From positions 62,001 through 126,000 of the IMG/VR virus record IMGVR_UViG_3300011113_000664: DNA of 64,000 bases; one strand, written 5' to 3'. Both the position numbers and the translations under genes were made by a program. Source of the DNA: a virus. This document shows, piece after piece, positions 1 through 64,000 of this stretch. Numbering within the stretch: position 1 is the stretch's first letter; the number at the start of each line of letters is the position of its first letter. The notes under the pieces are model-generated. The model did no database searches. It saw nothing but the letters and a program-made list of their open reading frames with translations, and had not been told where the DNA came from.

Positions 1-739
1 TTAAGATTCCACCGAGCATAACATAATCTGCACCAAGAGCAAGTGCTTTAATAATATCAGCAAAGTTTTTAAAACCACCATCTGCAACAATTAAAGATTT
101 ATGTGCGTTAGCTTGCCTTATTTGATTACATTCATAAATCAATGATGCCATTGGGTAATGTATTGAGGCATTGGCACTTGTAGTACAAACACTTCCACCA
201 CCAATACCAATGCGACAATAATGGACACCAATTTTAGAAAATTCATCATATGTATGTGGATTAGCAATATTACCAATCATTAACTTCTTATTCTTAAACT
301 TTTTAATAAATATTTTAGATAAGTCAAGAAGTTTCCACATATGTCCATTTGCAATATCAACTAAGACACATTCAGAATCTAATATTAAATTTTCAAAAGC
401 ATTAAAATCAGTTTCAATTAATCTAAATTCTTGTAATGATATTGATTTAAACATTATTTTATTTAAACTACTAAGTTTAAATAATTCAGTATAAACGCTG
501 TATTCATAATTTCTTGGAACACAGACCATCATTTGTTTAAGTAATTGATTTAAAAACTCTTCATGAAATCTGTTTTCTTTTTTAATAGAAAGTACAGAAT
601 TCATTGGAGATGCCATCAATGGTAGAAGTGATGGTAAATTAATTTCACTTCGTGATTCTACTTTTGATAGTACGGATGGTACTAAAGCGATATCATGGAA
701 ATCAAACTTAGGTGTTTCCAAATTATTTAAAAATGTCAT
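1..739 (-). CDS. GMP reductase / IMP dehydrogenase family protein (3' end outside window)
   Basis: TIM-barrel purine nucleotide oxidoreductase of the GuaC/GuaB family, which interconverts IMP with GMP or XMP. Seen by translating the minus strand from the ATG at 739: an N-terminal stretch with LVPS and ESRSEINLP like the family's opening strand, a VDIANGH strand, the catalytic loop GIGGGSVCTTS with the active cysteine near residue 185, then VADGG and GADYVMLGG phosphate-binding motifs. HYPM after the loop resembles the YPQ of GMP reductase more than the VPQ of IMP dehydrogenase, and no CBS insertion is visible, so a GuaC-type activity is favoured. The usual Arg after CTT is Ser here. The ATG overlaps the stop of the upstream small gene (TAATG), suggesting translational coupling. 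The gene runs off the window at base 1. Confidence 0.82.
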   Translation of the reverse strand, partial: MTFLNNLETPKFDFHDIALVPSVLSKVESRSEINLPSLLPLMASPMNSVLSIKKENRFHEEFLNQLLKQMMVCVPRNYEYSVYTELFKLSSLNKIMFKSISLQEFRLIETDFNAFENLILDSECVLVDIANGHMWKLLDLSKIFIKKFKNKKLMIGNIANPHTYDEFSKIGVHYCRIGIGGGSVCTTSANASIHYPMASLIYECNQIRQANAHKSLIVADGGFKNFADIIKALALGADYVMLGGIL

Positions 740-900
740 TATTCTTCAGTTTGAGGAATTTGAGATTGATTTTTAGTTTCCATGATTTTACGATAGTTTT
801 CTAAAAACTTTTTAGAAAGCCTTTTTGCATCATCTTTCAATCTTGCTGTTCTAGCAATACTTTTCTTTTTCTGAGTTTTTCTTTGTTTGGAGACAGGCAT
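739..900 (-). CDS. Small basic protein, 53 aa, unknown
   Basis: I do not recognise it. The 53-residue product starts MPVSKQRKTQKKKSIARTAR, is very rich in Lys/Arg in its first two thirds and ends in a polar Gln/Glu tail. No membrane segment is visible. Its TAA stop overlaps the ATG of the GMP-reductase-like gene (TAATG), which supports it as a real translated gene. The charge suggests nucleic-acid binding, but nothing specific shows this. Confidence 0.6.
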   Translation of the reverse strand: MPVSKQRKTQKKKSIARTARLKDDAKRLSKKFLENYRKIMETKNQSQIPQTEE

Positions 901-930
901 AATATTAAAATTTATGCCCTAAATATAGAA

Positions 931-1146
931 TTAAAATCCTAAAGTTTTCAAGATTTTTTTGAAAAAATTTTTATTTTCTCTGTTTTTCAGAGTTTTAAAT
1001 TTTTCAACTTCCTCAAAAATATTCTCAGAGCGAACCTGCTCTTTTAATTTATTTGAATAACCTTTCCAAAATCTCTCTTCTTTTAGTTCTTCCTCTTTAA
1101 GAAGATTGATTTCATTTTGTTCTTCTTTAGAAGTCATCTTTATCAA
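931..1146 (-). CDS. Hypothetical charged protein, 71 aa
   Basis: Unrecognised small protein dominated by Glu and Lys, predicted helical (EEEQNEINLLKEEELKEERF and a basic C-terminus ending in KKILKTLGF). Its start overlaps the end of the upstream 87-residue gene by 20 bases, consistent with one minus-strand unit. No catalytic motif, signal peptide or membrane segment is visible. Confidence 0.55.
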   Translation of the reverse strand: MIKMTSKEEQNEINLLKEEELKEERFWKGYSNKLKEQVRSENIFEEVEKFKTLKNRENKNFFKKILKTLGF

Positions 1147-1390
1147 AATAATTTTTAAGTTCTTCTAGTTTATCCAAATATTCTTGTATTTGGAATGTTT
1201 CAATTTGACCACTTGAGTACGCACTATCTCTATCATCAACAATAATAACATCAGGATTAGTTGACCACTTTTCATTGACTTCCTTTAAAAATTCTTCATT
1301 TGTTAAAGTTGGATAAGCACCTGCTTTAATATCAGTTAAATAGTAAACTGCTTTTGGTTTTAATTCATAAGTAAAATATCTTGCTTTCAT
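1127..1390 (-). CDS. Hypothetical protein, 87 aa
   Basis: Unrecognised. The N-terminal half has a strand-rich look (ARYFTYELKPKAVYYLTDI), and the middle holds a VIIVDDRDSAYSSG stretch before a helical C-terminus (EYLDKLEELKNYF) and acidic tail. It sits four bases after the 144-residue gene and overlaps the next gene by 20 bases, so it is probably co-transcribed with both. No function can be assigned. Confidence 0.55.
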   Translation of the reverse strand: MKARYFTYELKPKAVYYLTDIKAGAYPTLTNEEFLKEVNEKWSTNPDVIIVDDRDSAYSSGQIETFQIQEYLDKLEELKNYFDKDDF

Positions 1391-1394
1391 AACA

Positions 1395-1829
1395 TTATTT
1401 TTTAAAAAATAGAAAATATAAATTTAAAAATTCTTTTAATTCCTGTGGATTTTTTTCTTTGTAAATATAAAATCTTTCTTTTATAACTTTTACAAGTTTA
1501 TCAATAAAAATATTTAATTCAACATCTTTTGTTAGTATTTCATTTGAATATGTTGTAAAATACAATAATAGTTTATTGTTTTGACTAAAATCAAAATTAT
1601 AAATATTTTTATATTCTTCTGATGTTTTATTAAAGCACCATTTAATATAATCATCTATTTGTTGTTGATTTTCAAAAGCATCAAAACCTAAAAAAGAGTT
1701 TATGAATAACTTTGTATAGTCAATCATAAACTCTTTACATATTTCAACTTTTTGATAATCTACATTTTCTGTAAATAAAAGATAATAATTATCTTTGGAT
1801 ATTTTATCTTTATCTTTTAAACTCATCAT
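1395..1829 (-). CDS. Hypothetical protein, 144 aa
   Basis: Unrecognised, rich in Phe, Tyr and Lys, probably all-alpha (DYTKLFINSFLGFDAFENQQ, ELNIFIDKLVKVIKERFYIY). No signal peptide or repeats. The ATG pair at the start (MMS) leaves two possible starts three bases apart. It follows the 815-residue gene with one base between them and is probably in the same late transcript. Confidence 0.55.
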   Translation of the reverse strand: MMSLKDKDKISKDNYYLLFTENVDYQKVEICKEFMIDYTKLFINSFLGFDAFENQQQIDDYIKWCFNKTSEEYKNIYNFDFSQNNKLLLYFTTYSNEILTKDVELNIFIDKLVKVIKERFYIYKEKNPQELKEFLNLYFLFFKK

Positions 1830-1830
1830 A

Positions 1831-4278
1831 TTAAACTAAGAATACTTTTTTACTTTCTGGTGAGTAAAGAAGTTTCTTGTTTAAAACCCTACTTTTAAAA
1901 TCTTCAGACAAAGTTTGACCCAAACCTTTATATATCAATTCTTTACAACCAACAAGTTTATTTTCATTGATTTTTTTCATTTCAATGACATTATTTGAAT
2001 CAAATATAACAGGTTTTTTTCTATTTTCATCATCAATATAATAAGATTGAATTTGATTTAAAATATTTTCTTCGCTAAGTACTGTAAATGAATTCTCTTT
2101 TAATACCTTATCTTCTTTCTTAACCGCAGGTAAATCTTTTTGGTTTAATACTGCTCTACCTCTTCCTGTGCCAAGTTTATTAGCATCTTTAAATTCATTT
2201 GCTTTATTGGCAGCATCATATGCTTCTTTACCTGAATCGGTATATGACATTAATTCTTTCTTTCTAGCCTCCCATTTAGCATTAGGTTCACCATTTGGTG
2301 CATTTTCAGGTTTAACATGTTCTAATCCTCTGTGAACTTTTTTAAGATATTCTTGTTGATGTTCAGATTGATAGTCATATTTTGGAATGTCTTTCTTTTC
2401 TAAAGAATCTTTATCATATACTAAACCATCACCTTCACCTTTTTGGACAAGCATAGTGGTTGTTTTTGTACTAGCATCTTTTTTATAGTAAGAATTAGAA
2501 TCATTTTTAGATTGATTTTTTAATGCATCAATTCTAATTAAAGCATCATGCTTTTTTTCTTCTTCTAATAAACCAAGTCTTTGAACTAATCTATTATAAT
2601 ATTCATTTAATGTTTTTAATGCTAAATTATCTAACTGTTTTCTGTTATATACTTCAGGCAATTCACGACCTTGGTGTTTTAAAATAAATTCACTTATACT
2701 ATCTCTATTATTTTCTCTGATTAATTCAATCTTAGGACTTTTAAATACATTACTAGGTGCGGATATCTTTTTGTATTCAACAATATCATCATTCATTAAA
2801 GCATCTAAATCAACTAAATTATAGTTTTCATTTACACCTTTTACACTTTTATTTGTGCCTGAATAATGTGTTTTAGTATTAACTTTAACACGACCTGCTT
2901 TATCAACTTTTACAGCACCTTTATTTTTCTTAAATGCAGGATTTGACCACCTACTATAAAAATCATCTAATGCACCTAAATCATTTTTTGGTTTTTCCCA
3001 CATATTTTGTTTTTTACCCTTAACCATTTCAACAAAACCTCTTGGTTTACCATCACCATAAACTTTATAATGAGGATTAGCAACAGGAAAATCTGCAATT
3101 GCAGCACTTGTTGTTGATTCATCAAGACTATCTTTTCTAACATATAATCTAAATACATTAGAACCTAAATTATCAATTTGATTACTTCTCCTAAAACCTA
3201 AATCATCATCTCCATCCATATCACCTAGCATAAAATTAGCATTACCAACTTCAGATACTACTCTTTGAGTAAATCTTTTTATTTTTTTTTCATCTTCATC
3301 ACTTAATCCACTATAATCACCATCAATTAAGGCAGGTATTGCCCATTCAGGCACTTCATAACCACGAAGACTATCATCCATTTCCTCATCAATCATTTCT
3401 TCCATTTTGCTTCCACAATATGCTTCATTGATTAATCCTGCCCAATTAGATTCATTTAAGTAATCTTCAACACCTAATTTTTTAAGTTTACTAGATTTAA
3501 CAACAACAACATCTTTTGGAGAAATATCAGAACCATAAACTTCAGATAAAACATTTAAAAAATATTCATTTTTATTTTCTTTTAATTCTTCTGAATCAAC
3601 ATTAGAATAGTCATATCCATAAAGAATATGATTTGTTTCTTTTAATAAAGCGAAATGAGAATAGTTATATTTTTGCCAATCTTTTTTATTTTCCTCATTT
3701 AATTGTCTTTTTTCTAAATTTTTAGAAGTTACAACAATTACATCATTCTCATTTAAAAAAGGATAATTTCTTTTAATATCTTTCACAAAAAACTCATTTT
3801 TATAATTTTTTAGTTCATCTTGTGTATATCCTTCATAATTCCAAGATTCTAAAATTTTATTAGTATTTTTGTTAATTGCAAAATGAGTTGAATTACTTTT
3901 ATTTTTCATGTTTTTCATTTTATTTTCTTTTAATTTTTTCTTAGTTTTTTTGAATTCATATCCCTTATTTATAGCATCTTTTATTTTCTTATACATTTCA
4001 AATAGTTTTTTATTACTTTTTACATATTTATGAAATAATAAAATGTTCAAGATTTCATTATAGTGATATCCTAATTTTTCTTGTGCATTAATAGATAGTG
4101 CATCATATTTATTTTTGAGAAAACCAACTTTGTCAACTAAAGCCTCCATTGCCTTTAAAGAAAAAGTTTTACGATTTTTAAATTCTCGTTTTTTCTTTTT
4201 CTGTGTAACACCTTTAACTCTAGTATCAACAGTCGTAGGTTGTACATTGGCTATAGGTTGCGCTTGTTGTTTTTCCAT
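1831..4278 (-). CDS. Large phage protein with duplicated HFAI-type domain, probable virion-associated
   Basis: 815-residue protein preceded by a late-promoter-like element. A Lys-rich N-terminus (about 25-125) is followed by two copies of one domain at about 131-192 and 207-275. Each has (T/S)HFAxxKxTNxIL, an aromatic W/GYDY patch, (D/E)ELKxxKNE(F/Y)F and a DVxVVxSxxL strand. From 308 comes YEVPEWAIPALIDGDYSGLS and DEDE, a motif I associate with uncharacterised phage proteins. The remainder is polar and low in complexity. I know no biochemical role for these domains. The late promoter and neighbouring spanin genes argue for a virion or lysis-period protein, perhaps packaged in the capsid; that is inference. 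Confidence 0.7.
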   Translation of the reverse strand: MEKQQAQPIANVQPTTVDTRVKGVTQKKKKREFKNRKTFSLKAMEALVDKVGFLKNKYDALSINAQEKLGYHYNEILNILLFHKYVKSNKKLFEMYKKIKDAINKGYEFKKTKKKLKENKMKNMKNKSNSTHFAINKNTNKILESWNYEGYTQDELKNYKNEFFVKDIKRNYPFLNENDVIVVTSKNLEKRQLNEENKKDWQKYNYSHFALLKETNHILYGYDYSNVDSEELKENKNEYFLNVLSEVYGSDISPKDVVVVKSSKLKKLGVEDYLNESNWAGLINEAYCGSKMEEMIDEEMDDSLRGYEVPEWAIPALIDGDYSGLSDEDEKKIKRFTQRVVSEVGNANFMLGDMDGDDDLGFRRSNQIDNLGSNVFRLYVRKDSLDESTTSAAIADFPVANPHYKVYGDGKPRGFVEMVKGKKQNMWEKPKNDLGALDDFYSRWSNPAFKKNKGAVKVDKAGRVKVNTKTHYSGTNKSVKGVNENYNLVDLDALMNDDIVEYKKISAPSNVFKSPKIELIRENNRDSISEFILKHQGRELPEVYNRKQLDNLALKTLNEYYNRLVQRLGLLEEEKKHDALIRIDALKNQSKNDSNSYYKKDASTKTTTMLVQKGEGDGLVYDKDSLEKKDIPKYDYQSEHQQEYLKKVHRGLEHVKPENAPNGEPNAKWEARKKELMSYTDSGKEAYDAANKANEFKDANKLGTGRGRAVLNQKDLPAVKKEDKVLKENSFTVLSEENILNQIQSYYIDDENRKKPVIFDSNNVIEMKKINENKLVGCKELIYKGLGQTLSEDFKSRVLNKKLLYSPESKKVFLV

Positions 4279-4284
4279 ATAAGG

Positions 4285-4299
4285 TTTTTAATAAATAGT
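4285..4299 (-). promoter_or_regulatory. Late-promoter-like element before 815-aa gene
   Basis: ACTATTTATTAAAAA (minus strand), ending six bases before the ATG at 4278; 13 of 15 positions match the window consensus ACTATTTATAATAAA. Confidence 0.6.
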
Positions 4300-4336
4300 T
4301 GAAAACAACTAATTATAATAAATTATAAAGTTTATA

Positions 4337-4531
4337 ATGACTAAAAAGGAAGAAGAATCTTTAAAAAAAGAGATTATAAAAGAACTTAAACCTTTTATTG
4401 AAAAAGAAATACAAAAAATTGTTAAAGATAAGTTTAGTGATGATGAGATTAAAAAGGTCACAGTAAAAACCTTATCTAATTTATTTAGAGTTCTTTGGAA
4501 CAGAAAAGGTACTTGGGGTGATGCTGTTTAA
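4337..4531 (+). CDS. Hypothetical helical protein, 64 aa
   Basis: Lone plus-strand gene between two minus-strand units. The product is Lys/Glu-rich and helical for its first 45 residues (KKEEESLKKEIIKELKPFIE), then has a conserved-looking tail, LSNLFRVLWNRKGTWGDAV. Its stop overlaps the convergent spanin gene by four bases. An A/T-rich leader precedes it, but no clear late element on this strand. Function unknown. Confidence 0.55.
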   Translation: MTKKEEESLKKEIIKELKPFIEKEIQKIVKDKFSDDEIKKVTVKTLSNLFRVLWNRKGTWGDAV

Positions 4532-4992
4532 AAAACGAAAAAAAATGTAGTTCCTAAAGTACCAACAAGTGTAATAATAATTATATTTTTATTTCTAATT
4601 TTATATTTGTTTTCCAAAAGTGCATTCTTTTGAATATTTACAATATTATTATAATGTTCTAAACTTTTATATGTACTATCCAACTGTTGTTGTTTTAAAG
4701 CAAGTATAGTTTTATATTTTTTAATTACTGAATCATTATTTGAAATTAATGAATCTTGTAATGATAATCTTTTGGTATATAAATCTTTAATCTTTTTTTG
4801 TTTTAATAAAAAAGTTGTTTGATAATAATCAAATGTAAAAAATGACATATTATTTTTTTCAAAATAATCATATGGTTTTAATGTTCTAGGTTGATTTTTA
4901 ATCCTCAAATTCAAATTGTTCGTTTGACAATTCCCTAATAAGGGTAGCATCATCCATATTATTAATACGAGTCTTAATGTTTTTTTCTTCAT
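4528..4992 (-). CDS. Spanin-like lipoprotein with C-terminal membrane anchor
   Basis: 154 residues. The N-terminus (1-22) is a signal peptide: three Lys, a hydrophobic core, then LLGNC with Cys22 as candidate lipidated residue; Asn before Cys is not canonical. A predicted helical, Lys/Gln-rich periplasmic region (about 60-130) follows. Residues 136-154 (from NIIIITLVGTLGT) form a membrane segment at the extreme C-terminus. Lipobox plus C-terminal transmembrane segment is the layout of unimolecular u-spanins, which fuse outer and inner membranes in lysis. The gene starts inside the preceding i-spanin-like gene in another frame (95-base overlap), the arrangement of Rz/Rz1 pairs. The role is inferred from topology and overlap only. 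Confidence 0.6.
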   Translation of the reverse strand: MKKKTLRLVLIIWMMLPLLGNCQTNNLNLRIKNQPRTLKPYDYFEKNNMSFFTFDYYQTTFLLKQKKIKDLYTKRLSLQDSLISNNDSVIKKYKTILALKQQQLDSTYKSLEHYNNIVNIQKNALLENKYKIRNKNIIIITLVGTLGTTFFFVF

Positions 4993-5251
4993 TTTTATTA
5001 TCTTTAATCTTTTCTTTAATTACTATAGTATTTTGCTCAGTCTTATCTATTTGAGTTTGTAGAGAATCAATTAATATTTGTTTTTCTTTATTTATTTTAT
5101 CTAATTCTTGTATTTTTGCTTCTTTCTGACTTATTAAGTCATCATTATTTTCTTCTTTTTTAAAAAAGAATGTATAAACAAAATAATAACCTAAAAATAA
5201 ATTTAAACAAAAAGCAACACTTAATAAAAATTTTAAATAACTATTACTCAT
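4898..5251 (-). CDS. i-spanin-like (Rz-type) membrane protein
   Basis: 117 residues with one N-terminal membrane segment (about 6-29, with FLLSVAFCLNLFLGYYFVY) followed by a long charged coiled coil (about 33-100). This is the topology of inner-membrane spanin subunits such as Rz. Its ATG overlaps the stop of the 129-residue gene upstream (TAATG), and its 3' end holds the start of the lipoprotein-like gene in another frame. Together they form a candidate lysis cassette for disrupting the Gram-negative outer membrane. Spanins vary too much in sequence for identity alone to settle this. Confidence 0.6.
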   Translation of the reverse strand: MSNSYLKFLLSVAFCLNLFLGYYFVYTFFFKKEENNDDLISQKEAKIQELDKINKEKQILIDSLQTQIDKTEQNTIVIKEKIKDNKNEEKNIKTRINNMDDATLIRELSNEQFEFED

Positions 5252-5640
5252 TATTTTTCTGTGTTATCTTTCCAAATTTTAAAGTATTCTTTAACTTTTT
5301 GTAAAGTTGTAATGGCATCATCATCTAATTCAAGTTCATCAGAAGTAATTATTGGTTTATCTTTTTCAACATCATATGTAAAAGATAATTTACCATCATA
5401 TTTTTCACCTTTAACAAGTTTATCTGACATTTCAGTTACTTTTGAATCATTTGTTGCTTTTTCAAGAGTAGATTGTGCATCAGTATCAGCCATTTCTTCT
5501 GGTGTTGGCATATCAACATCCTCCCTTAAAAATGAAGATGAGATAGAATTGTTAGGTGTTTTCATACCTTTTGTTATTGCTAGTAACTTTTTAAGTTCAT
5601 CAACTTCTTTATTTGCTTTCTTCTGATTAAATCTAAACAT
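5251..5640 (-). CDS. Hypothetical acidic protein, 129 aa
   Basis: Unrecognised. A short basic N-terminus (MFRFNQKKANKEVDELKKLL) is followed by an acidic, disordered-looking middle (PTPEEMADTDAQ) and a C-terminal region that may hold short strands and one helix (ALTTLQKVKEYF-like, ending KIWKDNTEK). It is the first gene of the spanin unit: a late-promoter-like element ends five bases before its ATG, and its stop overlaps the next start. Probably expressed late. Confidence 0.55.
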   Translation of the reverse strand: MFRFNQKKANKEVDELKKLLAITKGMKTPNNSISSSFLREDVDMPTPEEMADTDAQSTLEKATNDSKVTEMSDKLVKGEKYDGKLSFTYDVEKDKPIITSDELELDDDAITTLQKVKEYFKIWKDNTEK

Positions 5641-5645
5641 AATAT

Positions 5646-5660
5646 TTTAATATAAATAGT
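5646..5660 (-). promoter_or_regulatory. Late-promoter-like element before spanin unit
   Basis: ACTATTTATATTAAA (minus strand), five bases before the ATG at 5640; 14 of 15 positions match the consensus. Confidence 0.65.
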
Positions 5661-5674
5661 TTTTTTCTAATTAT

Positions 5675-8380
5675 ATGTATAAAATACGATTTATGTCAAA
5701 AAATTATTTATCGGATAAACTAAGAGCATTACCTTTCTATGATGAAGTAACAAGAGCAGGTGGTAAAATATATGCTGTTGGTGGACCTGTTAGAGATTTT
5801 ATTTTGGGTAAACAATCTAAAGATTTAGATATTATTGTTACAGGAATTGAATATGATTTATTGCAAGGTATTTTAGAAAACTATGGTAAGACTGATTTAG
5901 TTGGTAAATCATTTGGTATTATTAAATTTAAAGAAACACCGACTAGTGAAGAAATAGATGTTGCACTTCCTCGTACAGAAAAGAAAACAGGACAAGGTTA
6001 CCAAGGATTTGAAGTAACTGTTGACCCTAATATGTCAGTAGAGGATGAAATGAGAAGAAGAGATATTACCATTAATAGTTTAGCTATGGATGGTGATGGA
6101 AATATTATTGACCCATTTAATGCTCTTAATGATATAAAAAATAAAAATATTAAAGCAACATCAAATGAAAGTTTTTCGGAAGACCCATTAAGAATGTTGC
6201 GTGTTGTACAATTTGCAACAAGGTTTGGTTTTAACATTGATTCTCAAACAGAAGAAATGATTAGACAAAATGCAATGCTAATAGAAGAAATTTCTCCTGA
6301 AAGATATATTATTGAATTTGATAAAATAGTTTCAAAAGGTAACCCAACCCAAGGTGTTAAATTGCTTGTAGATTTAAATTTATTTGTACCAATATTTGGT
6401 TTTGTATATTCGGGTGATTTTAAAAACTTTGATAAAGTTAAGTCTATTGGTGAGTTTTTATATTTATGTACTTTTACACCTCAAAATTCAGCACAGAAAT
6501 TTTTTTTTGAAATTATTAAAAAAAGATTTGGTTCTGCATTAGCAGATAAGGTTAAAAAAGAAATTGAATCCTTAACAAATTTAAGTTTGTTTGGACAAGA
6601 CAAAGTTGAGAATCTTTTTACATTAATGAAGATGTATAAACTTTCTCCTGAAACAATACAAAATTCATTATTAATACCTAATGAATTAAAACAAATGGCT
6701 CAAAAATATCCAATGGATGTTAAACAACTTGATATTACAGGTATGGATATTATGGGATTAGGTTTTAAGGGTAAAGATATTGGTGATAAAATAATTGAAA
6801 TATTTAAAGCTATTTTTTCTGACCAAATACCAAATCAAAAACAATCAATAATTGATTATCTTAAAAAAAATAAACTAAATGAAAACGAATCAATGGAAAC
6901 ACCAAGAATAACATCATTTAGACAATTGGTTGAAAAATCACCAAAAGAATTAAAAGACATTTTATATTCAAACTGGCAAGCAAAACAAAATCCTAAATGG
7001 CATCCTGAAGGGAATACACTAAAACATATTATTGTTGTAACAAATAGAGCAATTAATAAACAACCATATAATATCAATTTGATATTAGCAGGTTATTTTC
7101 ATGATTTAGGTAAAATGGCGACTTATGAAATTTCACCTAAAACAGGACAACCAACTGCTTATGGGCATGAAGATGTATCTGCTGACTTAGTTAATAAATA
7201 TCAAGATTTTATTACTGAATTAGGTGGTAATCCTGAAGTGGTAAATTATATTGTAAAAAATCATATGAAAATGAAACCTACCACTTGGGATGTAATGAAA
7301 GATGCAAAGAAGGATGTTATAAAATCAAATCCTAGTTTTTCTGATTTAGAAACATTTTCAACAATTGATAAAGGTGGTTTAAATGAAAAACAAGAATTAA
7401 AAGGTGGTAAAGCAGACAAATTAACTTTGGGTAAAATTGCCGAAATACATAATATTAAAATTGAGAAATTAATACCTCAATTAAAATTAGGTATTAAGAC
7501 TGAAATGGAACATACTAATGATAAAAAACAAGCAAAGGAAATAGCATTAGACCATTTAGCTGAAAATCCAAAATACTATACAAAACTTAAAAAAGCAAAG
7601 TTAGAAGAAACTATTATTAATTCATTAAAAACATCTTTTATTGAATCTGAAAACATACCATCTAAATTAAAATCAGATGTTGAGATTGAATATCATAAAA
7701 GTTTAAATCCTTATTTCTGGTTAAACAATCATTTAAAAAGTAATATCAGAAAAAATCTTTTGAATCTTGGTAAATATTATTTTAAAAGTTTAGAATTAGA
7801 CCCAAAGGTAAAATTAAAAGATATAATTTTTACAGGTAGTTTAGCAAACTATAATTATACAGATTCATCTGATATTGACTTACATATTGTTATTGATTAT
7901 AAAGATGTGTCAGATGATGTTGATTTTGTAATGAATTATTTTTTACAAAAAAGGGCAGCATGGGAAGTATCAAATGATGTAAAGATTGGTAATTATCCTG
8001 TTGAGATATATGTTCAAGATATAAATGAACAAACTGTTGGTAAAAGTGCAATGTATTCAATACTTACTAATAAGTGGATTAAGAAACCAAAGTATAAATT
8101 ACCTGAAGTTGATAGGCATTTAGTTACACAAAAAGTTAATAAGTATTTAGATATCTTTAATAAGATATCAATGATGAAAGACTCATTAAAGAAGATTGAA
8201 AGTTATAATAAAGTACTTAAAAAGATTAAGAAAGAGCGTGGTGAAGCAACTCAAAAGGAAGGTGAATTTTCGGTAAATAATTTAGTTTTCAAAGTTTTAA
8301 GAAACAAAAAAGTATTTGATATCATTAAGGATGATAAAAAAGAAATAGTAAATAACGTATTTTCTATAAATTCTAACTAA
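5675..8380 (+). CDS. Fusion protein: CCA-adding-type nucleotidyltransferase, HD domain and second nucleotidyltransferase
   Basis: 901 residues with several enzyme-like modules. Residues about 30-240 are a poly(A) polymerase/CCA-transferase head: YAVGGPVRDFILG, then KDLDIIV with catalytic Asp50/Asp52, RRRDITINSLA and a DPLRMLR neck helix. Residues about 435-520 are an HD-type region (HPEGNTLKH near 443, HDLGK near 475). Residues about 590-640 hold GIKTEMEHTNDKKQAKEIAL and DHLAENPKYY, a motif I associate with phage proteins of the DUF5661 type. Residues about 715-770 are a second nucleotidyltransferase fold (GSLANYNYTDSSDIDLHIV). The family role would be nucleotide transfer to tRNA 3' ends, but the fusion and its place at the head of a late unit suggest something else, perhaps a virion-delivered protein. 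An alternative ATG lies at 5693. Confidence 0.8.
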   Translation: MYKIRFMSKNYLSDKLRALPFYDEVTRAGGKIYAVGGPVRDFILGKQSKDLDIIVTGIEYDLLQGILENYGKTDLVGKSFGIIKFKETPTSEEIDVALPRTEKKTGQGYQGFEVTVDPNMSVEDEMRRRDITINSLAMDGDGNIIDPFNALNDIKNKNIKATSNESFSEDPLRMLRVVQFATRFGFNIDSQTEEMIRQNAMLIEEISPERYIIEFDKIVSKGNPTQGVKLLVDLNLFVPIFGFVYSGDFKNFDKVKSIGEFLYLCTFTPQNSAQKFFFEIIKKRFGSALADKVKKEIESLTNLSLFGQDKVENLFTLMKMYKLSPETIQNSLLIPNELKQMAQKYPMDVKQLDITGMDIMGLGFKGKDIGDKIIEIFKAIFSDQIPNQKQSIIDYLKKNKLNENESMETPRITSFRQLVEKSPKELKDILYSNWQAKQNPKWHPEGNTLKHIIVVTNRAINKQPYNINLILAGYFHDLGKMATYEISPKTGQPTAYGHEDVSADLVNKYQDFITELGGNPEVVNYIVKNHMKMKPTTWDVMKDAKKDVIKSNPSFSDLETFSTIDKGGLNEKQELKGGKADKLTLGKIAEIHNIKIEKLIPQLKLGIKTEMEHTNDKKQAKEIALDHLAENPKYYTKLKKAKLEETIINSLKTSFIESENIPSKLKSDVEIEYHKSLNPYFWLNNHLKSNIRKNLLNLGKYYFKSLELDPKVKLKDIIFTGSLANYNYTDSSDIDLHIVIDYKDVSDDVDFVMNYFLQKRAAWEVSNDVKIGNYPVEIYVQDINEQTVGKSAMYSILTNKWIKKPKYKLPEVDRHLVTQKVNKYLDIFNKISMMKDSLKKIESYNKVLKKIKKERGEATQKEGEFSVNNLVFKVLRNKKVFDIIKDDKKEIVNNVFSINSN

Positions 8381-8390
8381 TTATATTAAA
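8376..8390 (+). promoter_or_regulatory. Late-promoter-like element, weak, before 173-aa gene
   Basis: ACTAATTATATTAAA, eight bases before the ATG at 8399 and overlapping the stop of the 901-residue gene; 13 of 15 match. Confidence 0.45.
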
Positions 8391-8398
8391 ATATTGTC

Positions 8399-8920
8399 AT
8401 GACTAACAAACAACTATATAATTTAATTTTTGAAAATTTTGTTCAAGCTAAGAGAGAATTAATTAGAGAAGGTTATACAAAAAAACATTTAGATGAAGTT
8501 GATTTCAATGAAATCTTTGGTAGAACTAAATCATTAATGCAAGAAAAGAAAATTGAATCTCTTAAAAGAGAAAATGAAATGCTAAAAAAACAACTTAGCA
8601 AAAAGCAAGGTTTAAAAGAAGCTGGTTCAATGAGTGCTGCCGAAATGGGTAAGCAAACAGGTGGCGCAGGTTCTGAAAGTATATGGAATTTTTTAACAAA
8701 AGTTGGTGCTAAATTAGGCAGTAAAACTGCAAAGGCTGATGTTATTGCTGATGAATTAGAAAAAAATAATCAGTTAAATAGTAGTGATATTGATAAATTC
8801 AAATTTAAATATATAAGATTTAAAAAATCAGGTTTAAATGATATGCAAGCCACAGAAAAAGCATTGGATGAATTGAGAATGCAGAATTTAGCTGAAAGTA
8901 AAAAAAGAAGAAGATATTAA
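8399..8920 (+). CDS. Hypothetical helical phage protein, 173 aa
   Basis: Unrecognised. Helical N-terminus (KQLYNLIFENFVQAKRELI), a Lys/Glu coiled coil (about 55-75), a small Gly/Ala linker (about 80-95) and a basic C-terminus ending KKRRRY. A variant of the late element (13 of 15 positions) ends eight bases before the ATG. Location just before the terminase and capsid genes suggests a head-assembly or internal virion protein, without direct support. Confidence 0.55.
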   Translation: MTNKQLYNLIFENFVQAKRELIREGYTKKHLDEVDFNEIFGRTKSLMQEKKIESLKRENEMLKKQLSKKQGLKEAGSMSAAEMGKQTGGAGSESIWNFLTKVGAKLGSKTAKADVIADELEKNNQLNSSDIDKFKFKYIRFKKSGLNDMQATEKALDELRMQNLAESKKRRRY

Positions 8921-8934
8921 TAAATAAAATAGAT

Positions 8935-8949
8935 AAAATTTATAATAAA
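8935..8949 (+). promoter_or_regulatory. Late-promoter-like element, weak, abutting 391-aa gene
   Basis: AAAATTTATAATAAA, directly before the ATG at 8950; 13 of 15 match. As at 20013, the message would be nearly leaderless. Confidence 0.45.
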
Positions 8950-10125
8950 ATGATTAAAAGAGCAGATGCAAGTAAAATTAGTAGAGAGAAAGCAACTAAA
9001 GAACAGATTGCTGAAAACTTTAAAAGGTTAGCTGTTGATACTGATAAAAAAGTTCAATTAAAACCTTCTCTATTAAAGATTCAAAAAACTTTGGATGGAA
9101 ATACTTTTGGTATTATTCACGAAAATAAAACTTATTACTTAAAATATACAACTAAAAAAGGAAGTACTAATCCTGCTGATTTTAAACATTTAGATGGGTT
9201 AAATGCTACTTTTGGTATTGAGAAACATAATTCTTTTGAAAAAGCAACAAATAAAATGACATTCATTTGTGAAGCACAAAATAATGCTCATAAATTAAGA
9301 TTGCTTCTTGAGAAAGATGAGGATATTACTGATGATGCTGAAACATCAGAACCTAGTGTAGATAACAAAGAAACTAAAATCACTAGTGATGAAAAAGAGC
9401 AAGACCTTATTGCATCATTAGATAAAAAAGAAACACCACCTGCTGCCCCTGCTGCTGATATGGGTGGTGTGGAAACACCTGCTGCTCCTGCTGCTGATAT
9501 GGGTGGTGTGGAAACACCTGCTGAAGAACCTGTTGATACACAACCAAAAGGAGACTCACCTAAAGATATTGCTGATGAACTTTTAGGTCCTGAAGGAATT
9601 GGTGGTGAAGAAACACCTGCTGAAGAACCTGCTACACCTGAAGGTGGTGAAGAAACACCTGCTGAAGAACCTGCTGCTGATACTACTGCTACACCTGAAG
9701 AACCTGCTGAAGAAGTTGACCCTAAAAAGGCATTTCAAGAAGCTGTTGGTAAATTAGGACAAACTATTAATGACCTTCAAGATAATGAACAATTTGATGA
9801 AAAGGACATTAAAAATGCGATGAATAGTCTTATTAGTGCTATTGGTTCTGAAGGTTTTAAAATGGTTGGTGATAAAGTTGTTGATTCTTTCATTAAAAAA
9901 ATGAAAGGTTCACAAGAAAAAATTGATACAGAAGAAACCCCTGCTGAAGAAACCCCTGCTGAAGAAGTACCTGCTGAAGAAGAATCAACTGAAAAATTAG
10001 ATGAAAATCTTTTAAGACAATTAAAAGCTGAATCTAAAAAATTATTAAAAGAACAATTACAGCAAGAAATTGAAAAAAGAAAAAGAACTATTCTAATTGA
10101 AAGTATTAAAAGAAAATTAATTTAA
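8950..10125 (+). CDS. Virion-associated protein with Pro/Glu/Ala repeat region
   Basis: 391 residues. The basic N-terminal domain (1-125) resembles no family I know. Residues about 155-260 are low-complexity tandem repeats built from PAADMGGVETPA (two 13-residue copies) and (E)ETPAEEPA units. Another helical domain (about 260-320) is followed by more ETPAEE repeats and a basic helical tail (335-391). A late-element variant abuts the ATG directly. The design, two folded ends with a flexible acidic linker, is common in scaffold or internal head proteins; the role here is unknown. Confidence 0.6.
   Translation: MIKRADASKISREKATKEQIAENFKRLAVDTDKKVQLKPSLLKIQKTLDGNTFGIIHENKTYYLKYTTKKGSTNPADFKHLDGLNATFGIEKHNSFEKATNKMTFICEAQNNAHKLRLLLEKDEDITDDAETSEPSVDNKETKITSDEKEQDLIASLDKKETPPAAPAADMGGVETPAAPAADMGGVETPAEEPVDTQPKGDSPKDIADELLGPEGIGGEETPAEEPATPEGGEETPAEEPAADTTATPEEPAEEVDPKKAFQEAVGKLGQTINDLQDNEQFDEKDIKNAMNSLISAIGSEGFKMVGDKVVDSFIKKMKGSQEKIDTEETPAEETPAEEVPAEEESTEKLDENLLRQLKAESKKLLKEQLQQEIEKRKRTILIESIKRKLI
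9439..9516 (+). repeat. 39-base tandem duplication, in frame
   Basis: Two adjacent 39-base units encoding PAAPAADMGGVET differ at only one base that I could see. Shorter ETPAEE(P) repeats follow up to about 9700 and again at 9940-9985. The pattern fits replication slippage producing a flexible linker in the encoded protein. Confidence 0.8.
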
Positions 10126-10126
10126 T

Positions 10127-10534
10127 ATGTTATTAATAATTTCACAAATTATACCAACTACACAAATTATTTTTGCAGCATTATCTGCAATAGTTGGTAC
10201 TATTTTAACATATGTATTTGTAATACCTGTATTACAAAATAAAATTAATGGTTTAGAGGAAGAAAGAAAAGCTCAAAAGGAAACTTTTGAAAGAATAAGT
10301 TCAGATGTTGGTGAAATTAAAACAAGAATTGCAATATTAGAAAGTTCTGATAGTAAAATGACTAAATTAATTGATGAGTTATTTGATTCTGAAAAAGAAA
10401 ATAATGATAAATTTCAAATAATGATTCAAAAAAATACTGAGGCTATTACTAAATTAGAAGCAACACTTCAAAATTTAAATGAACACACAAAAAAATTAGA
10501 CGATTTCTTTACTAGATTTTTAGAAAAGAAATAA
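10127..10534 (+). CDS. Membrane-anchored coiled-coil protein, 135 aa
   Basis: Begins one base after the preceding stop. Residues about 12-37 form one membrane segment (IIFAALSAIVGTILTYVFVI), followed by a long coiled coil (about 40-135) with heptad-like Leu/Ile spacing, ending FFTRFLEKK. The topology also fits an inner-membrane spanin or a holin accessory, but a spanin pair is already visible at 4528-5251. I leave it unassigned. Confidence 0.55.
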   Translation: MLLIISQIIPTTQIIFAALSAIVGTILTYVFVIPVLQNKINGLEEERKAQKETFERISSDVGEIKTRIAILESSDSKMTKLIDELFDSEKENNDKFQIMIQKNTEAITKLEATLQNLNEHTKKLDDFFTRFLEKK

Positions 10535-10550
10535 TTTTTATTATTTATTT

Positions 10551-10988
10551 ATGGAAAAAGAATATATTAATATTGAACCTATTAAGGTTCAAGAAACCGA
10601 TTTAAAATTAGTTTATGTAAATCCTGTCGGTGAAACCCATAATGGTTCACAAAAATTAGAATTTATATTTTCAAATAATCCTGATGATTGTATTGGCCCT
10701 CAATGGGAAGATGTATGTGATTTAGGTGTTTATCCACCAAGAAAGGGATTCATTAAAAAAGTAATGGAAGTTACATCTGATTCAATTGAGTTTGATTGTA
10801 TTGTAGATTCTTCGGAATTTAGAATGCTTGATGCTGTATTTGGTGTTGTAGCACTCGCTTGGGAATATGTGGAAGATTATAGAAAGATGTCTTCGTTAAA
10901 CAAAAGTCTTGTTGTTTTTAGATATGGCGATTCATATTATGATGTTCGTGAAGTATTGAGAAACAATGATATTAAGTTTGAGGACTAA
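10551..10988 (+). CDS. Hypothetical protein upstream of terminase, 145 aa
   Basis: Unrecognised mixed alpha/beta protein (TDLKLVYVNPVGETHNGSQK, CIGPQWEDVCDLGVYPPRKG, then a helical C-terminus with DSYYDVREVL). It lies 15 bases before the terminase start and is probably translated from the same message. No catalytic motif is visible. It is not obviously the terminase small subunit: there is no helix-turn-helix or long coiled coil. Confidence 0.6.
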   Translation: MEKEYINIEPIKVQETDLKLVYVNPVGETHNGSQKLEFIFSNNPDDCIGPQWEDVCDLGVYPPRKGFIKKVMEVTSDSIEFDCIVDSSEFRMLDAVFGVVALAWEYVEDYRKMSSLNKSLVVFRYGDSYYDVREVLRNNDIKFED

Positions 10989-11003
10989 TTAAAATAAAAC
11001 CAC

Positions 11004-12782
11004 ATGACCAAACATGAACTAATGATGGAGTATGCCAAGTGCGCTATTGATATAGAGTACTTTGCAAAAAAATATTGTAAAGTTTGGGATAAGAAAAAAC
11101 AACAGTTTGTACCTTTTCAATTATTACCACAACAAATTCAAGTATTAGAAACTTACAAAGAAAGTAATAGAGTATTGGTTGCTAAATATCGTCAAGGTGG
11201 TATTACAACTGTAACTTGTTTATATTTAGCACATTCAATTGTTTTCAGAAAAGATATTAAAGTTGGTGTTGCTGCTAACAAATTAAAACTTGCAAAGGAA
11301 AGTATCTTTTATCAAATAGCATCTATTATTAATAATTTACCAAGAGAAATATTTAATAGAATACCAACTGATTCAGATACAAAAGAAATCAAGATTTATA
11401 ACAATGGTGCAACACTACAGGCTTTCGCAGCATCTGCCGATGGTCTTCGTGGTTTTACACCTGATATATTATTTATAGATGAAGCTGCGTTCCTTGAAGA
11501 AGGTGAAGAATTTATGTCTTCTGCATCAGGTACAATGTCAGCAGGTGGTCAGATTATATTAAACTCCACACCAAGAGGTCTTGACCCAACATATTATGCT
11601 CGTTATGAAGGAGCAAGAACAAAGAAAAATAACTTTAAAGTTGTTGAAATTAATTGGTTTGAAGACCCTCGTTATAATGAAGATTTAATTTGGATTAGGG
11701 GTGATGAATTTGTTGAGGAAAAAGACCCTGAAAAATATATGCAATTAAGAGTTAATGGTTATAGACCATCATCTTCTTGGTTTAGAGATATGTGTCAAAC
11801 ATTCAATAATGACCCAAGAAAAATTGCACAGGAATTAGAAAATAAATTCTTAGGTTCAGGTGGTAACCTTGTTGATGAGGAAACCATTATGAGAATTGAA
11901 AAGACTTGTAAAGAACCAATCAAAACAGAGTTTGATAATCACTTTTGGATTTGGGAAGAACCGATATTTGGTTATGATTATTATTTAGCTTGTGATGTTG
12001 CAAAAGGTAGTGGCGATGGTGACTACTCTACAATTCAAATATTTAAAAATGACATGGCAAACATGTTACTTGTTCAAGTTGCTGAATATCAATCAAGAGT
12101 ACCGCTTGAAGTAATGGGTGAATTATGTTTACAATATGGTGAAAAATATAATAATGCTTATGTGATTGTCGATGTTACAGGAGGTTGGGGTATATCTGTT
12201 ATTAGATATTTGGTAAATAAAAAATATAAAAAAATACATTACGATAGGCCAAGACAAAATGATGTAAAGATTCAATTAAAAAATTTACAAAGAGGTGAAT
12301 TACAACCGGGATTCACAATGAAAAATGGTGCTATTCGTGATTATGTTATTAGAGAATTTGAAAGAAGATTAAGAGAAGGTGAAGCATTAATTCATTCAAT
12401 AAGATTACTTAGTGAAATTAAAACATTTGTATTTAATGACAACACAAATAGATATGACCACATGCGTTCAGCACATGATGACTTATTAATTGCAACAGGA
12501 ATGTTATTTGCTGTTTATATGTTTTCTAAAACAATTGGAAATGAATTTAATATTTATTTGAATTATGCAAAGTCAGCAATTGTAAGGAAGGGTGATGAAT
12601 TTACAGATGCAAATGCAGAGTTTCAAAAGAAAATGCTAAGTCAAGATGGACAAGATGTAAATTATGAAAGAAAGAATGATATGATAAAGGGTAAGGATTG
12701 GTATACAAATGGTAACAGCATAGATGTACCTGAACGTCAAACACCAAAAATAAATAATAACCCTTACATATTTGTTAGATAA
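11004..12782 (+). CDS. Terminase large subunit (gp17-type)
   Basis: Packaging motor ATPase and nuclease, which cuts concatemeric DNA and pumps it into proheads. In the ATPase domain, the Walker A variant is KYRQGGITT at 61-69, Walker B is ILFIDE at 155-160 and the coupling motif is NSTPRG at about 187-192. In the C-terminal RNase-H-fold nuclease, Asp331 lies in LACDVAKGSGDGDYS, Asp390 in VIVDVTGGWG and a late acidic pair in RSAHDDLLIA. The length of 592 residues is close to T4 gp17 (610). The gene directly precedes the portal gene, the usual order. All key residues are present. Confidence 0.96.
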   Translation: MTKHELMMEYAKCAIDIEYFAKKYCKVWDKKKQQFVPFQLLPQQIQVLETYKESNRVLVAKYRQGGITTVTCLYLAHSIVFRKDIKVGVAANKLKLAKESIFYQIASIINNLPREIFNRIPTDSDTKEIKIYNNGATLQAFAASADGLRGFTPDILFIDEAAFLEEGEEFMSSASGTMSAGGQIILNSTPRGLDPTYYARYEGARTKKNNFKVVEINWFEDPRYNEDLIWIRGDEFVEEKDPEKYMQLRVNGYRPSSSWFRDMCQTFNNDPRKIAQELENKFLGSGGNLVDEETIMRIEKTCKEPIKTEFDNHFWIWEEPIFGYDYYLACDVAKGSGDGDYSTIQIFKNDMANMLLVQVAEYQSRVPLEVMGELCLQYGEKYNNAYVIVDVTGGWGISVIRYLVNKKYKKIHYDRPRQNDVKIQLKNLQRGELQPGFTMKNGAIRDYVIREFERRLREGEALIHSIRLLSEIKTFVFNDNTNRYDHMRSAHDDLLIATGMLFAVYMFSKTIGNEFNIYLNYAKSAIVRKGDEFTDANAEFQKKMLSQDGQDVNYERKNDMIKGKDWYTNGNSIDVPERQTPKINNNPYIFVR

Positions 12783-12823
12783 AATATTTATATCTATTTA
12801 AAAGAAACGTATTTTAATTAGAT

Positions 12824-14632
12824 ATGGCAGAAGATAATAAAGGTCTATTTTCAAATATTAATACTTTCTTTAGAAGAGCAACCGATGCTTTAGATAGTAC
12901 GCAAGGTAGGCTTGAAGCACCTGTAGAAAAACAATTTATAACAGCAGCTTCTCAAGAAGATGCAATTAAAACAGCAGTAGAAGATGGTGCTATAAAATTT
13001 TATAGAGGTCAAAGTACTAAAATTGATAGAGGAAACGACCAACGCAAGTTGATGTATGAATCTAGTAGAATGATGCTCTACTATGATTACCTATCAATGG
13101 ATGGGTATCCGATTTTAGGTGCTGCATTAGATTTATTATCAGAAGAAGCAACAACTACTAAAAGTGATACAGGACAAATATTAAATATTTATTCATCTTC
13201 TGAAAAAGTTAGAAAAGAACTTGAAAGATTCTTTTATAAAGTTATGGATGTTAATACCAATTTATTTTATTGGTGTAGAAACATGTGTCAATATGGTGAT
13301 AACTTTGTTTATTTAGAACTTTCAAAAGAAAATGGTATTGTAGATTTTAGACAACTTGCATCTCAATTTGTTGAAAGAAATGAAAAATATGATACTAAAA
13401 ATAGATTCAGAGCATTCTTCAAATATAAAGACCCAAACTCAGGTGGTGAAGAAGAATACATGGATTATCAAGTTGCTCACTTTAGATTATTAGGAACAGG
13501 TGATAGACTTCCGTATGGTTGTAGTGTATATGAAAAAGTAAGAAGAACATATAAGCAACTCTTTATGATGGAAGATGCGATGATGGTATATCGTATTACA
13601 AGAGCAGCAGAAAGAAGAATTTATAAAGTTCCTGTTGGTAATGTTCCTCCTGAAGATGTTCCACAAATTCTTGAAGCATTTGCAAACAATGTAAAGAAAA
13701 AGAAATTAGTTGACCCTAAGACAGGTGATATTAACTTTAAATATAATATCGCATCAATGGATGAAGATATCTTTATTGCTGATAGAGGAAATTCATCAGG
13801 TAATTTTGTTGATACACTTCCTGGTGCATCTAATCTTGAAGCAATTTCTGATATTAATTATCTTCGTGATAATTTATTTACAGGTTTAGGAATCCATAAA
13901 ACATTACTTGGTTTTTCATCTGACCAAGCATCAGGTGATGGTAAAAATTTATCAATGCTTGATATTCGTTTTGCAAGAAAAGTAAATCGTATTCAACAAG
14001 CCTTACTTGGCGAACTTAATAAAATTGCAATCATCCATTTAGGACTACTTGGTGGTGATTATGAATCATATATTGATGATTTTAAATTATCACTTAATAA
14101 CCCATCAACAGCATCTGATTTATTACAACTTGAAATTTGGAAATCTAAATTAGAGGTTTATGGACAAGCTACAACACCTAATCAGAATACAGGATTAAAA
14201 CCGATGTCAGAAATGATGGCAAGAAAGAAATTCTTCCATATGTCTGAAGAAGATATTATCAATGACCTTCAAGAGCAAATGCTTGAGTCTAAGATTGGTG
14301 AAGAGGTTAAGGGTGCAGGTATGTTAATTAAAACATCAGGTGTGATGGATAAAATGATTAAATACAAAAACGCAGGATTTAAAGTTGAAGGACAACCACA
14401 AGGTGAACAACAACAAATAGATAATAGTCTTGGAGGTGGTTTAGGTGGTGCTGAAATGGGTGGTGGCGCACCTCCATTAGGCGGTGGACTTGAAGCAGGT
14501 GGTGGCGCACCTCCATTAGGGGGTGGTGAGGGTAGTTTACCACCACTAGCAGGTGGAGGAGGTGGAGCAGGTTTTTTAAGTGAAGAAATATTTAAAAAAA
14601 CTGCTGAATTAGATAGATTAATAAAAGAATAA
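12824..14632 (+). CDS. Portal protein (gp20-type)
   Basis: Dodecameric portal at the unique capsid vertex and docking site for terminase and neck. The 602 residues show the T4 gp20 pattern: MLYYDYLSMDGYPILGAALD near the start, a YWCRNMCQYGDNFVYLEL stretch, AHFRLLGTGDRLPYG, a YKVPVGNVPP-like clip region and GIHKTLLGF in the crown side. The C-terminus (about 530-590) is unusual: a Gly/Pro-rich repeat with two copies of GGGAPPLGGG 13 residues apart. It lies between terminase and the prohead genes as in T4-type phages. Only a weak late-element-like sequence precedes it. Confidence 0.93.
   Translation: MAEDNKGLFSNINTFFRRATDALDSTQGRLEAPVEKQFITAASQEDAIKTAVEDGAIKFYRGQSTKIDRGNDQRKLMYESSRMMLYYDYLSMDGYPILGAALDLLSEEATTTKSDTGQILNIYSSSEKVRKELERFFYKVMDVNTNLFYWCRNMCQYGDNFVYLELSKENGIVDFRQLASQFVERNEKYDTKNRFRAFFKYKDPNSGGEEEYMDYQVAHFRLLGTGDRLPYGCSVYEKVRRTYKQLFMMEDAMMVYRITRAAERRIYKVPVGNVPPEDVPQILEAFANNVKKKKLVDPKTGDINFKYNIASMDEDIFIADRGNSSGNFVDTLPGASNLEAISDINYLRDNLFTGLGIHKTLLGFSSDQASGDGKNLSMLDIRFARKVNRIQQALLGELNKIAIIHLGLLGGDYESYIDDFKLSLNNPSTASDLLQLEIWKSKLEVYGQATTPNQNTGLKPMSEMMARKKFFHMSEEDIINDLQEQMLESKIGEEVKGAGMLIKTSGVMDKMIKYKNAGFKVEGQPQGEQQQIDNSLGGGLGGAEMGGGAPPLGGGLEAGGGAPPLGGGEGSLPPLAGGGGGAGFLSEEIFKKTAELDRLIKE
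14459..14533 (+). repeat. Imperfect 39-base tandem repeat in portal gene
   Basis: Two near-identical 39-base units encoding GGGAPPLGGGLEA-like peptides, inside the C-terminal Gly/Pro-rich tail of the portal protein. It keeps the reading frame. Boundaries are approximate. Confidence 0.7.
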
Positions 14633-14640
14633 TAATTTAT

Positions 14641-14655
14641 ACTATTTATATTAAA
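14641..14655 (+). promoter_or_regulatory. Late-promoter-like element before prohead core gene
   Basis: ACTATTTATATTAAA, ten bases before the ATG at 14666; 14 of 15 match. Confidence 0.65.
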
Positions 14656-14665
14656 CACAAAAAAA

Positions 14666-15430
14666 ATGGTAAATTTTGGTAATGTCAAGTCAAAATTAAA
14701 TAAAGCTTATTCTCAAGATTTAATTGAAAATACAAGTAATTATAAAAAACTGTATGAAGAGTTTTTAAAAACAATTAAATCATCCACTGTTCTAATGTTA
14801 GAATATACAATTTATGAGAATTTAAAAAAACATAATCTTGAATACAATGAATCACTAAGATTCATTGAAGCTAATATTTCTGCTTTATCTAAAATTGACA
14901 AAACTGAATTACTAAAAGAAAATAAAAAACTTGAAAAGTTTGATTTAAAAGAAATAGAATTATCAGAAGATAAAATTCAATTAAATCAAAACATTGAAAA
15001 TGTTATTAATGAAAGTGTGTTTAAAAAAATAACCAATGTTAATAAACTTCATGAATCTGTAAATTTTTTAATTGAATCATTAACAAAAAAAGATGAAACA
15101 AAATTAGAAAAGACAGATAAAGGATTTAAGGTTAGTCATATTTTTCATTTAGCTAAAAAGAAATTAGAAGAGAAATTTTCAAATCTTCAACCTGATGAAA
15201 TGGAAATTATTTCAACTTTTATTAAAGGTGATGAAAAAAAGAAAAAAACAGTTTTTGAAAATTATAAAAAGACAACAAAGAATTTTCTTCTAAATGAAAA
15301 AGATAATATTAGTTCAGAGGTATTAACCGAAACATTTGATTTTATTGATACTTTGGAATATGATTCTGAAACAGCTATTAATAACTTGTCCAAACTTTTT
15401 GAGATTAAAAATCTAAACTCAAACAAATAA
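14666..15430 (+). CDS. Candidate prohead core protein (position of gp67/gp68)
   Basis: 254-residue, Lys/Glu-rich, mostly helical protein without recognisable motifs. It sits between portal and prohead protease, the position of the small prohead core genes 67 and 68 in T4. A strong late-promoter-like element ends ten bases before its ATG. Its stop overlaps the ATG of the protease gene by one base (TAATG). The assignment rests on position and composition only. Confidence 0.5.
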   Translation: MVNFGNVKSKLNKAYSQDLIENTSNYKKLYEEFLKTIKSSTVLMLEYTIYENLKKHNLEYNESLRFIEANISALSKIDKTELLKENKKLEKFDLKEIELSEDKIQLNQNIENVINESVFKKITNVNKLHESVNFLIESLTKKDETKLEKTDKGFKVSHIFHLAKKKLEEKFSNLQPDEMEIISTFIKGDEKKKKTVFENYKKTTKNFLLNEKDNISSEVLTETFDFIDTLEYDSETAINNLSKLFEIKNLNSNK

Positions 15431-16131
15431 TGAAAGAAATACAACTACTAAAAGAAGGACAGGAAGGATATGGTTTATTAGTAGAAACTGATGCAGGTAT
15501 TATTAGTAATGATTTAACCATAAATAATAAAAAAATATTTGAAGATTTAAATTCAAAATATAGAAGAAATGATTTTGATGGTCATTTCTATATTGATTGT
15601 AAACTTCAGGAAGCTGATGTGTTAAATCGTAATGGAAGAGTGTATCCAAGAGAAATATTAGCAAAACAAATAGATGAATATCAAAAACTTATTAATGATT
15701 ATGCAGCACTTAATGAGGCTGACCATCCCGAAAGTGTCACCATTTCTTTACAGAATATATCTCACAGAATCGCAAAAACTTGGTGGTCAGGTAATGCTGT
15801 TTTTGGAACTCTTGATATTATCGTTAGCGATTCATTCATGAGAGATGGTATTGGTTGGACAATTGGTGATAAAATTGCTCTTTACTTGCAAAGAAATCTT
15901 AAACTTGGTATTTCTTCAAGAGGATTGGGTAGTGTTAAAAAAGTAGGTGGAAAAAATATTGTTCAAAATGATTTTGAACTTATTTGTTTTGACTTAGTAG
16001 CGACACCATCTACACCTAATGCTTATTTATTTTTGGAAACAAAAAATGATACTTTAAAAGAATCTGTAGAAATACAAAACAATAATGTAAAAAAATATGA
16101 TGATTCAATAAGAAAAATAATTGGTGGTTAA
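15430..16131 (+). CDS. Prohead core protease (gp21-type)
   Basis: Serine protease that degrades the internal scaffold and trims capsid proteins before DNA packaging. The 233 residues (T4 gp21 has 212) show NRNGRVYPREIL at 67-78, catalytic His99 in NEADHPE, the serine in LGISSRGLGS (Ser162 or Ser163) and FDLVATPS at about 188-194. All fit the herpesvirus-assemblin-like fold of this family. The start overlaps the previous stop and the scaffold gene follows 35 bases later, so protease and substrate are made together. Confidence 0.92.
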   Translation: MKEIQLLKEGQEGYGLLVETDAGIISNDLTINNKKIFEDLNSKYRRNDFDGHFYIDCKLQEADVLNRNGRVYPREILAKQIDEYQKLINDYAALNEADHPESVTISLQNISHRIAKTWWSGNAVFGTLDIIVSDSFMRDGIGWTIGDKIALYLQRNLKLGISSRGLGSVKKVGGKNIVQNDFELICFDLVATPSTPNAYLFLETKNDTLKESVEIQNNNVKKYDDSIRKIIGG

Positions 16132-16166
16132 TTTTTTTACTAATTAAATATAGATAATAAAATAAA

Positions 16167-18140
16167 ATGAATAATAAAAAATCTTTATTACAAGATAGTT
16201 TGCAAGAACTAGAAAATATCAAGAATGAATCTTTGGAACTTGCCAAAGAACAATTGATTAATGAAAGTGCTGACTTGTTAGAAAAAAAATCTGCTGAATT
16301 ATTTGAAAAACTAATTGCAGGTGAAGATGTAGAAGAAGAAAGCAAAGAAGAAGAAAAGGAAGAGGACAAAGAAGAGGACAAATCATTAAATGAAATATTA
16401 AATGAACTTAAAGATTTCTCAGATGAAGAAGATGAGGATGAAATGTCTGATGATGAGGATGAAATGGAAGATTCAGAAGATGAAGAAGAAATGTCATTAG
16501 ATGCTTTAAGAAAAGCAGCAGAAGAACAAGGTTTTAAATTAGTTCAAGCCGATTCTGATGAAGAAGATATGGAATCAGATGAAGAAGATATGGAAGATTC
16601 GGAAGATGAAGAAGAAATGGAGGATTCGGATGATGAAGAAGACATTGAATTTAATGATGAAGAATCGGATGATGAATTTTCTGATGTTGATGTTGATGAT
16701 AAAGTCTTAGCTGAACCAAGTGATGAGGAAGAAGAGAAAGAAGAAAGCTTTCAAAAAATAAATGAAAATTTTAAAAGAAATAATACTAAAATGAGAAATA
16801 CAAAAAAACAAGTTTTAAAAGATTTAAGAGATGTAAGCTTTAATAAATTGGTTGAAGCATATTACAACATGGGGGATAATGATTCTTTCATTATTAAAGA
16901 AAATGAATATATAGATGAAGATTTATATGAAGGTGACCCAAATGATAAATATGATGATTATGCACCAGACCCTGATTCTGAATATGAAAGAAGATTTGAA
17001 ATTGATTCAGATATGGATGAAACTGAGCCTTATGATGATGAAGAAATGGATGATGAAGAAATGGATGATGATATAATATATGAAATTGATATGCCTGAAG
17101 GTAGGTATGACATGGAATCAATGTCTGATGAAGGTTATGAAATGACTGATGAAGATATTAATGAAATGCTTGCTGAAATGGGTATAGATGAAGATGTACC
17201 TTCTAGAGAGCAAGGTTCTGCTTATCGTACTCAAGAAAAACATAGACATTTTAAAGGCGATATTCATAACTATCATGATGAACTTGAAGAATCTATTGCT
17301 ACTAGAACAAGAGATAAATTTGTTAAACAAGGTCTTGGTGGTCATACTTCTGCTGAAAAAACTGAACTTGAAGAAATGTTTGAAGAAATGTCAATGGAAG
17401 AATTGATGGAAATGGAAAGAATGCTTCAAGAAGATGGGGATGGTGCTGAAGAAGGGTTTGAATCAGGTCAAGATGGACAAGGTGGTGCTGCTATGTCTAA
17501 ACATGCTAGATTTAAAAAAGATTATATGGATAAGCAAGATTTAACCGAAGCTGAAATTGAAGAAATATTATCATCAATGAAAGAAGAGGAAGATATAGAA
17601 GAAGGTATGTCTTTAAGACGTTCTCAAGCTAATAAACATCAAGCACCTAGTCCTAGAAATAGAGAAGAAAGAATCAGACCATTAGCTGAAGAAGATATGG
17701 AAGAAGTTGAATCTTTAAGAGAACAACTTAAAAAACTTAAAGCTGAAAATAAATCCTTGAATGAAGGTTTTACAAATAAAGTTAAATCATTAGAGAATAA
17801 AGTCTATGATGTAACGATTAGTGCATTAAAAGCAGGATTTGTAAACAAGTTTTTACTTGAGCATCCTTTAAGAGAGAATGAAAAATTACAAATCATTCAT
17901 CGCTTTGCAAATGCACAAACTAAAGAGCAAATTAAAGAAACTTATATTTCATTAACAAATGAGTTTGCAAAAGGGCAAACAGTTAAAGATGGTTCAATGT
18001 TGAATGAATCAGTACAAAATAAAGTTGGTAAAGTTCATAGAACTGACAATGTAGTTGTCACGGAAAAGAACTTGATGAACGAAAATGATGAAACTAATAG
18101 GTTTAAACAATTACTTAACTATAATTTTGGTAGGAAATAA
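16167..18140 (+). CDS. Major prohead scaffold protein (gp22-type)
   Basis: Internal scaffold around which the capsid shell assembles, digested later by the gp21-type protease. The 657 residues make it much longer than T4 gp22 (269). The extra length is mainly extreme Asp/Glu-rich low-complexity sequence (about 52-200, with DSEDEEEM and SDEEDMED units, and again about 265-330). The C-terminal part (about 510-600) is a helical coiled coil (LREQLKKLKAENKSL) with a KAGFVNKFLLEHPLRENEKL region that fits gp22-type proteins. Gene order protease-scaffold-capsid supports the call. No close late element precedes it, so it is probably read through from upstream. Confidence 0.85.
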   Translation: MNNKKSLLQDSLQELENIKNESLELAKEQLINESADLLEKKSAELFEKLIAGEDVEEESKEEEKEEDKEEDKSLNEILNELKDFSDEEDEDEMSDDEDEMEDSEDEEEMSLDALRKAAEEQGFKLVQADSDEEDMESDEEDMEDSEDEEEMEDSDDEEDIEFNDEESDDEFSDVDVDDKVLAEPSDEEEEKEESFQKINENFKRNNTKMRNTKKQVLKDLRDVSFNKLVEAYYNMGDNDSFIIKENEYIDEDLYEGDPNDKYDDYAPDPDSEYERRFEIDSDMDETEPYDDEEMDDEEMDDDIIYEIDMPEGRYDMESMSDEGYEMTDEDINEMLAEMGIDEDVPSREQGSAYRTQEKHRHFKGDIHNYHDELEESIATRTRDKFVKQGLGGHTSAEKTELEEMFEEMSMEELMEMERMLQEDGDGAEEGFESGQDGQGGAAMSKHARFKKDYMDKQDLTEAEIEEILSSMKEEEDIEEGMSLRRSQANKHQAPSPRNREERIRPLAEEDMEEVESLREQLKKLKAENKSLNEGFTNKVKSLENKVYDVTISALKAGFVNKFLLEHPLRENEKLQIIHRFANAQTKEQIKETYISLTNEFAKGQTVKDGSMLNESVQNKVGKVHRTDNVVVTEKNLMNENDETNRFKQLLNYNFGRK

Positions 18141-18159
18141 TAAAAAAAGAAAAAATCTT

Positions 18160-18174
18160 ACTATTTAAATTAAA
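18160..18174 (+). promoter_or_regulatory. Late-promoter-like element before major capsid gene
   Basis: ACTATTTAAATTAAA, 20 bases before the ATG at 18195, the longest spacing seen; 13 of 15 match. Confidence 0.6.
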
Positions 18175-18194
18175 TTAAAAAAACTTAAAAAATT

Positions 18195-19958
18195 ATGTAC
18201 GGAATTACCGAAATCCTTAACTCTGGAAAAGTTGGTCAAGAATACCGCCAACTTAGAGAACAGCGTGAATTGATTACCGAAAAGTGGAATCAGTTCGGCT
18301 TGCTTGATGGCCTTGAAGGTCACATGGCTGAAAACATTGCTCAATTGTATGAGAACCAAGCTTCTTATCTCATTAACGAATCTACTGATGCTACATCTTC
18401 AGGTTCTTTTGAGACAGTTGCGTTCCCAATCATCAGACGTGTTTTCCAAAAATTACTTGCAAACGAAATCGTATCAGTTCAGGCTATGAACATGCCGATT
18501 GGTCGTTTGTATTTCATTAACCCTAAAATCTCTGTTAGAACTAACAATGCACATTCTCCATTTGATGGTGTATTTAATAATGCTGCTAACAACTATAACC
18601 CTGCAAACCATGCAACAAGTCCATACACCAAAACAGGTGGTACAACTTTTCAAACTACTTCTCTTTACGATTCTTTCTATAACACAGGAAGTTCTTTAGA
18701 TGATGATGGTGGTCTTTTTGATAGAACTAAGGGTACGATTTATACAAATAGTCCTACTTTACAAGTAATGGCAGGTTCTATTCTTTCAGGTTCGGTTGCT
18801 TCTAGAGTAACAACTAGATTAACCGGTTTTACTACTACTAACGAAGGTAAATTACAAGGACCTGTTGGACTTCCAGTTGATACTGAGTCTTTTTTAATGG
18901 GTCTTAAAGTTACTTGTAATCAAACTTTGATTGCAAGAGTTGGTGATACTAGTTATAATATTAATGCAGGTGATTCTATTCCATTTAGAGTACCAATGCA
19001 AGCATATGGTAAAGAATTAGTGGCTAAAGGTACTAATTATATTACTCTTGAGCTTTTATTAGATGGTCCTAGTTCAGCAGGTGTTTATGGTGTAAGTCCA
19101 AGTACTGCAACTACAGGTGGCTATTCTGCTTCTACTGGTCCATTAGCATTTACTGCTACTTATAGAATATATTCTCCTATGGAAGAAGATGCTAATATTC
19201 CTCAAGTAACATTTACTTTCGATTATATTGATGTATCTGTTGAGAAAAGAATGTTAGGTGCTACCTTTACACCTGAACTTCAGCAAGATGTTAATGCTTT
19301 CCACTCAATTGATGTTGAAGCTGAATTAACTGCTCTTCTTTCTGAGGTTGTATCAGGTGAAATTGACCGTGAAATTCTTCGTGACCTTCGTAAATCTGCT
19401 TCCCATGTTGAATTCTTCGATTGGGGTGGTTATGACAGAAGAATTACTTCAGGTGGTCTTGCACTTACTCGCAAAGATTATAACCAAGATTTGATTACTA
19501 AGATTAACCAAATCTCTGCTAAAATCATGAAATTCACTCTTCGTGGTGGTGCTAACTGGGTTGTATGTTCTCCTGAAGTTGCTGCAATCTTTAATGACCT
19601 TGAGTACTTCCATGCTTCTGATGCTTCTGCTGAAGAAACTAAGTTCTCTTTAGGTATTGAGAAAGTTGGTAATGTAGCTAACAGATACACAGTATATGTT
19701 GATGCTTATGCTCCTGCTGGTGTTGTTCTTGTAGGACACAAAGGAGATTCAATCTTCCATGCAGGTTACATCTACGCTCCATATGTACCGTTGATGCTTA
19801 TGCCTAAAACCATTAACCCTGCTGATTTCAAACCTGTAATGGGTATCATGACTCGTTATGCTAAGAAGGTTGTTAACAACAGGTTCTATGGTAAAGTAAT
19901 GGTTCAGGGTCTTCCTGTTGCTTCTCCTAACGAATTCATGTTAGATACAATTTCCTAA
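18195..19958 (+). CDS. Major capsid protein (gp23-type)
   Basis: Main HK97-fold shell protein. The 587 residues compare with 521 in T4. T4-like features include an N-terminal helix region, IRRVFQKLLANEIVSVQAMN and MPIGRLYF (about 78-105), an EKRMLGATFTPELQQD stretch, AELTALLSEVVSGEIDRE and the C-terminal MGIMTRYAKKVVNNRFYG. Between them, about residues 120-290 are Ser/Thr/Gly-rich and may be an insertion domain on the capsid surface. Codon choice is visibly richer in C-ending codons (aac, ttc, cgt) than in neighbouring genes, as expected for a very highly expressed gene. A late element lies 20 bases upstream and a strong terminator follows. Confidence 0.96.
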   Translation: MYGITEILNSGKVGQEYRQLREQRELITEKWNQFGLLDGLEGHMAENIAQLYENQASYLINESTDATSSGSFETVAFPIIRRVFQKLLANEIVSVQAMNMPIGRLYFINPKISVRTNNAHSPFDGVFNNAANNYNPANHATSPYTKTGGTTFQTTSLYDSFYNTGSSLDDDGGLFDRTKGTIYTNSPTLQVMAGSILSGSVASRVTTRLTGFTTTNEGKLQGPVGLPVDTESFLMGLKVTCNQTLIARVGDTSYNINAGDSIPFRVPMQAYGKELVAKGTNYITLELLLDGPSSAGVYGVSPSTATTGGYSASTGPLAFTATYRIYSPMEEDANIPQVTFTFDYIDVSVEKRMLGATFTPELQQDVNAFHSIDVEAELTALLSEVVSGEIDREILRDLRKSASHVEFFDWGGYDRRITSGGLALTRKDYNQDLITKINQISAKIMKFTLRGGANWVVCSPEVAAIFNDLEYFHASDASAEETKFSLGIEKVGNVANRYTVYVDAYAPAGVVLVGHKGDSIFHAGYIYAPYVPLMLMPKTINPADFKPVMGIMTRYAKKVVNNRFYGKVMVQGLPVASPNEFMLDTIS

Positions 19959-19979
19959 TCTAACTTAGAATAAAAAATT

Positions 19980-20008
19980 AAGGGGTAGATTTTTCTACCC
20001 CTTTTTTT
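19980..20008 (+). terminator. Rho-independent terminator after major capsid gene
   Basis: Ten-base-pair stem AAGGGGTAGA / TCTACCCCTT with a TTTT loop, followed by a T run. It ends the head-gene transcript 22 bases after the capsid stop. The next late element begins just five bases beyond the T run. Confidence 0.93.
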
Positions 20009-20012
20009 ATTT

Positions 20013-20027
20013 ACTATTTATAATAAA
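20013..20027 (+). promoter_or_regulatory. Late-promoter-like element abutting zinc peptidase gene
   Basis: Exact ACTATTTATAATAAA, directly joined to the ATG at 20028 and only five bases after the capsid terminator's T run. A start seven or so bases after a -10-like core would give a leaderless message. Confidence 0.7.
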
Positions 20028-20426
20028 ATGATTAAGGTTTCTTATTCTAAAAAAATAGACAATTTAAATCCTGCAAAATTTAAACATTTAAAAATGTTTT
20101 TAAAGTTTTGTAGGGATGAGTTAGGTATTACAAATGAGATTAGAATATTTTTATTAACAAGAAAAAATAATTTAAATATAACTACAGGAGGTTATAACCC
20201 ATCAGACAAATGTGTTTATACTATTGCTGAAGCAAGACAAATTGCTGATATACTTAGGACAATAGCACATGAACTTGTTCATCAAAAGCAAGACTTACAA
20301 GGCAAAATCAAAGGGGATATACCTGATATTGGTGGTGTAATAGAAGATACGGCCAATGCTATAGCAGGTAGATTGGTTAAGATGTATGTCAAGAAATACG
20401 ATTCTAGAGAGATTTACTCTCTATAG
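20028..20426 (+). CDS. Putative zinc metallopeptidase (HExxH, gluzincin-like)
   Basis: 132 residues. The helix TIAHELVHQKQDLQG carries HELVH (His81, Glu82, His85), and a plausible third ligand, Glu106, lies in GGVIEDTANAIAG 21 residues later: a gluzincin arrangement. Substrate unknown. It sits alone between the capsid terminator and the convergent minus-strand unit, with the late element directly abutting its ATG, so it is made late, perhaps for head maturation or lysis. The start is fixed by the promoter position. The 3' end overlaps the convergent gene by 13 bases. Confidence 0.72.
   Translation: MIKVSYSKKIDNLNPAKFKHLKMFLKFCRDELGITNEIRIFLLTRKNNLNITTGGYNPSDKCVYTIAEARQIADILRTIAHELVHQKQDLQGKIKGDIPDIGGVIEDTANAIAGRLVKMYVKKYDSREIYSL
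20405..20423. other. Inverted repeat in overlapping convergent gene ends
   Basis: Perfect seven-base-pair hairpin, TAGAGAG / CTCTCTA with a five-base loop. It lies within the 13-base overlap of the two convergent genes and a few bases on either side. No T run follows on either strand, so it may attenuate or protect transcripts rather than be a classical terminator. Confidence 0.5.
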
Positions 20427-20707
20427 ATTATATAAGCACTAATTCCTTGCGATAAAAAGATATAATACCAAGGAATTGCTGTAAATAAACAAAATACTGC
20501 AAACACAAAAAAACAAACCCATACTGAAAAGCATTTAATGCAAGTTCCAAGAGGCTTTGCTAATTTTTTTGATATTGGTTCAATATATTTCAATAAAAAT
20601 ATATAATACCAATCAAATATATTTCCTTCATTAAAAGAAAAATCCAATACTCTAGTTAATTGAGCCGAACAAAACCCAATTACTAATGATAAAAATATAT
20701 GTTCCAT
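20414..20707 (-). CDS. Small membrane protein with CxxC motif, 97 aa
   Basis: Two to three hydrophobic segments: about 4-18, 52-75 (WVCFFVFAVFCLF) and 78-92. Between the first two is a loop with KPLGTCIKCFSVW, a Cys-x-x-Cys pair that could bind metal or form a disulfide. It is a type of small phage membrane protein I have no function for. The start overlaps the stop of the 23-residue peptide gene (TAATG). Holin activity cannot be excluded. Confidence 0.6.
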   Translation of the reverse strand: MEHIFLSLVIGFCSAQLTRVLDFSFNEGNIFDWYYIFLLKYIEPISKKLAKPLGTCIKCFSVWVCFFVFAVFCLFTAIPWYYIFLSQGISAYIIYRE

Positions 20708-20778
20708 TATCTTCTAGGTCTTCTAACGGTAACTGTTGGTTTTTGAGTTGAACCACAACCACATCCTCTATTTTCCAT
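20707..20778 (-). CDS. Tiny Cys/Arg-rich protein, 23 aa
   Basis: Short frame encoding a product that begins MENRGCGCGSTQKP and ends VRRPRR. Support: its TAA overlaps the ATG of the next gene (TAATG), it fills the gap between the neck gene and the membrane-protein gene exactly, and the Cys-Gly-Cys-Gly/basic composition is not random for this genome. Function unknown. Confidence 0.5.
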   Translation of the reverse strand: MENRGCGCGSTQKPTVTVRRPRR

Positions 20779-20779
20779 A

Positions 20780-21274
20780 TTAAAGTAAATTTTTAAGATT
20801 TTGCGGTAATCTATATTCTTTTACATATGTTGCTGTAATATCATTATAGAAAGCCTTATAGTTATACATTTGATTTGATGTTGTAAAATTAGTTATTGTA
20901 TTTATTTCATAAAAACGCTTAGTATCATTATCATCAAAGAGTATAAAATCACCTCTTTTAATATCAATACCTAATTTATCCAATTCATCAATATAAACAC
21001 CTAATTTTACAGTTTCAACATTTTCATTTAGTAACATACTTCCACCAATTTTTATTTTTTCTGATGGTGGAATTGATATCCAAACACTTAATTTTACAGG
21101 GTCAAGAAATTCTTTTTCATTTGGCATACTTTCGCCATAAATATCTTTTTGTGATTTGGTTATATTAATTTGATATAAAAGAACACTAAGACTCATATCT
21201 TCATCAATATAGTCTTTTGACATTTTAATATCAACATCAAAGTCTTTTTGATTATAGAAGTTAGTTCTATTCAT
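20780..21274 (-). CDS. Neck protein, gp14-like
   Basis: 164 residues. The segment KRGDFILFDDNDTKRFYEIN matches the pattern of T4 gp14 around its EGDLIYF stretch, and KSQKDIYGESMPNE resembles the region before its FGEDL. The protein would be part of the collar that joins head to tail. It is shorter than T4 gp14 (256). The gene follows directly after the gp13-like gene (adjacent stop and start), the order of genes 13 and 14 in T4. Function is inferred from this pair and pattern. Confidence 0.65.
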   Translation of the reverse strand: MNRTNFYNQKDFDVDIKMSKDYIDEDMSLSVLLYQINITKSQKDIYGESMPNEKEFLDPVKLSVWISIPPSEKIKIGGSMLLNENVETVKLGVYIDELDKLGIDIKRGDFILFDDNDTKRFYEINTITNFTTSNQMYNYKAFYNDITATYVKEYRLPQNLKNLL

Positions 21275-22399
21275 TTATTTCCAAATTATTTGTGTTTGTG
21301 CAGGTGCGTATGATAATACCTTATTTAAATTTTCACCAATTGATGCTTTCTTTTCCATAATTTTTTGATATGTAAATTCAGCTAAATCATCTTGTAATTC
21401 TTTAAATATTGCATCTTTTTCTTTATCATAATCATCGGCAAAATATTTATAATCAATTTCTAAAACATCATCTCTTGTTGGTAATTTAATTTTACCTGAT
21501 GTTTTTGCCCAAATAGTTGCTAAGTATTTTTTTACATATGCAACTGATAATCTTCTTACTTTATTTTTAGATGGTGAATTTAGATTATCCCATTTTTTTA
21601 ATCTAATAGGAACATCAGATGGAAGTTTTACAACATCTTCATTTTCTTCTAAACACAAATCTCTTTGATTATTATCTAATGTATCATAATAAAAATACCA
21701 TACTTTAGAACCTTCATATGATTTACCAAATTTACCAACAATTTCTTCTCTACTACCCGGAATTGGATATAAATATAATTTTTTTGTTTTATTTGGTCCA
21801 GGTGCTATTCTATATGTTAATTCACTTTGAATAATCTTTTTCTTTTGTAATCTATCCATAGTGGATAAAATTAATGAGAATGATGGTAACATTGCTTGTG
21901 CAGGAACATTGGCATAATACCATCCTGTTGGTGCGCCAAACCATCCACCACCCATACCAATTGGGTCAAGAATATTAGTTGCTATTTGTGGTGGTGTATA
22001 CCATAAAACTTCATTAATTTCTCTTCCTGATGGAATAGTATATACTTGTGTATCAGCAGAAATAGTTACATAATCACTTTTAAGTTCCCACTCACCTAAT
22101 GTTGATATACCTGTTTGCTTTCCATATGCGATGGCAAAAGATTTTTCAAAGTCAAGAGTTTTGGTTGTAAATGCTTCAACAAAGTTAGCTGAACTAATAC
22201 TTAATCCCTCTAAAGATGACCATTGTTGTTCAATTAACCAATTATCCAAATAAGAAATATAGTCCTCTATAGCCATTTCGACATATGTTTCGATAACATC
22301 ATCTGTAACCCAATCTCCGTAATCACGAACAGGTTCACCTATTGAAACTCTGATTTGTCTGTAAAGTTTTTCTTGCTCTTGTAAATCCTTAAAAATCAT
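21275..22399 (-). CDS. Neck protein, gp13-like
   Basis: 374 residues. The N-terminus RVSIGEPVRDYGDWVTDDVI and the helix that follows match the gp13 opening (a basic stretch, GAP, then acidic helix). The C-terminal YVKKYLATIWAKTSGKIKLP and the helical region with KDAIFKELQDDL parallel gp13's WVKDYATALAKE and EKEALREEL. A Gly/Trp-rich loop (MGGGWFGAPTGWYY) occupies the same place as the Gly-rich region in T4 gp13. Head-completion and neck role. A strong late element ends nine bases upstream, inside the 3' end of the preceding gene. Confidence 0.72.
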   Translation of the reverse strand: MIFKDLQEQEKLYRQIRVSIGEPVRDYGDWVTDDVIETYVEMAIEDYISYLDNWLIEQQWSSLEGLSISSANFVEAFTTKTLDFEKSFAIAYGKQTGISTLGEWELKSDYVTISADTQVYTIPSGREINEVLWYTPPQIATNILDPIGMGGGWFGAPTGWYYANVPAQAMLPSFSLILSTMDRLQKKKIIQSELTYRIAPGPNKTKKLYLYPIPGSREEIVGKFGKSYEGSKVWYFYYDTLDNNQRDLCLEENEDVVKLPSDVPIRLKKWDNLNSPSKNKVRRLSVAYVKKYLATIWAKTSGKIKLPTRDDVLEIDYKYFADDYDKEKDAIFKELQDDLAEFTYQKIMEKKASIGENLNKVLSYAPAQTQIIWK

Positions 22400-22405
22400 T
22401 ATGAC

Positions 22406-22873
22406 TTATTTATTATAAATAGTCATGATATCATCTATGCTTTTTAATTCGTTTACTTCTTCAATCTTTTCTACAATCTCGTTTTTAGGTTTCTTAACTG
22501 ATTGAGTACCACGAAGTGAATTAATTTTTTTACTGATATTTTCTTCAAGTTCTTTCTTTTCTTGTTCAAGTTTTTTATTTAATTCAAAAAGCATTTTTTC
22601 TCTTTCTAAAAATGTATTCTTTATTTGTACAAGAATGTTAAATAACTCATCAGTATGGTCTACAGATTTTAAAAGAAACTGATAAATATTATATTGTCTT
22701 CCGTTATCTTCAAATGTTTTTTTTGGATTTTCTAATATATAAACTTCATTTTCATCAAAAAATGGTGTCATATCCCAATCCGTTGGAAATGACATATAAA
22801 CATCAACAAAATCGTCAAAATTTATTTGAACGATATAATCTTTTAGTTCTTCAATTATTTTTTTAAATTTCAT
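22406..22873 (-). CDS. Hypothetical coiled-coil protein, 155 aa
   Basis: Unrecognised. An N-terminal globular part (1-75, with an acidic and aromatic FDDFVDVYMSFPTDWDM patch) is followed by a coiled coil (about 85-125, EREKMLFELNKKLEQEKKEL). It overlaps the upstream membrane-protein gene by four bases (ATGA), and its 3' end contains the late element of the gp13-like gene. Likely a tail or neck accessory by location only. Confidence 0.5.
   Translation of the reverse strand: MKFKKIIEELKDYIVQINFDDFVDVYMSFPTDWDMTPFFDENEVYILENPKKTFEDNGRQYNIYQFLLKSVDHTDELFNILVQIKNTFLEREKMLFELNKKLEQEKKELEENISKKINSLRGTQSVKKPKNEIVEKIEEVNELKSIDDIMTIYNK
22409..22423 (-). promoter_or_regulatory. Late-promoter-like element before gp13-like gene
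   Basis: Exact ACTATTTATAATAAA on the minus strand, nine bases before the ATG at 22399, located inside the last codons of the 155-residue gene. Confidence 0.7.
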
Positions 22874-23073
22874 ATTAAAATATAAGTAAATATATAAGTT
22901 ATTGCTAGGTAAAAATATTGTGTTTCTCTTAAAGAAAGAGATTGAGACAATTTTTCTTGTTTTTTAATGCATCTTAAAAAGATATAGCAAACAAAAATAA
23001 AATAAATTATTGACCCACAAAGTAAAAACTTTGAAAGAAATATTGTAAAAAAGGTATAAATTAAATCTATCAT
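22870..23073 (-). CDS. Small membrane protein, 67 aa
   Basis: Two hydrophobic segments (about 2-32 and 50-67) flank a short basic loop (RCIKKQEKLSQSLSL). It overlaps both neighbours by four bases (ATGA at each end), so translation is probably coupled. Candidate holin or membrane accessory by topology; unassigned. Confidence 0.5.
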   Translation of the reverse strand: MIDLIYTFFTIFLSKFLLCGSIIYFIFVCYIFLRCIKKQEKLSQSLSLRETQYFYLAITYIFTYILI

Positions 23074-23810
23074 ATGAATCTTCCTTTTGAGTTTATAGTT
23101 TTTAATTCTTTTGGTATTGGTGGTAAAAGTTTGTTTTTTGCATTTTCATTAACTTGTTTTTTCTCTAATTCCGGCTCTATTAACTCAGTAATTGTATAAG
23201 AAGGTAAATCATTATAAATATAATACGTTTTATTGGTTTTATCTAAAATTATTTTAAAATAATTTTTTCGACTATCTTTTTCTTGTCCACATTGAAAAAA
23301 TCTTAATTTACCGTTTGCTGCATTAAAAAAGGATATTTTTAAGTAAAATGTATCACCGCTTTCTAAAAGATATTGGGGTATGTAAACACTTCTAAATTCT
23401 TTTGAAAGTTTTTTATTATCAAAATTTATAGATGCGCTTGTGTTAAATATAGAAAAAATTTTACTTAATTTAGTAAAATTTCTAGAAATTAATTTTTGTG
23501 TATTTTCAACAAAACTATCGTAAATATCAAATAAATAAAAAGATTCATTTATAAATGCATAAGTTACTAATCCAATATCTGTATATGATGTAAGATTATT
23601 TGCAAATTTTACATTTAAAGTAAAATTAGATTTTGGTATAAATGATACATGTTCAACATCTTGCTCCTCCATTAAAGATTCATCAAGAGTTTTTTCTACC
23701 TCATAATCAATATATTTTTTTATTGATTCACTTTTATTAGAAAAATCATGAATTTGACTAATATTTAAATTAATATTTATATCGCTATTATTATTTAATA
23801 ATCTTAACAT
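23070..23810 (-). CDS. Hypothetical tail/baseplate-region protein, 246 aa
   Basis: Unrecognised, beta-rich (NFTLNVKFANNLTSYTDIGL, DTFYLKISFFNAANGKLRFF) with polar ends. It lies in the minus-strand run with two larger structural candidates and overlaps the 500-residue gene by seven bases. Size and place would suit a tail-terminator or collar part, but no motif supports that. Confidence 0.5.
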   Translation of the reverse strand: MLRLLNNNSDININLNISQIHDFSNKSESIKKYIDYEVEKTLDESLMEEQDVEHVSFIPKSNFTLNVKFANNLTSYTDIGLVTYAFINESFYLFDIYDSFVENTQKLISRNFTKLSKIFSIFNTSASINFDNKKLSKEFRSVYIPQYLLESGDTFYLKISFFNAANGKLRFFQCGQEKDSRKNYFKIILDKTNKTYYIYNDLPSYTITELIEPELEKKQVNENAKNKLLPPIPKELKTINSKGRFI

Positions 23811-25306
23811 ATTGATTTTAATTTTCTAACATTAACTTTTATATTATCTTTATTAAATGTATAATTATTAATTTTATAATCCCCTAAGAATTCATTCACC
23901 AAAATGAATGTATTTCTATCAGATAAATCAGGTTTTAAATAAAATAATACATCATCAAAAATATAATGATTATTGTTTACAAATGGATAATCGTAATTTT
24001 CCGCATCTCCATAAATTAGTAATTCTCTCCATATATATCTATCTTGATAGAGAATTGCATTTTGAGGTATTTCTATAATATTTTGAGTATTTGCTGTATA
24101 GACTTCATTTAAAAAGTCACTATATCTTTTTAAACCAATTTTTTTAAATGGATTAAATTTAAACCAAAAATCTATCAATACATACTTATCTACATTACTA
24201 CTAAAGTAAGTAAATGAACTATAATTTTCATTTGTATAACTTGTAAAAGCAGATACGTCACTTATAAATGTTCTTTTTTCATCTTTATATGTGATTTTTA
24301 AAAGATATTCTTTTTCTAAAATGTTATTAAATGAATAATTTTCTTTATTAAAATAAACATAATTTCCTTCCACATTTGATAAATCAAAGGTTGCCATTTT
24401 TATTTCTTTAATATTTGTATTTACAACTTTTTTATTATAATCACCATTTCCAATATCAAGATAATTTCTAATAAATCTTAAATTTTTTGAAATATTAGAA
24501 TCGGATATTTCTAAATTATATATTCTAAAAAATAAATCAAGTTTTGATGAAAAATATTTTTTAAAATCGTTTACTGTGAAATTACTACCAATAACAATAT
24601 CATTTATTTGCGAATTAGTAAATGCTGTTGTATTTGCTGAATAACCAAATGTACTAGTTGAATCTATTTCATTTACATAATCAGTTACACCACTATAATA
24701 TAGTTTTTCATAAATTGTTAAATTTGAATCAACTTTTGGTGTAAAACCAAGATAAATACTATTGTCATAGATAAGTTCTGTATTTGTTGATGAGGATAAA
24801 AAAATTAATTCTTTTGGGTCAAGAATTGAAGTATTAAATCTAAAGTGGTAATTTCTTTCTCCAAATAGATTTCTAGAGTATGTAAAATAATTTAAAACAG
24901 AATCACCTGAAACAGCTTGTAATTTTTCAAAAAATGTACTACTTGAATAATTGTAAGTATCTTGTATTTTTTTTAATCTAAATAATTTTATGTCAAAAAA
25001 ATTTTCTAAATTAAAAAATGTATTTGTAATACTTTCTCTAAAAAAATTATTTATAACACTTTCTGTTGCACTTGTAAAAATTCCACCATTTTTTTTATCC
25101 CTTAAAAAAGAAAAATAATTAACATTACCATATATTCTATATTTATATGATTCATTTCTTTCCTTTGTAAATAATTCAGTTAAAGAAATAACTTTACTAT
25201 TATTAAACTCATTTAATTCATTAAAATTTGTTTTTAATGATAGATTTAAAGATAAATCCTCATCTTGCGCTAATAAATATCTCTTATTTGGTTTTATCTG
25301 CTCCAT
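23804..25306 (-). CDS. Hypothetical structural protein, 500 aa
   Basis: Unrecognised, rich in Asn, Tyr, Phe and Ser, probably beta-rich (for example YVYFNKENYSFNNILEKEY). This composition is typical of tail and fibre proteins in this window. Its start overlaps the stop of the 789-residue gene by one base (TAATG), so both are made from the late promoter at 27690. No enzymatic motif. Confidence 0.5.
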   Translation of the reverse strand: MEQIKPNKRYLLAQDEDLSLNLSLKTNFNELNEFNNSKVISLTELFTKERNESYKYRIYGNVNYFSFLRDKKNGGIFTSATESVINNFFRESITNTFFNLENFFDIKLFRLKKIQDTYNYSSSTFFEKLQAVSGDSVLNYFTYSRNLFGERNYHFRFNTSILDPKELIFLSSSTNTELIYDNSIYLGFTPKVDSNLTIYEKLYYSGVTDYVNEIDSTSTFGYSANTTAFTNSQINDIVIGSNFTVNDFKKYFSSKLDLFFRIYNLEISDSNISKNLRFIRNYLDIGNGDYNKKVVNTNIKEIKMATFDLSNVEGNYVYFNKENYSFNNILEKEYLLKITYKDEKRTFISDVSAFTSYTNENYSSFTYFSSNVDKYVLIDFWFKFNPFKKIGLKRYSDFLNEVYTANTQNIIEIPQNAILYQDRYIWRELLIYGDAENYDYPFVNNNHYIFDDVLFYLKPDLSDRNTFILVNEFLGDYKINNYTFNKDNIKVNVRKLKSIC

Positions 25307-27675
25307 TAAAATATTTTAATTTTATCAAATAAATATTTAATTATGTGATTTTTATTTGAACCTGCTAAAGATTCATTTGTAGTGTTAGTATTATACTGCC
25401 CTAATAAAAAGTAACGCTCTCGTACATCATCCCCATTATCTTGATTTAAATAAAATAAACGACCAACTGATGGTGATTCACTATTAAGATAGTTAGCCTG
25501 TAACCCTCTTGCATTTGGGTCATCATAAGGTTGTTCAGAATTATCCTTTCTTGGATAATTTCCTTTTAACATATTATTTGGTATTTTAACACCCAATTGT
25601 GTAACTTCTACTGTATCTGTACCACCTGTCGCATTTATAATTGTTGCATTAAGTTTATAATCATATAAAAATAATAAATCTTCTTTGTTTACTTTAAAAA
25701 AATTTGTTTTTATTGTTTGTCCATTTGCTAATAAAAAAACTATATCTGTACTGTTATTTAAACCAATATCAGAGTTTCTTTTTATTTTTGCACCAATTCC
25801 ATCTGATACTTGGCTATTAGGTTTTGACCTTAATGGTACTGCTTGCGCTCCATAATATACATAACTATCACTACTTAGTAGATAAGTACCAGTACCAAAA
25901 TTTATAAAATATAAAGAAAAATTCATCCATTGACTTTTTAGGGAAAATTGATAATAAAGAAAATTATCACCAAAAGTAGTATTAAAAGGACTCCTTCCTG
26001 CTTTAATATGATTATAAAAATTTAAATATTCAGGAAATAATATATTTGAATTAGGTTTATAATCATTTTGATTGGATATAAAAGATTTTGGAGTATAGCC
26101 AAAATTTAATATATTAGTTTGTATGTTTGTTTTTTCATCATTTAATGCTAAAGCAACACCTCTTGTTTCATTATATTGGGTTATACCATAAATTTCACCA
26201 AAATCAAATTTAAAATGTTTCCATATCCAAGGTCTTCTTATTGGATTAGTGGTTGCATTTTCATTATAACCATAAAGTTGGGGAACTTTAAGTTTTATTG
26301 TTTTAATATTAGGGGCTGGTTGATAATTAGTTGTATCAAACCAAAAATAACCTCTAAAAGCGGTAAAAAGACCTAACTCATTATCATCATTTACTGAAAC
26401 TATTTCACCAAATTCATTTGTTATAATTTTATTTCTATCACAAGGTAGTAATACAACTAAATTACCGTTTTCTTTAAAAACAGTATATTTAGAATTGTCT
26501 AAAATTGCAATATCATTATCATAATCATATTTATCATATATTGAATTAAAAGTAGTATTTTCATAATTGTTAAGTATTTCTGCATCCATATCTGAAACTG
26601 TGTTTTTGATTGTAAAAACTCTTAAATCAAAATCACCTTTAACATGAAGTCTTATTTGTGAATCATTAGCCAATTCATTTGTTGGTGTAAAATCTCCACT
26701 ATCATCACCACTAAATCCATTTGAGTCTGTTAAACCAGCATTTTCATCACTAAAATTTGGAATTGGGTTTCTACTACCTTGCCAATAATGATTGGGATTC
26801 ATAGTAAAATAATTACTTATTACAGTAACAAATGGTTTTACTGATTTAATCAAATTAAAATCTAATCTATTAATTCCAACATTTGTATTATTTATATTTT
26901 GTGACCATAAAGGTTTGACTGTAATTGTTTTATTCTGTATATCAATATTTGGAAGTTCTTCTAATGGTATATCAGGATTCATTGACCCACCATCTTCTGT
27001 AAAAAAAATATCAGGATATCCTTCAGATTTTAAAATTGCAGGTGATGTTGAAAACACACCAATATCAGTAACATCACAAGACATATTAACTGTATATGTT
27101 TTATTTGATGGTACAACTAAAATATAATCACCACTTTCATTTGTAGTGGTAGAATATTTATAATATTTATCAAAAACATATGCAAGAGTTTCATTTGTTA
27201 TTATCTCTTCTTTTTCAGGAAATGTACCAACAGGGCTTTTTGGTGTAACACCTATTCCTAAATCATTTTCAGGAAAACCATTAAATCCTCTAAATCTTCT
27301 GTATTTTGGTAAAAGATTGTAAATTTTTCCATTTCCATCTTTATCATAAACTGTTTGAAAAGGATATATGGCTGCTGCTTCTATTTTTTTAATATCATCT
27401 AATCTTGTTGGGTTAGCAATAGTTTCTTCTTCGGAAGAAATAAAAACCGAAATTCTACAATTTGGTATTCCAACACCTCTACCTAAAACTCTTCCAACTA
27501 TAATCCCATAATCAGCATCAAATAATCTATAAATATCTTTTTGAAAGATTTTTAAAGATAAAATATCCAAAGATTCATAAGTTTGGTCAAGATTAACATT
27601 TAAAAACTTATCACCAATATCTGTCCTAACTCTCAAAGACTTATGGTTTACATTATCAGAATTTATAAAATTCAT
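25306..27675 (-). CDS. Large tail/baseplate protein with carboxypeptidase-regulatory-like domain, 789 aa
   Basis: The N-terminal part (about 20-95) contains DADYGIIVGRVLGRGVGIPN and CRISVFI, followed later (about 165-210) by TTNESGDYILVVPSNKTYTV. Together they look like a carboxypeptidase-regulatory/CNA-B-type beta sandwich with an insertion: a G.V....G.PN.....V opening, then a G.Y...V closing pattern. The rest is beta-rich and Asn-rich. The gene is divergent from the 1308-residue baseplate gene and shares its back-to-back late promoter region. A structural role at the tail tip is probable, though the exact part is unknown. Confidence 0.6.
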   Translation of the reverse strand: MNFINSDNVNHKSLRVRTDIGDKFLNVNLDQTYESLDILSLKIFQKDIYRLFDADYGIIVGRVLGRGVGIPNCRISVFISSEEETIANPTRLDDIKKIEAAAIYPFQTVYDKDGNGKIYNLLPKYRRFRGFNGFPENDLGIGVTPKSPVGTFPEKEEIITNETLAYVFDKYYKYSTTTNESGDYILVVPSNKTYTVNMSCDVTDIGVFSTSPAILKSEGYPDIFFTEDGGSMNPDIPLEELPNIDIQNKTITVKPLWSQNINNTNVGINRLDFNLIKSVKPFVTVISNYFTMNPNHYWQGSRNPIPNFSDENAGLTDSNGFSGDDSGDFTPTNELANDSQIRLHVKGDFDLRVFTIKNTVSDMDAEILNNYENTTFNSIYDKYDYDNDIAILDNSKYTVFKENGNLVVLLPCDRNKIITNEFGEIVSVNDDNELGLFTAFRGYFWFDTTNYQPAPNIKTIKLKVPQLYGYNENATTNPIRRPWIWKHFKFDFGEIYGITQYNETRGVALALNDEKTNIQTNILNFGYTPKSFISNQNDYKPNSNILFPEYLNFYNHIKAGRSPFNTTFGDNFLYYQFSLKSQWMNFSLYFINFGTGTYLLSSDSYVYYGAQAVPLRSKPNSQVSDGIGAKIKRNSDIGLNNSTDIVFLLANGQTIKTNFFKVNKEDLLFLYDYKLNATIINATGGTDTVEVTQLGVKIPNNMLKGNYPRKDNSEQPYDDPNARGLQANYLNSESPSVGRLFYLNQDNGDDVRERYFLLGQYNTNTTNESLAGSNKNHIIKYLFDKIKIF

Positions 27676-27689
27676 ATTTCTAAAGATAC

Positions 27690-27704
27690 TTTTTAATAAA
27701 TAGT
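27690..27704 (-). promoter_or_regulatory. Late-promoter-like element before 789-aa gene
   Basis: ACTATTTATTAAAAA (minus strand), 14 bases before the ATG at 27675. Only five bases separate its upstream edge from the plus-strand copy at 27710. Confidence 0.65.
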
Positions 27705-27709
27705 TCTTA

Positions 27710-27724
27710 ACTATTTATAAAAAA
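27710..27724 (+). promoter_or_regulatory. Late-promoter-like element before 1308-aa baseplate gene
   Basis: ACTATTTATAAAAAA, nine bases before the GTG start at 27734, back to back with the copy at 27690-27704. Confidence 0.65.
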
Positions 27725-27733
27725 TTGATTTAA

Positions 27734-30700
27734 GTGGCAAAAAAAATAAAATATGTTGGTAGTACACCTGTAAATAAAGATTCACAACCTTCATTTTCAA
27801 ACTTCAATGATACTTTTCAAACTACCATTTTTAATGGTGATATTGGTTTATCTACTAAATTTACAACCAATGAAACTATAAAAAGAGAAAGTAGGATTAT
27901 TGTAACACAGAAAAATGTAACATTAAGTGATTTAAAAATTTCAAATTTAGACCAATTAAATAAATTTGTTAACCTTACAAATAAACTAAAACTTAATAAT
28001 GATAAAACAAATTTATCAAGTTATGCAGTTTATGGTTCATTAAAAGAAAAATATAGAATTACTGTAAATAATGTCATAAATAAATTTGTTGGTGGTTTAT
28101 TTATGAATTCATATCTTAGTGGAACACCATATAATACTTTATTAGATTATACATATGATGATATTACAGAAATATCCACATTTAGAATTCCTATAACAGT
28201 TGTTGAAAATCCATTTTTTATAAATTTAAGCACATTTAATTCAAATGAGTCATTAAATATTGATAATCTTATTACAAGATATCAAGATTATGTTTTAACA
28301 TATAATGATGTTAATTATCATATAAATGGTTTTACAGGTTTTACTAGTGGTAATTCAGCTTATTTATATTTTAGTGTAAATGATAATCCATTTTCAGGAA
28401 ATTCTACACCACAAAATATTGGTTATGATTTTTTAATTAAACCAAATGATATTGAATTTAATAAATTTTATGATTCGTTAAGTGAACTTGAAAGATATTT
28501 TTTAAATAAAAATTCAACCCCAAAATATAGTTTTTCTTTTAAAATACCTAAAGTCGATGAAGATGGTAATTTGACTTTTTCTGAATATGTATTTAACTTT
28601 CCAATAAGATATGATGGTTATAATTTGGATACTGAATCCATAAGTTATGTTGTATTTTTGGAAAAATTATTTGAGATTGGTGATTTATATGATGAATATA
28701 AATCAAATTTAATTTTAAGGAAATTAATTCCAAAAACATTACTTGATTTGGATATAACCAATCCATATAAATCTGAATCAATATTTAAGATTTATGGAAA
28801 GGAAATTGATGAAATAAAAATGTTCATTGATTCTTTAATGAACATTAATGCCACATCATATGATAAAGTAAATAATATTCCCGATGCATTAATTAAGAAT
28901 TTAGCAAAAACTTTAAGTTGGAATGGTAAAAATATAATTACTAGTAACGATTTAGCATCATCTATTTTTGCAAATGACAATGCAGGTGGTACTAATCAAA
29001 CAGCATCATTAGCAGAAGTTGATATAGAAATTTGGAGAAGAATTGTTATTAATACCGCTTGGTTTATGAAATCAAAAGGTACAAGAAAAGTTCTTGAAGC
29101 AATATTTAGTTTTATTGGCGCACCTGAATGTTTATCTGTTATTAATGAATATATTTATGTGGTTGATGGTAAAATTAATCCAAGTAATGTTGACCCAAGT
29201 ATTTTAATTGATACAGGAACAACTCAAACAATACCAATTCCTTATGATGAAGATGGTTATCCTATTGCCCCAATTCCTACATCTAGTATTTATTTTCAAA
29301 ATAATGGTAATGAGGATAGTGGTCAATTTTATATTAATCTTTATAGAAAACTTGGTTTTAATATAACAAAAACTATTGATAATAAAAAATCTTGGGTTTA
29401 CTATGAAACTGCCAATACACATTCTTCTACAGGAAGAAACACATATTATGAAGTAAATGATTCAAGATTAATAATAAACACAAAAGAAATTTCAGTAAAT
29501 TTAGATATTGCTAATGCGATTGAATGTGATGTATATAATTTCAATAAAATAAATAATTATCCTGTTACAGATACAGGTAGAACAATACCTTACCCACAAA
29601 GAGAAACAAATAAATTTAATGCTAATTCATTAACTTTTGCACAATACGTTGATAGAATTTATTCCACATTCATAAACGCTCAAAATAGAAAAGTTAGCGA
29701 TTCAGCAATTGGTTCTTATTATCCATCATTAACAAAACTTTATTATGATTATCTAAACGAATCTTTTAATGATATTGGTGTAGAATCTAACAAAAGAAGA
29801 TTCAGAGAGTTAATGAAATATGTTGATAATATTGATGGTATATTCAATGATTTTGTTGAACAATTTATTCCTGCAACGGCTATACTTATTGATAAAGGTG
29901 TAAAAATTAGAAATACTATATTTACTCCTCAAAAATTTGTTTATAAACAAGGTATTGATGATGGTTCTGAATTTGAAGGTGCTGTAAAAGGTAAAGAAGA
30001 AAATCCAAAACAAAATGTAGTAATAATTGAAACAGAGTTTTTTGATACATATGAAGATAGTATAAATGTCGCTACAATTTCAACTGAGGTTGCAAGTAGT
30101 AATTCAGGTAGTATTGATACTCCTACATATGGAGAAACTACTACTACTAAAAATATACAACCTGTTTGGGATGGTGTTATTTGTGAAAATGAAGCACCAA
30201 GTTTTGCTATCACAGGTGCAACCAAAATAGAATTATCAAGTTTAACTAATAATGAAATTTTTAATAAGACAACAGGAACAACACATACATTAACTTTTAA
30301 TTTCACATCTGCAACTGAAACATTATCGGCATCTACAACAGAATTTTATTTTAACATACATCAATATGATAAATTACCAAGTGTATTAGGTTTTAGTGAT
30401 ACATCAATATATACTTTTAGTGCTTCATCAACCGCATTTACAACATCATCCACAATAAGTGTTGATATACCTTCTTCTGTTTTAAGTTGTGATTCTGAAT
30501 ATATTATAAAACCTTATTTTAAAATAAATACTTGTGCAGAATCGGGGCAAACATTTACAGCTTCAAGCCCATACACAATGTATGAAAGATTCCTTTATAA
30601 TGAATATTATAATTTTTATCCAACTAATTTAGTTGAAAGATTTTTTGATTATACTAAATTTAAATTATCAACAGGATTAACTGTTTCAACATTAATACCT

Positions 30701-31660
30701 AATAGTCAATATACACCATTATTTAGGAATTATAACACTAGCTATGATTATTATTTTATTTCTTTATGTGATGCACCACAACCTTTATTTAATTTCTTTG
30801 GTATAGGTTTTGAAACACAAGGCTTAATAACTGAAACAATACCTGTTAATAGTACAAATTTTACAAATTTTAATGTATCATTTAAACCAATTGGTGATAT
30901 AATTCTCGCTGTTAATGGTGTTACAATATTAAAAGACCTTGAATATAGTGCTGAAACATCAACATTAATACCACCATCAATAAGGGATTTAAGTTTTAAT
31001 CTTACCAATCCATTAACATCTGAATATAATGATGTATTAACTGTTAGTTATTATAAAAATTCAGATAATGGACAAAAATTAATTAAAGAAAATTTTGAAT
31101 ATACAGCTTCAACAAATATTTCATCAACAGGTATAAATTTTTATATTGATTTAACATATCAATTAGCAGGTGGAGATGTTGTTGTATATTGGAATGGTCT
31201 TATGTTATCTCAAGGCTCTGATTATACTTTTTCAACTTTAAATGGTAATAGAATTATTTTGAATTCTACAATATCCCTTATCAATGGTGATTTTATATCT
31301 GTAGTTTATTTTACACCTTTAACAACATCAATTGCAATTGTAAATTTAACAGGTAGTTCTATATCTTGGAATATTAATACATTAATATCTGATAATGCTA
31401 CAGGTAATTTTATACACGAATTCTATGATTTATCTAACACAGGTTTAACAGGTACAAGTTTATATTCATTAAATACTACTTATCAATATAATACATATAG
31501 TTTTTCACAAGCATTTGATTGGGCAAATTCGCCACCATTAATAGTTGGACAAATTTATAACTATAGAATAAAATCAGAAAAATATTTTAAAACAATAAAT
31601 AATATTGGGTTTACATCAACAACTTATAGTAATGCTATAAAAGTTAAATTACCTACTTAA
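27734..31660 (+). CDS. Large baseplate wedge protein (candidate gp7 / P2 gpI-type), 1308 aa
   Basis: Starts with GTG at 27734, nine bases after a late element; I see no suitable ATG nearby. Residues about 410-480 (EVDIEIWRRIVINTAWFMKS, then KGTRKVLEAIFSFIGAPE) resemble the core of P2 gpI-type tail proteins, a fold also placed in T4 gp7. Mid-part (about 600-720) is helical and polar. The C-terminal third (about 760-1308) has Thr/Ser-rich beta modules, one with SYYKNSDNGQ and similar repeats, suggestive of Ig-like or fibronectin-like domains. The next gene encodes the gp5-like hub with one base between them. Role by family would be baseplate wedge. Confidence in the exact T4 equivalent is low. 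Confidence 0.6.
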   Translation: MAKKIKYVGSTPVNKDSQPSFSNFNDTFQTTIFNGDIGLSTKFTTNETIKRESRIIVTQKNVTLSDLKISNLDQLNKFVNLTNKLKLNNDKTNLSSYAVYGSLKEKYRITVNNVINKFVGGLFMNSYLSGTPYNTLLDYTYDDITEISTFRIPITVVENPFFINLSTFNSNESLNIDNLITRYQDYVLTYNDVNYHINGFTGFTSGNSAYLYFSVNDNPFSGNSTPQNIGYDFLIKPNDIEFNKFYDSLSELERYFLNKNSTPKYSFSFKIPKVDEDGNLTFSEYVFNFPIRYDGYNLDTESISYVVFLEKLFEIGDLYDEYKSNLILRKLIPKTLLDLDITNPYKSESIFKIYGKEIDEIKMFIDSLMNINATSYDKVNNIPDALIKNLAKTLSWNGKNIITSNDLASSIFANDNAGGTNQTASLAEVDIEIWRRIVINTAWFMKSKGTRKVLEAIFSFIGAPECLSVINEYIYVVDGKINPSNVDPSILIDTGTTQTIPIPYDEDGYPIAPIPTSSIYFQNNGNEDSGQFYINLYRKLGFNITKTIDNKKSWVYYETANTHSSTGRNTYYEVNDSRLIINTKEISVNLDIANAIECDVYNFNKINNYPVTDTGRTIPYPQRETNKFNANSLTFAQYVDRIYSTFINAQNRKVSDSAIGSYYPSLTKLYYDYLNESFNDIGVESNKRRFRELMKYVDNIDGIFNDFVEQFIPATAILIDKGVKIRNTIFTPQKFVYKQGIDDGSEFEGAVKGKEENPKQNVVIIETEFFDTYEDSINVATISTEVASSNSGSIDTPTYGETTTTKNIQPVWDGVICENEAPSFAITGATKIELSSLTNNEIFNKTTGTTHTLTFNFTSATETLSASTTEFYFNIHQYDKLPSVLGFSDTSIYTFSASSTAFTTSSTISVDIPSSVLSCDSEYIIKPYFKINTCAESGQTFTASSPYTMYERFLYNEYYNFYPTNLVERFFDYTKFKLSTGLTVSTLIPNSQYTPLFRNYNTSYDYYFISLCDAPQPLFNFFGIGFETQGLITETIPVNSTNFTNFNVSFKPIGDIILAVNGVTILKDLEYSAETSTLIPPSIRDLSFNLTNPLTSEYNDVLTVSYYKNSDNGQKLIKENFEYTASTNISSTGINFYIDLTYQLAGGDVVVYWNGLMLSQGSDYTFSTLNGNRIILNSTISLINGDFISVVYFTPLTTSIAIVNLTGSSISWNINTLISDNATGNFIHEFYDLSNTGLTGTSLYSLNTTYQYNTYSFSQAFDWANSPPLIVGQIYNYRIKSEKYFKTINNIGFTSTTYSNAIKVKLPT

Positions 31661-31661
31661 T

Positions 31662-32609
31662 ATGAGTGAATTAACATACGGAAAAAATTTTCAAAAAAGT
31701 TCATTTGGTACGAATGTTCCTTTAACAATAAATAAAAATATTTATGTTGCTAAAGTTATTGATGTTAAAGATGATAAAAATGTTGGTAGAATTAAAGTTT
31801 ATATTGATGGTTTGGACCATTCAAATATTAATTTACCTTATGCTTATCCATTAATGTCAAGAATAATACATGTAATGCCACAAGTTGGTGAACTTGTTTT
31901 AGTATTCTTTGCCGATGCAAAAAAAGAAAAAGAGAATCAAAAATATCAAAATAGATTTTGGATTGGCCCAATAATTACAAATTATGAACATGTAAATTTT
32001 GATAGTCAGGATGTGTTAAATTCTGCAACTAATATTTTAACATATACTAACTTATCTGACCCATTACAAACCAAATCAAAAAATAAAAAAAATACAGAAA
32101 GAGGGTTATTTCCAATTGATACTGAGACACCACCATTAGTAAATAATTTAAATGATATTACCATTGTTGGAAAAAACAACACAGATATTACTCAATCCGA
32201 TAATAAAATTAAATTAAGAGCAGGTAAACATAAAAAAAATAAACCAACTGAAACTAATACAAAAAATCCTGTTTATTCGGTATTAGAATTTATTGATGAA
32301 AATACATCTTATTCTCTAACCGCAGGTGATGAAATTTATTTAATTAGCCATAAAGGTCGATTTAGATTTAAAAAAACTTTAACAAATAAAGATATAGGTG
32401 ATTTAAAACAAAATGCTCAATCAATGCTCTATGGTGAACTAACTGTTCAATATTTAAAAGTTTTAACTGAAGTTTTTTTAAATCATATACATCAACATCC
32501 AAGTCAAGCACCAACATATGGTGCAACATCACCGTTTAAAATCGAAGATTTGAGAAGACAATTGCAAAACATTGAACAATTATTGGCAAAAAACATAAAA
32601 ATTAATTAA
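31662..32609 (+). CDS. Baseplate hub/spike protein, gp5-type OB-fold without lysozyme
   Basis: 315 residues. Residues about 26-105 form the OB-fold of gp5/VgrG-type spikes: IYVAKVIDVKDDKNVGRIKV, VMPQVGELVLVFF and NRFWIGPII. The lysozyme domain of T4 gp5 is absent, as in many relatives. Residues about 205-250 (YSVLEFIDENTSYSLTAGDE) could form the first strands of a spike, and NHIHQHPSQAP near 270 is His-rich, like metal-binding tips of spike proteins. It lies between the large baseplate protein and the sheath, as expected for tail-tip genes. Confidence 0.8.
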   Translation: MSELTYGKNFQKSSFGTNVPLTINKNIYVAKVIDVKDDKNVGRIKVYIDGLDHSNINLPYAYPLMSRIIHVMPQVGELVLVFFADAKKEKENQKYQNRFWIGPIITNYEHVNFDSQDVLNSATNILTYTNLSDPLQTKSKNKKNTERGLFPIDTETPPLVNNLNDITIVGKNNTDITQSDNKIKLRAGKHKKNKPTETNTKNPVYSVLEFIDENTSYSLTAGDEIYLISHKGRFRFKKTLTNKDIGDLKQNAQSMLYGELTVQYLKVLTEVFLNHIHQHPSQAPTYGATSPFKIEDLRRQLQNIEQLLAKNIKIN

Positions 32610-32624
32610 AGTTTGAAATAAAAA

Positions 32625-32639
32625 ACTATTTATAATAAA
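32625..32639 (+). promoter_or_regulatory. Late-promoter-like element before sheath gene
   Basis: Exact ACTATTTATAATAAA, ten bases before the ATG at 32650. Confidence 0.7.
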
Positions 32640-32649
32640 ATATTATAAA

Positions 32650-35409
32650 ATGGCAAATTTTAATTTCAAATCACCTAGCGTTAAATTTCAAGAAATAGAC
32701 AGAAGTTTCGCTTCAACCCCATCATTGGGGATAACATCAGTTGGTATGGTTGGTGAAACCTTGAAAGGGCCAGCTTTTTCACCTGTTTTGGTTACAACAA
32801 AAGCTGAATTTAGGAGATATTTTGGTGGAACATCTACCGAAAAATTTTCTAATGGGAAGATGAAATTCTTAGCACCAACTTATGCAAATTCATTTTTAGA
32901 AGAAGGTGACCAATTATATTTCACAAGAATTCTTGGAAAATCAGGATATAATGCAGGTAGAGGTTGGGCTATAACTGTTGGTGGTGCTTGTTTAGCATCA
33001 ACTTCAGCACAAACATCAACACTTTCAAGTTCCACAGGTACAACAACATTTAGTGGTTCAAATGTAGTAACATTTACTGCAAATTCTGTTAATTATAGTT
33101 TTTCAATTACAGGAAATGGAACATATGATAATGTTTCTAATATAACATTTGTAAGAAATAGTTCAGGAGTGTTTACTGCATCAAGTGCATTTGTAACAGT
33201 TTCTTCTTATTATAGTGCATCAACAACAAACATTAGTGGTTCTGCCACATTTACTTCTTTCACTTATACAGCACAGACAGACCAAACCTATGATAATATG
33301 GTTGTTGCTTTATTAAGAAGTAGAGGTACAGGTTTACGAGATGCAGCTACATTTAGGGTAAGTTCAGTAACAGGAACATTTACAGCCACTAATGGTAATC
33401 CACTTGCAAATTTTACATTAACCGCTGTAGGTGCAAGCGTATCAGAAAATTTACAGTTTAACTTGGATGTAACTTCTTCAAGTTATATTTCTAAAGCAAT
33501 GGGAAGTAAAAATTCAGATGCAAAGTCAAACTTATGGGTTGAAGCAGTTTATCCTGATTTAATTAGAAAACTTGCTACTGATGGTACTATTAGTGGTATT
33601 AATAATGTAGTTCCATTTACAAGTGGTACTTTTTCTGATTATACAGCGCAATATACAAATCCTGAAACACCTTGGATTGTTTCTGAAATTAATGGTAGTA
33701 ACATAACTAGATTGTTTAAATTTATTTCATATTCTGATGGTGATGCAGCAAATAAAGAAGTAAAAATTGCAATTGAAAATATTAATCCAACAACAAAAGA
33801 GTTTGATGTTGTGATTAGAGATTACAATGATACTGATGCAAATCCTTCAATTCTTGAAAGATTTGGAAGATGTACTATGAACCCTAATAGTAATAACTTT
33901 ATTATGAGAAGAATTGGTGGTGTTTATAGTAATGCTGATGAATCATTCTTAGAAGATGCAAGGTCTGCTTATGTTTATGTAAATGTTAATGTAAATGCAT
34001 CTATAACATCAATTCCTTGTGGTTTTGAAGGTTATAATTTTAGAAATTATACTGTAGGTGGTGCTAGTACAGCAAATACTCCTGTAATGGTTTATAAAAA
34101 GAGTTATGATAGTGCGGATAAACCACTTAAAACATATCTTGGTATTTCAGAAAAAGCTTTTGATACTGCAAATACTAGGGGTCTTTCAATAAATGATGAC
34201 TTGTTTAAATTTATTGGTGCTAATACTTCAGCAAGTAGTTATACAAAAACTAAAGGTTTCCATTTGGATTCAGGTGCTACAGGAACTTATGTTGATTCTC
34301 AAAATAATGCAATTGGTCAATTTGAAGTAGGTTTAGGTTCAATAACAAATACTGCAAGTGTTGGAATAGGAACTTACTATGCTGATATTACAAAACGCAA
34401 ATTTGTTCTTGTTCCGGCAGGTGGTTTTGATGGTTGGGATATAAACTATGAAATGACAGGTGGAAGGTCAATTGGAAGTACATTTGAAGTAGGTCAGGCT
34501 GATGAATTTGATGAATCAGATTACAATGCTTACAAAGAGGCATATCAAATCTATGAAGATACTGAAAGAACACCAATTAACTTATTTACAACTCCGGGTA
34601 TAAATTGGGATGATAATTTAGGTTTAGTTGAAGATGTTATTGAAATTGTTGAAGAAGTACGTCAAGATGCTCTTTACATTATTGATGCTCCTGATGCAAA
34701 TCTTAATAGTACACCAACTGTTGCAGCAGGTACTTATGCTGATGCTCTTGATGCATCGGGAATTGATTCTTCTTATGCTGCTACTTATGTACCTTGGGTT
34801 AGAAGAAAAGACCCTGATTCAAATACAAACATTTATATTCCACCAACAGGTGAAATTTTAAAAGCAATGGCACTTGCTGATAGAACTTCGTTTATTTGGT
34901 TTGCAACAGCAGGTTTAAATAGAGGTGGTCTTCCAAATGCTAGAGATGTAAGAAAAACATTTAAAGAGTCTGATAGAGATACACTATATCTTGCAAGATT
35001 AAATCCAATTGTTAAATTCTCTAATAATACTCCTGGGATTTTCATCTATGGTCAGAAGACTTTACAAATTGCAGATACTAAACTTGATAGAATTGATGTG
35101 AGAAGACTTCTTCTTTACGCAAAACAAATCATTTCTTCTCAAGCTAGACTTTACTTGTTTGAACCTAATGATGATGTATTGGCAACTAACTTTATTGCTG
35201 AATCTAATAAGAAACTTAAAGTTATTCAAGATAACAGAGGTTTACAAACATTTAGCGTAAGATTAGATAATACATTAAATACACCTGAAAGTAGAGACAG
35301 AAATGAAATCTACTTTGTGATTGACTTGTTACCAATCGGTGCTGTTGAATTTATTGGTCTAACATTTGTTGTAAATAAATCTACAAGTTCAATTCAATTT
35401 AATGGATAA
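32650..35409 (+). CDS. Tail sheath protein (gp18-type)
   Basis: Contractile sheath subunit. The N-terminus FKSPSVKFQEIDRSF and GITSVGMVGETLKGPAF is typical, and the C-terminal third (about 640-919) has the conserved core: LGLVEDVIEIVEEVRQDALY, RDTLYLARLNPIV, the GQKTLQ motif, DRIDVRRLL and the final PIGAVEFI segment. At 919 residues it is about 260 longer than T4 gp18. Residues about 110-220 are a Ser/Thr-rich beta insertion likely exposed on the sheath surface. Late element ten bases upstream. The tube gene follows 38 bases later. Confidence 0.95.
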   Translation: MANFNFKSPSVKFQEIDRSFASTPSLGITSVGMVGETLKGPAFSPVLVTTKAEFRRYFGGTSTEKFSNGKMKFLAPTYANSFLEEGDQLYFTRILGKSGYNAGRGWAITVGGACLASTSAQTSTLSSSTGTTTFSGSNVVTFTANSVNYSFSITGNGTYDNVSNITFVRNSSGVFTASSAFVTVSSYYSASTTNISGSATFTSFTYTAQTDQTYDNMVVALLRSRGTGLRDAATFRVSSVTGTFTATNGNPLANFTLTAVGASVSENLQFNLDVTSSSYISKAMGSKNSDAKSNLWVEAVYPDLIRKLATDGTISGINNVVPFTSGTFSDYTAQYTNPETPWIVSEINGSNITRLFKFISYSDGDAANKEVKIAIENINPTTKEFDVVIRDYNDTDANPSILERFGRCTMNPNSNNFIMRRIGGVYSNADESFLEDARSAYVYVNVNVNASITSIPCGFEGYNFRNYTVGGASTANTPVMVYKKSYDSADKPLKTYLGISEKAFDTANTRGLSINDDLFKFIGANTSASSYTKTKGFHLDSGATGTYVDSQNNAIGQFEVGLGSITNTASVGIGTYYADITKRKFVLVPAGGFDGWDINYEMTGGRSIGSTFEVGQADEFDESDYNAYKEAYQIYEDTERTPINLFTTPGINWDDNLGLVEDVIEIVEEVRQDALYIIDAPDANLNSTPTVAAGTYADALDASGIDSSYAATYVPWVRRKDPDSNTNIYIPPTGEILKAMALADRTSFIWFATAGLNRGGLPNARDVRKTFKESDRDTLYLARLNPIVKFSNNTPGIFIYGQKTLQIADTKLDRIDVRRLLLYAKQIISSQARLYLFEPNDDVLATNFIAESNKKLKVIQDNRGLQTFSVRLDNTLNTPESRDRNEIYFVIDLLPIGAVEFIGLTFVVNKSTSSIQFNG

Positions 35410-35424
35410 TAACAATTAAAAGAA

Positions 35425-35439
35425 ACTATTTAAAATAAA
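35425..35439 (+). promoter_or_regulatory. Late-promoter-like element before tube gene
   Basis: ACTATTTAAAATAAA, eight bases before the ATG at 35448; 14 of 15 match. Gives the tube gene extra expression inside the tail unit. Confidence 0.65.
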
Positions 35440-35447
35440 GAAATAAA

Positions 35448-35942
35448 ATGCCACAAGGATTTAGAAATGTACCTACCCAATATGAACCTCTCAGACCTAA
35501 TAGATTTGAGTTGTTCTTCCCTCAAGATATTGAATTAAGTAAATATACTTGGATTGTTAATGCTGTTGATAGACCAAAAATGAAAGTTAACTCAATTCCA
35601 ATCAAATACTTGAACTATGAGCAAAAAGTTGCAGGTCATGTAACATTTGATGATTTAACTGTTGAATTAATTGACCTGCAAGGTCCATCTTCAGTTCAGT
35701 TAATTCTGGAATGGTATAGACTATGTGCTGAAAACTTAACAGGTAGAATGGGTTATGCTTCAGGTTATAAGAAAGATTTAAGACTTGTTGCACTTGACCC
35801 AACTCTTGTAGGTGTTCAACAATTTACACTTTTTGGTGCATTCATCTCTACTCTTGATTTTGGAAAGAATGAATATACTAGTGATGAGGTTCAAAAAATT
35901 ACTCTAACATTGAGTTATGATATCGCTGAAAATAACTACTAA
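35448..35942 (+). CDS. Tail tube protein (gp19-type)
   Basis: 164 residues, the same length class as T4 gp19 (163). It opens with NRFELFFP, then has IPIKYLNYEQKVAGHVTFDD and LTVELIDLQGPSSVQL, a YKKDLRLVALDPT stretch and the closing FTLFGAFISTLDFGKNEYTS-type strands of the tube beta-barrel. It polymerises around the tape measure and is enclosed by the sheath. A late element lies eight bases upstream and a terminator follows the gene. Confidence 0.94.
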   Translation: MPQGFRNVPTQYEPLRPNRFELFFPQDIELSKYTWIVNAVDRPKMKVNSIPIKYLNYEQKVAGHVTFDDLTVELIDLQGPSSVQLILEWYRLCAENLTGRMGYASGYKKDLRLVALDPTLVGVQQFTLFGAFISTLDFGKNEYTSDEVQKITLTLSYDIAENNY

Positions 35943-35969
35943 AAAATAGCGATTTTAAAATTAAAAATT

Positions 35970-35998
35970 CCCATTGGTTTCCGATGGGATTTTTTTTG
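35970..35998 (+). terminator. Rho-independent terminator after tail tube gene
   Basis: Stem CCCATTGG / CCGATGGG (eight pairs, one G-T wobble) with a three-base loop, followed by a run of T from 35990. It closes the 27734-35942 tail unit. Confidence 0.9.
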
Positions 35999-36038
35999 GT
36001 ATAAAAGTTGTATATTTAATATTAAAACAATTAAAGAT

Positions 36039-36419
36039 ATGATAAAATATAATTTAGAAAAACACTTAAAAGATAATTGGTTCAATACCAATGATACATT
36101 TTCATTATTTGAAAAATGGATTGATGATAAAAAATTTATCACAACTGAAAATCTTTACACTTATAAAGATTTTAAAAAACAATTACAATTTGCAGGATAC
36201 GATAAAGATGAAGTTTTTGTATCATATGAAAATGACTATTTGACAGTTGATGCTAAATCAAGTATGTTAAATAGTCAGCATACAAAAAAATATTATCTAC
36301 CAACAAAGTATTATGATGTTGATAGTATTGATGTAAAGTTTGAAAAATGCATTTTAAGTATTGAATGCAAATTGAAAGAAGAAAAAGAATCAAAGGTGAT
36401 GAAAATTAAAATCAAATAA
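36039..36419 (+). CDS. Hsp20/alpha-crystallin family small heat-shock protein
   Basis: 126 residues. After a poorly conserved N-terminus (1-45), residues about 49-125 have the alpha-crystallin domain pattern: FAGYDKDEVFVSYENDYLTV, then KKYYLPTKYYDVDSIDVKFE, then CILSIECKL, ending in IKIK. ATP-independent holdase chaperone; such genes recur in large T4-type phages. It has its own terminator on each side and no late element, so it may be expressed at another time from an A/T-rich promoter around 36010-36035. Confidence 0.85.
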   Translation: MIKYNLEKHLKDNWFNTNDTFSLFEKWIDDKKFITTENLYTYKDFKKQLQFAGYDKDEVFVSYENDYLTVDAKSSMLNSQHTKKYYLPTKYYDVDSIDVKFEKCILSIECKLKEEKESKVMKIKIK

Positions 36420-36444
36420 AAAAAGCCCCGATTTGGGGCTTTTT
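36420..36444. terminator. Bidirectional terminator between hsp20 and nrdA
   Basis: Perfect ten-pair stem AAAAAGCCCC / GGGGCTTTTT with a five-base loop. T runs on both strands let it end the plus-strand chaperone transcript and the minus-strand reductase transcript. Confidence 0.93.
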
Positions 36445-36446
36445 AA

Positions 36447-38183
36447 TTATCCTTCGCACATCAGGCATTCGGAATATAAATCTCTTTGTTGCTTTGTATC
36501 TGCTCTTAGTACAGATTCAGACCTTAAATAATAAAGTGATTTCAATCCAAGTTTCCATGCCTCAATATGAACTTGATTAATAAATTTAGCAGGAGCATCA
36601 CTAAAGAATGCAAGATTTAATGATTGTCCTTGGTCAATATATCTTTGGCGAATACCTGCTTGCCTAACAAGTTCAAGTTGATTAATTTCTTTAAATGTTT
36701 TGAATACAGCTTTTTCTTCAGCACTCATACATCTAACATTTACAACTGAACCTTTATCTTCAGATATTGCATCCCAAACTTGTGGTAAATTTTTACCTTT
36801 TGATTCAAGTAATTGTTCTAAGAATGGATTTCTTCTAATGTGTAAACCTTTAGCATCATCATCCATATAAAGATTTGCTGCTAGTGGTTCAACACCTTGT
36901 GAATAACCACCTGCAAGTTTTGATGAAGACCTATTTGGTGCAATTGCAAGAAGAGTTAAATTTCTTCTTCCTGTACCTTTACACCATTCAGGTTCACCAT
37001 ATTCTTTTGCCATATCAAATGTGGCTCTTTCAGATTCATCTCTAAGATGTTTAAAGATAATATTTGTCCATGCATTTGCTTCAATAGAAATAAATGGAAT
37101 CATTTTACTTTGAAGAAAACTATGCCATCCTAAAGCACCCAATCCTAATGCTCTTGACTTTGTAGCAAAGCGTACAGCATCTTCAATACCTTTGTAGTCA
37201 CCTGAATTACCCTTTTGAAGAAAGTCTTCCATTACTGCATCTAAAAACATTGTAGATAGATATACAGTATCAGTATCTTTCCATTCATCAAACTTTACAA
37301 GATTTAAAGAAGAAAGACAACATACTAATGTGTGGGTTTCATCAGTAGGTAAAAAGATTTCAGAACAAAGATTTGAATGTCTAATCTTTAAATCATTTTG
37401 TTTCCACCATTCAGGTACAGCATTATTAGCATTGTCAATGAACATTGTATAAGGTTCTCCTGTCTTTACTCTTTTCTTTAAAGTTTCAAGCCAAATCTCC
37501 CTTTCTTTACCATTTTTTTCAATGACTTTATTCATAAATTCATCTGTAAAGATTGCTCCTTGATGAATATTATGTGATTGTCTATTTACATCACCTTTTG
37601 GTTCTCTTACTTCAAGAAATTCTTTAAATTCGCCATGTTCTGCATTCAGATAGATAGCTACAGCACCTCTTCTTGTTTTACCTTGCTTTGATGCTAGAAT
37701 AGTTGAATCAAATGATTTAATGAATGGGATAATACCATCAGAACTACCACCTCTACCATCTTTGATTTTAGTACCGATTGCTCTAATAGCGGAAAAATCA
37801 TAAGCAGTACCTCCACCATACTTTGAAAGCATTGCCATTTCAAGGTTTTTACGATAGATTTCATACATAGAATCACCAACATGAGAAGAAAAACAGCTAA
37901 TTGGTAATGCTACATCTGTTCCAAGATTAGCCATTACAGGAGTAGATGGAATTAACCAACCTTTCCAAAGAATATCAAAAAATCTTTCTTGCAATTCAGG
38001 TTTATTAAGTAACTCTGCTGCTCTTGATGATACTCTTACATATCCATCTTTTGGTGTTTCACCATCAATAAGGTATCCACCTTTAATCGTGGTTAAATAT
38101 AATGCATTGTTACCCCATTCAGGAAAGTCAATACCAACTTTCCATCCCATATTTCTTGCTATATCGTGTGTTTCTGTTTTCAT
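36447..38183 (-). CDS. nrdA: Ribonucleoside-diphosphate reductase, alpha subunit (class I)
   Basis: Catalytic subunit reducing ribonucleotides to deoxyribonucleotides for phage DNA synthesis. Visible residues: Cys97 in PISCFSS (redox pair), Cys273 and Glu275 in NLCSEIF (thiyl radical site), a second redox Cys at 288/289 in CCLSSLNL, the SLYYLRSE tyrosine pair for radical transfer and a C-terminal CLMC that passes electrons from thioredoxin or glutaredoxin. At 578 residues it is much shorter than E. coli NrdA (761). It begins near the ten-stranded barrel, so the N-terminal ATP-cone that senses dATP is absent. It lies six bases after nrdB. Confidence 0.95.
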   Translation of the reverse strand: MKTETHDIARNMGWKVGIDFPEWGNNALYLTTIKGGYLIDGETPKDGYVRVSSRAAELLNKPELQERFFDILWKGWLIPSTPVMANLGTDVALPISCFSSHVGDSMYEIYRKNLEMAMLSKYGGGTAYDFSAIRAIGTKIKDGRGGSSDGIIPFIKSFDSTILASKQGKTRRGAVAIYLNAEHGEFKEFLEVREPKGDVNRQSHNIHQGAIFTDEFMNKVIEKNGKEREIWLETLKKRVKTGEPYTMFIDNANNAVPEWWKQNDLKIRHSNLCSEIFLPTDETHTLVCCLSSLNLVKFDEWKDTDTVYLSTMFLDAVMEDFLQKGNSGDYKGIEDAVRFATKSRALGLGALGWHSFLQSKMIPFISIEANAWTNIIFKHLRDESERATFDMAKEYGEPEWCKGTGRRNLTLLAIAPNRSSSKLAGGYSQGVEPLAANLYMDDDAKGLHIRRNPFLEQLLESKGKNLPQVWDAISEDKGSVVNVRCMSAEEKAVFKTFKEINQLELVRQAGIRQRYIDQGQSLNLAFFSDAPAKFINQVHIEAWKLGLKSLYYLRSESVLRADTKQQRDLYSECLMCEG

Positions 38184-38189
38184 ATATTT

Positions 38190-39155
38190 TTAAAATAAAT
38201 CATCTACAAAGTTCCAATCTTCATTAGGTTTTGAATATGATGTTTCTCTATTGGCAAAGAAATCAGTTTGTTGTTCACCTGATGTTGCAATATAAAACCA
38301 TTCCATATCCATAAGCATTTCATCATCAACAGTATAAACAGGTGTCAACATTAACTCTTTAAGTTTTCTGTTTGCTCTGTCATACATGAAATTTTTAAGA
38401 GTTCTTTTTGAAATTGTTTCTAAATCACCAAGTTCAAATATTTTATCAATGTAATTGAATTCATTTGTTATTGCTAAATCAAGACCTCTATAAAGAGTAT
38501 CTTTTAATTCATCTGTCCAAATGTAAGGATTTTCTTCAATAAGTGTTCTAAATAATTTACAGCCTGATTCAGAATGTAAAGATTCATCACGAATAGAGAA
38601 AATCATTTGCTGACCAATACCTGTCATCATATTCTTTTTTCTAAAAGAAAGAAGAACAGCAAATGAAGAATATAATTGCATACCTTCTGCACAAGCAGAG
38701 AATAATGCAAGACTTCTAGCAATATTAGAAAGATTAGTATCATTAGGGTCGATTTCCATCAACACATTTAGTTTTGCCATTGTTTCTTCATCTTCTAAAA
38801 ATGCTTTAAAGTCTGTAAGACCCAATGTATCGTTTAGATATGAATATGCAACTGCATGGATTGTTTCAAATGCACCAAATGTACTTGCCATCATCTTAAC
38901 TTCAGGAACAGGAAACCATTTAGTTACATATGTTGACCAATAATCATTAACAACAGTTTCTGTTTGTGTAAATCCCTTTAAGATATTACCAATAACATTC
39001 TTTTCTTCAATTGTTAATTCATTGTTCCAATCTTTAACATCTTTTTGCATGTTAATTTCCGTATGTAACCAATGTGCATTTTGTTGTTTAAACCATGCTT
39101 CGTAAGCCCATTGATATTCAAATGGTTTGAATTCTAATCTTTCTTGTGTAATCAT
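38190..39155 (-). CDS. nrdB: Ribonucleoside-diphosphate reductase, beta subunit (class I)
   Basis: Ferritin-like radical subunit partnering NrdA. Metal ligands by alignment to the family: Glu66 (in TQTETVV), Glu97 and His100 (FETIH), Glu157 (AEGMQLY), Glu191 and His194 (RDESLH). Tyr104 is four residues after His100, at the radical tyrosine position. The first ligand is Asp in E. coli and appears to be Glu here. The C-terminus EDWNFVDDLF is the tail that docks onto NrdA. A terminator lies just upstream, so nrdBA has its own promoter and lacks the late element. Confidence 0.95.
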   Translation of the reverse strand: MITQERLEFKPFEYQWAYEAWFKQQNAHWLHTEINMQKDVKDWNNELTIEEKNVIGNILKGFTQTETVVNDYWSTYVTKWFPVPEVKMMASTFGAFETIHAVAYSYLNDTLGLTDFKAFLEDEETMAKLNVLMEIDPNDTNLSNIARSLALFSACAEGMQLYSSFAVLLSFRKKNMMTGIGQQMIFSIRDESLHSESGCKLFRTLIEENPYIWTDELKDTLYRGLDLAITNEFNYIDKIFELGDLETISKRTLKNFMYDRANRKLKELMLTPVYTVDDEMLMDMEWFYIATSGEQQTDFFANRETSYSKPNEDWNFVDDLF

Positions 39156-39173
39156 TTTATAAATTTATAAGTA

Positions 39174-39208
39174 TAAAAAAATCCTGCTTATATTACTACA
39201 AACAGGAT
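39174..39208 (-). terminator. Rho-independent terminator upstream of nrdB
   Basis: On the minus strand, an imperfect stem starting ATCCTG and closing CAGGAT around a long A/T-rich loop is followed by seven T. It ends the sigma/primase/PhoH unit before the reductase genes. Confidence 0.8.
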
Positions 39209-39222
39209 ATGTTTTGTTATTG

Positions 39223-39477
39223 TTATTTCAATCTTGTTGTTCTATAGATGAACCAAAAAGCACCCAACAGAAATTTAGGTAATAAAATTAGTGTTAGGGT
39301 TTTTAAAAACTCTTCATCTACCCACTCAATTCCAATGAATTGCATTACCGAAAAAATTACTGTTGGTACAATCAAATATAGAGCAAATTTAGGTAAATAA
39401 AATGCAAATCCAAGAAAAAGATTGTCTAATATTTTACCTAATTTGCTGTGTACTATGTTATCTAAAAACTTTTTCAT
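39223..39477 (-). CDS. Small membrane protein, 84 aa
   Basis: Two hydrophobic segments (about 20-48 with YLPKFALYLIVPTVIFSVMQ, and 60-80 with LTLILLPKFLLGAFWFIY). Start and stop of this gene and of the upstream PhoH-like gene overlap by one base. No recognised family. It is last in the sigma/primase/PhoH transcript. Confidence 0.6.
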   Translation of the reverse strand: MKKFLDNIVHSKLGKILDNLFLGFAFYLPKFALYLIVPTVIFSVMQFIGIEWVDEEFLKTLTLILLPKFLLGAFWFIYRTTRLK

Positions 39478-40229
39478 TATTTTTTCTTTTCATCAAATAA
39501 TTTGGTTATTTTTTGGATTAATGGACTTCTTACGCAGTCTGAATCTACAAATTCAACGACCTTAACATGGTCATCAAAATCTTTAAAATGTTTAGTTAAA
39601 AACATTAATCCATTATCTTCTTTGTCTTTAAAATCTCTTTGTCTAATATCACCAATAATAATCATTTTAGCATTTTCTTCTAAACGAGTCATTACTGTTT
39701 CTGCATTATCAACTGATACATTTTGAAATTCATCAAATATGTTAATATTATCTAAAGATAAACCTCTTAAATTACCCATTGGAATTACTTCAATAATTTT
39801 TTCTTTAAAAAGTATTTCTAAAGCAATTGGAGATAATAATTTATTTAACTGCATTGAGTAAGACATTAAAACATACTCAAGTTTTTCTTCAACACCTCCG
39901 GGTAATATACCAATATCTTCATTTTGAAGTTGTTTTAATGGTTTGAATATTCTAATTTTTGTATATTCATTATCATCACTTAAAAGTAAGTTTATTGCTT
40001 GTACTAATGCTATAAAAGTTTTACCTGCACCTGCTATACCTGTAGCAATAACATACATTGATTCATTATCTAAAATATCTCTAACAAATTTTCCTTGATT
40101 TTCTGTTTTAGGAGCAATTTTTAAATACGGCTTTCCAACCTTTTTTCTGATTTCATTTTTCTTTGCCTTTAACCTATCTTCATCAGTTTCTTCAACTTGG
40201 TATTTTTTTATTTTCCTATTCACACTCAT
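39477..40229 (-). CDS. PhoH-like P-loop ATPase
   Basis: 250 residues. Walker A GIAGAGKT at 64-71 and Walker B IFDEFQN with Asp166/Glu167, plus a GDIRQRDFKDKEDNGL stretch equivalent to the sensor region of PhoH proteins (GD..Q.D). The family consists of helicase-related ATPases, frequent in large phages, with suspected roles in RNA or phosphate metabolism but none proven in phage. Basic N-terminal extension (1-45). It lies seven bases after the ECF-like sigma gene. Confidence 0.88.
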   Translation of the reverse strand: MSVNRKIKKYQVEETDEDRLKAKKNEIRKKVGKPYLKIAPKTENQGKFVRDILDNESMYVIATGIAGAGKTFIALVQAINLLLSDDNEYTKIRIFKPLKQLQNEDIGILPGGVEEKLEYVLMSYSMQLNKLLSPIALEILFKEKIIEVIPMGNLRGLSLDNINIFDEFQNVSVDNAETVMTRLEENAKMIIIGDIRQRDFKDKEDNGLMFLTKHFKDFDDHVKVVEFVDSDCVRSPLIQKITKLFDEKKK

Positions 40230-40235
40230 TTGTTT

Positions 40236-40757
40236 TCATGTAAATAGGTCATCGGTTAGATTTGTTTTTAAAAAAACTATTAATTTTTGGTCAAAATCCT
40301 TTATTTTTTGATATGAAAAGTTCATCTTTTTTATAATTGTCTTATTGTCATAATGTTTCAAATATTTATTTTCATAAAAATTTTTTAATGTTTCATCTTG
40401 ACAAATTTTCATAATTTCATTAAGGGAATCAAATTGTTTTTCATAATCTGTTGTAATAAAAACAGGTTCAATAGTTTGTTCTTTATCATCAATTGATGTG
40501 TACTTTTTATATTTTTTTCTGTTAATCTTCCTTACATAATCATAAAAATGATTTTGTGTAACAGTATACACCCAATTATCTAAAGTTTTTTTATTTAACT
40601 TCTTATGGTAATTAATAATAATTTTGCTCATTGTTTCCGCACTTAAATCTTTTGAAAGTTGTGCATCGGAGGTTTTTGAGTAAAAATAATTCAAGACTAA
40701 TTTTTCATACTTTTTGTAAATTTGTTTGTCTAACTTTTCCTTTTCTATATCCAACAT
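40236..40757 (-). CDS. ECF-like RNA polymerase sigma factor
   Basis: 173 residues with a two-part ECF layout. Residues about 35-84 resemble region 2: LSAETMSKIIINYHKKL, then DNWVYTVTQNHFYDYVRKIN with basic residues after it. Residues about 110-164 resemble region 4 with a helix-turn-helix (YLKHYDNKTIIKKMNFSYQK). No region 3 is seen. Such factors direct host RNA polymerase to specific promoters. In T4, late genes use a small sigma-like protein (gp55, 185 residues), and this one is of similar size and ends DDLF, vaguely like clamp-binding tails. It is a candidate reader of the late element in this window, by inference. Confidence 0.7.
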   Translation of the reverse strand: MLDIEKEKLDKQIYKKYEKLVLNYFYSKTSDAQLSKDLSAETMSKIIINYHKKLNKKTLDNWVYTVTQNHFYDYVRKINRKKYKKYTSIDDKEQTIEPVFITTDYEKQFDSLNEIMKICQDETLKNFYENKYLKHYDNKTIIKKMNFSYQKIKDFDQKLIVFLKTNLTDDLFT

Positions 40758-40783
40758 TAAAATTTTTCATTATACTTTATAGC

Positions 40784-41746
40784 TTATTGTTTTAAATTCG
40801 TTTTCATTAGTTCAAATATATAATCTTTTCCATTATTTTGTATATTTTCATTCAAATCAGCATTATCTTCATAGGTTTGTATCATTACATTTGTTAAACC
40901 TAAGTTCAATAATCGTTCCTGAATTTCTAAAGATGAATTTGGTGTCTTAGAATAGTTAAAATCTTGTCTTTTTTCTATTGCATCAGGATTTAACATTATA
41001 ATAACATTTGGTTTATATTTTATTAATTTTGATAAAATATTATCTTGTAAAGACTTACCTAATAATACAATAGTATTAATAGGAATTGTAGTGTATTCAA
41101 AATATGCTTCAACAATATAAACCGTTGAGTTCCAATTTATATGTTTTTCATTAAAAATTATCTCTTTTTTATCTGCTTGTGGTAATTTATAAGCATGATG
41201 TTTATCAACATCATTTGTAAATGCTCTAGTAATATAAAAATTTATTTTACCATTCAAATCATATGATGGTATTACAATTCTATTTTTATAATAACCTTCA
41301 AGACAGAAACCTAAGTTGTCTCTTTTTATTAAAAAATCAGAAACCTTTCTATTTTTTAAATATGTATATGCTTGAACATGTAATGGATTTGTTTTATCCA
41401 TTTTTTGAAAAGAGATAAATTCTTTTGGGAGACCAAAAATTTTATATTTCTTTATTTGTGACAAAATAACAGGTTCATTTTCATATTTTAAAAATTCTGC
41501 AATTTGTTTTCTTGTTGCATACTTTTTAAACACAAAAAATAATGGTCCTGACAAACCACACTTCCAACACTTACATACTTTATTGTATTTTCCCCTATTA
41601 TTTAATGATATATTAACTTCAAGATTATATTTATCATCAGCAACACCATAATTTAATTTAGCGCATTCAGGACAATTAAATTGCATCTGTGTTGATGCAT
41701 TATTTTTGGGATGACCAAAAACTTCTTCAAGAAGATTATAAATCAT
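40784..41746 (-). CDS. DNA primase-like protein (zinc finger plus TOPRIM)
   Basis: 320 residues. N-terminal zinc-ribbon: CPEC at about 25-28, and CKCWKCG near 60 after a strand-rich segment, as in CHC2-type primases. The middle part has NRIVIPSYDLNGKINFYITR, common in DnaG-like cores. A TOPRIM-like segment follows: VYIVEAYFE (usual EGxxD) and MLNPDAIEK (usual LDxD). The acidic Glu is kept, but the first Asp becomes Glu and one Asp of the DxD becomes Asn, so activity may be altered. It overlaps the sigma factor gene by 11 bases. No replicative helicase is present in the window. Confidence 0.8.
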   Translation of the reverse strand: MIYNLLEEVFGHPKNNASTQMQFNCPECAKLNYGVADDKYNLEVNISLNNRGKYNKVCKCWKCGLSGPLFFVFKKYATRKQIAEFLKYENEPVILSQIKKYKIFGLPKEFISFQKMDKTNPLHVQAYTYLKNRKVSDFLIKRDNLGFCLEGYYKNRIVIPSYDLNGKINFYITRAFTNDVDKHHAYKLPQADKKEIIFNEKHINWNSTVYIVEAYFEYTTIPINTIVLLGKSLQDNILSKLIKYKPNVIIMLNPDAIEKRQDFNYSKTPNSSLEIQERLLNLGLTNVMIQTYEDNADLNENIQNNGKDYIFELMKTNLKQ

Positions 41747-42578
41747 TTTTAATCTTGTTTATACCCTTATCATGAATTTTTTTAATATCTTTTTCTGACA
41801 TGTTTAAAAGTTTCGATATTTGATTGAAACTCAATTCAGGTTTATCACTCAAGCCATATCTATAGTTAATTATTAATTTTTCAATTTTATTTAAACCTTT
41901 TAATGATAAAGATTTTAAATCACTATTAAGATAAATAAATTCATCATTTAAAACTGATGTTGGTAACATTTCTTCATAATTTATTTCTTCGGAACTATTT
42001 ACGGTAGTATAAATTGATAAAATATTGTTATCATCAATAGCATTGACCGATTTTGCAATTACTTCACTAGCAGTTTCTTCAATTAAATCATCCTTTATAT
42101 CATCTATATTTGGGTCAAAACCGTATTTATTATAAAAATTATTTTTTAATTCTAAATACTTTTGATTTATTGAATGTTGTTTGATTGGTTGTTTAATGAT
42201 TTTTGATTCCTTTGCAATTCCTTCTAATATTGCTTGTTTAATCCACCAAACTGCATAAGTACTAAATTTATAACCTTTATTTGGGTCAAATTCTTCAACA
42301 GCTTTTATTAAACCAATATTTCCTGATGATATGATGTCGGACAATTGATAAAAACTGCTATTATGGTAGTATTTAGCAACATTTATTACAAATCTTAAAT
42401 TATTAATAATTAATAATTCCTTAATTTTTGGACACTTTGTTGTTTGATATTCATAAAACATTTCGGTTTCTTGTTTTTTTGAAATCTCATCAATATTTCT
42501 AATATCTTGATGATAAAGTTTTAAAATATCGGATGTGTCCTTTGTTATTTTGATTGTATTTGATGATATTTTCTTCAT
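41736..42578 (-). CDS. RNA polymerase sigma-70 family factor (primary type)
   Basis: About 280 residues. It has a complete region 2: INNLRFVINVAKYY, LSDIISSGNIGLIKAVEEFD and GYKFSTYAVWWIKQAI, the most conserved sigma-70 segment, used for core binding and -10 recognition. Region 3 (SKIIKQPIKQHSINQKYLEL) and region 4 (LNKIEKLIINYRYGLSDKPE, then FNQISKLLNMSEKDIKKIHD) follow. Region 1.1 is missing, as in group 2-3 factors. I chose the ATG at 42578; an upstream ATG at 42623 would add an unlikely hydrophobic leader. It heads, with a small 98-residue gene, the unit carrying primase, a second sigma and PhoH. Confidence 0.93.
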   Translation of the reverse strand: MKKISSNTIKITKDTSDILKLYHQDIRNIDEISKKQETEMFYEYQTTKCPKIKELLIINNLRFVINVAKYYHNSSFYQLSDIISSGNIGLIKAVEEFDPNKGYKFSTYAVWWIKQAILEGIAKESKIIKQPIKQHSINQKYLELKNNFYNKYGFDPNIDDIKDDLIEETASEVIAKSVNAIDDNNILSIYTTVNSSEEINYEEMLPTSVLNDEFIYLNSDLKSLSLKGLNKIEKLIINYRYGLSDKPELSFNQISKLLNMSEKDIKKIHDKGINKIKNDL

Positions 42579-42632
42579 AGATAAACAATAAACAAATATA
42601 AAAATTGCTCTTTTTATATGCAAAAAAAATTT

Positions 42633-42929
42633 TTATTTTTTATTATAACGCTGATTTAGAATCAAAATCAGTTCTGACCAACGCTTTTCAATCAAAAGAA
42701 TTTTGTCTTCTAAAGACGCTGCTCTTTTTTTATAATCTTCTTTTTTAATATTTTTAAAAAAATAATTGTCCTCAATTGGTGTTGCTTCAATTTCAGTTAA
42801 TAAATTATTTAACTGATTTTGATTTTTTTCAAATTCATCAACCAAAAAATTGATAGTTTCAATTAATTTTTCATTTTTTTCTTTTGAAAAAGTATCAATT
42901 TTCCTTTCAAGAATTTCTTTTACATCCAT
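42633..42929 (-). CDS. Hypothetical helical protein, 98 aa
   Basis: Charged, helical throughout (FLVDEFEKNQNQLNNLLTEI, and AASLEDKILLIEKRWSELIL), probably coiled coil. No recognised family. First gene of the minus-strand unit with the sigma factors; no late element precedes it. Confidence 0.55.
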   Translation of the reverse strand: MDVKEILERKIDTFSKEKNEKLIETINFLVDEFEKNQNQLNNLLTEIEATPIEDNYFFKNIKKEDYKKRAASLEDKILLIEKRWSELILILNQRYNKK

Positions 42930-42949
42930 AAATATAAATATAAGATATA

Positions 42950-43348
42950 TTATTCAAGAACTGCACCACCATTTGAAAAATTTGTGGTTGCCCCATAAAC
43001 AACAATAGGACCACCTGAATTACCTCCTGATGCAACCACAGGAGTTCCGGGAATATCAGAAACTGATATTCTAGCTTCAATTGTTATTTCATCTATAATT
43101 GCTTTAATAGCTGTATACCAAAGTATATCATCAAAATTTGCACTACCATCAGTTAAATTTCCTGTTGGAATGCCTAATTCTTTCTTTTTTTCTAATACCT
43201 TATTTGCTGCCCTTAAAGCAGACATACCACCTCTTGTTCTTGATAAAGGAATCAATGGTGGAGGTACTACACCAATATTTGGTGGTGGTTTAATACTTAA
43301 AATACCATTTAGTGTAGATAATGCGCTTTGTAGAGTTGATATAACCAT
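42950..43348 (-). CDS. Hypothetical structural-region protein, 132 aa
   Basis: Unrecognised. It has a Pro-rich stretch (IKPPPNIGVVPPPLIPLS), a helical middle (MSALRAANKVLEKKKELG) and a Gly/Ser/Val-rich C-terminus (SGGNSGGPIVVYG). It follows the 418-residue gene with two bases between, in the same late unit as gp6, so a minor tail or baseplate role is plausible. Confidence 0.5.
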   Translation of the reverse strand: MVISTLQSALSTLNGILSIKPPPNIGVVPPPLIPLSRTRGGMSALRAANKVLEKKKELGIPTGNLTDGSANFDDILWYTAIKAIIDEITIEARISVSDIPGTPVVASGGNSGGPIVVYGATTNFSNGGAVLE

Positions 43349-43350
43349 AT

Positions 43351-44607
43351 TTATATAAAATTTCTTACTTGTGAACCTACTCCTGATAATGAAAGCAGCA
43401 GTTCACTTCTTTTTTGTAATTGTTCTTTTAAAAGTATTATTATAATTGTAATAACTAGTTTTGTTACATAGTTTCTAATAAAATTAAAAATAACACAGAA
43501 AAATATATCATATATAGTATCAAATATTTTTTCAATTAAATTTTTAATTTTTTCAAATATCTCAGGTATGCTAACTGAAAAAGTTTCATCTAAATTCATT
43601 AATTTATTGATTATATTAATAATAAACATTACACCTGGTTGTTTCATTACAATCATAAGTAATGCTTCAATAATTATTTTTATGATACTTTTATGATAGT
43701 CATTCTTAAAATTTGTTGTTGAAGTATTTGTACCAAATTCAGGAATTAATGTATTAAAACTTTCAACAGTTGGATTAGAAATAACAGCTTCAATTTGTTT
43801 TACAGTTAAATCTATGTTTTCTTTAAAACAACTCGTATCAACATTAAGACCTTTTACTTCAGTATCTAATTCTAAATCTAATAATTTTTTTAAATCTAAT
43901 TTAAATACATCTTTATTTTCGTATTTTGTATATGAACGAACTAATGTTAAAAGTTGGGCATCATCTCTAGAAAAATTGGTATGAAATAAAAGATTCATAA
44001 TTTCAGCCACAACTACTTGTGAACTAAATAATGGTCCGATTGATTCTTTGATTATATCAAAAATTGCTTTCTGACTTAATTCAGGTAATGTTATTTTTAC
44101 ATTAGAATTTGGTTCATCATAATTGATTTTAATAGGTACTGGGCCAATTGCTACATTCACATCAATATTTGGTTGTGGTAAAACATCATCGACCATTTTT
44201 TTAAAAAATGGATTGGACATCATTTTAGATGCACTTGAACCTGAAATATTAACTTTTCTAAGACTATCACCAACATCAAAACTTTTAATTGACATTGTTA
44301 TACCACTTTGTAATGATGGTGGTAATATACTATTTTCAGATAAGTTTTCACTTATTGAATCGTAAATTGAATTACTAAATTTATCTAGTGTTTCTTGTTT
44401 TAGAATTGAAGAAAGTGCTGTTTGAACAAGTGTTTCTAATATGTTTTCACCTACTGTTGATTTAATTAAATCAAATATAAACTCTATTGGGTCATTACTG
44501 TCAGATATTAAATCATCAAATGAAATAGTATCCATTTGACTATTAGCTAAACTAACATACAATTTTATTTTTTCAATAACTTCTGATTTATCCTTAGATA
44601 ATCCCAT
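43351..44607 (-). CDS. Baseplate-unit protein with C-terminal hydrophobic segments, 418 aa
   Basis: Unrecognised. Helical N-terminus, then a stretch with DVNVAIGPVPIKINYDEPNS (beta-like), a long helical middle, and two strongly hydrophobic segments at about 307-330 (IIIEALLMIVMKQPGVMFII) and 373-396 (including LVITIIIILLKEQ). These could insert into a membrane on infection, or pack in the hub. It follows the gp6 gene by six bases in the same late unit. No T4 counterpart can be named from sequence. Confidence 0.5.
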   Translation of the reverse strand: MGLSKDKSEVIEKIKLYVSLANSQMDTISFDDLISDSNDPIEFIFDLIKSTVGENILETLVQTALSSILKQETLDKFSNSIYDSISENLSENSILPPSLQSGITMSIKSFDVGDSLRKVNISGSSASKMMSNPFFKKMVDDVLPQPNIDVNVAIGPVPIKINYDEPNSNVKITLPELSQKAIFDIIKESIGPLFSSQVVVAEIMNLLFHTNFSRDDAQLLTLVRSYTKYENKDVFKLDLKKLLDLELDTEVKGLNVDTSCFKENIDLTVKQIEAVISNPTVESFNTLIPEFGTNTSTTNFKNDYHKSIIKIIIEALLMIVMKQPGVMFIINIINKLMNLDETFSVSIPEIFEKIKNLIEKIFDTIYDIFFCVIFNFIRNYVTKLVITIIIILLKEQLQKRSELLLSLSGVGSQVRNFI

Positions 44608-44613
44608 AATATA

Positions 44614-46434
44614 TTAACCTAATTTTGATATTGTTACTTTTACATCCGTATTATATTTTATTTCAAAAATTCCATCATAAGAATTGTAAAGTGTTCCATC
44701 TGTTAAATCGATTTCTCTTAAAGTTCTATCGTTATTAACAAAACTAGTTTGCATTTCATTATTAGAATAGTTCTCACCTACTTTATTAAAACATCTAATT
44801 GAGTTTATATTTATTACATTTGGTACATTATTGATTGCTTCAATTAATCTACCAATATAAATATTTTGCCCAATAATGGCTTTATTTATTGAATGAAAAT
44901 CTAATACTTCTTTAATTGTTCTTGCAATAATTTCATAATCATTATTTGTATTTCTTTCAACTAATACATTTATTTGATATGCAATATTGTAAATTTGTCC
45001 ATCTTCAACTTCAATATAATCATTTACCATTCTATAGTGAGTTAAAAATTCGGCAATATTTTCCTTTAATAAATCTGTTGATGTATTTGTTAAATAACCA
45101 TCAGCACCTAAACCAATTATATTGAAAATAACTTTATTATTTCTTAATGAAGTAATAAACTTGAATGGTACACCATATCTACCATCCATTCTAAATAAAA
45201 TAGCATAATAATCTTCTAATGTAACTGCTCTATTTTGCGCTCCATAATTATAAGAAATCATATTCCTAATTTCTTCAATTGTTAATGGGTCTTTTCCACC
45301 CAATGCAGGAATAGGATTATTACAAACCAAAGAATTTATAACAGATTGATTTACATTTGAATTTGGTCCATTAACAAGCATGTTTTTATTTGTTACAATT
45401 GTTACTGTGTTTGGACCTAAATTTGTATTTAATCCACCACCAACTCTATACTTTATGAAAATACTTGAATTTGCAGGTATTTTTTCACCTAGCGATGTAT
45501 TATATAAATAAGCTTCAATTTTTGAAAATTCAGATAAATTTTGTAAAGCATTATTAAAATTATTTAAATTGCTATCACCACCTCCAAATGTTATCCTACA
45601 ATTACCATTTTCATTAAATTCTTTAATAAATTTCTTTTTAACTTTTTTCCAATAACCTTTTCTTACACCATTTTCAGAAATAACAGGTGATGTTTCAACA
45701 AAAACATCCGTTTCGGCTAAAAAATCAACTTGAAAATATTGTAAATCTTGGTCGTTGAATTCATCATCAGTTGGTGTTGTGGAAATATTACCTGATTTGA
45801 CAACAATTGATGTAATATCAATAACATCATCTTCAGGAAGAATGATTTGATAAAATGGTATTGCTTCTTCTGTTGTTACGAATCTTTTTGCAATTCTTGT
45901 TGCACCATTATAAACAATTTCTCTTTTTGAAATTCTATAAGATGTGACTTCACTAAAATTATTTAATATAGGTATGATTGTTCTATTTGGTAAACCTTCA
46001 ATTGAAACGCTTGATGAAAAATCAATATCATATAAAAGTTCAAAGGCAACACTACCATTTGTAAATTGTGTTCCTGCTTTTACAATTGGTAGATAATTAC
46101 TATTATATGAATCGTTTAGTGCAGGAACAATAACATCCATATCAATTAATGTAACAGCAGGTTTTTTATTTGGTAATTTTACACCAAGATTTTTAGCAAT
46201 GTTAAATAAAGATTTTTTTAATTGAGCATTTTCAAGTTGTGTTTCTTGAAATGTACGGTCAAGATTGAAATAATTTGATTCTGATGTACCTGCTAAAATG
46301 TCAATAAAAACAGAACCAACAGAATTATCCTCTAAATTTTGGAAAACATCGGGATAATTTTGTTTTATGTATGATTTAATCTCTTCCCTTAACTCATAAA
46401 AATTTCTTTTATTATAGTTTAAAACTGTTGCCAT
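44614..46434 (-). CDS. Baseplate wedge protein, gp6-type (J-like)
   Basis: 606 residues; T4 gp6 has 660. The N-terminus (NYNKRNFYELREEIKSYIKQ, then DNSVGSVFIDILAGTSESN and NYFNLDRTFQETQLENAQ) is diagnostic of gp6/baseplate J-like proteins, and IEEIRNMISYNYGAQNRAVT with LEDYYAI in the middle is the other conserved signature. Gp6 dimers form the continuous inner ring of the baseplate, linking wedges and starting sheath contraction. The late element lies 11 bases upstream in the shared divergent region with the 140-residue gene. Confidence 0.92.
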   Translation of the reverse strand: MATVLNYNKRNFYELREEIKSYIKQNYPDVFQNLEDNSVGSVFIDILAGTSESNYFNLDRTFQETQLENAQLKKSLFNIAKNLGVKLPNKKPAVTLIDMDVIVPALNDSYNSNYLPIVKAGTQFTNGSVAFELLYDIDFSSSVSIEGLPNRTIIPILNNFSEVTSYRISKREIVYNGATRIAKRFVTTEEAIPFYQIILPEDDVIDITSIVVKSGNISTTPTDDEFNDQDLQYFQVDFLAETDVFVETSPVISENGVRKGYWKKVKKKFIKEFNENGNCRITFGGGDSNLNNFNNALQNLSEFSKIEAYLYNTSLGEKIPANSSIFIKYRVGGGLNTNLGPNTVTIVTNKNMLVNGPNSNVNQSVINSLVCNNPIPALGGKDPLTIEEIRNMISYNYGAQNRAVTLEDYYAILFRMDGRYGVPFKFITSLRNNKVIFNIIGLGADGYLTNTSTDLLKENIAEFLTHYRMVNDYIEVEDGQIYNIAYQINVLVERNTNNDYEIIARTIKEVLDFHSINKAIIGQNIYIGRLIEAINNVPNVININSIRCFNKVGENYSNNEMQTSFVNNDRTLREIDLTDGTLYNSYDGIFEIKYNTDVKVTISKLG

Positions 46435-46445
46435 TTAAATAGTTA

Positions 46446-46460
46446 TTTTCCTTAAATAGT
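46446..46460 (-). promoter_or_regulatory. Late-promoter-like element before gp6-type gene
   Basis: ACTATTTAAGGAAAA (minus strand), 11 bases before the ATG at 46434; 11 of 15 match. A second ACTATTTAA lies directly at the ATG. Confidence 0.5.
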
Positions 46461-46469
46461 GAAATTTTA

Positions 46470-46484
46470 ACTATTTATAATAAA
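46470..46484 (+). promoter_or_regulatory. Late-promoter-like element before terminase-small candidate
   Basis: Exact ACTATTTATAATAAA, four bases before the ATG at 46489 and divergent from the gp6 copy. Confidence 0.7.
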
Positions 46485-46488
46485 GTAT

Positions 46489-46911
46489 ATGCCAAGACCT
46501 AAACGCTCCAAATTATCTCTAACACAGGAAAGTATCGAAAAACATATGAATGAAGTTTATGGTATTTTAGAACACTATAAACAAATGGGTGTTAGACATT
46601 ATAACTTTGTACTTAGAATCATCGAAGAATTGGGTTCAGATAGCATCGAAGACCCTGTAAGGCTTCAGTTGATGGCTCAACTTGAGCAATCAAGAAACAA
46701 CTCCCTAAATGCTTTTAAAGAGTATTTAAGAATGAAGACTGATTTAATCACCAAACACCTTAATAGTGTTAAAATTTTTGGTGATTTGGATATTAAAACC
46801 AATAAAAGTAAAGCTACATCAGGCGATAATAATTCTTTAAGTAAAGAAGACCAAGATGAGGTTCAAAAAATGATTCAAGAATTAATGGATATGAAACAAA
46901 CTAAGTTTTAA
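46489..46911 (+). CDS. Helical protein, terminase small subunit candidate, 140 aa
   Basis: Basic start (MPRPKRSKLSLTQESIEKHM), then long helices (ILEHYKQMGVRHYNFVLRII, LQLMAQLEQSRNNSLNAFKE). A central coiled coil of this size resembles gp16-type small terminase subunits, and no other candidate exists near the gp17 gene. No DNA-binding domain is certain, so the call is tentative. A strong late element ends four bases before the ATG, and the gene lies alone between two minus-strand units, overlapping the convergent gene by four bases. Confidence 0.45.
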   Translation: MPRPKRSKLSLTQESIEKHMNEVYGILEHYKQMGVRHYNFVLRIIEELGSDSIEDPVRLQLMAQLEQSRNNSLNAFKEYLRMKTDLITKHLNSVKIFGDLDIKTNKSKATSGDNNSLSKEDQDEVQKMIQELMDMKQTKF

Positions 46912-47480
46912 TTTTCAAAAATTATTGAATTTAGTTTGTCTAAATTTAAACTTGGGTTTGGAGAATAGGAAAAAACATCAATATCCTTTAAAAATATTAT
47001 TGAGTTGTCTTCTCTATTTTTAATGTTTATTTGTTTTAGATTTAAATTATATTTATTACCTAAATAAATAATTAATTGACCAAGTGATTTGATTTGGTCA
47101 ATTTTGTATTTTTCATAATATGAAAATTCTTTGTTTGAAATTATTTCATCAACATTTTTTACATCAATAATTTCATCACACCAATTTAAAAAATTATCAT
47201 TTTCTTTTGTTAGTTTACCTGAGTTTTCAAGGGCAATAAATATTGAGTTTTTATTTATTTTGTTAATATTTGTTAAATTAGTATAATATGAGTCATCATA
47301 AAATTTATGAATTGACCCATCTTTCTTTATAACATATGCAGGAGCATATTCTTTTTTAGCTAATGAAAGAATATATTTATCAAAATCGTTTCTTAATGTA
47401 TCAAGAAGTATAATGTATTTTTTATTACATTTATCCTTAACACAATTTTCAATCGGATTTATTAATATTTCTTTAAGCAT
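46908..47480 (-). CDS. Degenerate amidase_2-like (PGRP/T7-lysozyme fold) protein
   Basis: 190 residues. The pattern YVIKKDGSIHKFYDD (about 49-63), NKNSIFIALENSGKL (about 76-90) and following helices resemble N-acetylmuramoyl-L-alanine amidases of the type 2 fold (YVI..DG.I, then N..SIGIEL.N.G). But where those enzymes have a His pair in the first strand, this has YIILLDTLRND (23-33), and no C-terminal His/Cys zinc ligand is visible near FSYSPNPS. So it may bind peptidoglycan or another ligand without cutting, or my alignment is wrong. It overlaps the exonuclease gene by eight bases, an unusual partner for a lysis enzyme. Confidence 0.45.
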   Translation of the reverse strand: MLKEILINPIENCVKDKCNKKYIILLDTLRNDFDKYILSLAKKEYAPAYVIKKDGSIHKFYDDSYYTNLTNINKINKNSIFIALENSGKLTKENDNFLNWCDEIIDVKNVDEIISNKEFSYYEKYKIDQIKSLGQLIIYLGNKYNLNLKQINIKNREDNSIIFLKDIDVFSYSPNPSLNLDKLNSIIFEN

Positions 47481-48192
47481 TTAAACAAAGTCTTTTCATT
47501 ACTTTCCCTGTTAATACAACATCCATTTCGCAATAATCAATAATCTTTTGTAGATTTTTTTCTTTATGAAATGTTGAACCAACCATTGAACCTTCCATTG
47601 CATTTTTATGTGTTTCAAGTCCTAAACAACTTGCAACAGCATCTAAAGAAACAAAGTTTCTTGTATTTAGTTGCCAAAGAAGAAATATATCTTTAAATTT
47701 TGCAGATAATTCCCAAGGTTTTTTATCAAAAATCTTAAAAATTGTTGGGATTTGTAAAATATTGTTAACAAATGCTCTTTTAATTATAAAAGGAACATCA
47801 AAAGTGTTAATATTATACCCAACAATACATGTTATAGGATTTTTTGATATCTTTTTGTTAATAAATGTAAAAAAATTGTTAATAATTTCTTGTTCATTAT
47901 CTTCAGATGAGAATGAAACAGTTGCAATTTCATCATCTTTAAATCCACCACAAGTAATAACAACGATTTTACCATATTCCGAATATAGTGGTGACTTTTC
48001 AAAGTAAATTTTACTTAAAAGTTCATCAGTTAAATCAGAACGATATTCATTATCCGCATACCATTTTGCTCTTTTTAAAAAACTTGCTGCTAAAGCAGGT
48101 TTTTTTTCTTTACATTCTTCAAAAGATGCAAATTCGGGAACGGTTTCAATGTCGATAATGATACCATTATCAATATCAAATTTTGTAATCAT
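47473..48192 (-). CDS. 3'-5' exonuclease, DnaQ/PolB-like
   Basis: 239 residues. DEDD exonuclease motifs: ExoI IIIDIETVPE (Asp14, Glu16), ExoII CIVGYNINTFDVPFI (Asp in NTFD), ExoIII YCEMDVVLTGKV (Tyr-x-x-x-Asp form). It matches predicted PolB-like exonucleases, which occur alone, not fused to polymerase. A proofreading or repair role on DNA ends fits its unit, with RuvC-like, UVR-type and metallophosphoesterase genes. All acidic residues seem present. Confidence 0.85.
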   Translation of the reverse strand: MITKFDIDNGIIIDIETVPEFASFEECKEKKPALAASFLKRAKWYADNEYRSDLTDELLSKIYFEKSPLYSEYGKIVVITCGGFKDDEIATVSFSSEDNEQEIINNFFTFINKKISKNPITCIVGYNINTFDVPFIIKRAFVNNILQIPTIFKIFDKKPWELSAKFKDIFLLWQLNTRNFVSLDAVASCLGLETHKNAMEGSMVGSTFHKEKNLQKIIDYCEMDVVLTGKVMKRLCLNA

Positions 48193-48198
48193 AAAATA

Positions 48199-49773
48199 TT
48201 AATATAAAACTTCGTTTGAAAAACTAAAACCTGAATTTTCACAAACACCAAGTAAAAATCCGGGCAATTGATTATTACCTAATCTATCTAAGATAAACTC
48301 ATCAACTGAACAAACTGATGGTAATGAAATTTCCATATAATTTGTTCCTGCATTAAATGAGATATCAGTTGAATGCCAATGACCGTTTACAACTAAATGA
48401 TATCCTGATGTACCAATACCATAAAGATTAACAAGTTCATGACCTTTCTTTTTAATTATTTCAGCATCACCATGATGTGCAATAATACATAAATCATTCA
48501 TTTCATGATTTTGAACCTTTTCAACATAAACAGGTTTTCTAGGTATATTTACTTGTAAAAATCTATCTTCTTTAAATTCTCTATCAATCATATGATAAGC
48601 AATCAATGAACCTGTTCTCTCTGAATCATCATCTCTATCTTTACCTATGCGGTCATGATTACCACCAATGTATGTAATTACAATAGGAAATTCTTTTCCA
48701 AGATTATTTCTTAATGTATCTAAAAATTCTATTTGAGAATCAACACCATAAAGTATTTGGTCAATACCAACTAAATCCATTCCTCTAAGGTGTTCACTAC
48801 GCATACCACTTGTCATCACGGATTCAAATAAATCACCACCAAAAAGAATATAAAGACTATTAAGATTTTTAAATTTAATATAATCAACAGTCTTTTTAGC
48901 GATTTGCATCATTCTTTCATGAGCAATATCTTTATTATAACCTCTACCAAATACAGGATTTTCATATTTTTTACCATAATGTATATCTGAATACATAAGA
49001 TAACAAATATCTGAATATTTACCTAATATGTCAGGTGTTTTAAGTTCTTGCTCTTGTTCGGTTCTATTATAGAACCTTTCAATAGTTTCTTCAATGAACT
49101 TTTGAATATTTTCAAGGTCATGAATCTTTTCTTGACTTTCAAAATATTTTTTTTCAATAAATGATGCTCTTTTTTCAACAATTTTATTAAGACTTGCTGA
49201 TGCTTTATTTTTCAAAGCGAATTCAGCAATCTCTTCCTCTGTATGTTCTTCAAGAATATGCAAAGGAAACAATGTATCTTTTGTAATATTAAAACATCTT
49301 AAAATCCTTTTAAACTGTTGAAATGTTAAATAAGGAAAATAAGAAGAAACATTCATCATTGTAACATGTGGATAATGTTGATGAATTGTTTCAAGTTGCT
49401 GTCTTGTTAATTTACCTATAAAAGGTTTTTCACCATGAATATAAATTGTAAATGAATAATCTATGATTTTATTATTTTCATCACGATTTGTTGTCCATGT
49501 ACTTCTACTATCATATTTATCTTCTTTATCAACATTAGTTTTAAATGTAACATTTTTTACATTCTTTTTAGATGCTAAATATTGATTATAAATTTCTAAT
49601 AAATCTTTATAATTTTTAGTTGCTTTTGTTGCTTTACCAACCAAAACTTTTCTGACAAACCCTTCGTATTGTTCAGTTTGATTTATTGATGTATTATTTT
49701 TAATGCAATTTTTGATAACATCAATTGCTGTGTCAACTCTGTTTTCGGCTGACAAATAATTTTTTCTAATCAT
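48199..49773 (-). CDS. Calcineurin-like metallophosphoesterase with N-terminal extension, 524 aa
   Basis: The C-terminal part (about 255-475) holds all metallophosphoesterase motifs: SDIHYG (Asp263, His265), FGGDLFE (Asp314), GGNHD (372-374), AHHGD (His434) and GHWHS (His465, His467). The N-terminal 250 residues include a helix-turn-helix-like region (SSYFPYLTFQQFKRILRCFN) and helices that may bind DNA. Relatives include Mre11/SbcD-type nucleases, but the partner ATPase (gp46/SbcC type) is not in this window. DNA end processing is a reasonable but unproven role. Confidence 0.85.
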   Translation of the reverse strand: MIRKNYLSAENRVDTAIDVIKNCIKNNTSINQTEQYEGFVRKVLVGKATKATKNYKDLLEIYNQYLASKKNVKNVTFKTNVDKEDKYDSRSTWTTNRDENNKIIDYSFTIYIHGEKPFIGKLTRQQLETIHQHYPHVTMMNVSSYFPYLTFQQFKRILRCFNITKDTLFPLHILEEHTEEEIAEFALKNKASASLNKIVEKRASFIEKKYFESQEKIHDLENIQKFIEETIERFYNRTEQEQELKTPDILGKYSDICYLMYSDIHYGKKYENPVFGRGYNKDIAHERMMQIAKKTVDYIKFKNLNSLYILFGGDLFESVMTSGMRSEHLRGMDLVGIDQILYGVDSQIEFLDTLRNNLGKEFPIVITYIGGNHDRIGKDRDDDSERTGSLIAYHMIDREFKEDRFLQVNIPRKPVYVEKVQNHEMNDLCIIAHHGDAEIIKKKGHELVNLYGIGTSGYHLVVNGHWHSTDISFNAGTNYMEISLPSVCSVDEFILDRLGNNQLPGFLLGVCENSGFSFSNEVLY

Positions 49774-49787
49774 AAAGTAAATATAGA

Positions 49788-50300
49788 TTATTTTTTAATC
49801 TTTTTAATTTTTTCTCTGATTTTAACAGCTAATTCATAATTTTCTGTTTTCAGAGCATCATCTAATTCAGATTGAAGTTCAATTTCTGTTTTTCTTCTTC
49901 TTTTTGTTTTTATCTTAAAAAGGTCAATAACATATAAAGTTGTGAATTGCTCACCACCGCTATAATGAACTGTAACAGGAATTAATAAATCAATAAAATC
50001 CTTTTTAATATGTTCTTTTTTATCTTCAAGTGGAATCTGTTCCCAAGTGTTAATAAAATCAATAAATTCACTATCAACAAGAGTTCCTGTTAAGTACATT
50101 ACTCTTTGAGATTGTTCTAATATTGGGTCTAGTGCTTCAAAGAATACTTCAGGATTTTCATAATCTTTTGAATATTCATCAAAAAACTCCTCCACATCTT
50201 CAGGAAGAATCATTTCACATGAAAAATATGAAAATCTGTTAATAGTTGTTAGTAAATCTACATAAATCTGTGGTTTATCTTTTTTAGTATTCTTTTTCAT
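49788..50300 (-). CDS. Protein with C-terminal UVR-type motif, 170 aa
   Basis: The last 30 residues (ELQSELDDALKTENYELAVK then IREKIKKIKK) fit the UVR motif of UvrB/UvrC and Clp-control proteins, a helical hairpin for protein contact. The main body (about 15-130) is mixed alpha/beta with no recognised fold. I chose the ATG at 50300 (MKKNTKKDK), which leaves a 17-base overlap with the RuvC-like gene; a longer frame from 50333 is possible. It may recruit repair proteins, by motif and by location between nuclease genes. Confidence 0.65.
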   Translation of the reverse strand: MKKNTKKDKPQIYVDLLTTINRFSYFSCEMILPEDVEEFFDEYSKDYENPEVFFEALDPILEQSQRVMYLTGTLVDSEFIDFINTWEQIPLEDKKEHIKKDFIDLLIPVTVHYSGGEQFTTLYVIDLFKIKTKRRRKTEIELQSELDDALKTENYELAVKIREKIKKIKK

Positions 50301-50904
50301 AATGTTTCTTAAAAGATGCTTTTGCAAGAGCAATTGAATCGGTTATATCATAGTTTTCAGTCTTAAAATTTCCATTCCTATCCAAAATCCATGAAATATT
50401 TTCATACTCCTTTGCTATCTTTTCAAATATATAGCTTTTTGGGTCAATTTTTCTTGATTTAAACTTTAAAATTGTCTTATCTTTTTTTGCATCATACTCT
50501 GTCATTTCAGGACAGAATAATCTTCTGACCTCATCCACGCTCATAAACTTTGGAATGATACCCAAAACATCCCTCAAGATATAAGAACAGATTCCATTGA
50601 ATTTTAACAGTTTATTAACAGTATAAACATTATTAGATTTAACCAAAGGCTCTTCGACAAATATATCAATTATTTCATAAATTTTTAATTCTTCAACAAA
50701 TTTTTTAAACCCATCACCTTTTACAATTTCAGGGTCTTCTTGACAATCTTTTGTTTTTGTCATTTTAAGTGCTTTGACAGAGGTAAGTTTAAAATTTTCA
50801 TTAAAAATAGAAACACCAATACAACTTGTTGATATATCAAAAGATAGAAACACTCTATCTTTGGGTATCATTATACCCAAATCTTTAAAATCAATAATTT
50901 CCAT
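50284..50904 (-). CDS. RuvC-like Holliday junction resolvase
   Basis: 206 residues, RNase H fold. First strand FLSFDISTSCIGVSIF with Asp23, second acidic site DIFVEEP with Glu84/Glu85, and a C-terminal YDITDSIALAKASF with Asp186/Asp189: the RuvC-type catalytic set. It would resolve branched DNA before packaging, the task of endonuclease VII (gp49) in T4, which is an unrelated enzyme. First gene of the repair unit, with no late element before it. Confidence 0.82.
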   Translation of the reverse strand: MEIIDFKDLGIMIPKDRVFLSFDISTSCIGVSIFNENFKLTSVKALKMTKTKDCQEDPEIVKGDGFKKFVEELKIYEIIDIFVEEPLVKSNNVYTVNKLLKFNGICSYILRDVLGIIPKFMSVDEVRRLFCPEMTEYDAKKDKTILKFKSRKIDPKSYIFEKIAKEYENISWILDRNGNFKTENYDITDSIALAKASFKKHYEKEY

Positions 50905-50921
50905 AATATTATAATACGATA

Positions 50922-52322
50922 TTATACCACCAATCTAATATTAAATGGTATTACTGTAGAAGGTAATTTTTTAACAGGTTCACTTAATTTTCCTATTCCT
51001 ATTAATTCACCTGCTGCATTATAAAGTCCTATTGATGTAATAAATGTTGGTGCTTCTTCACCAGCTAAATATGCACCTTCGTATGTTGAATTTGTTGTTG
51101 ATGCAAATTCATTTGGTCCGGCAAGACAAATAATATTTTGAACAAATTCTGTTGTAATTGAATCAAATTGAGAATTTGAAATTGATGTATTTGTAAAATA
51201 TATTTTAGCAAAATTTTTATCACCCGAATATGTAAGTCCTGAGTTAATTCCATTAAATCCTGAACTTGTTCCTGCTGTATATCTAAAATTTGCTACTAAT
51301 GTTGGGTCAGTAATAACAGCAAATCCTTTATCTTGATATAAAATACCAACAGGTTTATCAAAAGCAGGATATGCTGTTGCACCATCGGTAACACCATCAT
51401 ATGAAGCATATATTTTTTTACTTTCATCCCCTAAAACACTTGGGAACTGATTAGTTTTAGACCAAACATCCCATAATAAATTATTTGAAAGTTGTCTAAC
51501 TTTAACCACTATAGTAAATGTTTTACTATCATTAGATACAGGATTATCTAAATGTGCTTTTAGTGTTAAAGAAGTAATTCCGGGTGTATTTATTGGAAAC
51601 CAAGAATTTTTATTTATAACAGCTTCACCAACTGTAAATTTTACATTGTCAACACCTGTTGGAGGTGTATATTCAATATATACTTCATCATCTGTATTAA
51701 GTATTACAGTAGAAAAGTCATATTTGTTACTAGCATCACCTGTTACTGTAACAGTTGTTGATGTCAAAATAGTAATTTCAGTTCCTTTATCTTTTGGTAC
51801 AGCAATATCATTTGAGTATAAAAATGTTACATTGGTATTAAAATCATTATCAGCAGTTGGTTCAAAACCAAAATAATTTTTTCTTTTTTCTGAATACCTA
51901 CTGTTTAATTTATTTCCAATAAAAGTACTAGTAGAAGGTGTACCATCAAAACCAAAATATGTACCATAAACAGTTGTTGCTGTTTCAACGCTGTTTAAAG
52001 TAACCGGAAGAGTTAATTTAAAAGTTTTACCATCAATTAGTTCACCATATTCACCTTTTGGTATTTCAATAACAATTATGCTGTCAACATTTAAATCTTT
52101 TAAGGCAGTACTATTATAAGTGTTATAATACTCATTTAATTCTGCTGAAGTAATTGGAAAATTAAAAGATTTAAATAAATTTGCATAAGGTGTTGAAGTA
52201 TTAAGTTTTTCTGCATAAGTATACAAAAGTTTATTCCCACTTAAACTTGAACTATTTCTATATGGTACTTTTTGAAAACCACCTGAAGATACAATTTCTT
52301 TTAATCCATCTTGTGCTGCCAT
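50922..52322 (-). CDS. Tail fibre/adhesin-array protein with GLY-type C-terminus, 466 aa
   Basis: Beta- and Thr-rich. The C-terminal 40 residues, FITSIGLYNAAGELIGIGKL then SEPVKKLPS, match those of the 684-residue gene (YITEAAIYDQNNSLVAIGKL then NNPIKK). They also resemble the ITEIGLYDxxGNLIA motif of P2-type tail fibre proteins. The N-terminus (LKEIVSSGGFQKVPYRNSS) differs from the four adjoining paralogues. It has its own late element 11 bases upstream and is the last gene of the array. Probably part of the receptor-binding apparatus or its baseplate anchor. Confidence 0.6.
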   Translation of the reverse strand: MAAQDGLKEIVSSGGFQKVPYRNSSSLSGNKLLYTYAEKLNTSTPYANLFKSFNFPITSAELNEYYNTYNSTALKDLNVDSIIVIEIPKGEYGELIDGKTFKLTLPVTLNSVETATTVYGTYFGFDGTPSTSTFIGNKLNSRYSEKRKNYFGFEPTADNDFNTNVTFLYSNDIAVPKDKGTEITILTSTTVTVTGDASNKYDFSTVILNTDDEVYIEYTPPTGVDNVKFTVGEAVINKNSWFPINTPGITSLTLKAHLDNPVSNDSKTFTIVVKVRQLSNNLLWDVWSKTNQFPSVLGDESKKIYASYDGVTDGATAYPAFDKPVGILYQDKGFAVITDPTLVANFRYTAGTSSGFNGINSGLTYSGDKNFAKIYFTNTSISNSQFDSITTEFVQNIICLAGPNEFASTTNSTYEGAYLAGEEAPTFITSIGLYNAAGELIGIGKLSEPVKKLPSTVIPFNIRLVV

Positions 52323-52333
52323 GATATATAAAT

Positions 52334-52348
52334 TTTATTATAAATAGT
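52334..52348 (-). promoter_or_regulatory. Late-promoter-like element before 466-aa array gene
   Basis: Exact ACTATTTATAATAAA on the minus strand, 11 bases before the ATG at 52322. Confidence 0.7.
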
Positions 52349-52357
52349 GTTAAACAT

Positions 52358-53977
52358 TTATAAATTGCAGTAAAGACCATATGGTGTATAATCTATATTT
52401 GAATTTATTAATACACCCCAAGGATAACAATATTCAAATGTTACATTTAGAGAATCGTAAATAATTGAACCATATATATATTTTTGACCATCAGAAAGAT
52501 AGCTATAATATGCATTTGGTTTAGGGTAATCAGTATTTAATGTTGAATTATATGTTAGATTATCCATATTTTTTAAAATTCTTCTAAGTCTTAAAGTTCC
52601 ACCAGCTGGATTTTGAGTAGCATAATTTATAGTTGAATATATTTCTGTTGTTACTTCAACATATCTTATTTGAAAACCTGTACTTCCATTTTTCCAATTT
52701 TCAAATAAACGAACTGTTAGATGAAATGGGGAAAGTCGTTCAGTAAAAGTACTTGAATTATATGATTGAGGTAAATTATTTGAATAAACAGAATCACTTT
52801 GTGTCACATCAGGTGCATAATCAGCAAAACTAGTTCCGGTTATTAATGGTGTTGGTATAAATGTTGGTACTGTTTGTTTCACATAGAAAGGATTGAATCC
52901 TTGATTACTATATATGTATGTATCTTCTAAATTTCTTCCATCAAAATCAATAGGAATCGAACCTGCGTTATAATCTGGAAAGGTGGCTACATCAGGGGTT
53001 TTAGAGTTAGCTTCGTTAGTACCATCATAATATAAATCTAAAGCAAATGAATTTTCAAGCACTTTATTATTATCTATGTTATAAAAATAATCTATGTCAG
53101 CTTGAGTCATATTTAAATCACTTCTTCTATTACCATTATCAACTTTAATAATTGCGTAACCAGCTTTTAAACTTTCAAGTTCAGCCATTGGTGAAGTATA
53201 TGCATTGTATGGTACATCAGCAGGTAGGTTGTTAGAATCAAGTCTAGTTACCATATATAATTTTCTTGAACAATTAATATTATCAAATCTTTTGGTAAAA
53301 CCTACTTGTCCTGAACTATCTTTAACTTCAACTATAAAATTAAATGCATCAGCCTTTCTTGGTAAAAAATCATCATCTAATAAACAATAAATAGGATTTG
53401 CTCCGGTATTATCTTTTATTATGCGTTTACAAGTCGCATTTAAAGTAATTTTTTTATAAGCAACAGTTGTATTACCAACAGTAACAGGGTCAAAACTATA
53501 TGATTCTGATGTTTCTGTTTTTAAAACTTGTGCTTGTTCAATTGTTGAGTTTGAATTTGGAAAAGTTATTGTTTCTGTAATAATATTAAATGTGTATCCT
53601 TCAAATACACCATTTTTTGATACAGTAATTTCAAATTGTTCTTTATTTGGGTCTGTTGAACAAGTACCATTAACAAGGTATTCACCCTGAAATGGTGGAA
53701 AGTAAATTAAATTATTTTTTAATAATGCGCTTTCTGAAATATTTGGTGAACAAAAATCATTATTACCTGTTATATCAGATATAAACCCACTTTTAAGAGT
53801 ATTATATGTTGATGCAGAAATTAATTGAGATGCAATTTTATAATTTACATCTTCATCATGTAAACTAAAATATGCCACTTGAAAATCTACAGTATCACCT
53901 GTAATAAATTTTTCTTTACCTTTTTGCGTTAGGTAAGCATGTATTTTTTTGATATCTGATTGTTGTATATATCCCAT
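52358..53977 (-). CDS. Adhesin-array paralogue 4, 539 aa
   Basis: Shares the array N-terminal module: residues about 11-95 include KIHAYLTQKGKEKFITGD, FSLHDEDVNYKIASQLI, LKSGFISDITGNND and then a Cys. Downstream is a long Thr/Ser/Asn-rich beta region unlike its neighbours, and a C-terminus rich in Tyr (INSNIDYTPYGLYCNL). It is the longest of the four paralogues. Twelve bases separate it from the previous gene. A virion receptor-binding or fibre protein with a shared attachment domain and variable outer part is the likeliest reading. Confidence 0.62.
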   Translation of the reverse strand: MGYIQQSDIKKIHAYLTQKGKEKFITGDTVDFQVAYFSLHDEDVNYKIASQLISASTYNTLKSGFISDITGNNDFCSPNISESALLKNNLIYFPPFQGEYLVNGTCSTDPNKEQFEITVSKNGVFEGYTFNIITETITFPNSNSTIEQAQVLKTETSESYSFDPVTVGNTTVAYKKITLNATCKRIIKDNTGANPIYCLLDDDFLPRKADAFNFIVEVKDSSGQVGFTKRFDNINCSRKLYMVTRLDSNNLPADVPYNAYTSPMAELESLKAGYAIIKVDNGNRRSDLNMTQADIDYFYNIDNNKVLENSFALDLYYDGTNEANSKTPDVATFPDYNAGSIPIDFDGRNLEDTYIYSNQGFNPFYVKQTVPTFIPTPLITGTSFADYAPDVTQSDSVYSNNLPQSYNSSTFTERLSPFHLTVRLFENWKNGSTGFQIRYVEVTTEIYSTINYATQNPAGGTLRLRRILKNMDNLTYNSTLNTDYPKPNAYYSYLSDGQKYIYGSIIYDSLNVTFEYCYPWGVLINSNIDYTPYGLYCNL

Positions 53978-53989
53978 ATTAATAATTTA

Positions 53990-55177
53990 TTATGTCCAAT
54001 AATGGAATCTGTATTCTAAAGTTATATCGCTTGAATATGATGGGTTGATAAAATCGCTATAGACTCTAAATAGAATATTTCCTTGTGCAGAATTTGGTAT
54101 TGTACTTGTAGAGCCTGGTGGTTTTGTTCTTGCTACATCTTTTCTTATTACTTTTATTGGTACTGATTTTTTATATATTGTATTATTAGCCGTTGGAGTT
54201 ACAGTACCATTTGTATTGTTATTAAATTCAAATCTTAAATTTGATGTAATTACTGTTTCTGAATACGGTGGGTTATCCACTCCAATAACTAAATCAATAT
54301 AATTCCAAGCAGAATCGGTAAGATTACTTTTTTCTATTTTAAAAAATGCTGTATTTAATGTATTTTGTGTTATTTGTGAATTATCTGAATTTCTTATTGA
54401 TACATCTATATAATTATAATAACTTGGGTCTAATGTAATTGTCTGTTTATTTCCACCAACAACAGCTACACTAGCAGGATTAGTAGGAATAGTATTGTCA
54501 AAAGTATTTGTTTGACTAAATATTAAATTATTTTGTGGTTGATTTGGTAAACAGTCTAAATTAGTTTGCCCAATCAATTTTTCAGTTCCTTGACCATCTT
54601 TTACATAAACTTGATAATAAATTGGTATTACTTGTTGTGCATCTCTTGTAGAAAATTCAAATGATTGACCTATTTGTTTTGGTGTAAAATAGTTATCAGG
54701 ACCAAAATCTGTATAAAATTGATTTATTGTTACTTGTGGTGTACCATTTGGAAATACAGGTGCAACTCTCCATGTATAAGGTCCACCTGAACCTCCTACA
54801 GGGTTTGTAACATTTATTATTACAACATAATCAAAAGTGGAACAGTTTTGAGAAAAATTAGCACTCATTGGTGAATTACCTTCACCTTTAAGCATATTTT
54901 TACCAAATACAACCATTCCTTTATTACTTTTAATACAAACATCATTATCACCTGTTATATCAGGTATAAAACCACTTTTTGGTGTGTTATATAATGTGTT
55001 TCCTGAAGAGTCAACCCCAATAATTTGTTTACTAATTTGATAATTTATATCCTCATCATGTAAACTAAAATTTTTAATTTGAAAATCAATAACATCGCCA
55101 TTAAAAATTCTTTCTCTTGCATATTCTGTAAAATATGCATAAAGTTGTACTGTTGATGAACTTACTATAAATCCCAT
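53990..55177 (-). CDS. Adhesin-array paralogue 3, 395 aa
   Basis: N-terminal module (about 10-80): LYAYFTEYARERIFNGD, FSLHDEDINYQISKQII, TPKSGFIPDITGDNDVCIKS. The remaining 300 residues are beta-rich, with SGGPYTWRVAP and long Asn/Thr strands, and differ from the other paralogues. The final strand SDITLEYRFHYW resembles the end of paralogue 4 in position. Nine bases separate it from the previous gene. Same role inferred as for its neighbours. Confidence 0.62.
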   Translation of the reverse strand: MGFIVSSSTVQLYAYFTEYARERIFNGDVIDFQIKNFSLHDEDINYQISKQIIGVDSSGNTLYNTPKSGFIPDITGDNDVCIKSNKGMVVFGKNMLKGEGNSPMSANFSQNCSTFDYVVIINVTNPVGGSGGPYTWRVAPVFPNGTPQVTINQFYTDFGPDNYFTPKQIGQSFEFSTRDAQQVIPIYYQVYVKDGQGTEKLIGQTNLDCLPNQPQNNLIFSQTNTFDNTIPTNPASVAVVGGNKQTITLDPSYYNYIDVSIRNSDNSQITQNTLNTAFFKIEKSNLTDSAWNYIDLVIGVDNPPYSETVITSNLRFEFNNNTNGTVTPTANNTIYKKSVPIKVIRKDVARTKPPGSTSTIPNSAQGNILFRVYSDFINPSYSSDITLEYRFHYWT

Positions 55178-55186
55178 TGTTTTATA

Positions 55187-56197
55187 TTAATTAGATATTG
55201 TCTTTTCAAGTTGCGCTCTATATGTATATGTATTTTTTTGAGTGTTTACTTGTATATTTGAATTAGTTGAATTTAAAGTAAACGTAAACTCAAAATGTCT
55301 ATTAATAGTGGTTTGGTCTAAATAACTTGGTTCAATATAAAGTACCATTTCTGTTAATTTATTTATAACATCATTAGTTGTTACACTAGCAAAACTATAA
55401 TTAGATATATAATTTGAAATATTACCAAGATTACTAGTTGGATTATAATCTTTAAAACTAATTTTTATAAAATCTTCAAAAACTTTGTTTGGTTTTGTTC
55501 CGGTAAAAGTATATCCAATGGTACTTGGTGTTGAAATAGATAAATTGAATTTTACAGCATCTCTCTCTGCTTGAGTAATTGGTGTTGTATCACCGGGAGA
55601 TGTTTTTAATACAATTGCAAATCTTGAATCTTGGTCACCAAGTGGTATTTGTGTGCCTGGGGTTGGACTATCACCATTTATTATGATGGTACAATTTTGA
55701 CCTAACTTTAATTTATTTGTTGTGCTATCGATAGGGTCTACTTTTCTTCTATGTATCCAATAATCATTGCGATTATCATAATTTGTTGCATATTCAAATT
55801 CCAATATTAATGGTTGAGTTCTTGGTGTTACAGACCCACCACCTGTTCCTCCTCCTGTTCCACCACCTGTTCCTGTTGATGAGGTTATAGAAGATAAAAC
55901 AACAAGTGGTCCACCATAAATTAAATGACTATCATCATCTACGATATAGGCTTGTGATACACTTTTAATACAAATGTCATTATCACCTGTTGCATCAGGT
56001 AAAAATCCATTTTTTAAATAATTATAATTTAAATTTTGGTCAATAATTGATGAAATTTTATAATTTACATCATTATCATGTAGACTAAAAAATTTTATTT
56101 CAGAATGTGTTGCTGATGAATATAATAATTTTTTTCTACCATCTTGTGTAAGATAGCATTTTATTACTTGTGGTGTTGTATCTGTTATAAATCCCAT
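55187..56197 (-). CDS. Adhesin-array paralogue 2, 336 aa
   Basis: N-terminal module (about 10-95): IKCYLTQDGRKKLLYSS, FSLHDNDVNYKISSIID, LKNGFLPDATGDNDICIKS, QAYIVDDDSHLIYGG. A Gly/Thr-rich linker (TGTGGGTGGGTGGGS, about 107-121) follows, then a beta domain whose end (MVLYIEPSYLDQTTINRHFE, NTQKNTYTYRAQLEK) aligns with that of paralogue 1. It lacks the PKD-like domain that paralogue 1 has between linker and end domain. This points to duplication followed by domain gain or loss. Confidence 0.65.
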   Translation of the reverse strand: MGFITDTTPQVIKCYLTQDGRKKLLYSSATHSEIKFFSLHDNDVNYKISSIIDQNLNYNYLKNGFLPDATGDNDICIKSVSQAYIVDDDSHLIYGGPLVVLSSITSSTGTGGGTGGGTGGGSVTPRTQPLILEFEYATNYDNRNDYWIHRRKVDPIDSTTNKLKLGQNCTIIINGDSPTPGTQIPLGDQDSRFAIVLKTSPGDTTPITQAERDAVKFNLSISTPSTIGYTFTGTKPNKVFEDFIKISFKDYNPTSNLGNISNYISNYSFASVTTNDVINKLTEMVLYIEPSYLDQTTINRHFEFTFTLNSTNSNIQVNTQKNTYTYRAQLEKTISN

Positions 56198-56210
56198 TTT
56201 ATTTTATAAT

Positions 56211-57389
56211 TTATGCTGACTTTTTTCCTTCTACCCTACCTTTATAATCATATGTATCTTTTCCTGTTACTACTGATAAATTAGGTGAATCAGATATTAA
56301 TTTTATTTTAAATTGAAACTCTTTAATTAAATTAGTATATAAACCAGTTGTTATAGTACTGTTAAAATAGCTTTGTTTAATACCAAAAGTTAAATCTGTT
56401 ATTGGGTTATAAGGATTTCCCGGTGGTCCAAAATTTAAAATAGATGTAGTACCAACAGTATTTAATATACCGTTAAAATTTCCAACATCTATACTTGGTT
56501 TAATATAAAAAATCCAATTGGTATCAACAATTGATTCTAATAGAATTTTAAATTTAATTGAATTTATTTCATCTTGTGTTATATTAGTTTGAGTTGGGTC
56601 AACAAAACTATATCTAATCTTTAATGTATTATTAGTTTTTAAACTAAAATCTGTTCTAGCCTGAGTAGGGGTATTAACATTTTGTGTATGTAAAAATTCA
56701 GGTGAATCTTTAGTTAAAGGTGCAAGTACATTAGTTGGATTAACAAATTCTATTTGAAATTGTCTAAGTGGTGGGTCTGAAACAGTAATATATGAAGTTC
56801 TTGTTTTACTATCTGAACCAAATTGATTAGTTGCTCTTAGTTTTACAGCATAAACACCTGATGTTGTGTATGTATGACTTGGGTTTTGTAATGTACTATC
56901 ATTAGTACCATCATTTTCAAAATCCCATTCCCATGCAAGAGATGTTAATGGTGCAGACATATTTGTAGAATTATCAGTAAACTGAACGGTTAACGGTTTA
57001 TATCCTGAAAGTGTCGAAGCCGTAAAATCGGCAACAGGTATAAATGTCGTAGGTCCACCACCGCCACCACTAGTACCACCTCCACCATCAGGTGGTTGAG
57101 GTGTTCCACCATAAATTAAATAACTATTATCATCCACAATGTATGCTTGAGCGATACTTCTAATACAATTATCATTATCACCTGTTACATCGGGTACAAA
57201 TCCCCTTTTTAACTTATTATACTCAAAATTTATAATTTTGGATGCTACATCATAATTTATATCATTATCATGTAATGTAAAATGCGTTGCTGTACATGCG
57301 GTAGCATCGCCAAAAAGTAAATTACTTCTACCCTTTTGTGTTAAGTAAGCATAAAGTGTTTGAGTGGTTGAACTTGGTACATAACCCAT
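56211..57389 (-). CDS. Adhesin-array paralogue 1 with PKD-like domain, 392 aa
   Basis: Domain order: N-terminal array module (about 10-95, with FTLHDNDINYDVASKIINF, LKRGFVPDVTGDNDNCIRS, QAYIVDDNSYLIYGG), a Gly-rich linker (102-112), and a PKD-like beta sandwich (about 118-204: PVADFTASTLSGYKPLTVQF, WEWDFENDGTND, SHTYTTSGVYAVKLRATNQF). The final domain (about 208-392) is shared with paralogue 2. PKD domains are common in surface and glycan-binding proteins of Bacteroidetes, so this module may face the host surface. It begins one base after the 684-residue gene. Confidence 0.72.
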   Translation of the reverse strand: MGYVPSSTTQTLYAYLTQKGRSNLLFGDATACTATHFTLHDNDINYDVASKIINFEYNKLKRGFVPDVTGDNDNCIRSIAQAYIVDDNSYLIYGGTPQPPDGGGGTSGGGGGPTTFIPVADFTASTLSGYKPLTVQFTDNSTNMSAPLTSLAWEWDFENDGTNDSTLQNPSHTYTTSGVYAVKLRATNQFGSDSKTRTSYITVSDPPLRQFQIEFVNPTNVLAPLTKDSPEFLHTQNVNTPTQARTDFSLKTNNTLKIRYSFVDPTQTNITQDEINSIKFKILLESIVDTNWIFYIKPSIDVGNFNGILNTVGTTSILNFGPPGNPYNPITDLTFGIKQSYFNSTITTGLYTNLIKEFQFKIKLISDSPNLSVVTGKDTYDYKGRVEGKKSA

Positions 57390-57390
57390 A

Positions 57391-59445
57391 TTAAAAATCC
57401 ATATCTAATTCTACTGTAAATAATTTATTGGTACTCTTTTTAATAGGATTATTTAATTTACCAATAGCGACTAATGAATTATTTTGGTCATAAATAGCAG
57501 CTTCGGTTATATACACACTATCATTACTATCCCATGTTGGATTATTAGAAGTGTTATATTCATTAAATCCTAAAATATGTGACATTTTTGTTCTATAAAC
57601 TGTTGCCTTAATTTCTGTGTTTATATTGCCAAGTAATATACTTTCCTCACCAAAACCTAATTTTGTTGTTGTTGAATAATCTCCTGTTGTTGGTAATGTT
57701 CCTATCCAATTTTCAATATTATATGTTGTACCACCTGTATAATCATCATTATTTAATGTATAATTTTGGGTAAGTGCTGTTACAGGTATTGAATATACAC
57801 CCCATAAACCATAATCTCGTAATTTTGATGTATAATCAATTAATTTCCAAGTTGCAGGATTTGGTGTTAGATTTGTATTAACTTTTTGAGCCAAAATATA
57901 AAATTTGTTTGCGTTAAACCCTGTTCCATCTGATGAAGATACATCAGATACCATGAATTTTAAATCAGATGATTTAAAACTAAATAATACATTTTGGTCT
58001 GATGTAGTAGATGGATATATGTATGTTGTATAACCACAATGAATACCACCTCTTAAACCTAAACTAGTATTAGTATTGTAACCATCATTATATGCGTTTT
58101 CATTAGTAAATAAATATGTTAAAGCAACATATTGTGTTGAATTTTTAGGTAATAGTGAATTTGTACTTGGAGAAGTTGCAATAGAACCTTGCCAATTTGG
58201 TAATGGTAAAGTATGTGACCTGTCACTTTTAAGTGCTAAAACATTTACTAATTCTTCATCCTCAATAACTGCAATTCTTAAATCATTAAATACTTTCCCC
58301 ACAATATTTTGAGAAGTTGATTCAACAAGATTATAATATTCAGTTGTAAATCCTGTTAATGTTGTTAGTTCTGTTTTCTTTTGTGTATCTGCCGATAAAA
58401 CAATACCCATTGTTCGGTTTTCTTTACCATGATACATAACTGTCGGTAAATCAATTCTAAATGTATTATTATAAAATCCTTCACCGTAATAATTTGATAT
58501 TGATTTATTAGTATAATGAATTATTGCAAATTTAGATGTAGAATTATCAAGCGATAAACCTTGAATGTATTCTTTAAAACCTGAAAATATTGCACTATCA
58601 TAATATTGCGGTACATAACTATTTGTTATACCTGCTAAAGTATCTTTATAAACAATATTTAAATTCCAAACAGGTACATCATCGTTTGCACCAATATTAC
58701 AAGTTGAATCAAACGATAGAGTGTTATAATTCCAATAACCAACAGTTGTTCCTGTACTATAGTAATTATCAACTGCATTATTTGGAGGATAAATATAAAT
58801 TAAACATTTATATGTTCCACCATTTCCATTAAAACGTGGTAAAGTCCTATCAAGTGTTATACCCGTACCATTTACAGCTTGAACTTTATACCAAAGAAAT
58901 TGTCTTGGATAGTTTTCACCAATAACACCTGTTGTACTCGTAAATACTGTTAATTTTGGATTTCTAAAATCAATTAAAAGTGTAGTACCTGTTATAATAT
59001 TTGTTGCTGATGCTACATTAATTACACTACCACCTGTAAAACCTGTAATAAAAGCAGTTGTCATGCCTTTAATATATGTTGATGATGTTAATGCTGTAAA
59101 ACCTGCTGAAGTAGAACCTGTAAAAAATCCTCTTTGTTTAGCGGTATTTTTAACTTGTGTAGTGACAGGTAGAATATTATCAATAGTTTTTTTTGTTACT
59201 GTTGAGTCACTTGATGAAATTGGAACACCATATTTAATATTAGGATTTGCATCTTTTGGTCGCATTATTGAAAGGTCAGAACCATCAATTACACTTTCAA
59301 AATTTCTTAAAAAATTATAATCAACTTCTGAATCACCAAATTCAATTCTTGTAAAGTTTAAATTACCTGAAGCAAGTAGTAGTCTACCTATATTTGTCAG
59401 TTTTGTGTTAATTACAACTGCATCTGTTTTTTGTATAAAACTCAT
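57391..59445 (-). CDS. First protein of adhesin array, 684 aa, tail fibre-like
   Basis: The N-terminus (1-50) has NTKLTNIGRLLLASGNLNFT then RIEFGDSEVDY, a divergent form of the array module (LTxxGRxxLxxG, then FxLxDxDxNY). The middle is a long beta-rich region. The end, YITEAAIYDQNNSLVAIGKL then NNPIKK, is shared with the 466-residue gene and resembles P2-type fibre motifs. Thus it combines features of both ends of the array. A late element overlapping that of the divergent holin candidate lies 11 bases upstream and should drive the whole run to 52358. Confidence 0.65.
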   Translation of the reverse strand: MSFIQKTDAVVINTKLTNIGRLLLASGNLNFTRIEFGDSEVDYNFLRNFESVIDGSDLSIMRPKDANPNIKYGVPISSSDSTVTKKTIDNILPVTTQVKNTAKQRGFFTGSTSAGFTALTSSTYIKGMTTAFITGFTGGSVINVASATNIITGTTLLIDFRNPKLTVFTSTTGVIGENYPRQFLWYKVQAVNGTGITLDRTLPRFNGNGGTYKCLIYIYPPNNAVDNYYSTGTTVGYWNYNTLSFDSTCNIGANDDVPVWNLNIVYKDTLAGITNSYVPQYYDSAIFSGFKEYIQGLSLDNSTSKFAIIHYTNKSISNYYGEGFYNNTFRIDLPTVMYHGKENRTMGIVLSADTQKKTELTTLTGFTTEYYNLVESTSQNIVGKVFNDLRIAVIEDEELVNVLALKSDRSHTLPLPNWQGSIATSPSTNSLLPKNSTQYVALTYLFTNENAYNDGYNTNTSLGLRGGIHCGYTTYIYPSTTSDQNVLFSFKSSDLKFMVSDVSSSDGTGFNANKFYILAQKVNTNLTPNPATWKLIDYTSKLRDYGLWGVYSIPVTALTQNYTLNNDDYTGGTTYNIENWIGTLPTTGDYSTTTKLGFGEESILLGNINTEIKATVYRTKMSHILGFNEYNTSNNPTWDSNDSVYITEAAIYDQNNSLVAIGKLNNPIKKSTNKLFTVELDMDF

Positions 59446-59452
59446 TGGAAAT

Positions 59453-59467
59453 ACTATTTATAATAAA
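59453..59467 (+). promoter_or_regulatory. Late-promoter-like element before holin candidate
   Basis: Exact ACTATTTATAATAAA, 11 bases before the ATG at 59479. It overlaps the minus-strand copy by 11 bases, the pair forming ACTATTTATAATAAATAGT. Confidence 0.7.
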
Positions 59468-59471
59468 TAGT
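59457..59471 (-). promoter_or_regulatory. Late-promoter-like element before adhesin array
   Basis: ACTATTTATTATAAA (minus strand), 11 bases before the ATG at 59445, facing and overlapping the plus-strand copy at 59453. Confidence 0.65.
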
Positions 59472-59478
59472 TAGTATT

Positions 59479-59739
59479 ATGTTTGGTTTATTTTCAAAAT
59501 TTATAAATGATTTACTTAGGGATAGTAATTCTAAAAAAACTTCACTAACAAGAATACTAGCTATTATGTTATTTTTTATTGTTATATGGTTTCATATTGA
59601 AGCAATTTCAATAATGGTTTCTAAACAAGAGATTGACCACGCATTAATATTTGAAGATTTTGCTTTTATTAGTGCATTGATTATGCATAAAAATTATATT
59701 AATAGAAATAGCAAAGAAGAGCAAGTTGAACCTTCTTAA
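59479..59739 (+). CDS. Small membrane protein, holin candidate, 86 aa
   Basis: One strong membrane segment (about 26-47, LAIMLFFIVIWFHIEAISIM) and a weaker second hydrophobic stretch (about 54-70) with basic ends. Size, charged tail and late promoter suit a holin, but holins cannot be identified from sequence alone, and no endolysin gene is adjacent. It overlaps the convergent RmlC gene by four bases. Confidence 0.4.
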   Translation: MFGLFSKFINDLLRDSNSKKTSLTRILAIMLFFIVIWFHIEAISIMVSKQEIDHALIFEDFAFISALIMHKNYINRNSKEEQVEPS

Positions 59740-60275
59740 AATGGTGTTAAAAAGTTTAAAAAGGGTAATCCAATAATATCTTTTTCAGATAATATGGGAT
59801 TATCAATAACCCAATTAATATTTAAATCTTTATCTAAAGGGTTTATTGATATTTCAGATTCTTTATTATATATATTTGAACATTTATAACTAAAAATCGA
59901 ATCTTCTAAAGCAACAAAACCATGTGCAAATCCTTTTGGTATATAAAGACTGTTGTTTTTTTCACTAGAAAGTTCAATAGATATATATTTTCCATATGTT
60001 TTTGACCCATTTCTAATATCAACAGCAACATCTAAAACTTTACCATTTACTACTCTCACTAATTTTGCTTGTTCAAATGGTGGTTTTTGTAGATGTAGAC
60101 CTCTTACAACATTTTTTTTTGAAAAAGATTGATTATCTTGTATAAAATCATCGGTAATCCCTATTTTTTCAAATGTATTTTGGTTATATGATTCAAAAAA
60201 ATAACCTCTATTATCTTCAAATTTTTTGGGTATAATTTCTATTATGCCCTCTATATCAAAATAATTTATTTCCAT
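59736..60275 (-). CDS. rmlC: dTDP-4-dehydrorhamnose 3,5-epimerase family (RmlC)
   Basis: 179 residues, the normal RmlC length. Motifs: FEDNRGYFFESYN at about 19-31, RGLHLQKPP with catalytic His61, Lys71 in QAKLVRVVNG, VAVDIRNGSKTYG, IPKGFAHGF (His118) and Tyr130 in SYKCSNIYNKESE. The cupin fold epimerises dTDP-4-keto-6-deoxyglucose at C3 and C5 towards rhamnose. RmlA, B and D are not in the window, so it would act on a host intermediate. It follows the glycosyltransferase gene by two bases. Confidence 0.93.
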   Translation of the reverse strand: MEINYFDIEGIIEIIPKKFEDNRGYFFESYNQNTFEKIGITDDFIQDNQSFSKKNVVRGLHLQKPPFEQAKLVRVVNGKVLDVAVDIRNGSKTYGKYISIELSSEKNNSLYIPKGFAHGFVALEDSIFSYKCSNIYNKESEISINPLDKDLNINWVIDNPILSEKDIIGLPFLNFLTPF

Positions 60276-60277
60276 AA

Positions 60278-61681
60278 TTAAGCAACTAATTCAAATTTTT
60301 CTTTCATCAATCCTCTATAAAAGTCTGCCCTGATATGACTTAATACATCAATGTCATATCTTTTACATGCAAGTTCATATGCTGTTTCACCCATATCTTT
60401 AACATGATTTGGATTATTGATACAATATTTAATCTTTTTATACCAATCTTTATATTGTCTATCAGGATTTACATATAAAATATTTTTACCATCTACCCAA
60501 TCTTTGTCATGGTTGTAAATTGGAACATCTGAAGCAATTACAGGAACTTTGTGAAATGCAGCTTCAATTACTTTAAGATTTGATTTTGCAAATTGATAGC
60601 GATTATCTGAATTATCATCCATAACACCTTTACCATATACTTTAATAGGTGCAAGTGCTACATCACCATGTTTATAATTTGCAGCAAACTTGTAAAGACC
60701 TTGAGTTTTGTGTCTAAAATAATTTTGTTCTGCTTGTTTTTCATAAACAGCATCCAAATCAAACTTCATTAGAAAATCATAATAGTCTTTATCTTTAATA
60801 AGTTTATAATTTGATGTGAAAATCTCTTCATATCTTGTCCAAACAGTTTCTTGTGGTTTAATTGGTCTAGTTTGTTCTTGAAGAACATTTCCATTATATT
60901 TTTCAACAAGTTGTCTTGGAATTTCAGGTGTATCGGAAATATTAAAATTATTTGCCACAAGTTTATTATAAAGCTGTTGAGTAAATAAACCCATAGCTTG
61001 CACTTCTTTAATAAACTCTTCATTAACAATATAATTTGTTGTTGTTCCTCTCAAATCAAAACCCGAAAGATGAACTTGAAATTTATTTTCAATTGATGTA
61101 TCAGCAATAAGTCTTTCAAAACTATCTTTTAATAAAGAGACATCTTGTAAGTGTGATGAACCAGCAAGATAAAGAATTCTTAATTTATCATAAGAACATT
61201 TATCGTTTGCAGGAATCCATTCTTTAAGATTTCTATTTACTCCATTTGGGATAATTAAAATATTTTTATTATAAGGTTTAATATAATTTTCATAAACAGG
61301 AGTTGTTGTTGAAACAGCATCCACGATTTTAAGATTACCAACAATTTTTTCTTTTAAACCATCTTTTTTAACTGCATGATATAGAGGATGTTCTCTTGAT
61401 ACTTCCCAATAATCATCAATATCAAGTATTACCTTAATACCAAATGAATGAAGTTTATCTACTAAATATGGCATTTGAGCAAAATCACAAAGAGTTCTAT
61501 GTCCATGAATAATATCATATTGTTTTAAAAATTCATCATTATTCCAATCAATATTTTTAAGATAATCAATTTCAAATTCATCATCATAAAGTTTTGATAA
61601 AGAGATAGCAGGTTGTTCAGAACGATAAAAGTTTACACCATGAACATCCATGTTTGTAATCAAAATTCTTGGTTTTCTCAT
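60278..61681 (-). CDS. Glycosyltransferase, GT-B fold (GT4-like)
   Basis: 467 residues. Rossmann-type start with RILITNMDVHGVNFYRSEQP, then YDIIHGHR, VILDIDDYWEVSREHP, VSTTTPVYENYI and LIIPNGVNR, all typical of the N-terminal half of GT-B glycosyltransferases. In the second half, IRILYLAGSSH-like and VIEAAFHKVPVIASDVPIY carry the donor-binding Glu in its usual place (E before AAF). It is coupled to rmlC (two bases apart), suggesting transfer of a rhamnose-type sugar to a virion protein, to DNA or to host surface glycan. The acceptor is unknown. Confidence 0.88.
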   Translation of the reverse strand: MRKPRILITNMDVHGVNFYRSEQPAISLSKLYDDEFEIDYLKNIDWNNDEFLKQYDIIHGHRTLCDFAQMPYLVDKLHSFGIKVILDIDDYWEVSREHPLYHAVKKDGLKEKIVGNLKIVDAVSTTTPVYENYIKPYNKNILIIPNGVNRNLKEWIPANDKCSYDKLRILYLAGSSHLQDVSLLKDSFERLIADTSIENKFQVHLSGFDLRGTTTNYIVNEEFIKEVQAMGLFTQQLYNKLVANNFNISDTPEIPRQLVEKYNGNVLQEQTRPIKPQETVWTRYEEIFTSNYKLIKDKDYYDFLMKFDLDAVYEKQAEQNYFRHKTQGLYKFAANYKHGDVALAPIKVYGKGVMDDNSDNRYQFAKSNLKVIEAAFHKVPVIASDVPIYNHDKDWVDGKNILYVNPDRQYKDWYKKIKYCINNPNHVKDMGETAYELACKRYDIDVLSHIRADFYRGLMKEKFELVA

Positions 61682-61683
61682 AA

Positions 61684-61703
61684 TTTAAGTAATATTACTT
61701 AAA
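61684..61703. promoter_or_regulatory. Perfect 20-base palindrome upstream of glycosyltransferase gene
   Basis: TTTAAGTAATATTACTTAAA is its own reverse complement. It ends two bases before the ATG of the minus-strand glycosyltransferase gene and lies after the gp25 stop. It could be an operator or a start-site hairpin controlling the sugar genes. The late element is not present here. Confidence 0.55.
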
Positions 61704-61715
61704 ATACGACAAAAA

Positions 61716-62108
61716 TTATGCACTTATTGAAAGTGATATATTATCAGCAACTGTTGTATATAAGTTGGTGTATAAAAAATCAATATTAATACTTAATGTA
61801 TTTGTGTTTTGGGATTGGTCAATTTGAATATCTTCAATCAAAAGATTTTTAAAATATTTTTCAATATCTTTTTTTAAAGATGCTTTTATTTCTGAAGCAA
61901 CGATTTGGTCATTTTTCTCAAATAAAAATTCATACAGTTTTGTTCCAAAATCAGGGTCATACCATCTTTCACCTTTTTTTGTTGTAACAAAAAAATATAA
62001 AGAAGAACGAATATCCTCAATACTAGTGGTATTCATTTTTAAAAGTTTACCATTAGTTTCATCATCCCTAAATGGGAATGCTATTGATATTGTTCTATTA
62101 TTTGCCAT
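61716..62108 (-). CDS. Baseplate wedge protein, gp25-type
   Basis: 130 residues; T4 gp25 has 132. Signature VTTKKGERWYDPDFGTKLYE then FLFE at about 41-64 is the GER/P.FG/LFE pattern of the gp25/GpW family, and the rest is the alternating helix and strands of that fold. It connects the wedge core to the first sheath ring. Its ATG overlaps the stop of the ParB-like gene by one base. Confidence 0.94.
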   Translation of the reverse strand: MANNRTISIAFPFRDDETNGKLLKMNTTSIEDIRSSLYFFVTTKKGERWYDPDFGTKLYEFLFEKNDQIVASEIKASLKKDIEKYFKNLLIEDIQIDQSQNTNTLSINIDFLYTNLYTTVADNISLSISA

Positions 62109-62989
62109 TAAGTAATTATTAGCATTAATTTATCACCAAAGTTGATTCCATCATATCCTGCTCTTTTTGCAAAACCATTTAATCTGTTTTTAATAAAATG
62201 TGCATAAACCTGATTTACATCGGATGCCATCTTTTTAATCATAGTTGGGTCTTTTTCAAAGTTAGGGTCAAGAATATACATACCTGCTAAATAGAATGGG
62301 TCATGAAGTTCCATTTCCTCATTAGGAACATATAAAACTTTATCAAAAAGAATTTCATATTCTTTATCATAACCTTTATCTTTTGTAAAGGACATAATAA
62401 AACCTGAAGTATTTCCTTTATCAAATGGTCTTACTGAATATAATGTAACAACTTTATTTGTAACATCATTAAAATCTAAATTTTCTTTCTGTTTTTCTAT
62501 TTCTTGCTCTTTATCAGGACCAAGATATTGTGCTTGCTGTTTTGGTTGATATAGATTACTTAATTCATTTTGAATAGTATCCATCATGTTAAATGTTGAT
62601 GGACTTTTAATTCCATATTCTTTTTTAAAATCAAGTCTATCTTGGATTTTATTTAAAATCCTACAAGCATCTTTAGAATTTAAAAAGATTTTATAACATT
62701 CTACTTTATCAATATCAGGTCTTGATTGATAAGCATAAACTCTGTGATGACCATCCAAAATATTATTATTTGCATCTACCCATGTCCTTGGTAAATAACC
62801 ATCATCATCAATAACACTATTAATATCATCAATTTTAGTTTTAGAAACCTTTTTTTGTAATGGTTTTAAATAGCTAGGTTCAACCATAACAGATTTAACA
62901 ATAATTCCACTATCCTTTAGTTCTTGAAGGATTTCATTTACATTTTCTTCTTTTACTTGCGGTAGCCAAATTTCAGAAACAGTATGCAT
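62108..62989 (-). CDS. ParB-like domain fused to ADP-ribosyltransferase-like domain, 293 aa
   Basis: The N-terminal half (about 25-105) has a ParB/sulfiredoxin-like fold: KSVMVEPSYLKPLQKKVSKT, then LPRTWVDANNNILDGHHRVY (GHHR core) and a following helix. The C-terminal part (about 180-293) shows VTLYSVRPFD, GFIMSFTKDKGY, ILFDKVLYVPNE and AKRAGYDGINFGDKLMLI. The Y-(S/R), SFT, strand-rich and GYDGI pattern resembles ART-type domains found in phage polyvalent proteins. Such proteins are often packaged and act on the host at entry. The late element nine bases upstream fits a virion or late protein. The ART call is my pattern reading; no catalytic Glu is certain. Confidence 0.65.
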   Translation of the reverse strand: MHTVSEIWLPQVKEENVNEILQELKDSGIIVKSVMVEPSYLKPLQKKVSKTKIDDINSVIDDDGYLPRTWVDANNNILDGHHRVYAYQSRPDIDKVECYKIFLNSKDACRILNKIQDRLDFKKEYGIKSPSTFNMMDTIQNELSNLYQPKQQAQYLGPDKEQEIEKQKENLDFNDVTNKVVTLYSVRPFDKGNTSGFIMSFTKDKGYDKEYEILFDKVLYVPNEEMELHDPFYLAGMYILDPNFEKDPTMIKKMASDVNQVYAHFIKNRLNGFAKRAGYDGINFGDKLMLIIT

Positions 62990-62998
62990 GTATCTATT

Positions 62999-63013
62999 TT
63001 TCTATTAAATAGT
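62999..63013 (-). promoter_or_regulatory. Late-promoter-like element before ParB/ART-like gene
   Basis: ACTATTTAATAGAAA (minus strand), nine bases before the ATG at 62989; 12 of 15 match. One base separates it from the plus-strand copy at 63015. Confidence 0.5.
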
Positions 63014-63014
63014 G

Positions 63015-63029
63015 ACTATTTATATAAAA
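63015..63029 (+). promoter_or_regulatory. Late-promoter-like element before gp26-type gene
   Basis: ACTATTTATATAAAA, 11 bases before the ATG at 63041; it fixes that ATG as the likely start. Confidence 0.6.
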
Positions 63030-63040
63030 ATTTTTATCTT

Positions 63041-63826
63041 ATGGAAAATATGTCAAATGTAAAAAGTAAGCTAGATAGCTTATTACCAAAAGTCGTATCA
63101 GATTATGTTGATTTCCCATCTCAAGGTTTATTTTATGAAAGTAAAATTGACAAAGTAATGGTTGAATACATGACCGCTGCTGATGAACAATATCTATTAT
63201 CTGAAAACTATATCAAGAATGGTACAGGTCTTGAACTTTTAGTTAAAAATAAAATTAAAGACCCTGAATTTAATTCACTTATGCGTGTTGAAGATTTATT
63301 GACAGGTGATTTAGATGCTGTATTGTTATTTTTAAGAAGATTTGCTTATGGTGATGAATATCCTGTTCAGGTTCGTGATACAGATAATAGGTCATATGAA
63401 ACAACTATTGATTTATCAAAAATTAAATATAAAGAAATTATTCAACCAACAGATGAGTTAAATTATTCATTTCATTTACCTCTTTGTAAAACAGATGTTA
63501 CATTTAAATTGCTAACATATGGTGATAAAAAGAAATTAGACCAAAGAATTGAAAAGATTTCAAAATATAAGAACGATTCACCAATTTTTGAAACACAAGA
63601 AAGAATTATTGCTCAAATAGAAACAATTGCAGGTGAAAATGATAGAGTTTTTATTGAAAAGTTTGTAAAACTAATGCCACCAAAAGATGCATTGTCTTTG
63701 AGAAAATATATTTTAGAAGTTGAGCCGGGTATTGATTATAATTATGAATTTGAAGGAAAATTCACAGGTGACTTTTTTCGTCAGACCGTTACCTTCGGTA
63801 TCGACTTTTTTTATCCAAGACAATAA
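63041..63826 (+). CDS. gp26-type baseplate hub / tail assembly chaperone protein
   Basis: About 261 residues. Start chosen at 63041 because the late element (63015-63029) lies inside any longer frame. DFPSQGLFYESKIDKVMVEY, MTAADEQYLLSENYIKNGTG, DLLTGDLDAVLLFLRRFAYG and the C-terminal FFYPRQ fit the family of T4 gp26-like proteins seen in large myophages, which help assemble the tail hub. The usual Cys-rich centre is replaced by VRDTDNRSYETTIDL. The last 20 codons overlap another open frame (see next feature) in a locally GC-rich stretch. Confidence 0.72.
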   Translation: MENMSNVKSKLDSLLPKVVSDYVDFPSQGLFYESKIDKVMVEYMTAADEQYLLSENYIKNGTGLELLVKNKIKDPEFNSLMRVEDLLTGDLDAVLLFLRRFAYGDEYPVQVRDTDNRSYETTIDLSKIKYKEIIQPTDELNYSFHLPLCKTDVTFKLLTYGDKKKLDQRIEKISKYKNDSPIFETQERIIAQIETIAGENDRVFIEKFVKLMPPKDALSLRKYILEVEPGIDYNYEFEGKFTGDFFRQTVTFGIDFFYPRQ

Positions 63827-64000
63827 TTACGAAGAATTAATAGCGCAAGAAGTTAATTTTCTTGTTGAAAGTAATTATTCATATCATGATGTCATGTATA
63901 TGATGCCTGTGTATATGCGTAAAAAAATAATAGGTATAATCTTTGAAAAGAATCAAAAACTTCTAAAAGAAAAACAAAAAGCAGCAGGTTATAAAGATGT
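63768..64000 (+). CDS. Second tail-assembly frame overlapping gp26-type gene (partial, runs off window)
   Basis: In the +1 frame relative to the gp26-type gene, an open frame runs from at least 63768 (GTG) to the window end: VRPLPSVSTFFIQDNNYEEL, IAQEVNFLVESNYSYHDVMY, MMPVYMRKKIIGIIFEKNQK. The segment from NNYEEL on resembles the second tail-chaperone element of other phages (short helices with (L/M)PVxxRR/K). No ATG exists before 63891, so translation begins at this GTG or by frameshift near the T7 run at 63806-63812. Product continues outside the window. Confidence 0.55.
   Translation, partial: MTFFVRPLPSVSTFFIQDNNYEELIAQEVNFLVESNYSYHDVMYMMPVYMRKKIIGIIFEKNQKLLKEKQKAAGYKD

What the first reader, a model, noticed from the sequence alone, without database searches (positions are those of the whole stretch)
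4285..63029. A compact late-promoter element, ACTATTTATAATAAA, marks almost every virion transcription unit
Nineteen copies of this 15-base element or a close variant (six exact: 20013, 22409, 32625, 46470, 52334, 59453) lie 0-20 bases before a start codon, on both strands. They precede the capsid, sheath, tube, gp13, gp6, large baseplate, adhesin-array, spanin and gp26-type genes. I saw none before nrdB, the sigma/primase unit, the RuvC repair unit or the sugar genes. Sequence further upstream is not conserved to my eye. T4 late promoters also consist of one element (TATAAATA), but here the orientation and sequence differ. This may be an undescribed late promoter class of Bacteroidetes T4-type phages.
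Basis: partly seen in the sequence, partly recalled or inferred. Interest (0 to 1): 0.85.

Follow-up and report, generated by a model that had tools for sequence, protein, structure and literature searches.

The report
Late-gene promoter of Far-T4 phages
This virus of bacteria marks the start of almost all its particle-building genes with one short DNA switch (ACTATTTA, four bases, AAA); the switch is built like phage T4's late promoter but has a different sequence, shared by a whole neglected branch of T4's relatives.

Summary
The motif is real and behaves as a late promoter. An unbiased k-mer scan and de novo EM both recover it: ACTATTTA, four loose bases, then AAA, with no conserved -35 element. 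It sits on the sense strand, mostly 11-21 nt before late start codons. At PWM score 12 or more, 40 of 42 sites lie upstream of a gene. Seven of nine annotated virion genes carry it; none of ten replication, regulation or sugar genes does. AAA keeps register with the core, not with the start codon, so it is not a ribosome-binding signal. In one conserved case a terminator ends directly before it. The early arm uses a different two-part promoter, absent from the window. The same pipeline returns TATAAATA for T4 but TATTTA-type elements for Flavobacterium phage immuto, Rhodothermus phage RM378 and Microcystis phage Mel-JY01. In capsid, terminase and portal trees the TATTTA and TAAATA phages fall on opposite sides of one well-supported branch, the "Far-T4" side, so the class is not confined to Bacteroidetes. 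No gp55, gp45 or gp33 was found; the best candidate reader is a small ECF-type sigma. Start sites and timing are unmeasured. Verdict: new variant of the T4-type late promoter.

The parts
4285..4299 (-). late promoter of gene 1831-4278 (divergent pair with 4308)
   Evidence: score 14.3, core-to-start 13
4308..4322 (+). late promoter of gene 4337-4531
   Evidence: ACTAATTATAATAAA, score 14.0
5646..5660 (-). late promoter of gene 5251-5640 and the two small genes after it (reader: spanin-type)
   Evidence: score 15.9, core-to-start 12
8376..8390 (+). late promoter of gene 8399-8920
   Evidence: score 13.5; present in 3 of 3 relatives
10984..10998 (+). late promoter of terminase large subunit 11004-12782
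   Evidence: ACTAATTAAAATAAA, score 12.5; terminase by PHROGs
12793..12807 (+). late promoter of portal gene 12824-14632
   Evidence: TCTATTTAAAAGAAA, score 15.1; 9 of 9 relatives; portal by PHROGs
14641..14655 (+). late promoter of gene 14666-15430 (head module)
   Evidence: score 15.9; 10 of 10 relatives
16139..16153 (+). weak late promoter of scaffold-position gene 16167-18140
   Evidence: ACTAATTA core, 6 of 6 relatives, but below the score threshold in this genome
18160..18174 (+). late promoter of major capsid gene 18195-19958
   Evidence: score 14.4, core-to-start 27; 7 of 9 relatives
20013..20027 (+). late promoter of gene 20028-20426, directly after a terminator hairpin and T-run
   Evidence: exact; terminator plus motif kept in 9 of 9 relatives; hairpin -16.5 kcal/mol
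22409..22423 (-). late promoter of gene 21275-22399, inside the end of the upstream gene
   Evidence: exact; 8 of 11 relatives
27690..27704 (-). late promoter of gene 25306-27675 (divergent pair with 27710)
   Evidence: score 14.3; 10 of 10 relatives
27710..27724 (+). late promoter of gene 27734-31660 (1308 aa, GTG start)
   Evidence: score 16.2; 12 of 12 relatives
32625..32639 (+). late promoter of tail sheath gene 32650-35409
   Evidence: exact; 8 of 13 relatives by strict pattern, most others one base off; sheath by PHROGs
35425..35439 (+). late promoter of tail tube gene 35448-35942
   Evidence: score 14.9; 12 of 14 relatives; tube by PHROGs
40234..40248 (-). late promoter of phoH (39477-40229), overlapping the 3' end of the small sigma gene
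   Evidence: CCTATTTACATGAAA, score 15.5; core invariant in relatives at synonymous sites; kept in distant contig G003
46446..46460 (-). late promoter of baseplate wedge gp6-type gene 44614-46434 (divergent pair with 46470)
   Evidence: score 11.9; 6 of 6 relatives; gp6 by PHROGs
46470..46484 (+). late promoter of gene 46489-46911
   Evidence: exact; 5 of 6 relatives
52334..52348 (-). late promoter of gene 50922-52322
   Evidence: exact; 2 of 2 relatives
59453..59467 (+). late promoter of gene 59479-59739, overlapping its divergent partner
   Evidence: exact; 2 of 2 relatives
59457..59471 (-). late promoter of gene 57391-59445 (reader: adhesin array)
   Evidence: score 14.5
62999..63013 (-). 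late promoter of gene 62108-62989 (divergent pair with 63015)
   Evidence: score 13.2, core-to-start 16
63015..63029 (+). late promoter of gene 63041-63826 (start corrected from 62984)
   Evidence: score 15.8, core-to-start 18
40236..40757 (-). small sigma factor, 173 aa, candidate late sigma
   Evidence: Sigma70_r2 Pfam; phrog_1740; ECF sigmas best fold matches, sigma-4-like C-terminal half
41736..42623 (-). sigma70-like factor (regions 2 and 4), rival candidate
   Evidence: Sigma70_r2 and r4; phrog_351

Best explanation
ACTATTTA-N4-AAA is the late promoter of this phage. It is a self-sufficient single-element promoter of the T4 type, equivalent to a -10 box with no -35, at the head of virion, packaging and phoH transcription units on both strands. 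By analogy with T4 (box ending near -6) and with the flavobacterial host -7 element, transcription would start inside the AAA, giving leaders of only about 10-14 nt at most genes. Host RNA polymerase carrying a phage sigma factor, most likely the 173-aa small sigma (40236-40757), would read it late; the early arm is read from a separate two-part promoter. SHOWN by sequence: existence, sense orientation, position, gene-class specificity, conservation, AAA register, separate early promoter, clade-wide distribution. INFERRED: that it drives transcription, the start site, late timing, and which sigma reads it.
For: Top unbiased 8-mer and EM motif. Sense-strand, 40 of 42 strong sites upstream of a start. 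AAA fixed to the core and no -35. Core and AAA 94-100% identical in orthologous upstream regions, apart from the T/A position, against roughly 70-90% upstream, same genes in relatives. Terminator ends 3-5 nt before the motif at gene 20028 in all nine relatives and at L009:9058. Heads 11 of 12 divergent starts, 6 of 33 tightly spaced same-strand genes. 7 of 9 virion genes against 0 of 10 replication/regulation/sugar genes, p = 7e-4; window against early arm p = 8e-7. Early arm has its own promoter, 37 of 38 copies there, none in the window, and no gene carries both. phoH copy conserved at synonymous sites. PWM from this phage finds portal, tape measure, sheath and tube promoters in isolated Flavobacterium phage immuto. 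Positive control T4 gives TATAAATA.
Against: No RNA data: no mapped start, no timing. Motif training and counting share data, apart from immuto. About two thirds of window genes have no copy and must be read through from upstream. Protease 15430 and scaffold-position 16167 lack a strong copy. Several carriers have no known function. The candidate sigma appears to have region 4, which normally reads a -35 that is absent here.
Confidence: 0.87

Rival explanations
1. It is a translation-initiation element (the A-rich or Kozak-like signal of Bacteroidetes) placed before highly translated genes, not a promoter.
For: Flavobacteria lack Shine-Dalgarno signals and favour A at -3, -6 and about -11 to -14 (PMC6847099); the AAA often falls near -10 to -14. 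Sites are close to starts.
Against: Aligned on the start codon the signal disappears; aligned on the core, AAA is 94-100% fixed although core-to-start distance varies 7-27. Genes without the motif show no such A signal. It is rare at tightly spaced internal genes (6 of 33) which also need translation. A terminator ends directly before it.
Confidence: 0.05
2. It is a variant of the host's own primary promoter -7 box (TAHHTTTG) used by the host sigma, with no phage sigma needed.
For: The core shares TTT with the host -7 element (PMC6847099). immuto's early promoter TATATTTAG contains TATTTA.
Against: No -33 element, C is nearly invariant and G(-5) is replaced by A. The two-part early element TTTG...TATATTA looks host-like and is confined to the early arm. 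Host-type promoters would not be confined to late genes. The class persists in phages of Rhodothermus and Microcystis.
Confidence: 0.07
3. The motif is a late promoter, but it is read by the sigma70-like factor (41736-42623) or by an undetected diverged gp55, not by the small ECF-type sigma.
For: Both sigma genes lie in one unit. TATTTA phages immuto and G001 encode diverged gp55-like proteins, related to T4 gp55 only at the limit of detection.
Against: The sigma70-like factor has a clear region 4 and resembles primary sigmas, which use two elements. RM378, with the same motif class, encodes a small ECF-type sigma and no sigma70-like or gp55 match. No gp55 match in this genome.
Confidence: 0.4
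4. It is a repeated binding site for another process (packaging, replication or a repressor), not a promoter.
For: Short dispersed repeat in intergenic DNA.
Against: Strand-specific and distance-restricted relative to starts, one copy per strand at divergent gaps, absent from the early arm.
Confidence: 0.02

Closest known systems
T4 late promoters (TATAAATA; gp55/gp33/gp45 system; PMC2988020)
   Same: One 8-bp box, no -35, AT-rich downstream, on both strands, before virion genes, about 50 sites. Same place before capsid, sheath, tube, portal and terminase.
   Different: Core TATTTA instead of TAAATA, fixed AAA at the presumed start, shorter distance to the start codon, no gp55, gp45 or gp33 match in this genome.
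Cyanophage and other T4-like late promoters (S-PM2, KVP40, Aeh1; PMC2988020)
   Same: In silico late elements in T4 relatives; the review lists near-identical consensus and one variant in Aeh1.
   Different: Those keep the T4-type sequence; S-PM2 and HTVC008M give TAAATA here.
Far-T4 phages (RM378 and uncultured relatives; PMC4360716, PMC13037479)
   Same: RM378 defines the group; the capsid, portal and terminase of the TATTTA phages form the side of the tree away from T4. Flavobacteriales hosts have been proposed for Far-T4.
   Different: The 2015 study text contains no promoter; it reports that T4 transcription-regulation core genes were not detected and leaves transcription open.
Bacteroidetes primary promoter (-33 TTTG / -7 TAHHTTTG; PMC6847099)
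   Same: AT-rich -7-type box containing TTT; the phage's early element resembles it more.
   Different: No -33 element, different core, late-gene specific.

Membership tests
T4-type late promoter | single -10-position box with no conserved -35 | tested here: met
   No upstream column conserved over 50 nt; position relative to the start site is inferred
T4-type late promoter | precedes virion genes on either strand, not early genes | tested here: met
   divergent pairs
T4-type late promoter | sequence TATAAATA or a close variant | tested here: not met
   TATTTATA, two central bases changed
T4-type late promoter | read by gp55 (region 2 only, clamp-binding tail) | tested here: inconclusive
   No phrog_234 match in this genome; small sigma looks ECF-type with region 4; its LFT tail overlaps the phoH promoter
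T4-type late promoter | gp45 sliding clamp and gp33 coactivator | tested here: inconclusive
   Pfam PF02916 and PF16805 find nothing in the record; a diverged clamp cannot be excluded
T4-type late promoter | active only late and coupled to replication | not testable with these tools
   needs RNA from infected cells
Far-T4 phages | gp23, portal and terminase on the RM378 side of T4-like trees | tested here: met
   split support 99-100; RM378 itself only in the terminase tree
ECF sigma factor (small sigma 40236-40757) | regions 2 and 4 only, about 170-200 aa | tested here: inconclusive
   Region 2 over Pfam cut-off; C-terminal half matches sigma-4 domains, TM up to 0.8 on the target, but best E 5e-3 and mean pLDDT 53
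Bacteroidetes translation signal | register fixed to the start codon | tested here: not met

The most novel reading that the evidence does not exclude
Far-T4 phages run their late genes with a different machine from T4: an ECF-type phage sigma with host RNA polymerase at ACTATTTA-N4-AAA, without gp55 or the gp45 clamp, promoter and sigma having been exchanged together at the split between Far-T4 and the other T4-like phages.
Probability: 0.3. Interest if true: 0.85.

Novelty: new variant of a known kind. Interest (0 to 1): 0.72.

Why it matters
Far-T4 phages are found in fresh and sea water and have been linked to Flavobacteriales (PMC13037479), but how they control transcription has been open since T4's transcription-control genes were not found in them (PMC4360716). 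A defined late promoter, a contrasting early promoter and two candidate sigmas make that question directly testable. The clean TATTTA/TAAATA split is a natural experiment in how a promoter and its reader change together. In practice the motif sorts genes into early and late, corrects gene starts (63041, 27734) and supplies candidate expression parts for Bacteroidota.

Tried and rejected
The tail of the small sigma (DDLFT) was considered as a clamp-binding motif like T4 gp55's, then set aside because the same bases form the phoH promoter. Describing the small sigma as region-2-only was dropped after the fold comparison. The structure model is weak (pLDDT 53). Genome-wide TATTTA hexamer counts for immuto overstate the case because its early promoter TATATTTAG contains TATTTA; only the virion-side TATTTATA result and the PWM result are relied on. 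Host assignment by capsid search in one genome per 85,000 prokaryote species found nothing. Huge phages LR756508 and LR756511 and phage CBB gave no clear element. Own small sigma against T4 gp55 by profile comparison: no credible match.
Full report
WHAT WAS CHECKED. The window is bases 62001-126000 of a 170,056-base virus record. Because the motif is AT-rich in a 27% GC genome, I did not rely on searching for it: I called genes with a simple ORF rule, took upstream regions of 139 genes from 124 kb (window plus L009, L010, L011) and asked which 8-mers are over-represented there. ACTATTTA came first: 26 of 33 copies within 45 nt of a start, 0.7 expected; density outside coding 41 times that in coding. 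EM started from random subsequences converged on CTATTTATAWWAAA. At PWM score >=12, 40 of 42 sites are sense and upstream of a start, against 7 hits in all in the reversed sequence.

ANATOMY. Aligned on the motif, 38 sites show ACTATTTA, four loose bases, AAA, and nothing conserved within 50 nt upstream; aligned on the start codon the same sites show no comparable column. Core-to-start distance is mostly 11-21, mode 16-18. Total information is 12.9 bits, close to the 12.7 bits that about 50 sites in 340,000 positions require (my arithmetic). In orthologous upstream regions of relatives the core and AAA are 94-100% identical apart from the T/A position 4. The motif recurs before the same genes and not before RNR, the sigma genes, primase, RuvC or the exonucleases.

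WHY A PROMOTER. (i) Before gene 20028 a terminator hairpin and T-run end 3-5 nt before the motif, which abuts or nearly abuts the ATG; this is kept in all nine relatives (hairpin -16.5 kcal/mol). A second case stands at L009:9058. (ii) It heads 11 of 12 divergent starts but only 6 of 33 tightly spaced same-strand genes. (iii) Seven of nine annotated virion genes carry it and none of ten replication, regulation or sugar genes (p = 7e-4); 23 of 62 window genes carry it against 2 of 65 early-arm genes (p = 8e-7). (iv) The early arm (12.9-36.7 kb) carries a different two-part element, TTTGTAAGATT-N10-TTTGATATATTA, 38 copies, 37 of them in that arm and none in the window; no gene carries both. (v) phoH has a full-score copy written into the last codons of the upstream sigma gene, with a Leu codon of 7% usage invariant in relatives and kept in the distant contig G003. 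phoH also lies in the virion module of immuto and Mel-JY01.

HOW FAR IT REACHES. The same script returns TATAAATA from T4. TAAATA is favoured in S-PM2, HTVC008M, an Ochrobactrum phage, an Ackermannvirus and SCTP-2. TATTTA is favoured in this phage, contig G002, immuto, RM378, Mel-JY01 and contig G001. AAA at +12 to +14 is shared with RM378 and, more weakly, immuto. In IQ-TREE trees of capsid, terminase and portal the two groups are two sides of one branch, support 99-100. For immuto the genome-wide hexamer count is inflated by its early promoter TATATTTAG; its virion side on its own gives TATTTATA (p = 3e-16), and late-type elements are commoner there than elsewhere (16 of 82 against 7 of 146, p = 9e-4). 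Which RM378 carriers are late is not known for most of them.

MECHANISM. T4 late promoters are an 8-bp box about one turn before the start, with no -35, needing gp55, gp33 and gp45 (PMC2988020). The present motif works like that in layout. If the box ends at about -6, the start falls in AAA, leaving leaders of about 10-14 nt (inferred). This genome has no gp55, gp45 or gp33 match. It has two sigma genes beside the primase. The 173-aa one is my first candidate: RM378 also carries a small ECF-type sigma, and both lack a recognisable gp55. But ECF sigmas usually read a -35 as well, immuto and G001 instead carry diverged gp55-like proteins, and the structure model is weak. The sigma assignment therefore stands at about 0.45-0.5 and the promoter claim itself at 0.87.

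NOVELTY. Ten library searches found no description of a TATTTA-type late promoter (among them); subscription journals are mostly not held. The group is the Far-T4 phages, whose transcription was left open in 2015 (PMC4360716). I rate it a new variant of a known kind: the layout is T4's, the sequence, the AAA and probably the sigma are not.

LIMITS. Simple gene calls; related sites (for example three paralogous copies in L010) are not independent; EM training and counting share data, although immuto is an independent test; late timing is inferred from gene function; the host is unknown.

Noticed in passing
L009:12900-20000 and L081 (record 12.9-36.7 kb): A long, strongly conserved two-part early promoter, TTTGTAAGATT-N10-TTTGATATATTAagGTataAcAaa, about 38 copies before small genes; it resembles the Bacteroidetes -33/-7 promoter.
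   Followed up: partly
window 40234-40248: A late promoter for phoH is embedded in the last codons and stop of the small sigma gene, with a rare Leu codon kept in all relatives; phoH reads as a late gene in this clade.
   Followed up: yes
L102 (immuto 78150-78872, KNV73_gp118): Annotated as hypothetical, this is a diverged gp55-like candidate late sigma with relatives in LR756508 and contig G001.
   Followed up: partly
L064:10000-28000 (immuto 60-78 kb): immuto's small-gene region has its own early element, TATATTTAG followed by AATAATTAAAA, in 16-21 of 44 genes.
   Followed up: no
RM378 (L059, L066): The RM378 element TTATTTAA-NN-AAA often lies only 6 nt before the ATG; starts inside AAA would make many of its mRNAs nearly leaderless.
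   Followed up: no
L010:7665-8740: Three neighbouring paralogous genes share nearly identical upstream regions, each with a late promoter.
   Followed up: no
window 62984-63826: The ORF start at 62984 is very probably wrong; the late promoter lies inside it and points to a start at 63041.
   Followed up: yes
window 5675-8380: A 901-aa protein with a tRNA-nucleotidyltransferase-like N-terminal part lies just before the packaging genes.
   Followed up: no

What the first reader, a model, noticed from the sequence alone, without database searches (positions are those of the whole stretch)
40236..42578. Two phage sigma factors of different classes in one operon with primase and PhoH
A primary-type sigma-70 (regions 2, 3 and 4, no region 1.1) and a smaller ECF-like factor are encoded 1 kb apart in the same unit. 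Both could reprogramme the host polymerase, one for middle and one for late promoters. T4 uses a single divergent factor, gp55, with clamp loading. The ECF-like protein is close to gp55 in size and ends LTDDLF, which could be a clamp-contact tail.
Basis: partly seen in the sequence, partly recalled or inferred. Interest (0 to 1): 0.65.

Follow-up and report, generated by a model that had tools for sequence, protein, structure and literature searches.

The report
Phage with three sigma factors
A marine virus of bacteria carries two different promoter-choosing proteins side by side in one operon, and elsewhere in its genome an unannotated third one related to phage T4's late-gene switch; it is this third protein, not the small one in the operon, that probably turns on the late genes.

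Summary
At 42578-41736(-) lies a primary-type sigma (Pfam sigma-70 r2 61.6 bits, r4 30.0), and at 40757-40236(-) an ECF-like sigma (r2 29.6 bits), separated by primase. The order sigma-primase-sigma-PhoH holds in related marine phage contigs. The operon begins at a host-type TTTG-N20-TATATTTG promoter and ends at a conserved terminator before nrdB.

The role assignment changes. The ECF-like protein is not gp55-like (hhalign 7%). A third, unannotated protein outside the window (record 164497-165294, minus) is (92%, E 5.5e-7), with T4 promoter-pocket residues F86 and Y97 kept. They also occur in Flavobacterium phage immuto, which has only the gp55-type protein, and in two distant records with gp55-type and primary-type but no ECF-like protein. 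The late promoters therefore track the gp55-type protein. No gp45, gp33 or DnaN was found, so the clamp-tail idea has no known partner; the tail (D[DN]LFT) is nevertheless invariant.

Most likely this is a three-sigma programme: host sigma-A first, the two operon sigmas early to middle, gp55-type late. What the two operon sigmas recognise remains unknown.

The parts
41736..42578 (-). Primary-type (group 1/2-like) sigma factor, 280 aa: regions 2 to 4, no region 1.1
   Evidence: Pfam r2 61.6 and r4 30.0 bits; PHROG 351 E 1.1e-41; aligns with SigA chains over 17-277
40784..41746 (-). DNA primase (DnaG-type), overlaps the large sigma gene by 11 nt
   Evidence: PHROG 47 E 1.3e-28; ORF
40236..40757 (-). 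ECF-like sigma factor, 173 aa
   Evidence: Pfam Sigma70_r2 29.6 bits over cut-off; PHROG 1740 E 4.2e-8; C-terminal helix-turn-helix modelled at pLDDT about 70-86; 79-90% identical in 10 aligned relatives
40239..40253 (-). C-terminal tail D[DN]LFT of the ECF-like sigma; function untested
   Evidence: D169, L171, F172, T173 invariant in 11 aligned sequences while neighbouring positions vary
39477..40229 (-). PhoH-like ATPase, 6 nt downstream of the ECF-like sigma gene
   Evidence: Pfam PhoH E 3e-43
39223..39477 (-). 84 aa protein, last gene of the operon
   Evidence: ORF; syntenic in relatives
39181..39208 (-). Intrinsic terminator closing the operon before nrdB
   Evidence: 12-pair stem followed by T run; folding z-score -3.8; stem conserved in 8 aligned sequences
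42593..42624 (-). Host-type promoter TTTG-N20-TATATTTG, 14 nt before the large sigma gene
   Evidence: Pattern match; TTTG of the -7 box invariant in 10 aligned sequences, TA kept in 9; TATATTTG enriched upstream of genes without the other two motifs, 9 of 44 against 0.63 expected
20013..20027 (+). Late promoter ACTATTTATAATAAA, directly abutting the ATG of 20028-20426
22409..22423 (-). Late promoter ACTATTTATAATAAA, 9 nt before the gene at 21275-22399
32625..32639 (+). Late promoter ACTATTTATAATAAA, 10 nt before the gene at 32650-35409
46470..46484 (+). Late promoter ACTATTTATAATAAA, 4 nt before the gene at 46489-46911
52334..52348 (-). Late promoter ACTATTTATAATAAA, 11 nt before the gene at 50922-52322
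59453..59471 (.). Two overlapping divergent late promoters (ACTATTTATAATAAA on +, ACTATTTATTATAAA on -) serving 59479-59739(+) and 57391-59445(-)

Best explanation
The phage (170 kb record, T4-type virion genes, probable Bacteroidota host) encodes three sigma factors of three classes. (1) Host RNA polymerase with host sigma-A reads TAnnTTTG promoters, including the one in front of the sigma-primase-sigma-PhoH operon, so the two window sigmas are made early to middle, with replication genes. (2) The primary-type sigma probably takes over host core polymerase at -10-driven promoters: its -10 reading region is well conserved while its -35 reading helix is not. The ECF-like sigma, found only in this marine clade, probably adds a further small set of promoters. 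The targets of both are unknown. (3) An unannotated gp55-type protein outside the window (record 164497-165294, minus) reads the late promoters CTATTTAnnnnAAA, a variant of T4's TATAAATA, which sit 0-20 nt before structural genes and should give late mRNAs with almost no leader. Shown: the genes, the conserved operon with its promoter and terminator, the three motif classes, and which sigma class goes with the late motif across four genomes. Inferred: core binding, timing, promoter recognition, targets.
For: Sigma identities. Conserved operon, terminator and TAnnTTTG promoter. gp55-type family against gp55 family: 92%, E 5.5e-7 with immuto, Mel-JY01 and LR756508 members added; 84.5%, E 6.9e-6 with distant members also added; 6.9% and 5.1% for the small and large sigma. 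Pfam Sigma70_r2 independently hits the gp55-type ORFs of distant phages, one over cut-off at 26.9 bits. T4 residues named in PMC7892883 map as E70 to D79, D74 to D83, F86 to F95, Y97 to Y112, T99 to S114 (my reading). Late motif: 37 CTATTTAN4AAA against 4.7 expected; TATTTATN3AAA upstream of genes, observed/expected: G000 24/1.0, immuto 11/0.5, G017 15/0.6, G008 11/0.6. immuto lacks both window sigmas. Sigma-A -7 box TAnnTTTG in Flavobacterium: PMC9723704.
Against: No expression or biochemical data. The gp55-type homology is remote: the gp55 profile does not find the protein at a significant E-value (0.07), E77 of T4 is not kept (I86), and the Foldseek search of its model was uninformative. 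TAnnTTTG upstream of genes could be read by the large sigma instead of, or as well as, the host factor: it is enriched in three phages with that sigma and not in immuto. The late-motif correlation rests on four genomes.
Confidence: 0.6

Rival explanations
1. The ECF-like sigma is the late factor or a late co-activator (a gp33 stand-in), reaching a sliding clamp through its D[DN]LFT tail.
For: Tail invariant in 11 sequences. Stronger purifying selection than the large sigma. gp33 is not detectable in the record. The tail is short, hydrophobic and acidic like the T4 clamp-binding ends described in PMC2988020.
Against: The late motif is present in immuto, G017 and G008, which lack this protein. 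No gp45-type clamp or DnaN found, with positive controls ringing in T4, P-SSM2 and bacterial genomes. Not gp55-like. The tail does not repeat the LDF-L pattern of T4 gp55 (SLDFLY) and gp33 (TLDFLL).
Confidence: 0.12
2. The primary-type sigma is a host sigma-A mimic that keeps TAnnTTTG promoters (including its own operon) active after host sigma-A is neutralised: a middle sigma with positive feedback.
For: TAnnTTTG upstream of genes, observed/expected: G000 22/11.8, G017 19/6.1, G008 14/6.2, all carrying this sigma; immuto, without it, 3/4.6. Its own operon has this promoter in 9 of 10 aligned sequences. Its -10 reading region is conserved.
Against: Host sigma-A alone explains TAnnTTTG promoters (PMC9723704). 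Only four genomes. No anti-sigma protein was looked for. Its -35 reading helix differs between relatives.
Confidence: 0.25
3. One or both window sigmas read the strong early-type promoter TTGTAAGATT-N10/11-TTTGATATATTAAGG found upstream of about 30 small genes at 12.9-36.4 kb of the record.
For: Motif hugely enriched (28 genes against 0.3 expected). Its -35 part is longer and its spacing 2 nt wider than immuto's early promoter, and immuto lacks both sigmas.
Against: These look like immediate-early genes, which normally need no phage protein. The -10 half (TATATTWAGGTA) is shared with immuto, which has neither sigma. No relative with this region was found to test it.
Confidence: 0.12
4. The two proteins are decoys that occupy host core polymerase to shut off host transcription, without promoter choice of their own.
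For: No promoter class could be assigned to either protein by comparison; the large sigma's -35 reading helix drifts between relatives.
Against: The -10 recognition and melting region of the large sigma (FSTYAVWWIKQ) is nearly invariant, which a decoy would not need.
Confidence: 0.1

Closest known systems
Phage T4 late transcription system (gp55 sigma, gp33, gp45 clamp)
   Same: gp55-type sigma with several domain-2 residues kept; late promoter differs from TATAAATA at 2 of 8 positions; T4-type virion genes
   Different: gp55-type protein is longer (265 aa against 185); no gp33 or gp45 detectable; late sites lie 0-20 nt before the start codon; two further sigmas present
RpoD-like sigmas of group 2 jumbo phages (PMC7824862), PHROG 351
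   Same: Primary-type phage sigma close to cellular RpoD; 7 of 20 distant carriers examined also encode the gp55-type protein
   Different: Here it shares an operon with an ECF-like sigma, primase and PhoH
Bacterial ECF sigma factors (SigM, SigL, SigH type)
   Same: Region 2 profile match; helix-turn-helix C-terminal domain; length
   Different: Below NCBIfam cut-offs; no anti-sigma gene recognised in the operon; invariant D[DN]LFT tail; region 4 sequence degenerate
Flavobacterium phage vB_FspM_immuto (NC_055915)
   Same: T4-type Bacteroidota phage, gp55-type protein (KNV73_gp118, annotated hypothetical), same late motif
   Different: Lacks both window sigmas; annotated with family A DNA polymerase genes, whereas the record here has a family B match and no family A match

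Membership tests
Primary-type (group 1/2) sigma-70 | Regions 2 and 4 above curated cut-offs | tested here: met
   Pfam r2 61.6/24, r4 30.0/24.1
Primary-type (group 1/2) sigma-70 | Region 3 between them | tested here: inconclusive
   No region 3 model hit, but continuous alignment with SigA over 17-277
Primary-type (group 1/2) sigma-70 | Binds core polymerase and directs promoter opening | not testable with these tools
   Needs biochemistry
ECF sigma factor | Region 2 match | tested here: met
   Pfam Sigma70_r2 29.6 bits, cut-off 24
ECF sigma factor | Region 4 match after region 2, no region 3 | tested here: inconclusive
   No Pfam region 4 hit; modelled C-terminal helix-turn-helix resembles sigma region 4 chains (rank 14 and below); NCBIfam sigma70-ECF 32.3 bits below its 42.9 cut-off
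gp55 family: ECF-like window protein | Homology to gp55 domain 2 | tested here: not met
   hhalign probability 6.9%
gp55 family: record 164497-165294 | Homology to gp55 domain 2 | tested here: met
   hhalign 92%, E 5.5e-7; 84.5%; tblastn chain to immuto, LR756508 and weakly to Cr30 gp55; Pfam region 2 on distant members
gp55 family: record 164497-165294 | C-terminal sliding-clamp-binding motif | tested here: not met
   Ends KLKDDYLSI, end not conserved; so it is called gp55-type, not a full gp55 orthologue
T4 late transcription system | T4-type late promoter upstream of late genes | tested here: met
   TATTTATN3AAA 24 against 1.0 expected; capsid, portal, terminase and tail genes among the targets
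T4 late transcription system | gp45 clamp and gp33 co-activator | tested here: not met
   PHROG 223 and PF16805 ring in T4, not here; very divergent versions not excluded

The most novel reading that the evidence does not exclude
A lineage of Bacteroidota phages runs T4-style late transcription from a gp55-type sigma without gp45 clamp and gp33, the longer gp55-type protein doing the job alone, while two further sigmas of different classes, expressed from one replication operon, form separate earlier steps: a three-sigma cascade on one host polymerase.
Probability: 0.3. Interest if true: 0.75.

Novelty: new variant of a known kind. Interest (0 to 1): 0.52.

Why it matters
T4 late transcription is the textbook case of a sigma factor that works with a moving replication clamp. 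Finding a gp55-type sigma and T4-type late promoters in phages of another phylum with no recognisable clamp or co-activator makes it testable whether the clamp link is essential or a later addition. Having a gp55-type, a primary-type and an ECF-like sigma in one phage also gives a natural system for how sigma factors compete for one polymerase. The gp55-type members in immuto and Mel-JY01 are annotated only as hypothetical proteins.

Tried and rejected
ECF-like protein as gp55 homologue: rejected. A small-sigma hit in immuto (E 1e-5 with filters off): rejected, because it aligns only the linker and the start of the C-terminal part with an unrelated acidic ORF. Genome-wide count of TTTG-N18-22-TAnnTTTG: no enrichment (19 against 16.7); only position-specific counts upstream of genes are meaningful. 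Fold of the gp55-type protein: model pLDDT 65, Foldseek hits are helical noise with scattered sigma chains, no support either way. Sigma region 2 and 4 profiles built from cellular sigmas: too insensitive, since T4 gp55 and the ECF-like sigma used as positive controls also failed. A home-made clamp profile used a wrong cyanophage ORF and is disregarded. Genome-collection scan with the large sigma: relatives at about 25-33% identity in several phyla, pattern-limited, so its origin is unresolved. E. coli-type promoter scan: at chance level. IMG/VR scan for the early-type promoter: 11 contigs with one match each, no contig with the array. The idea that the primary-type sigma shares Bacteroidota sigma-A -10 residues is from memory and was not tested.

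Full report
WHAT IS THERE. The window is bases 62001-126000 of a 170,056-base IMG/VR virus record, 27.7% G+C. It encodes T4-type portal, terminase, major head and baseplate proteins; the record has a family B DNA polymerase match. On the minus strand, in order, are: a primary-type sigma (41736-42578), primase (40784-41746), an ECF-like sigma (40236-40757), PhoH (39477-40229) and an 84 aa protein (39223-39477). The operon is bounded by a promoter and a terminator. Upstream is TTTG-N20-TATATTTG ending 14 nt before the ATG; the TTTG of its -7 box is invariant in ten aligned sequences and the TA is kept in nine. Downstream is a 12-pair intrinsic terminator before nrdB, conserved in eight aligned sequences. 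TAnnTTTG is the -7 box of Flavobacterium sigma-A (PMC9723704). The host is therefore probably a Bacteroidota, though no direct host evidence was obtained.

CONSERVATION. Fourteen IMG/VR contigs carry the small sigma; one copy (L014) is frame-broken in its contig. Where the contigs extend, the order large sigma-primase-small sigma-PhoH-84aa is kept. The small sigma is 79-90% identical among those aligned, the large one 61-82%. Both are under purifying selection, the small one more strongly. In the large sigma, the -10 reading and melting region is nearly invariant and the -35 helix is not. The last residues of the small sigma, D[DN]LFT, are conserved, with D, L, F and T invariant.

A THIRD SIGMA. 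Reading the rest of the record showed a 265 aa protein at 164497-165294(-) with no PHROG or Pfam hit. tblastn finds it in immuto (E 1e-4), an unnamed 484 kb phage (1e-7), Mel-JY01 (0.03) and, weakly, in the annotated gp55 of Caulobacter phage Cr30 (E 6), all over the same or an overlapping stretch. A profile of this family matches a profile of eight gp55 proteins at 92%, E 5.5e-7; the small and large window sigmas give 6.9% and 5.1%. Adding seven distant members gives 84.5%, E 6.9e-6. Pfam Sigma70_r2 by itself hits the same ORFs in seven distant phages, once over its cut-off. By my reading of the alignments, the T4 residues described in PMC7892883 map as E70 to D79, D74 to D83, F86 to F95, Y97 to Y112 and T99 to S114; E77 is not kept, and H95 is F, as in the cyanophage proteins. 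Two other contigs also carry all three sigmas: IMGVR 3300017761_005873 (L010, L030) and 3300022752_004478 (L003, L025).

PROMOTER CLASSES. Three motif classes were found upstream of genes. Late: [AT]CTA[TA]TTAnnnnAAA, mostly 0-20 nt before the start codon of about 45 genes, 37 exact CTATTTAN4AAA against 4.7 expected. The gap between CTATTTA and AAA is fixed while the distance to ATG varies, so AAA belongs to the promoter and not to a ribosome site (inference). Written as T4 positions -13 to -6, TATTTATA differs from TATAAATA only at -10 and -9; if start sites are placed as in T4, late mRNAs have leaders of about 0-20 nt (inference). Early-type: TTGTAAGATT-N10/11-TTTGATATATTAAGG upstream of about 30 small genes at 12.9-36.4 kb. 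Host-type: TATATTTG upstream of 9 of 44 remaining genes against 0.63 expected.

WHICH SIGMA READS THE LATE PROMOTERS. Complete immuto has the gp55-type protein but neither window sigma, and has the late motif before gp20, sheath, tube, tape measure and other genes. Twenty distant records with the large-type sigma were searched: seven also have the gp55-type; the ECF-like protein was not found in those seven or in one further distant record tested. Two of the seven, G017 (whole) and G008 (140 kb of 270), were read and have the late motif. TATTTATN3AAA upstream of genes, observed/expected: G000 24/1.0, immuto 11/0.5, G017 15/0.6, G008 11/0.6. The only phage sigma class common to all four is the gp55-type. 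This is correlation over four genomes, not proof.

WHAT THE TWO WINDOW SIGMAS DO. Not established. Their operon has a host-type promoter and no late motif, and its other genes include primase, so they are probably made early to middle. A possible clue for the large sigma is that TAnnTTTG promoters are enriched in three phages that carry it and not in immuto. No motif could be tied to the ECF-like sigma.

THE CLAMP IDEA. PHROG 223 (gp45) and PF16805 (gp33) ring in T4 but not in this record, immuto, G017 or G008; DnaN was also not found. A very divergent clamp is not excluded: the polymerase ends ILDIIKEV, vaguely like the T4 clamp-binding ends SLDFLY (gp55) and TLDFLL (gp33). The tail could also contact host DnaN. 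Untested.

STANDING AGAINST KNOWN SYSTEMS. Primary-type sigmas in large T4-type phages are known (PMC7824862). gp55 sigmas are known in T4-related phages; a gp55-type sigma in these phages, with the same promoter type and without recognisable clamp or co-activator, and the three-class combination, were not found in the papers searched, which cover open-access papers only. The finding is rated a new variant of a known kind.

Noticed in passing
G000 record 12.9-36.4 kb (L017, L018): About 30 small genes each with its own near-identical promoter TTGTAAGATT-N10/11-TTTGATATATTAAGGTA, many preceded by a terminator-like hairpin; part of the region (24-38 kb) is clearly richer in G+C (0.31-0.37) than the rest (about 0.27). 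Probably the early, host-takeover region.
   Followed up: partly
window 59453-59471, 27690-27724, 4285-4322: Late promoters occur as overlapping or closely spaced divergent pairs, in one case sharing most of the same 19 bases.
   Followed up: no
L002, L006, L008, L014 compared with window 36447-39155: The nrdB-nrdA pair downstream of the operon is replaced by a much more divergent version (29-49% identical) in some relatives while flanking genes stay far more similar: apparent swapping of ribonucleotide reductase genes.
   Followed up: no
L003 and L006, between the small sigma and PhoH genes: About 1.2 kb of extra sequence separates the small sigma from the PhoH match in two relatives, in the same place, with the PhoH match starting only at residue 52-55.
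   Followed up: no
G018 record (362 kb), 103874, 230083, 340471, 343125: One distant phage record has four sigma region 2 matches, including the gp55-type: an even larger sigma set.
   Followed up: no
G000 record about 8.48-8.56 kb (L017): A tRNA-like sequence with a CAT anticodon-like stretch lies upstream of the ORF at 8569; ARAGORN found no tRNA in the window itself and was not run here.
   Followed up: no
window 5675-8380 (+): 901 aa protein matching tRNA nucleotidyltransferase over its first third, with a C-terminal part matching a PHROG of unknown function; similar sequence also lies near the large sigma in distant phages.
   Followed up: no
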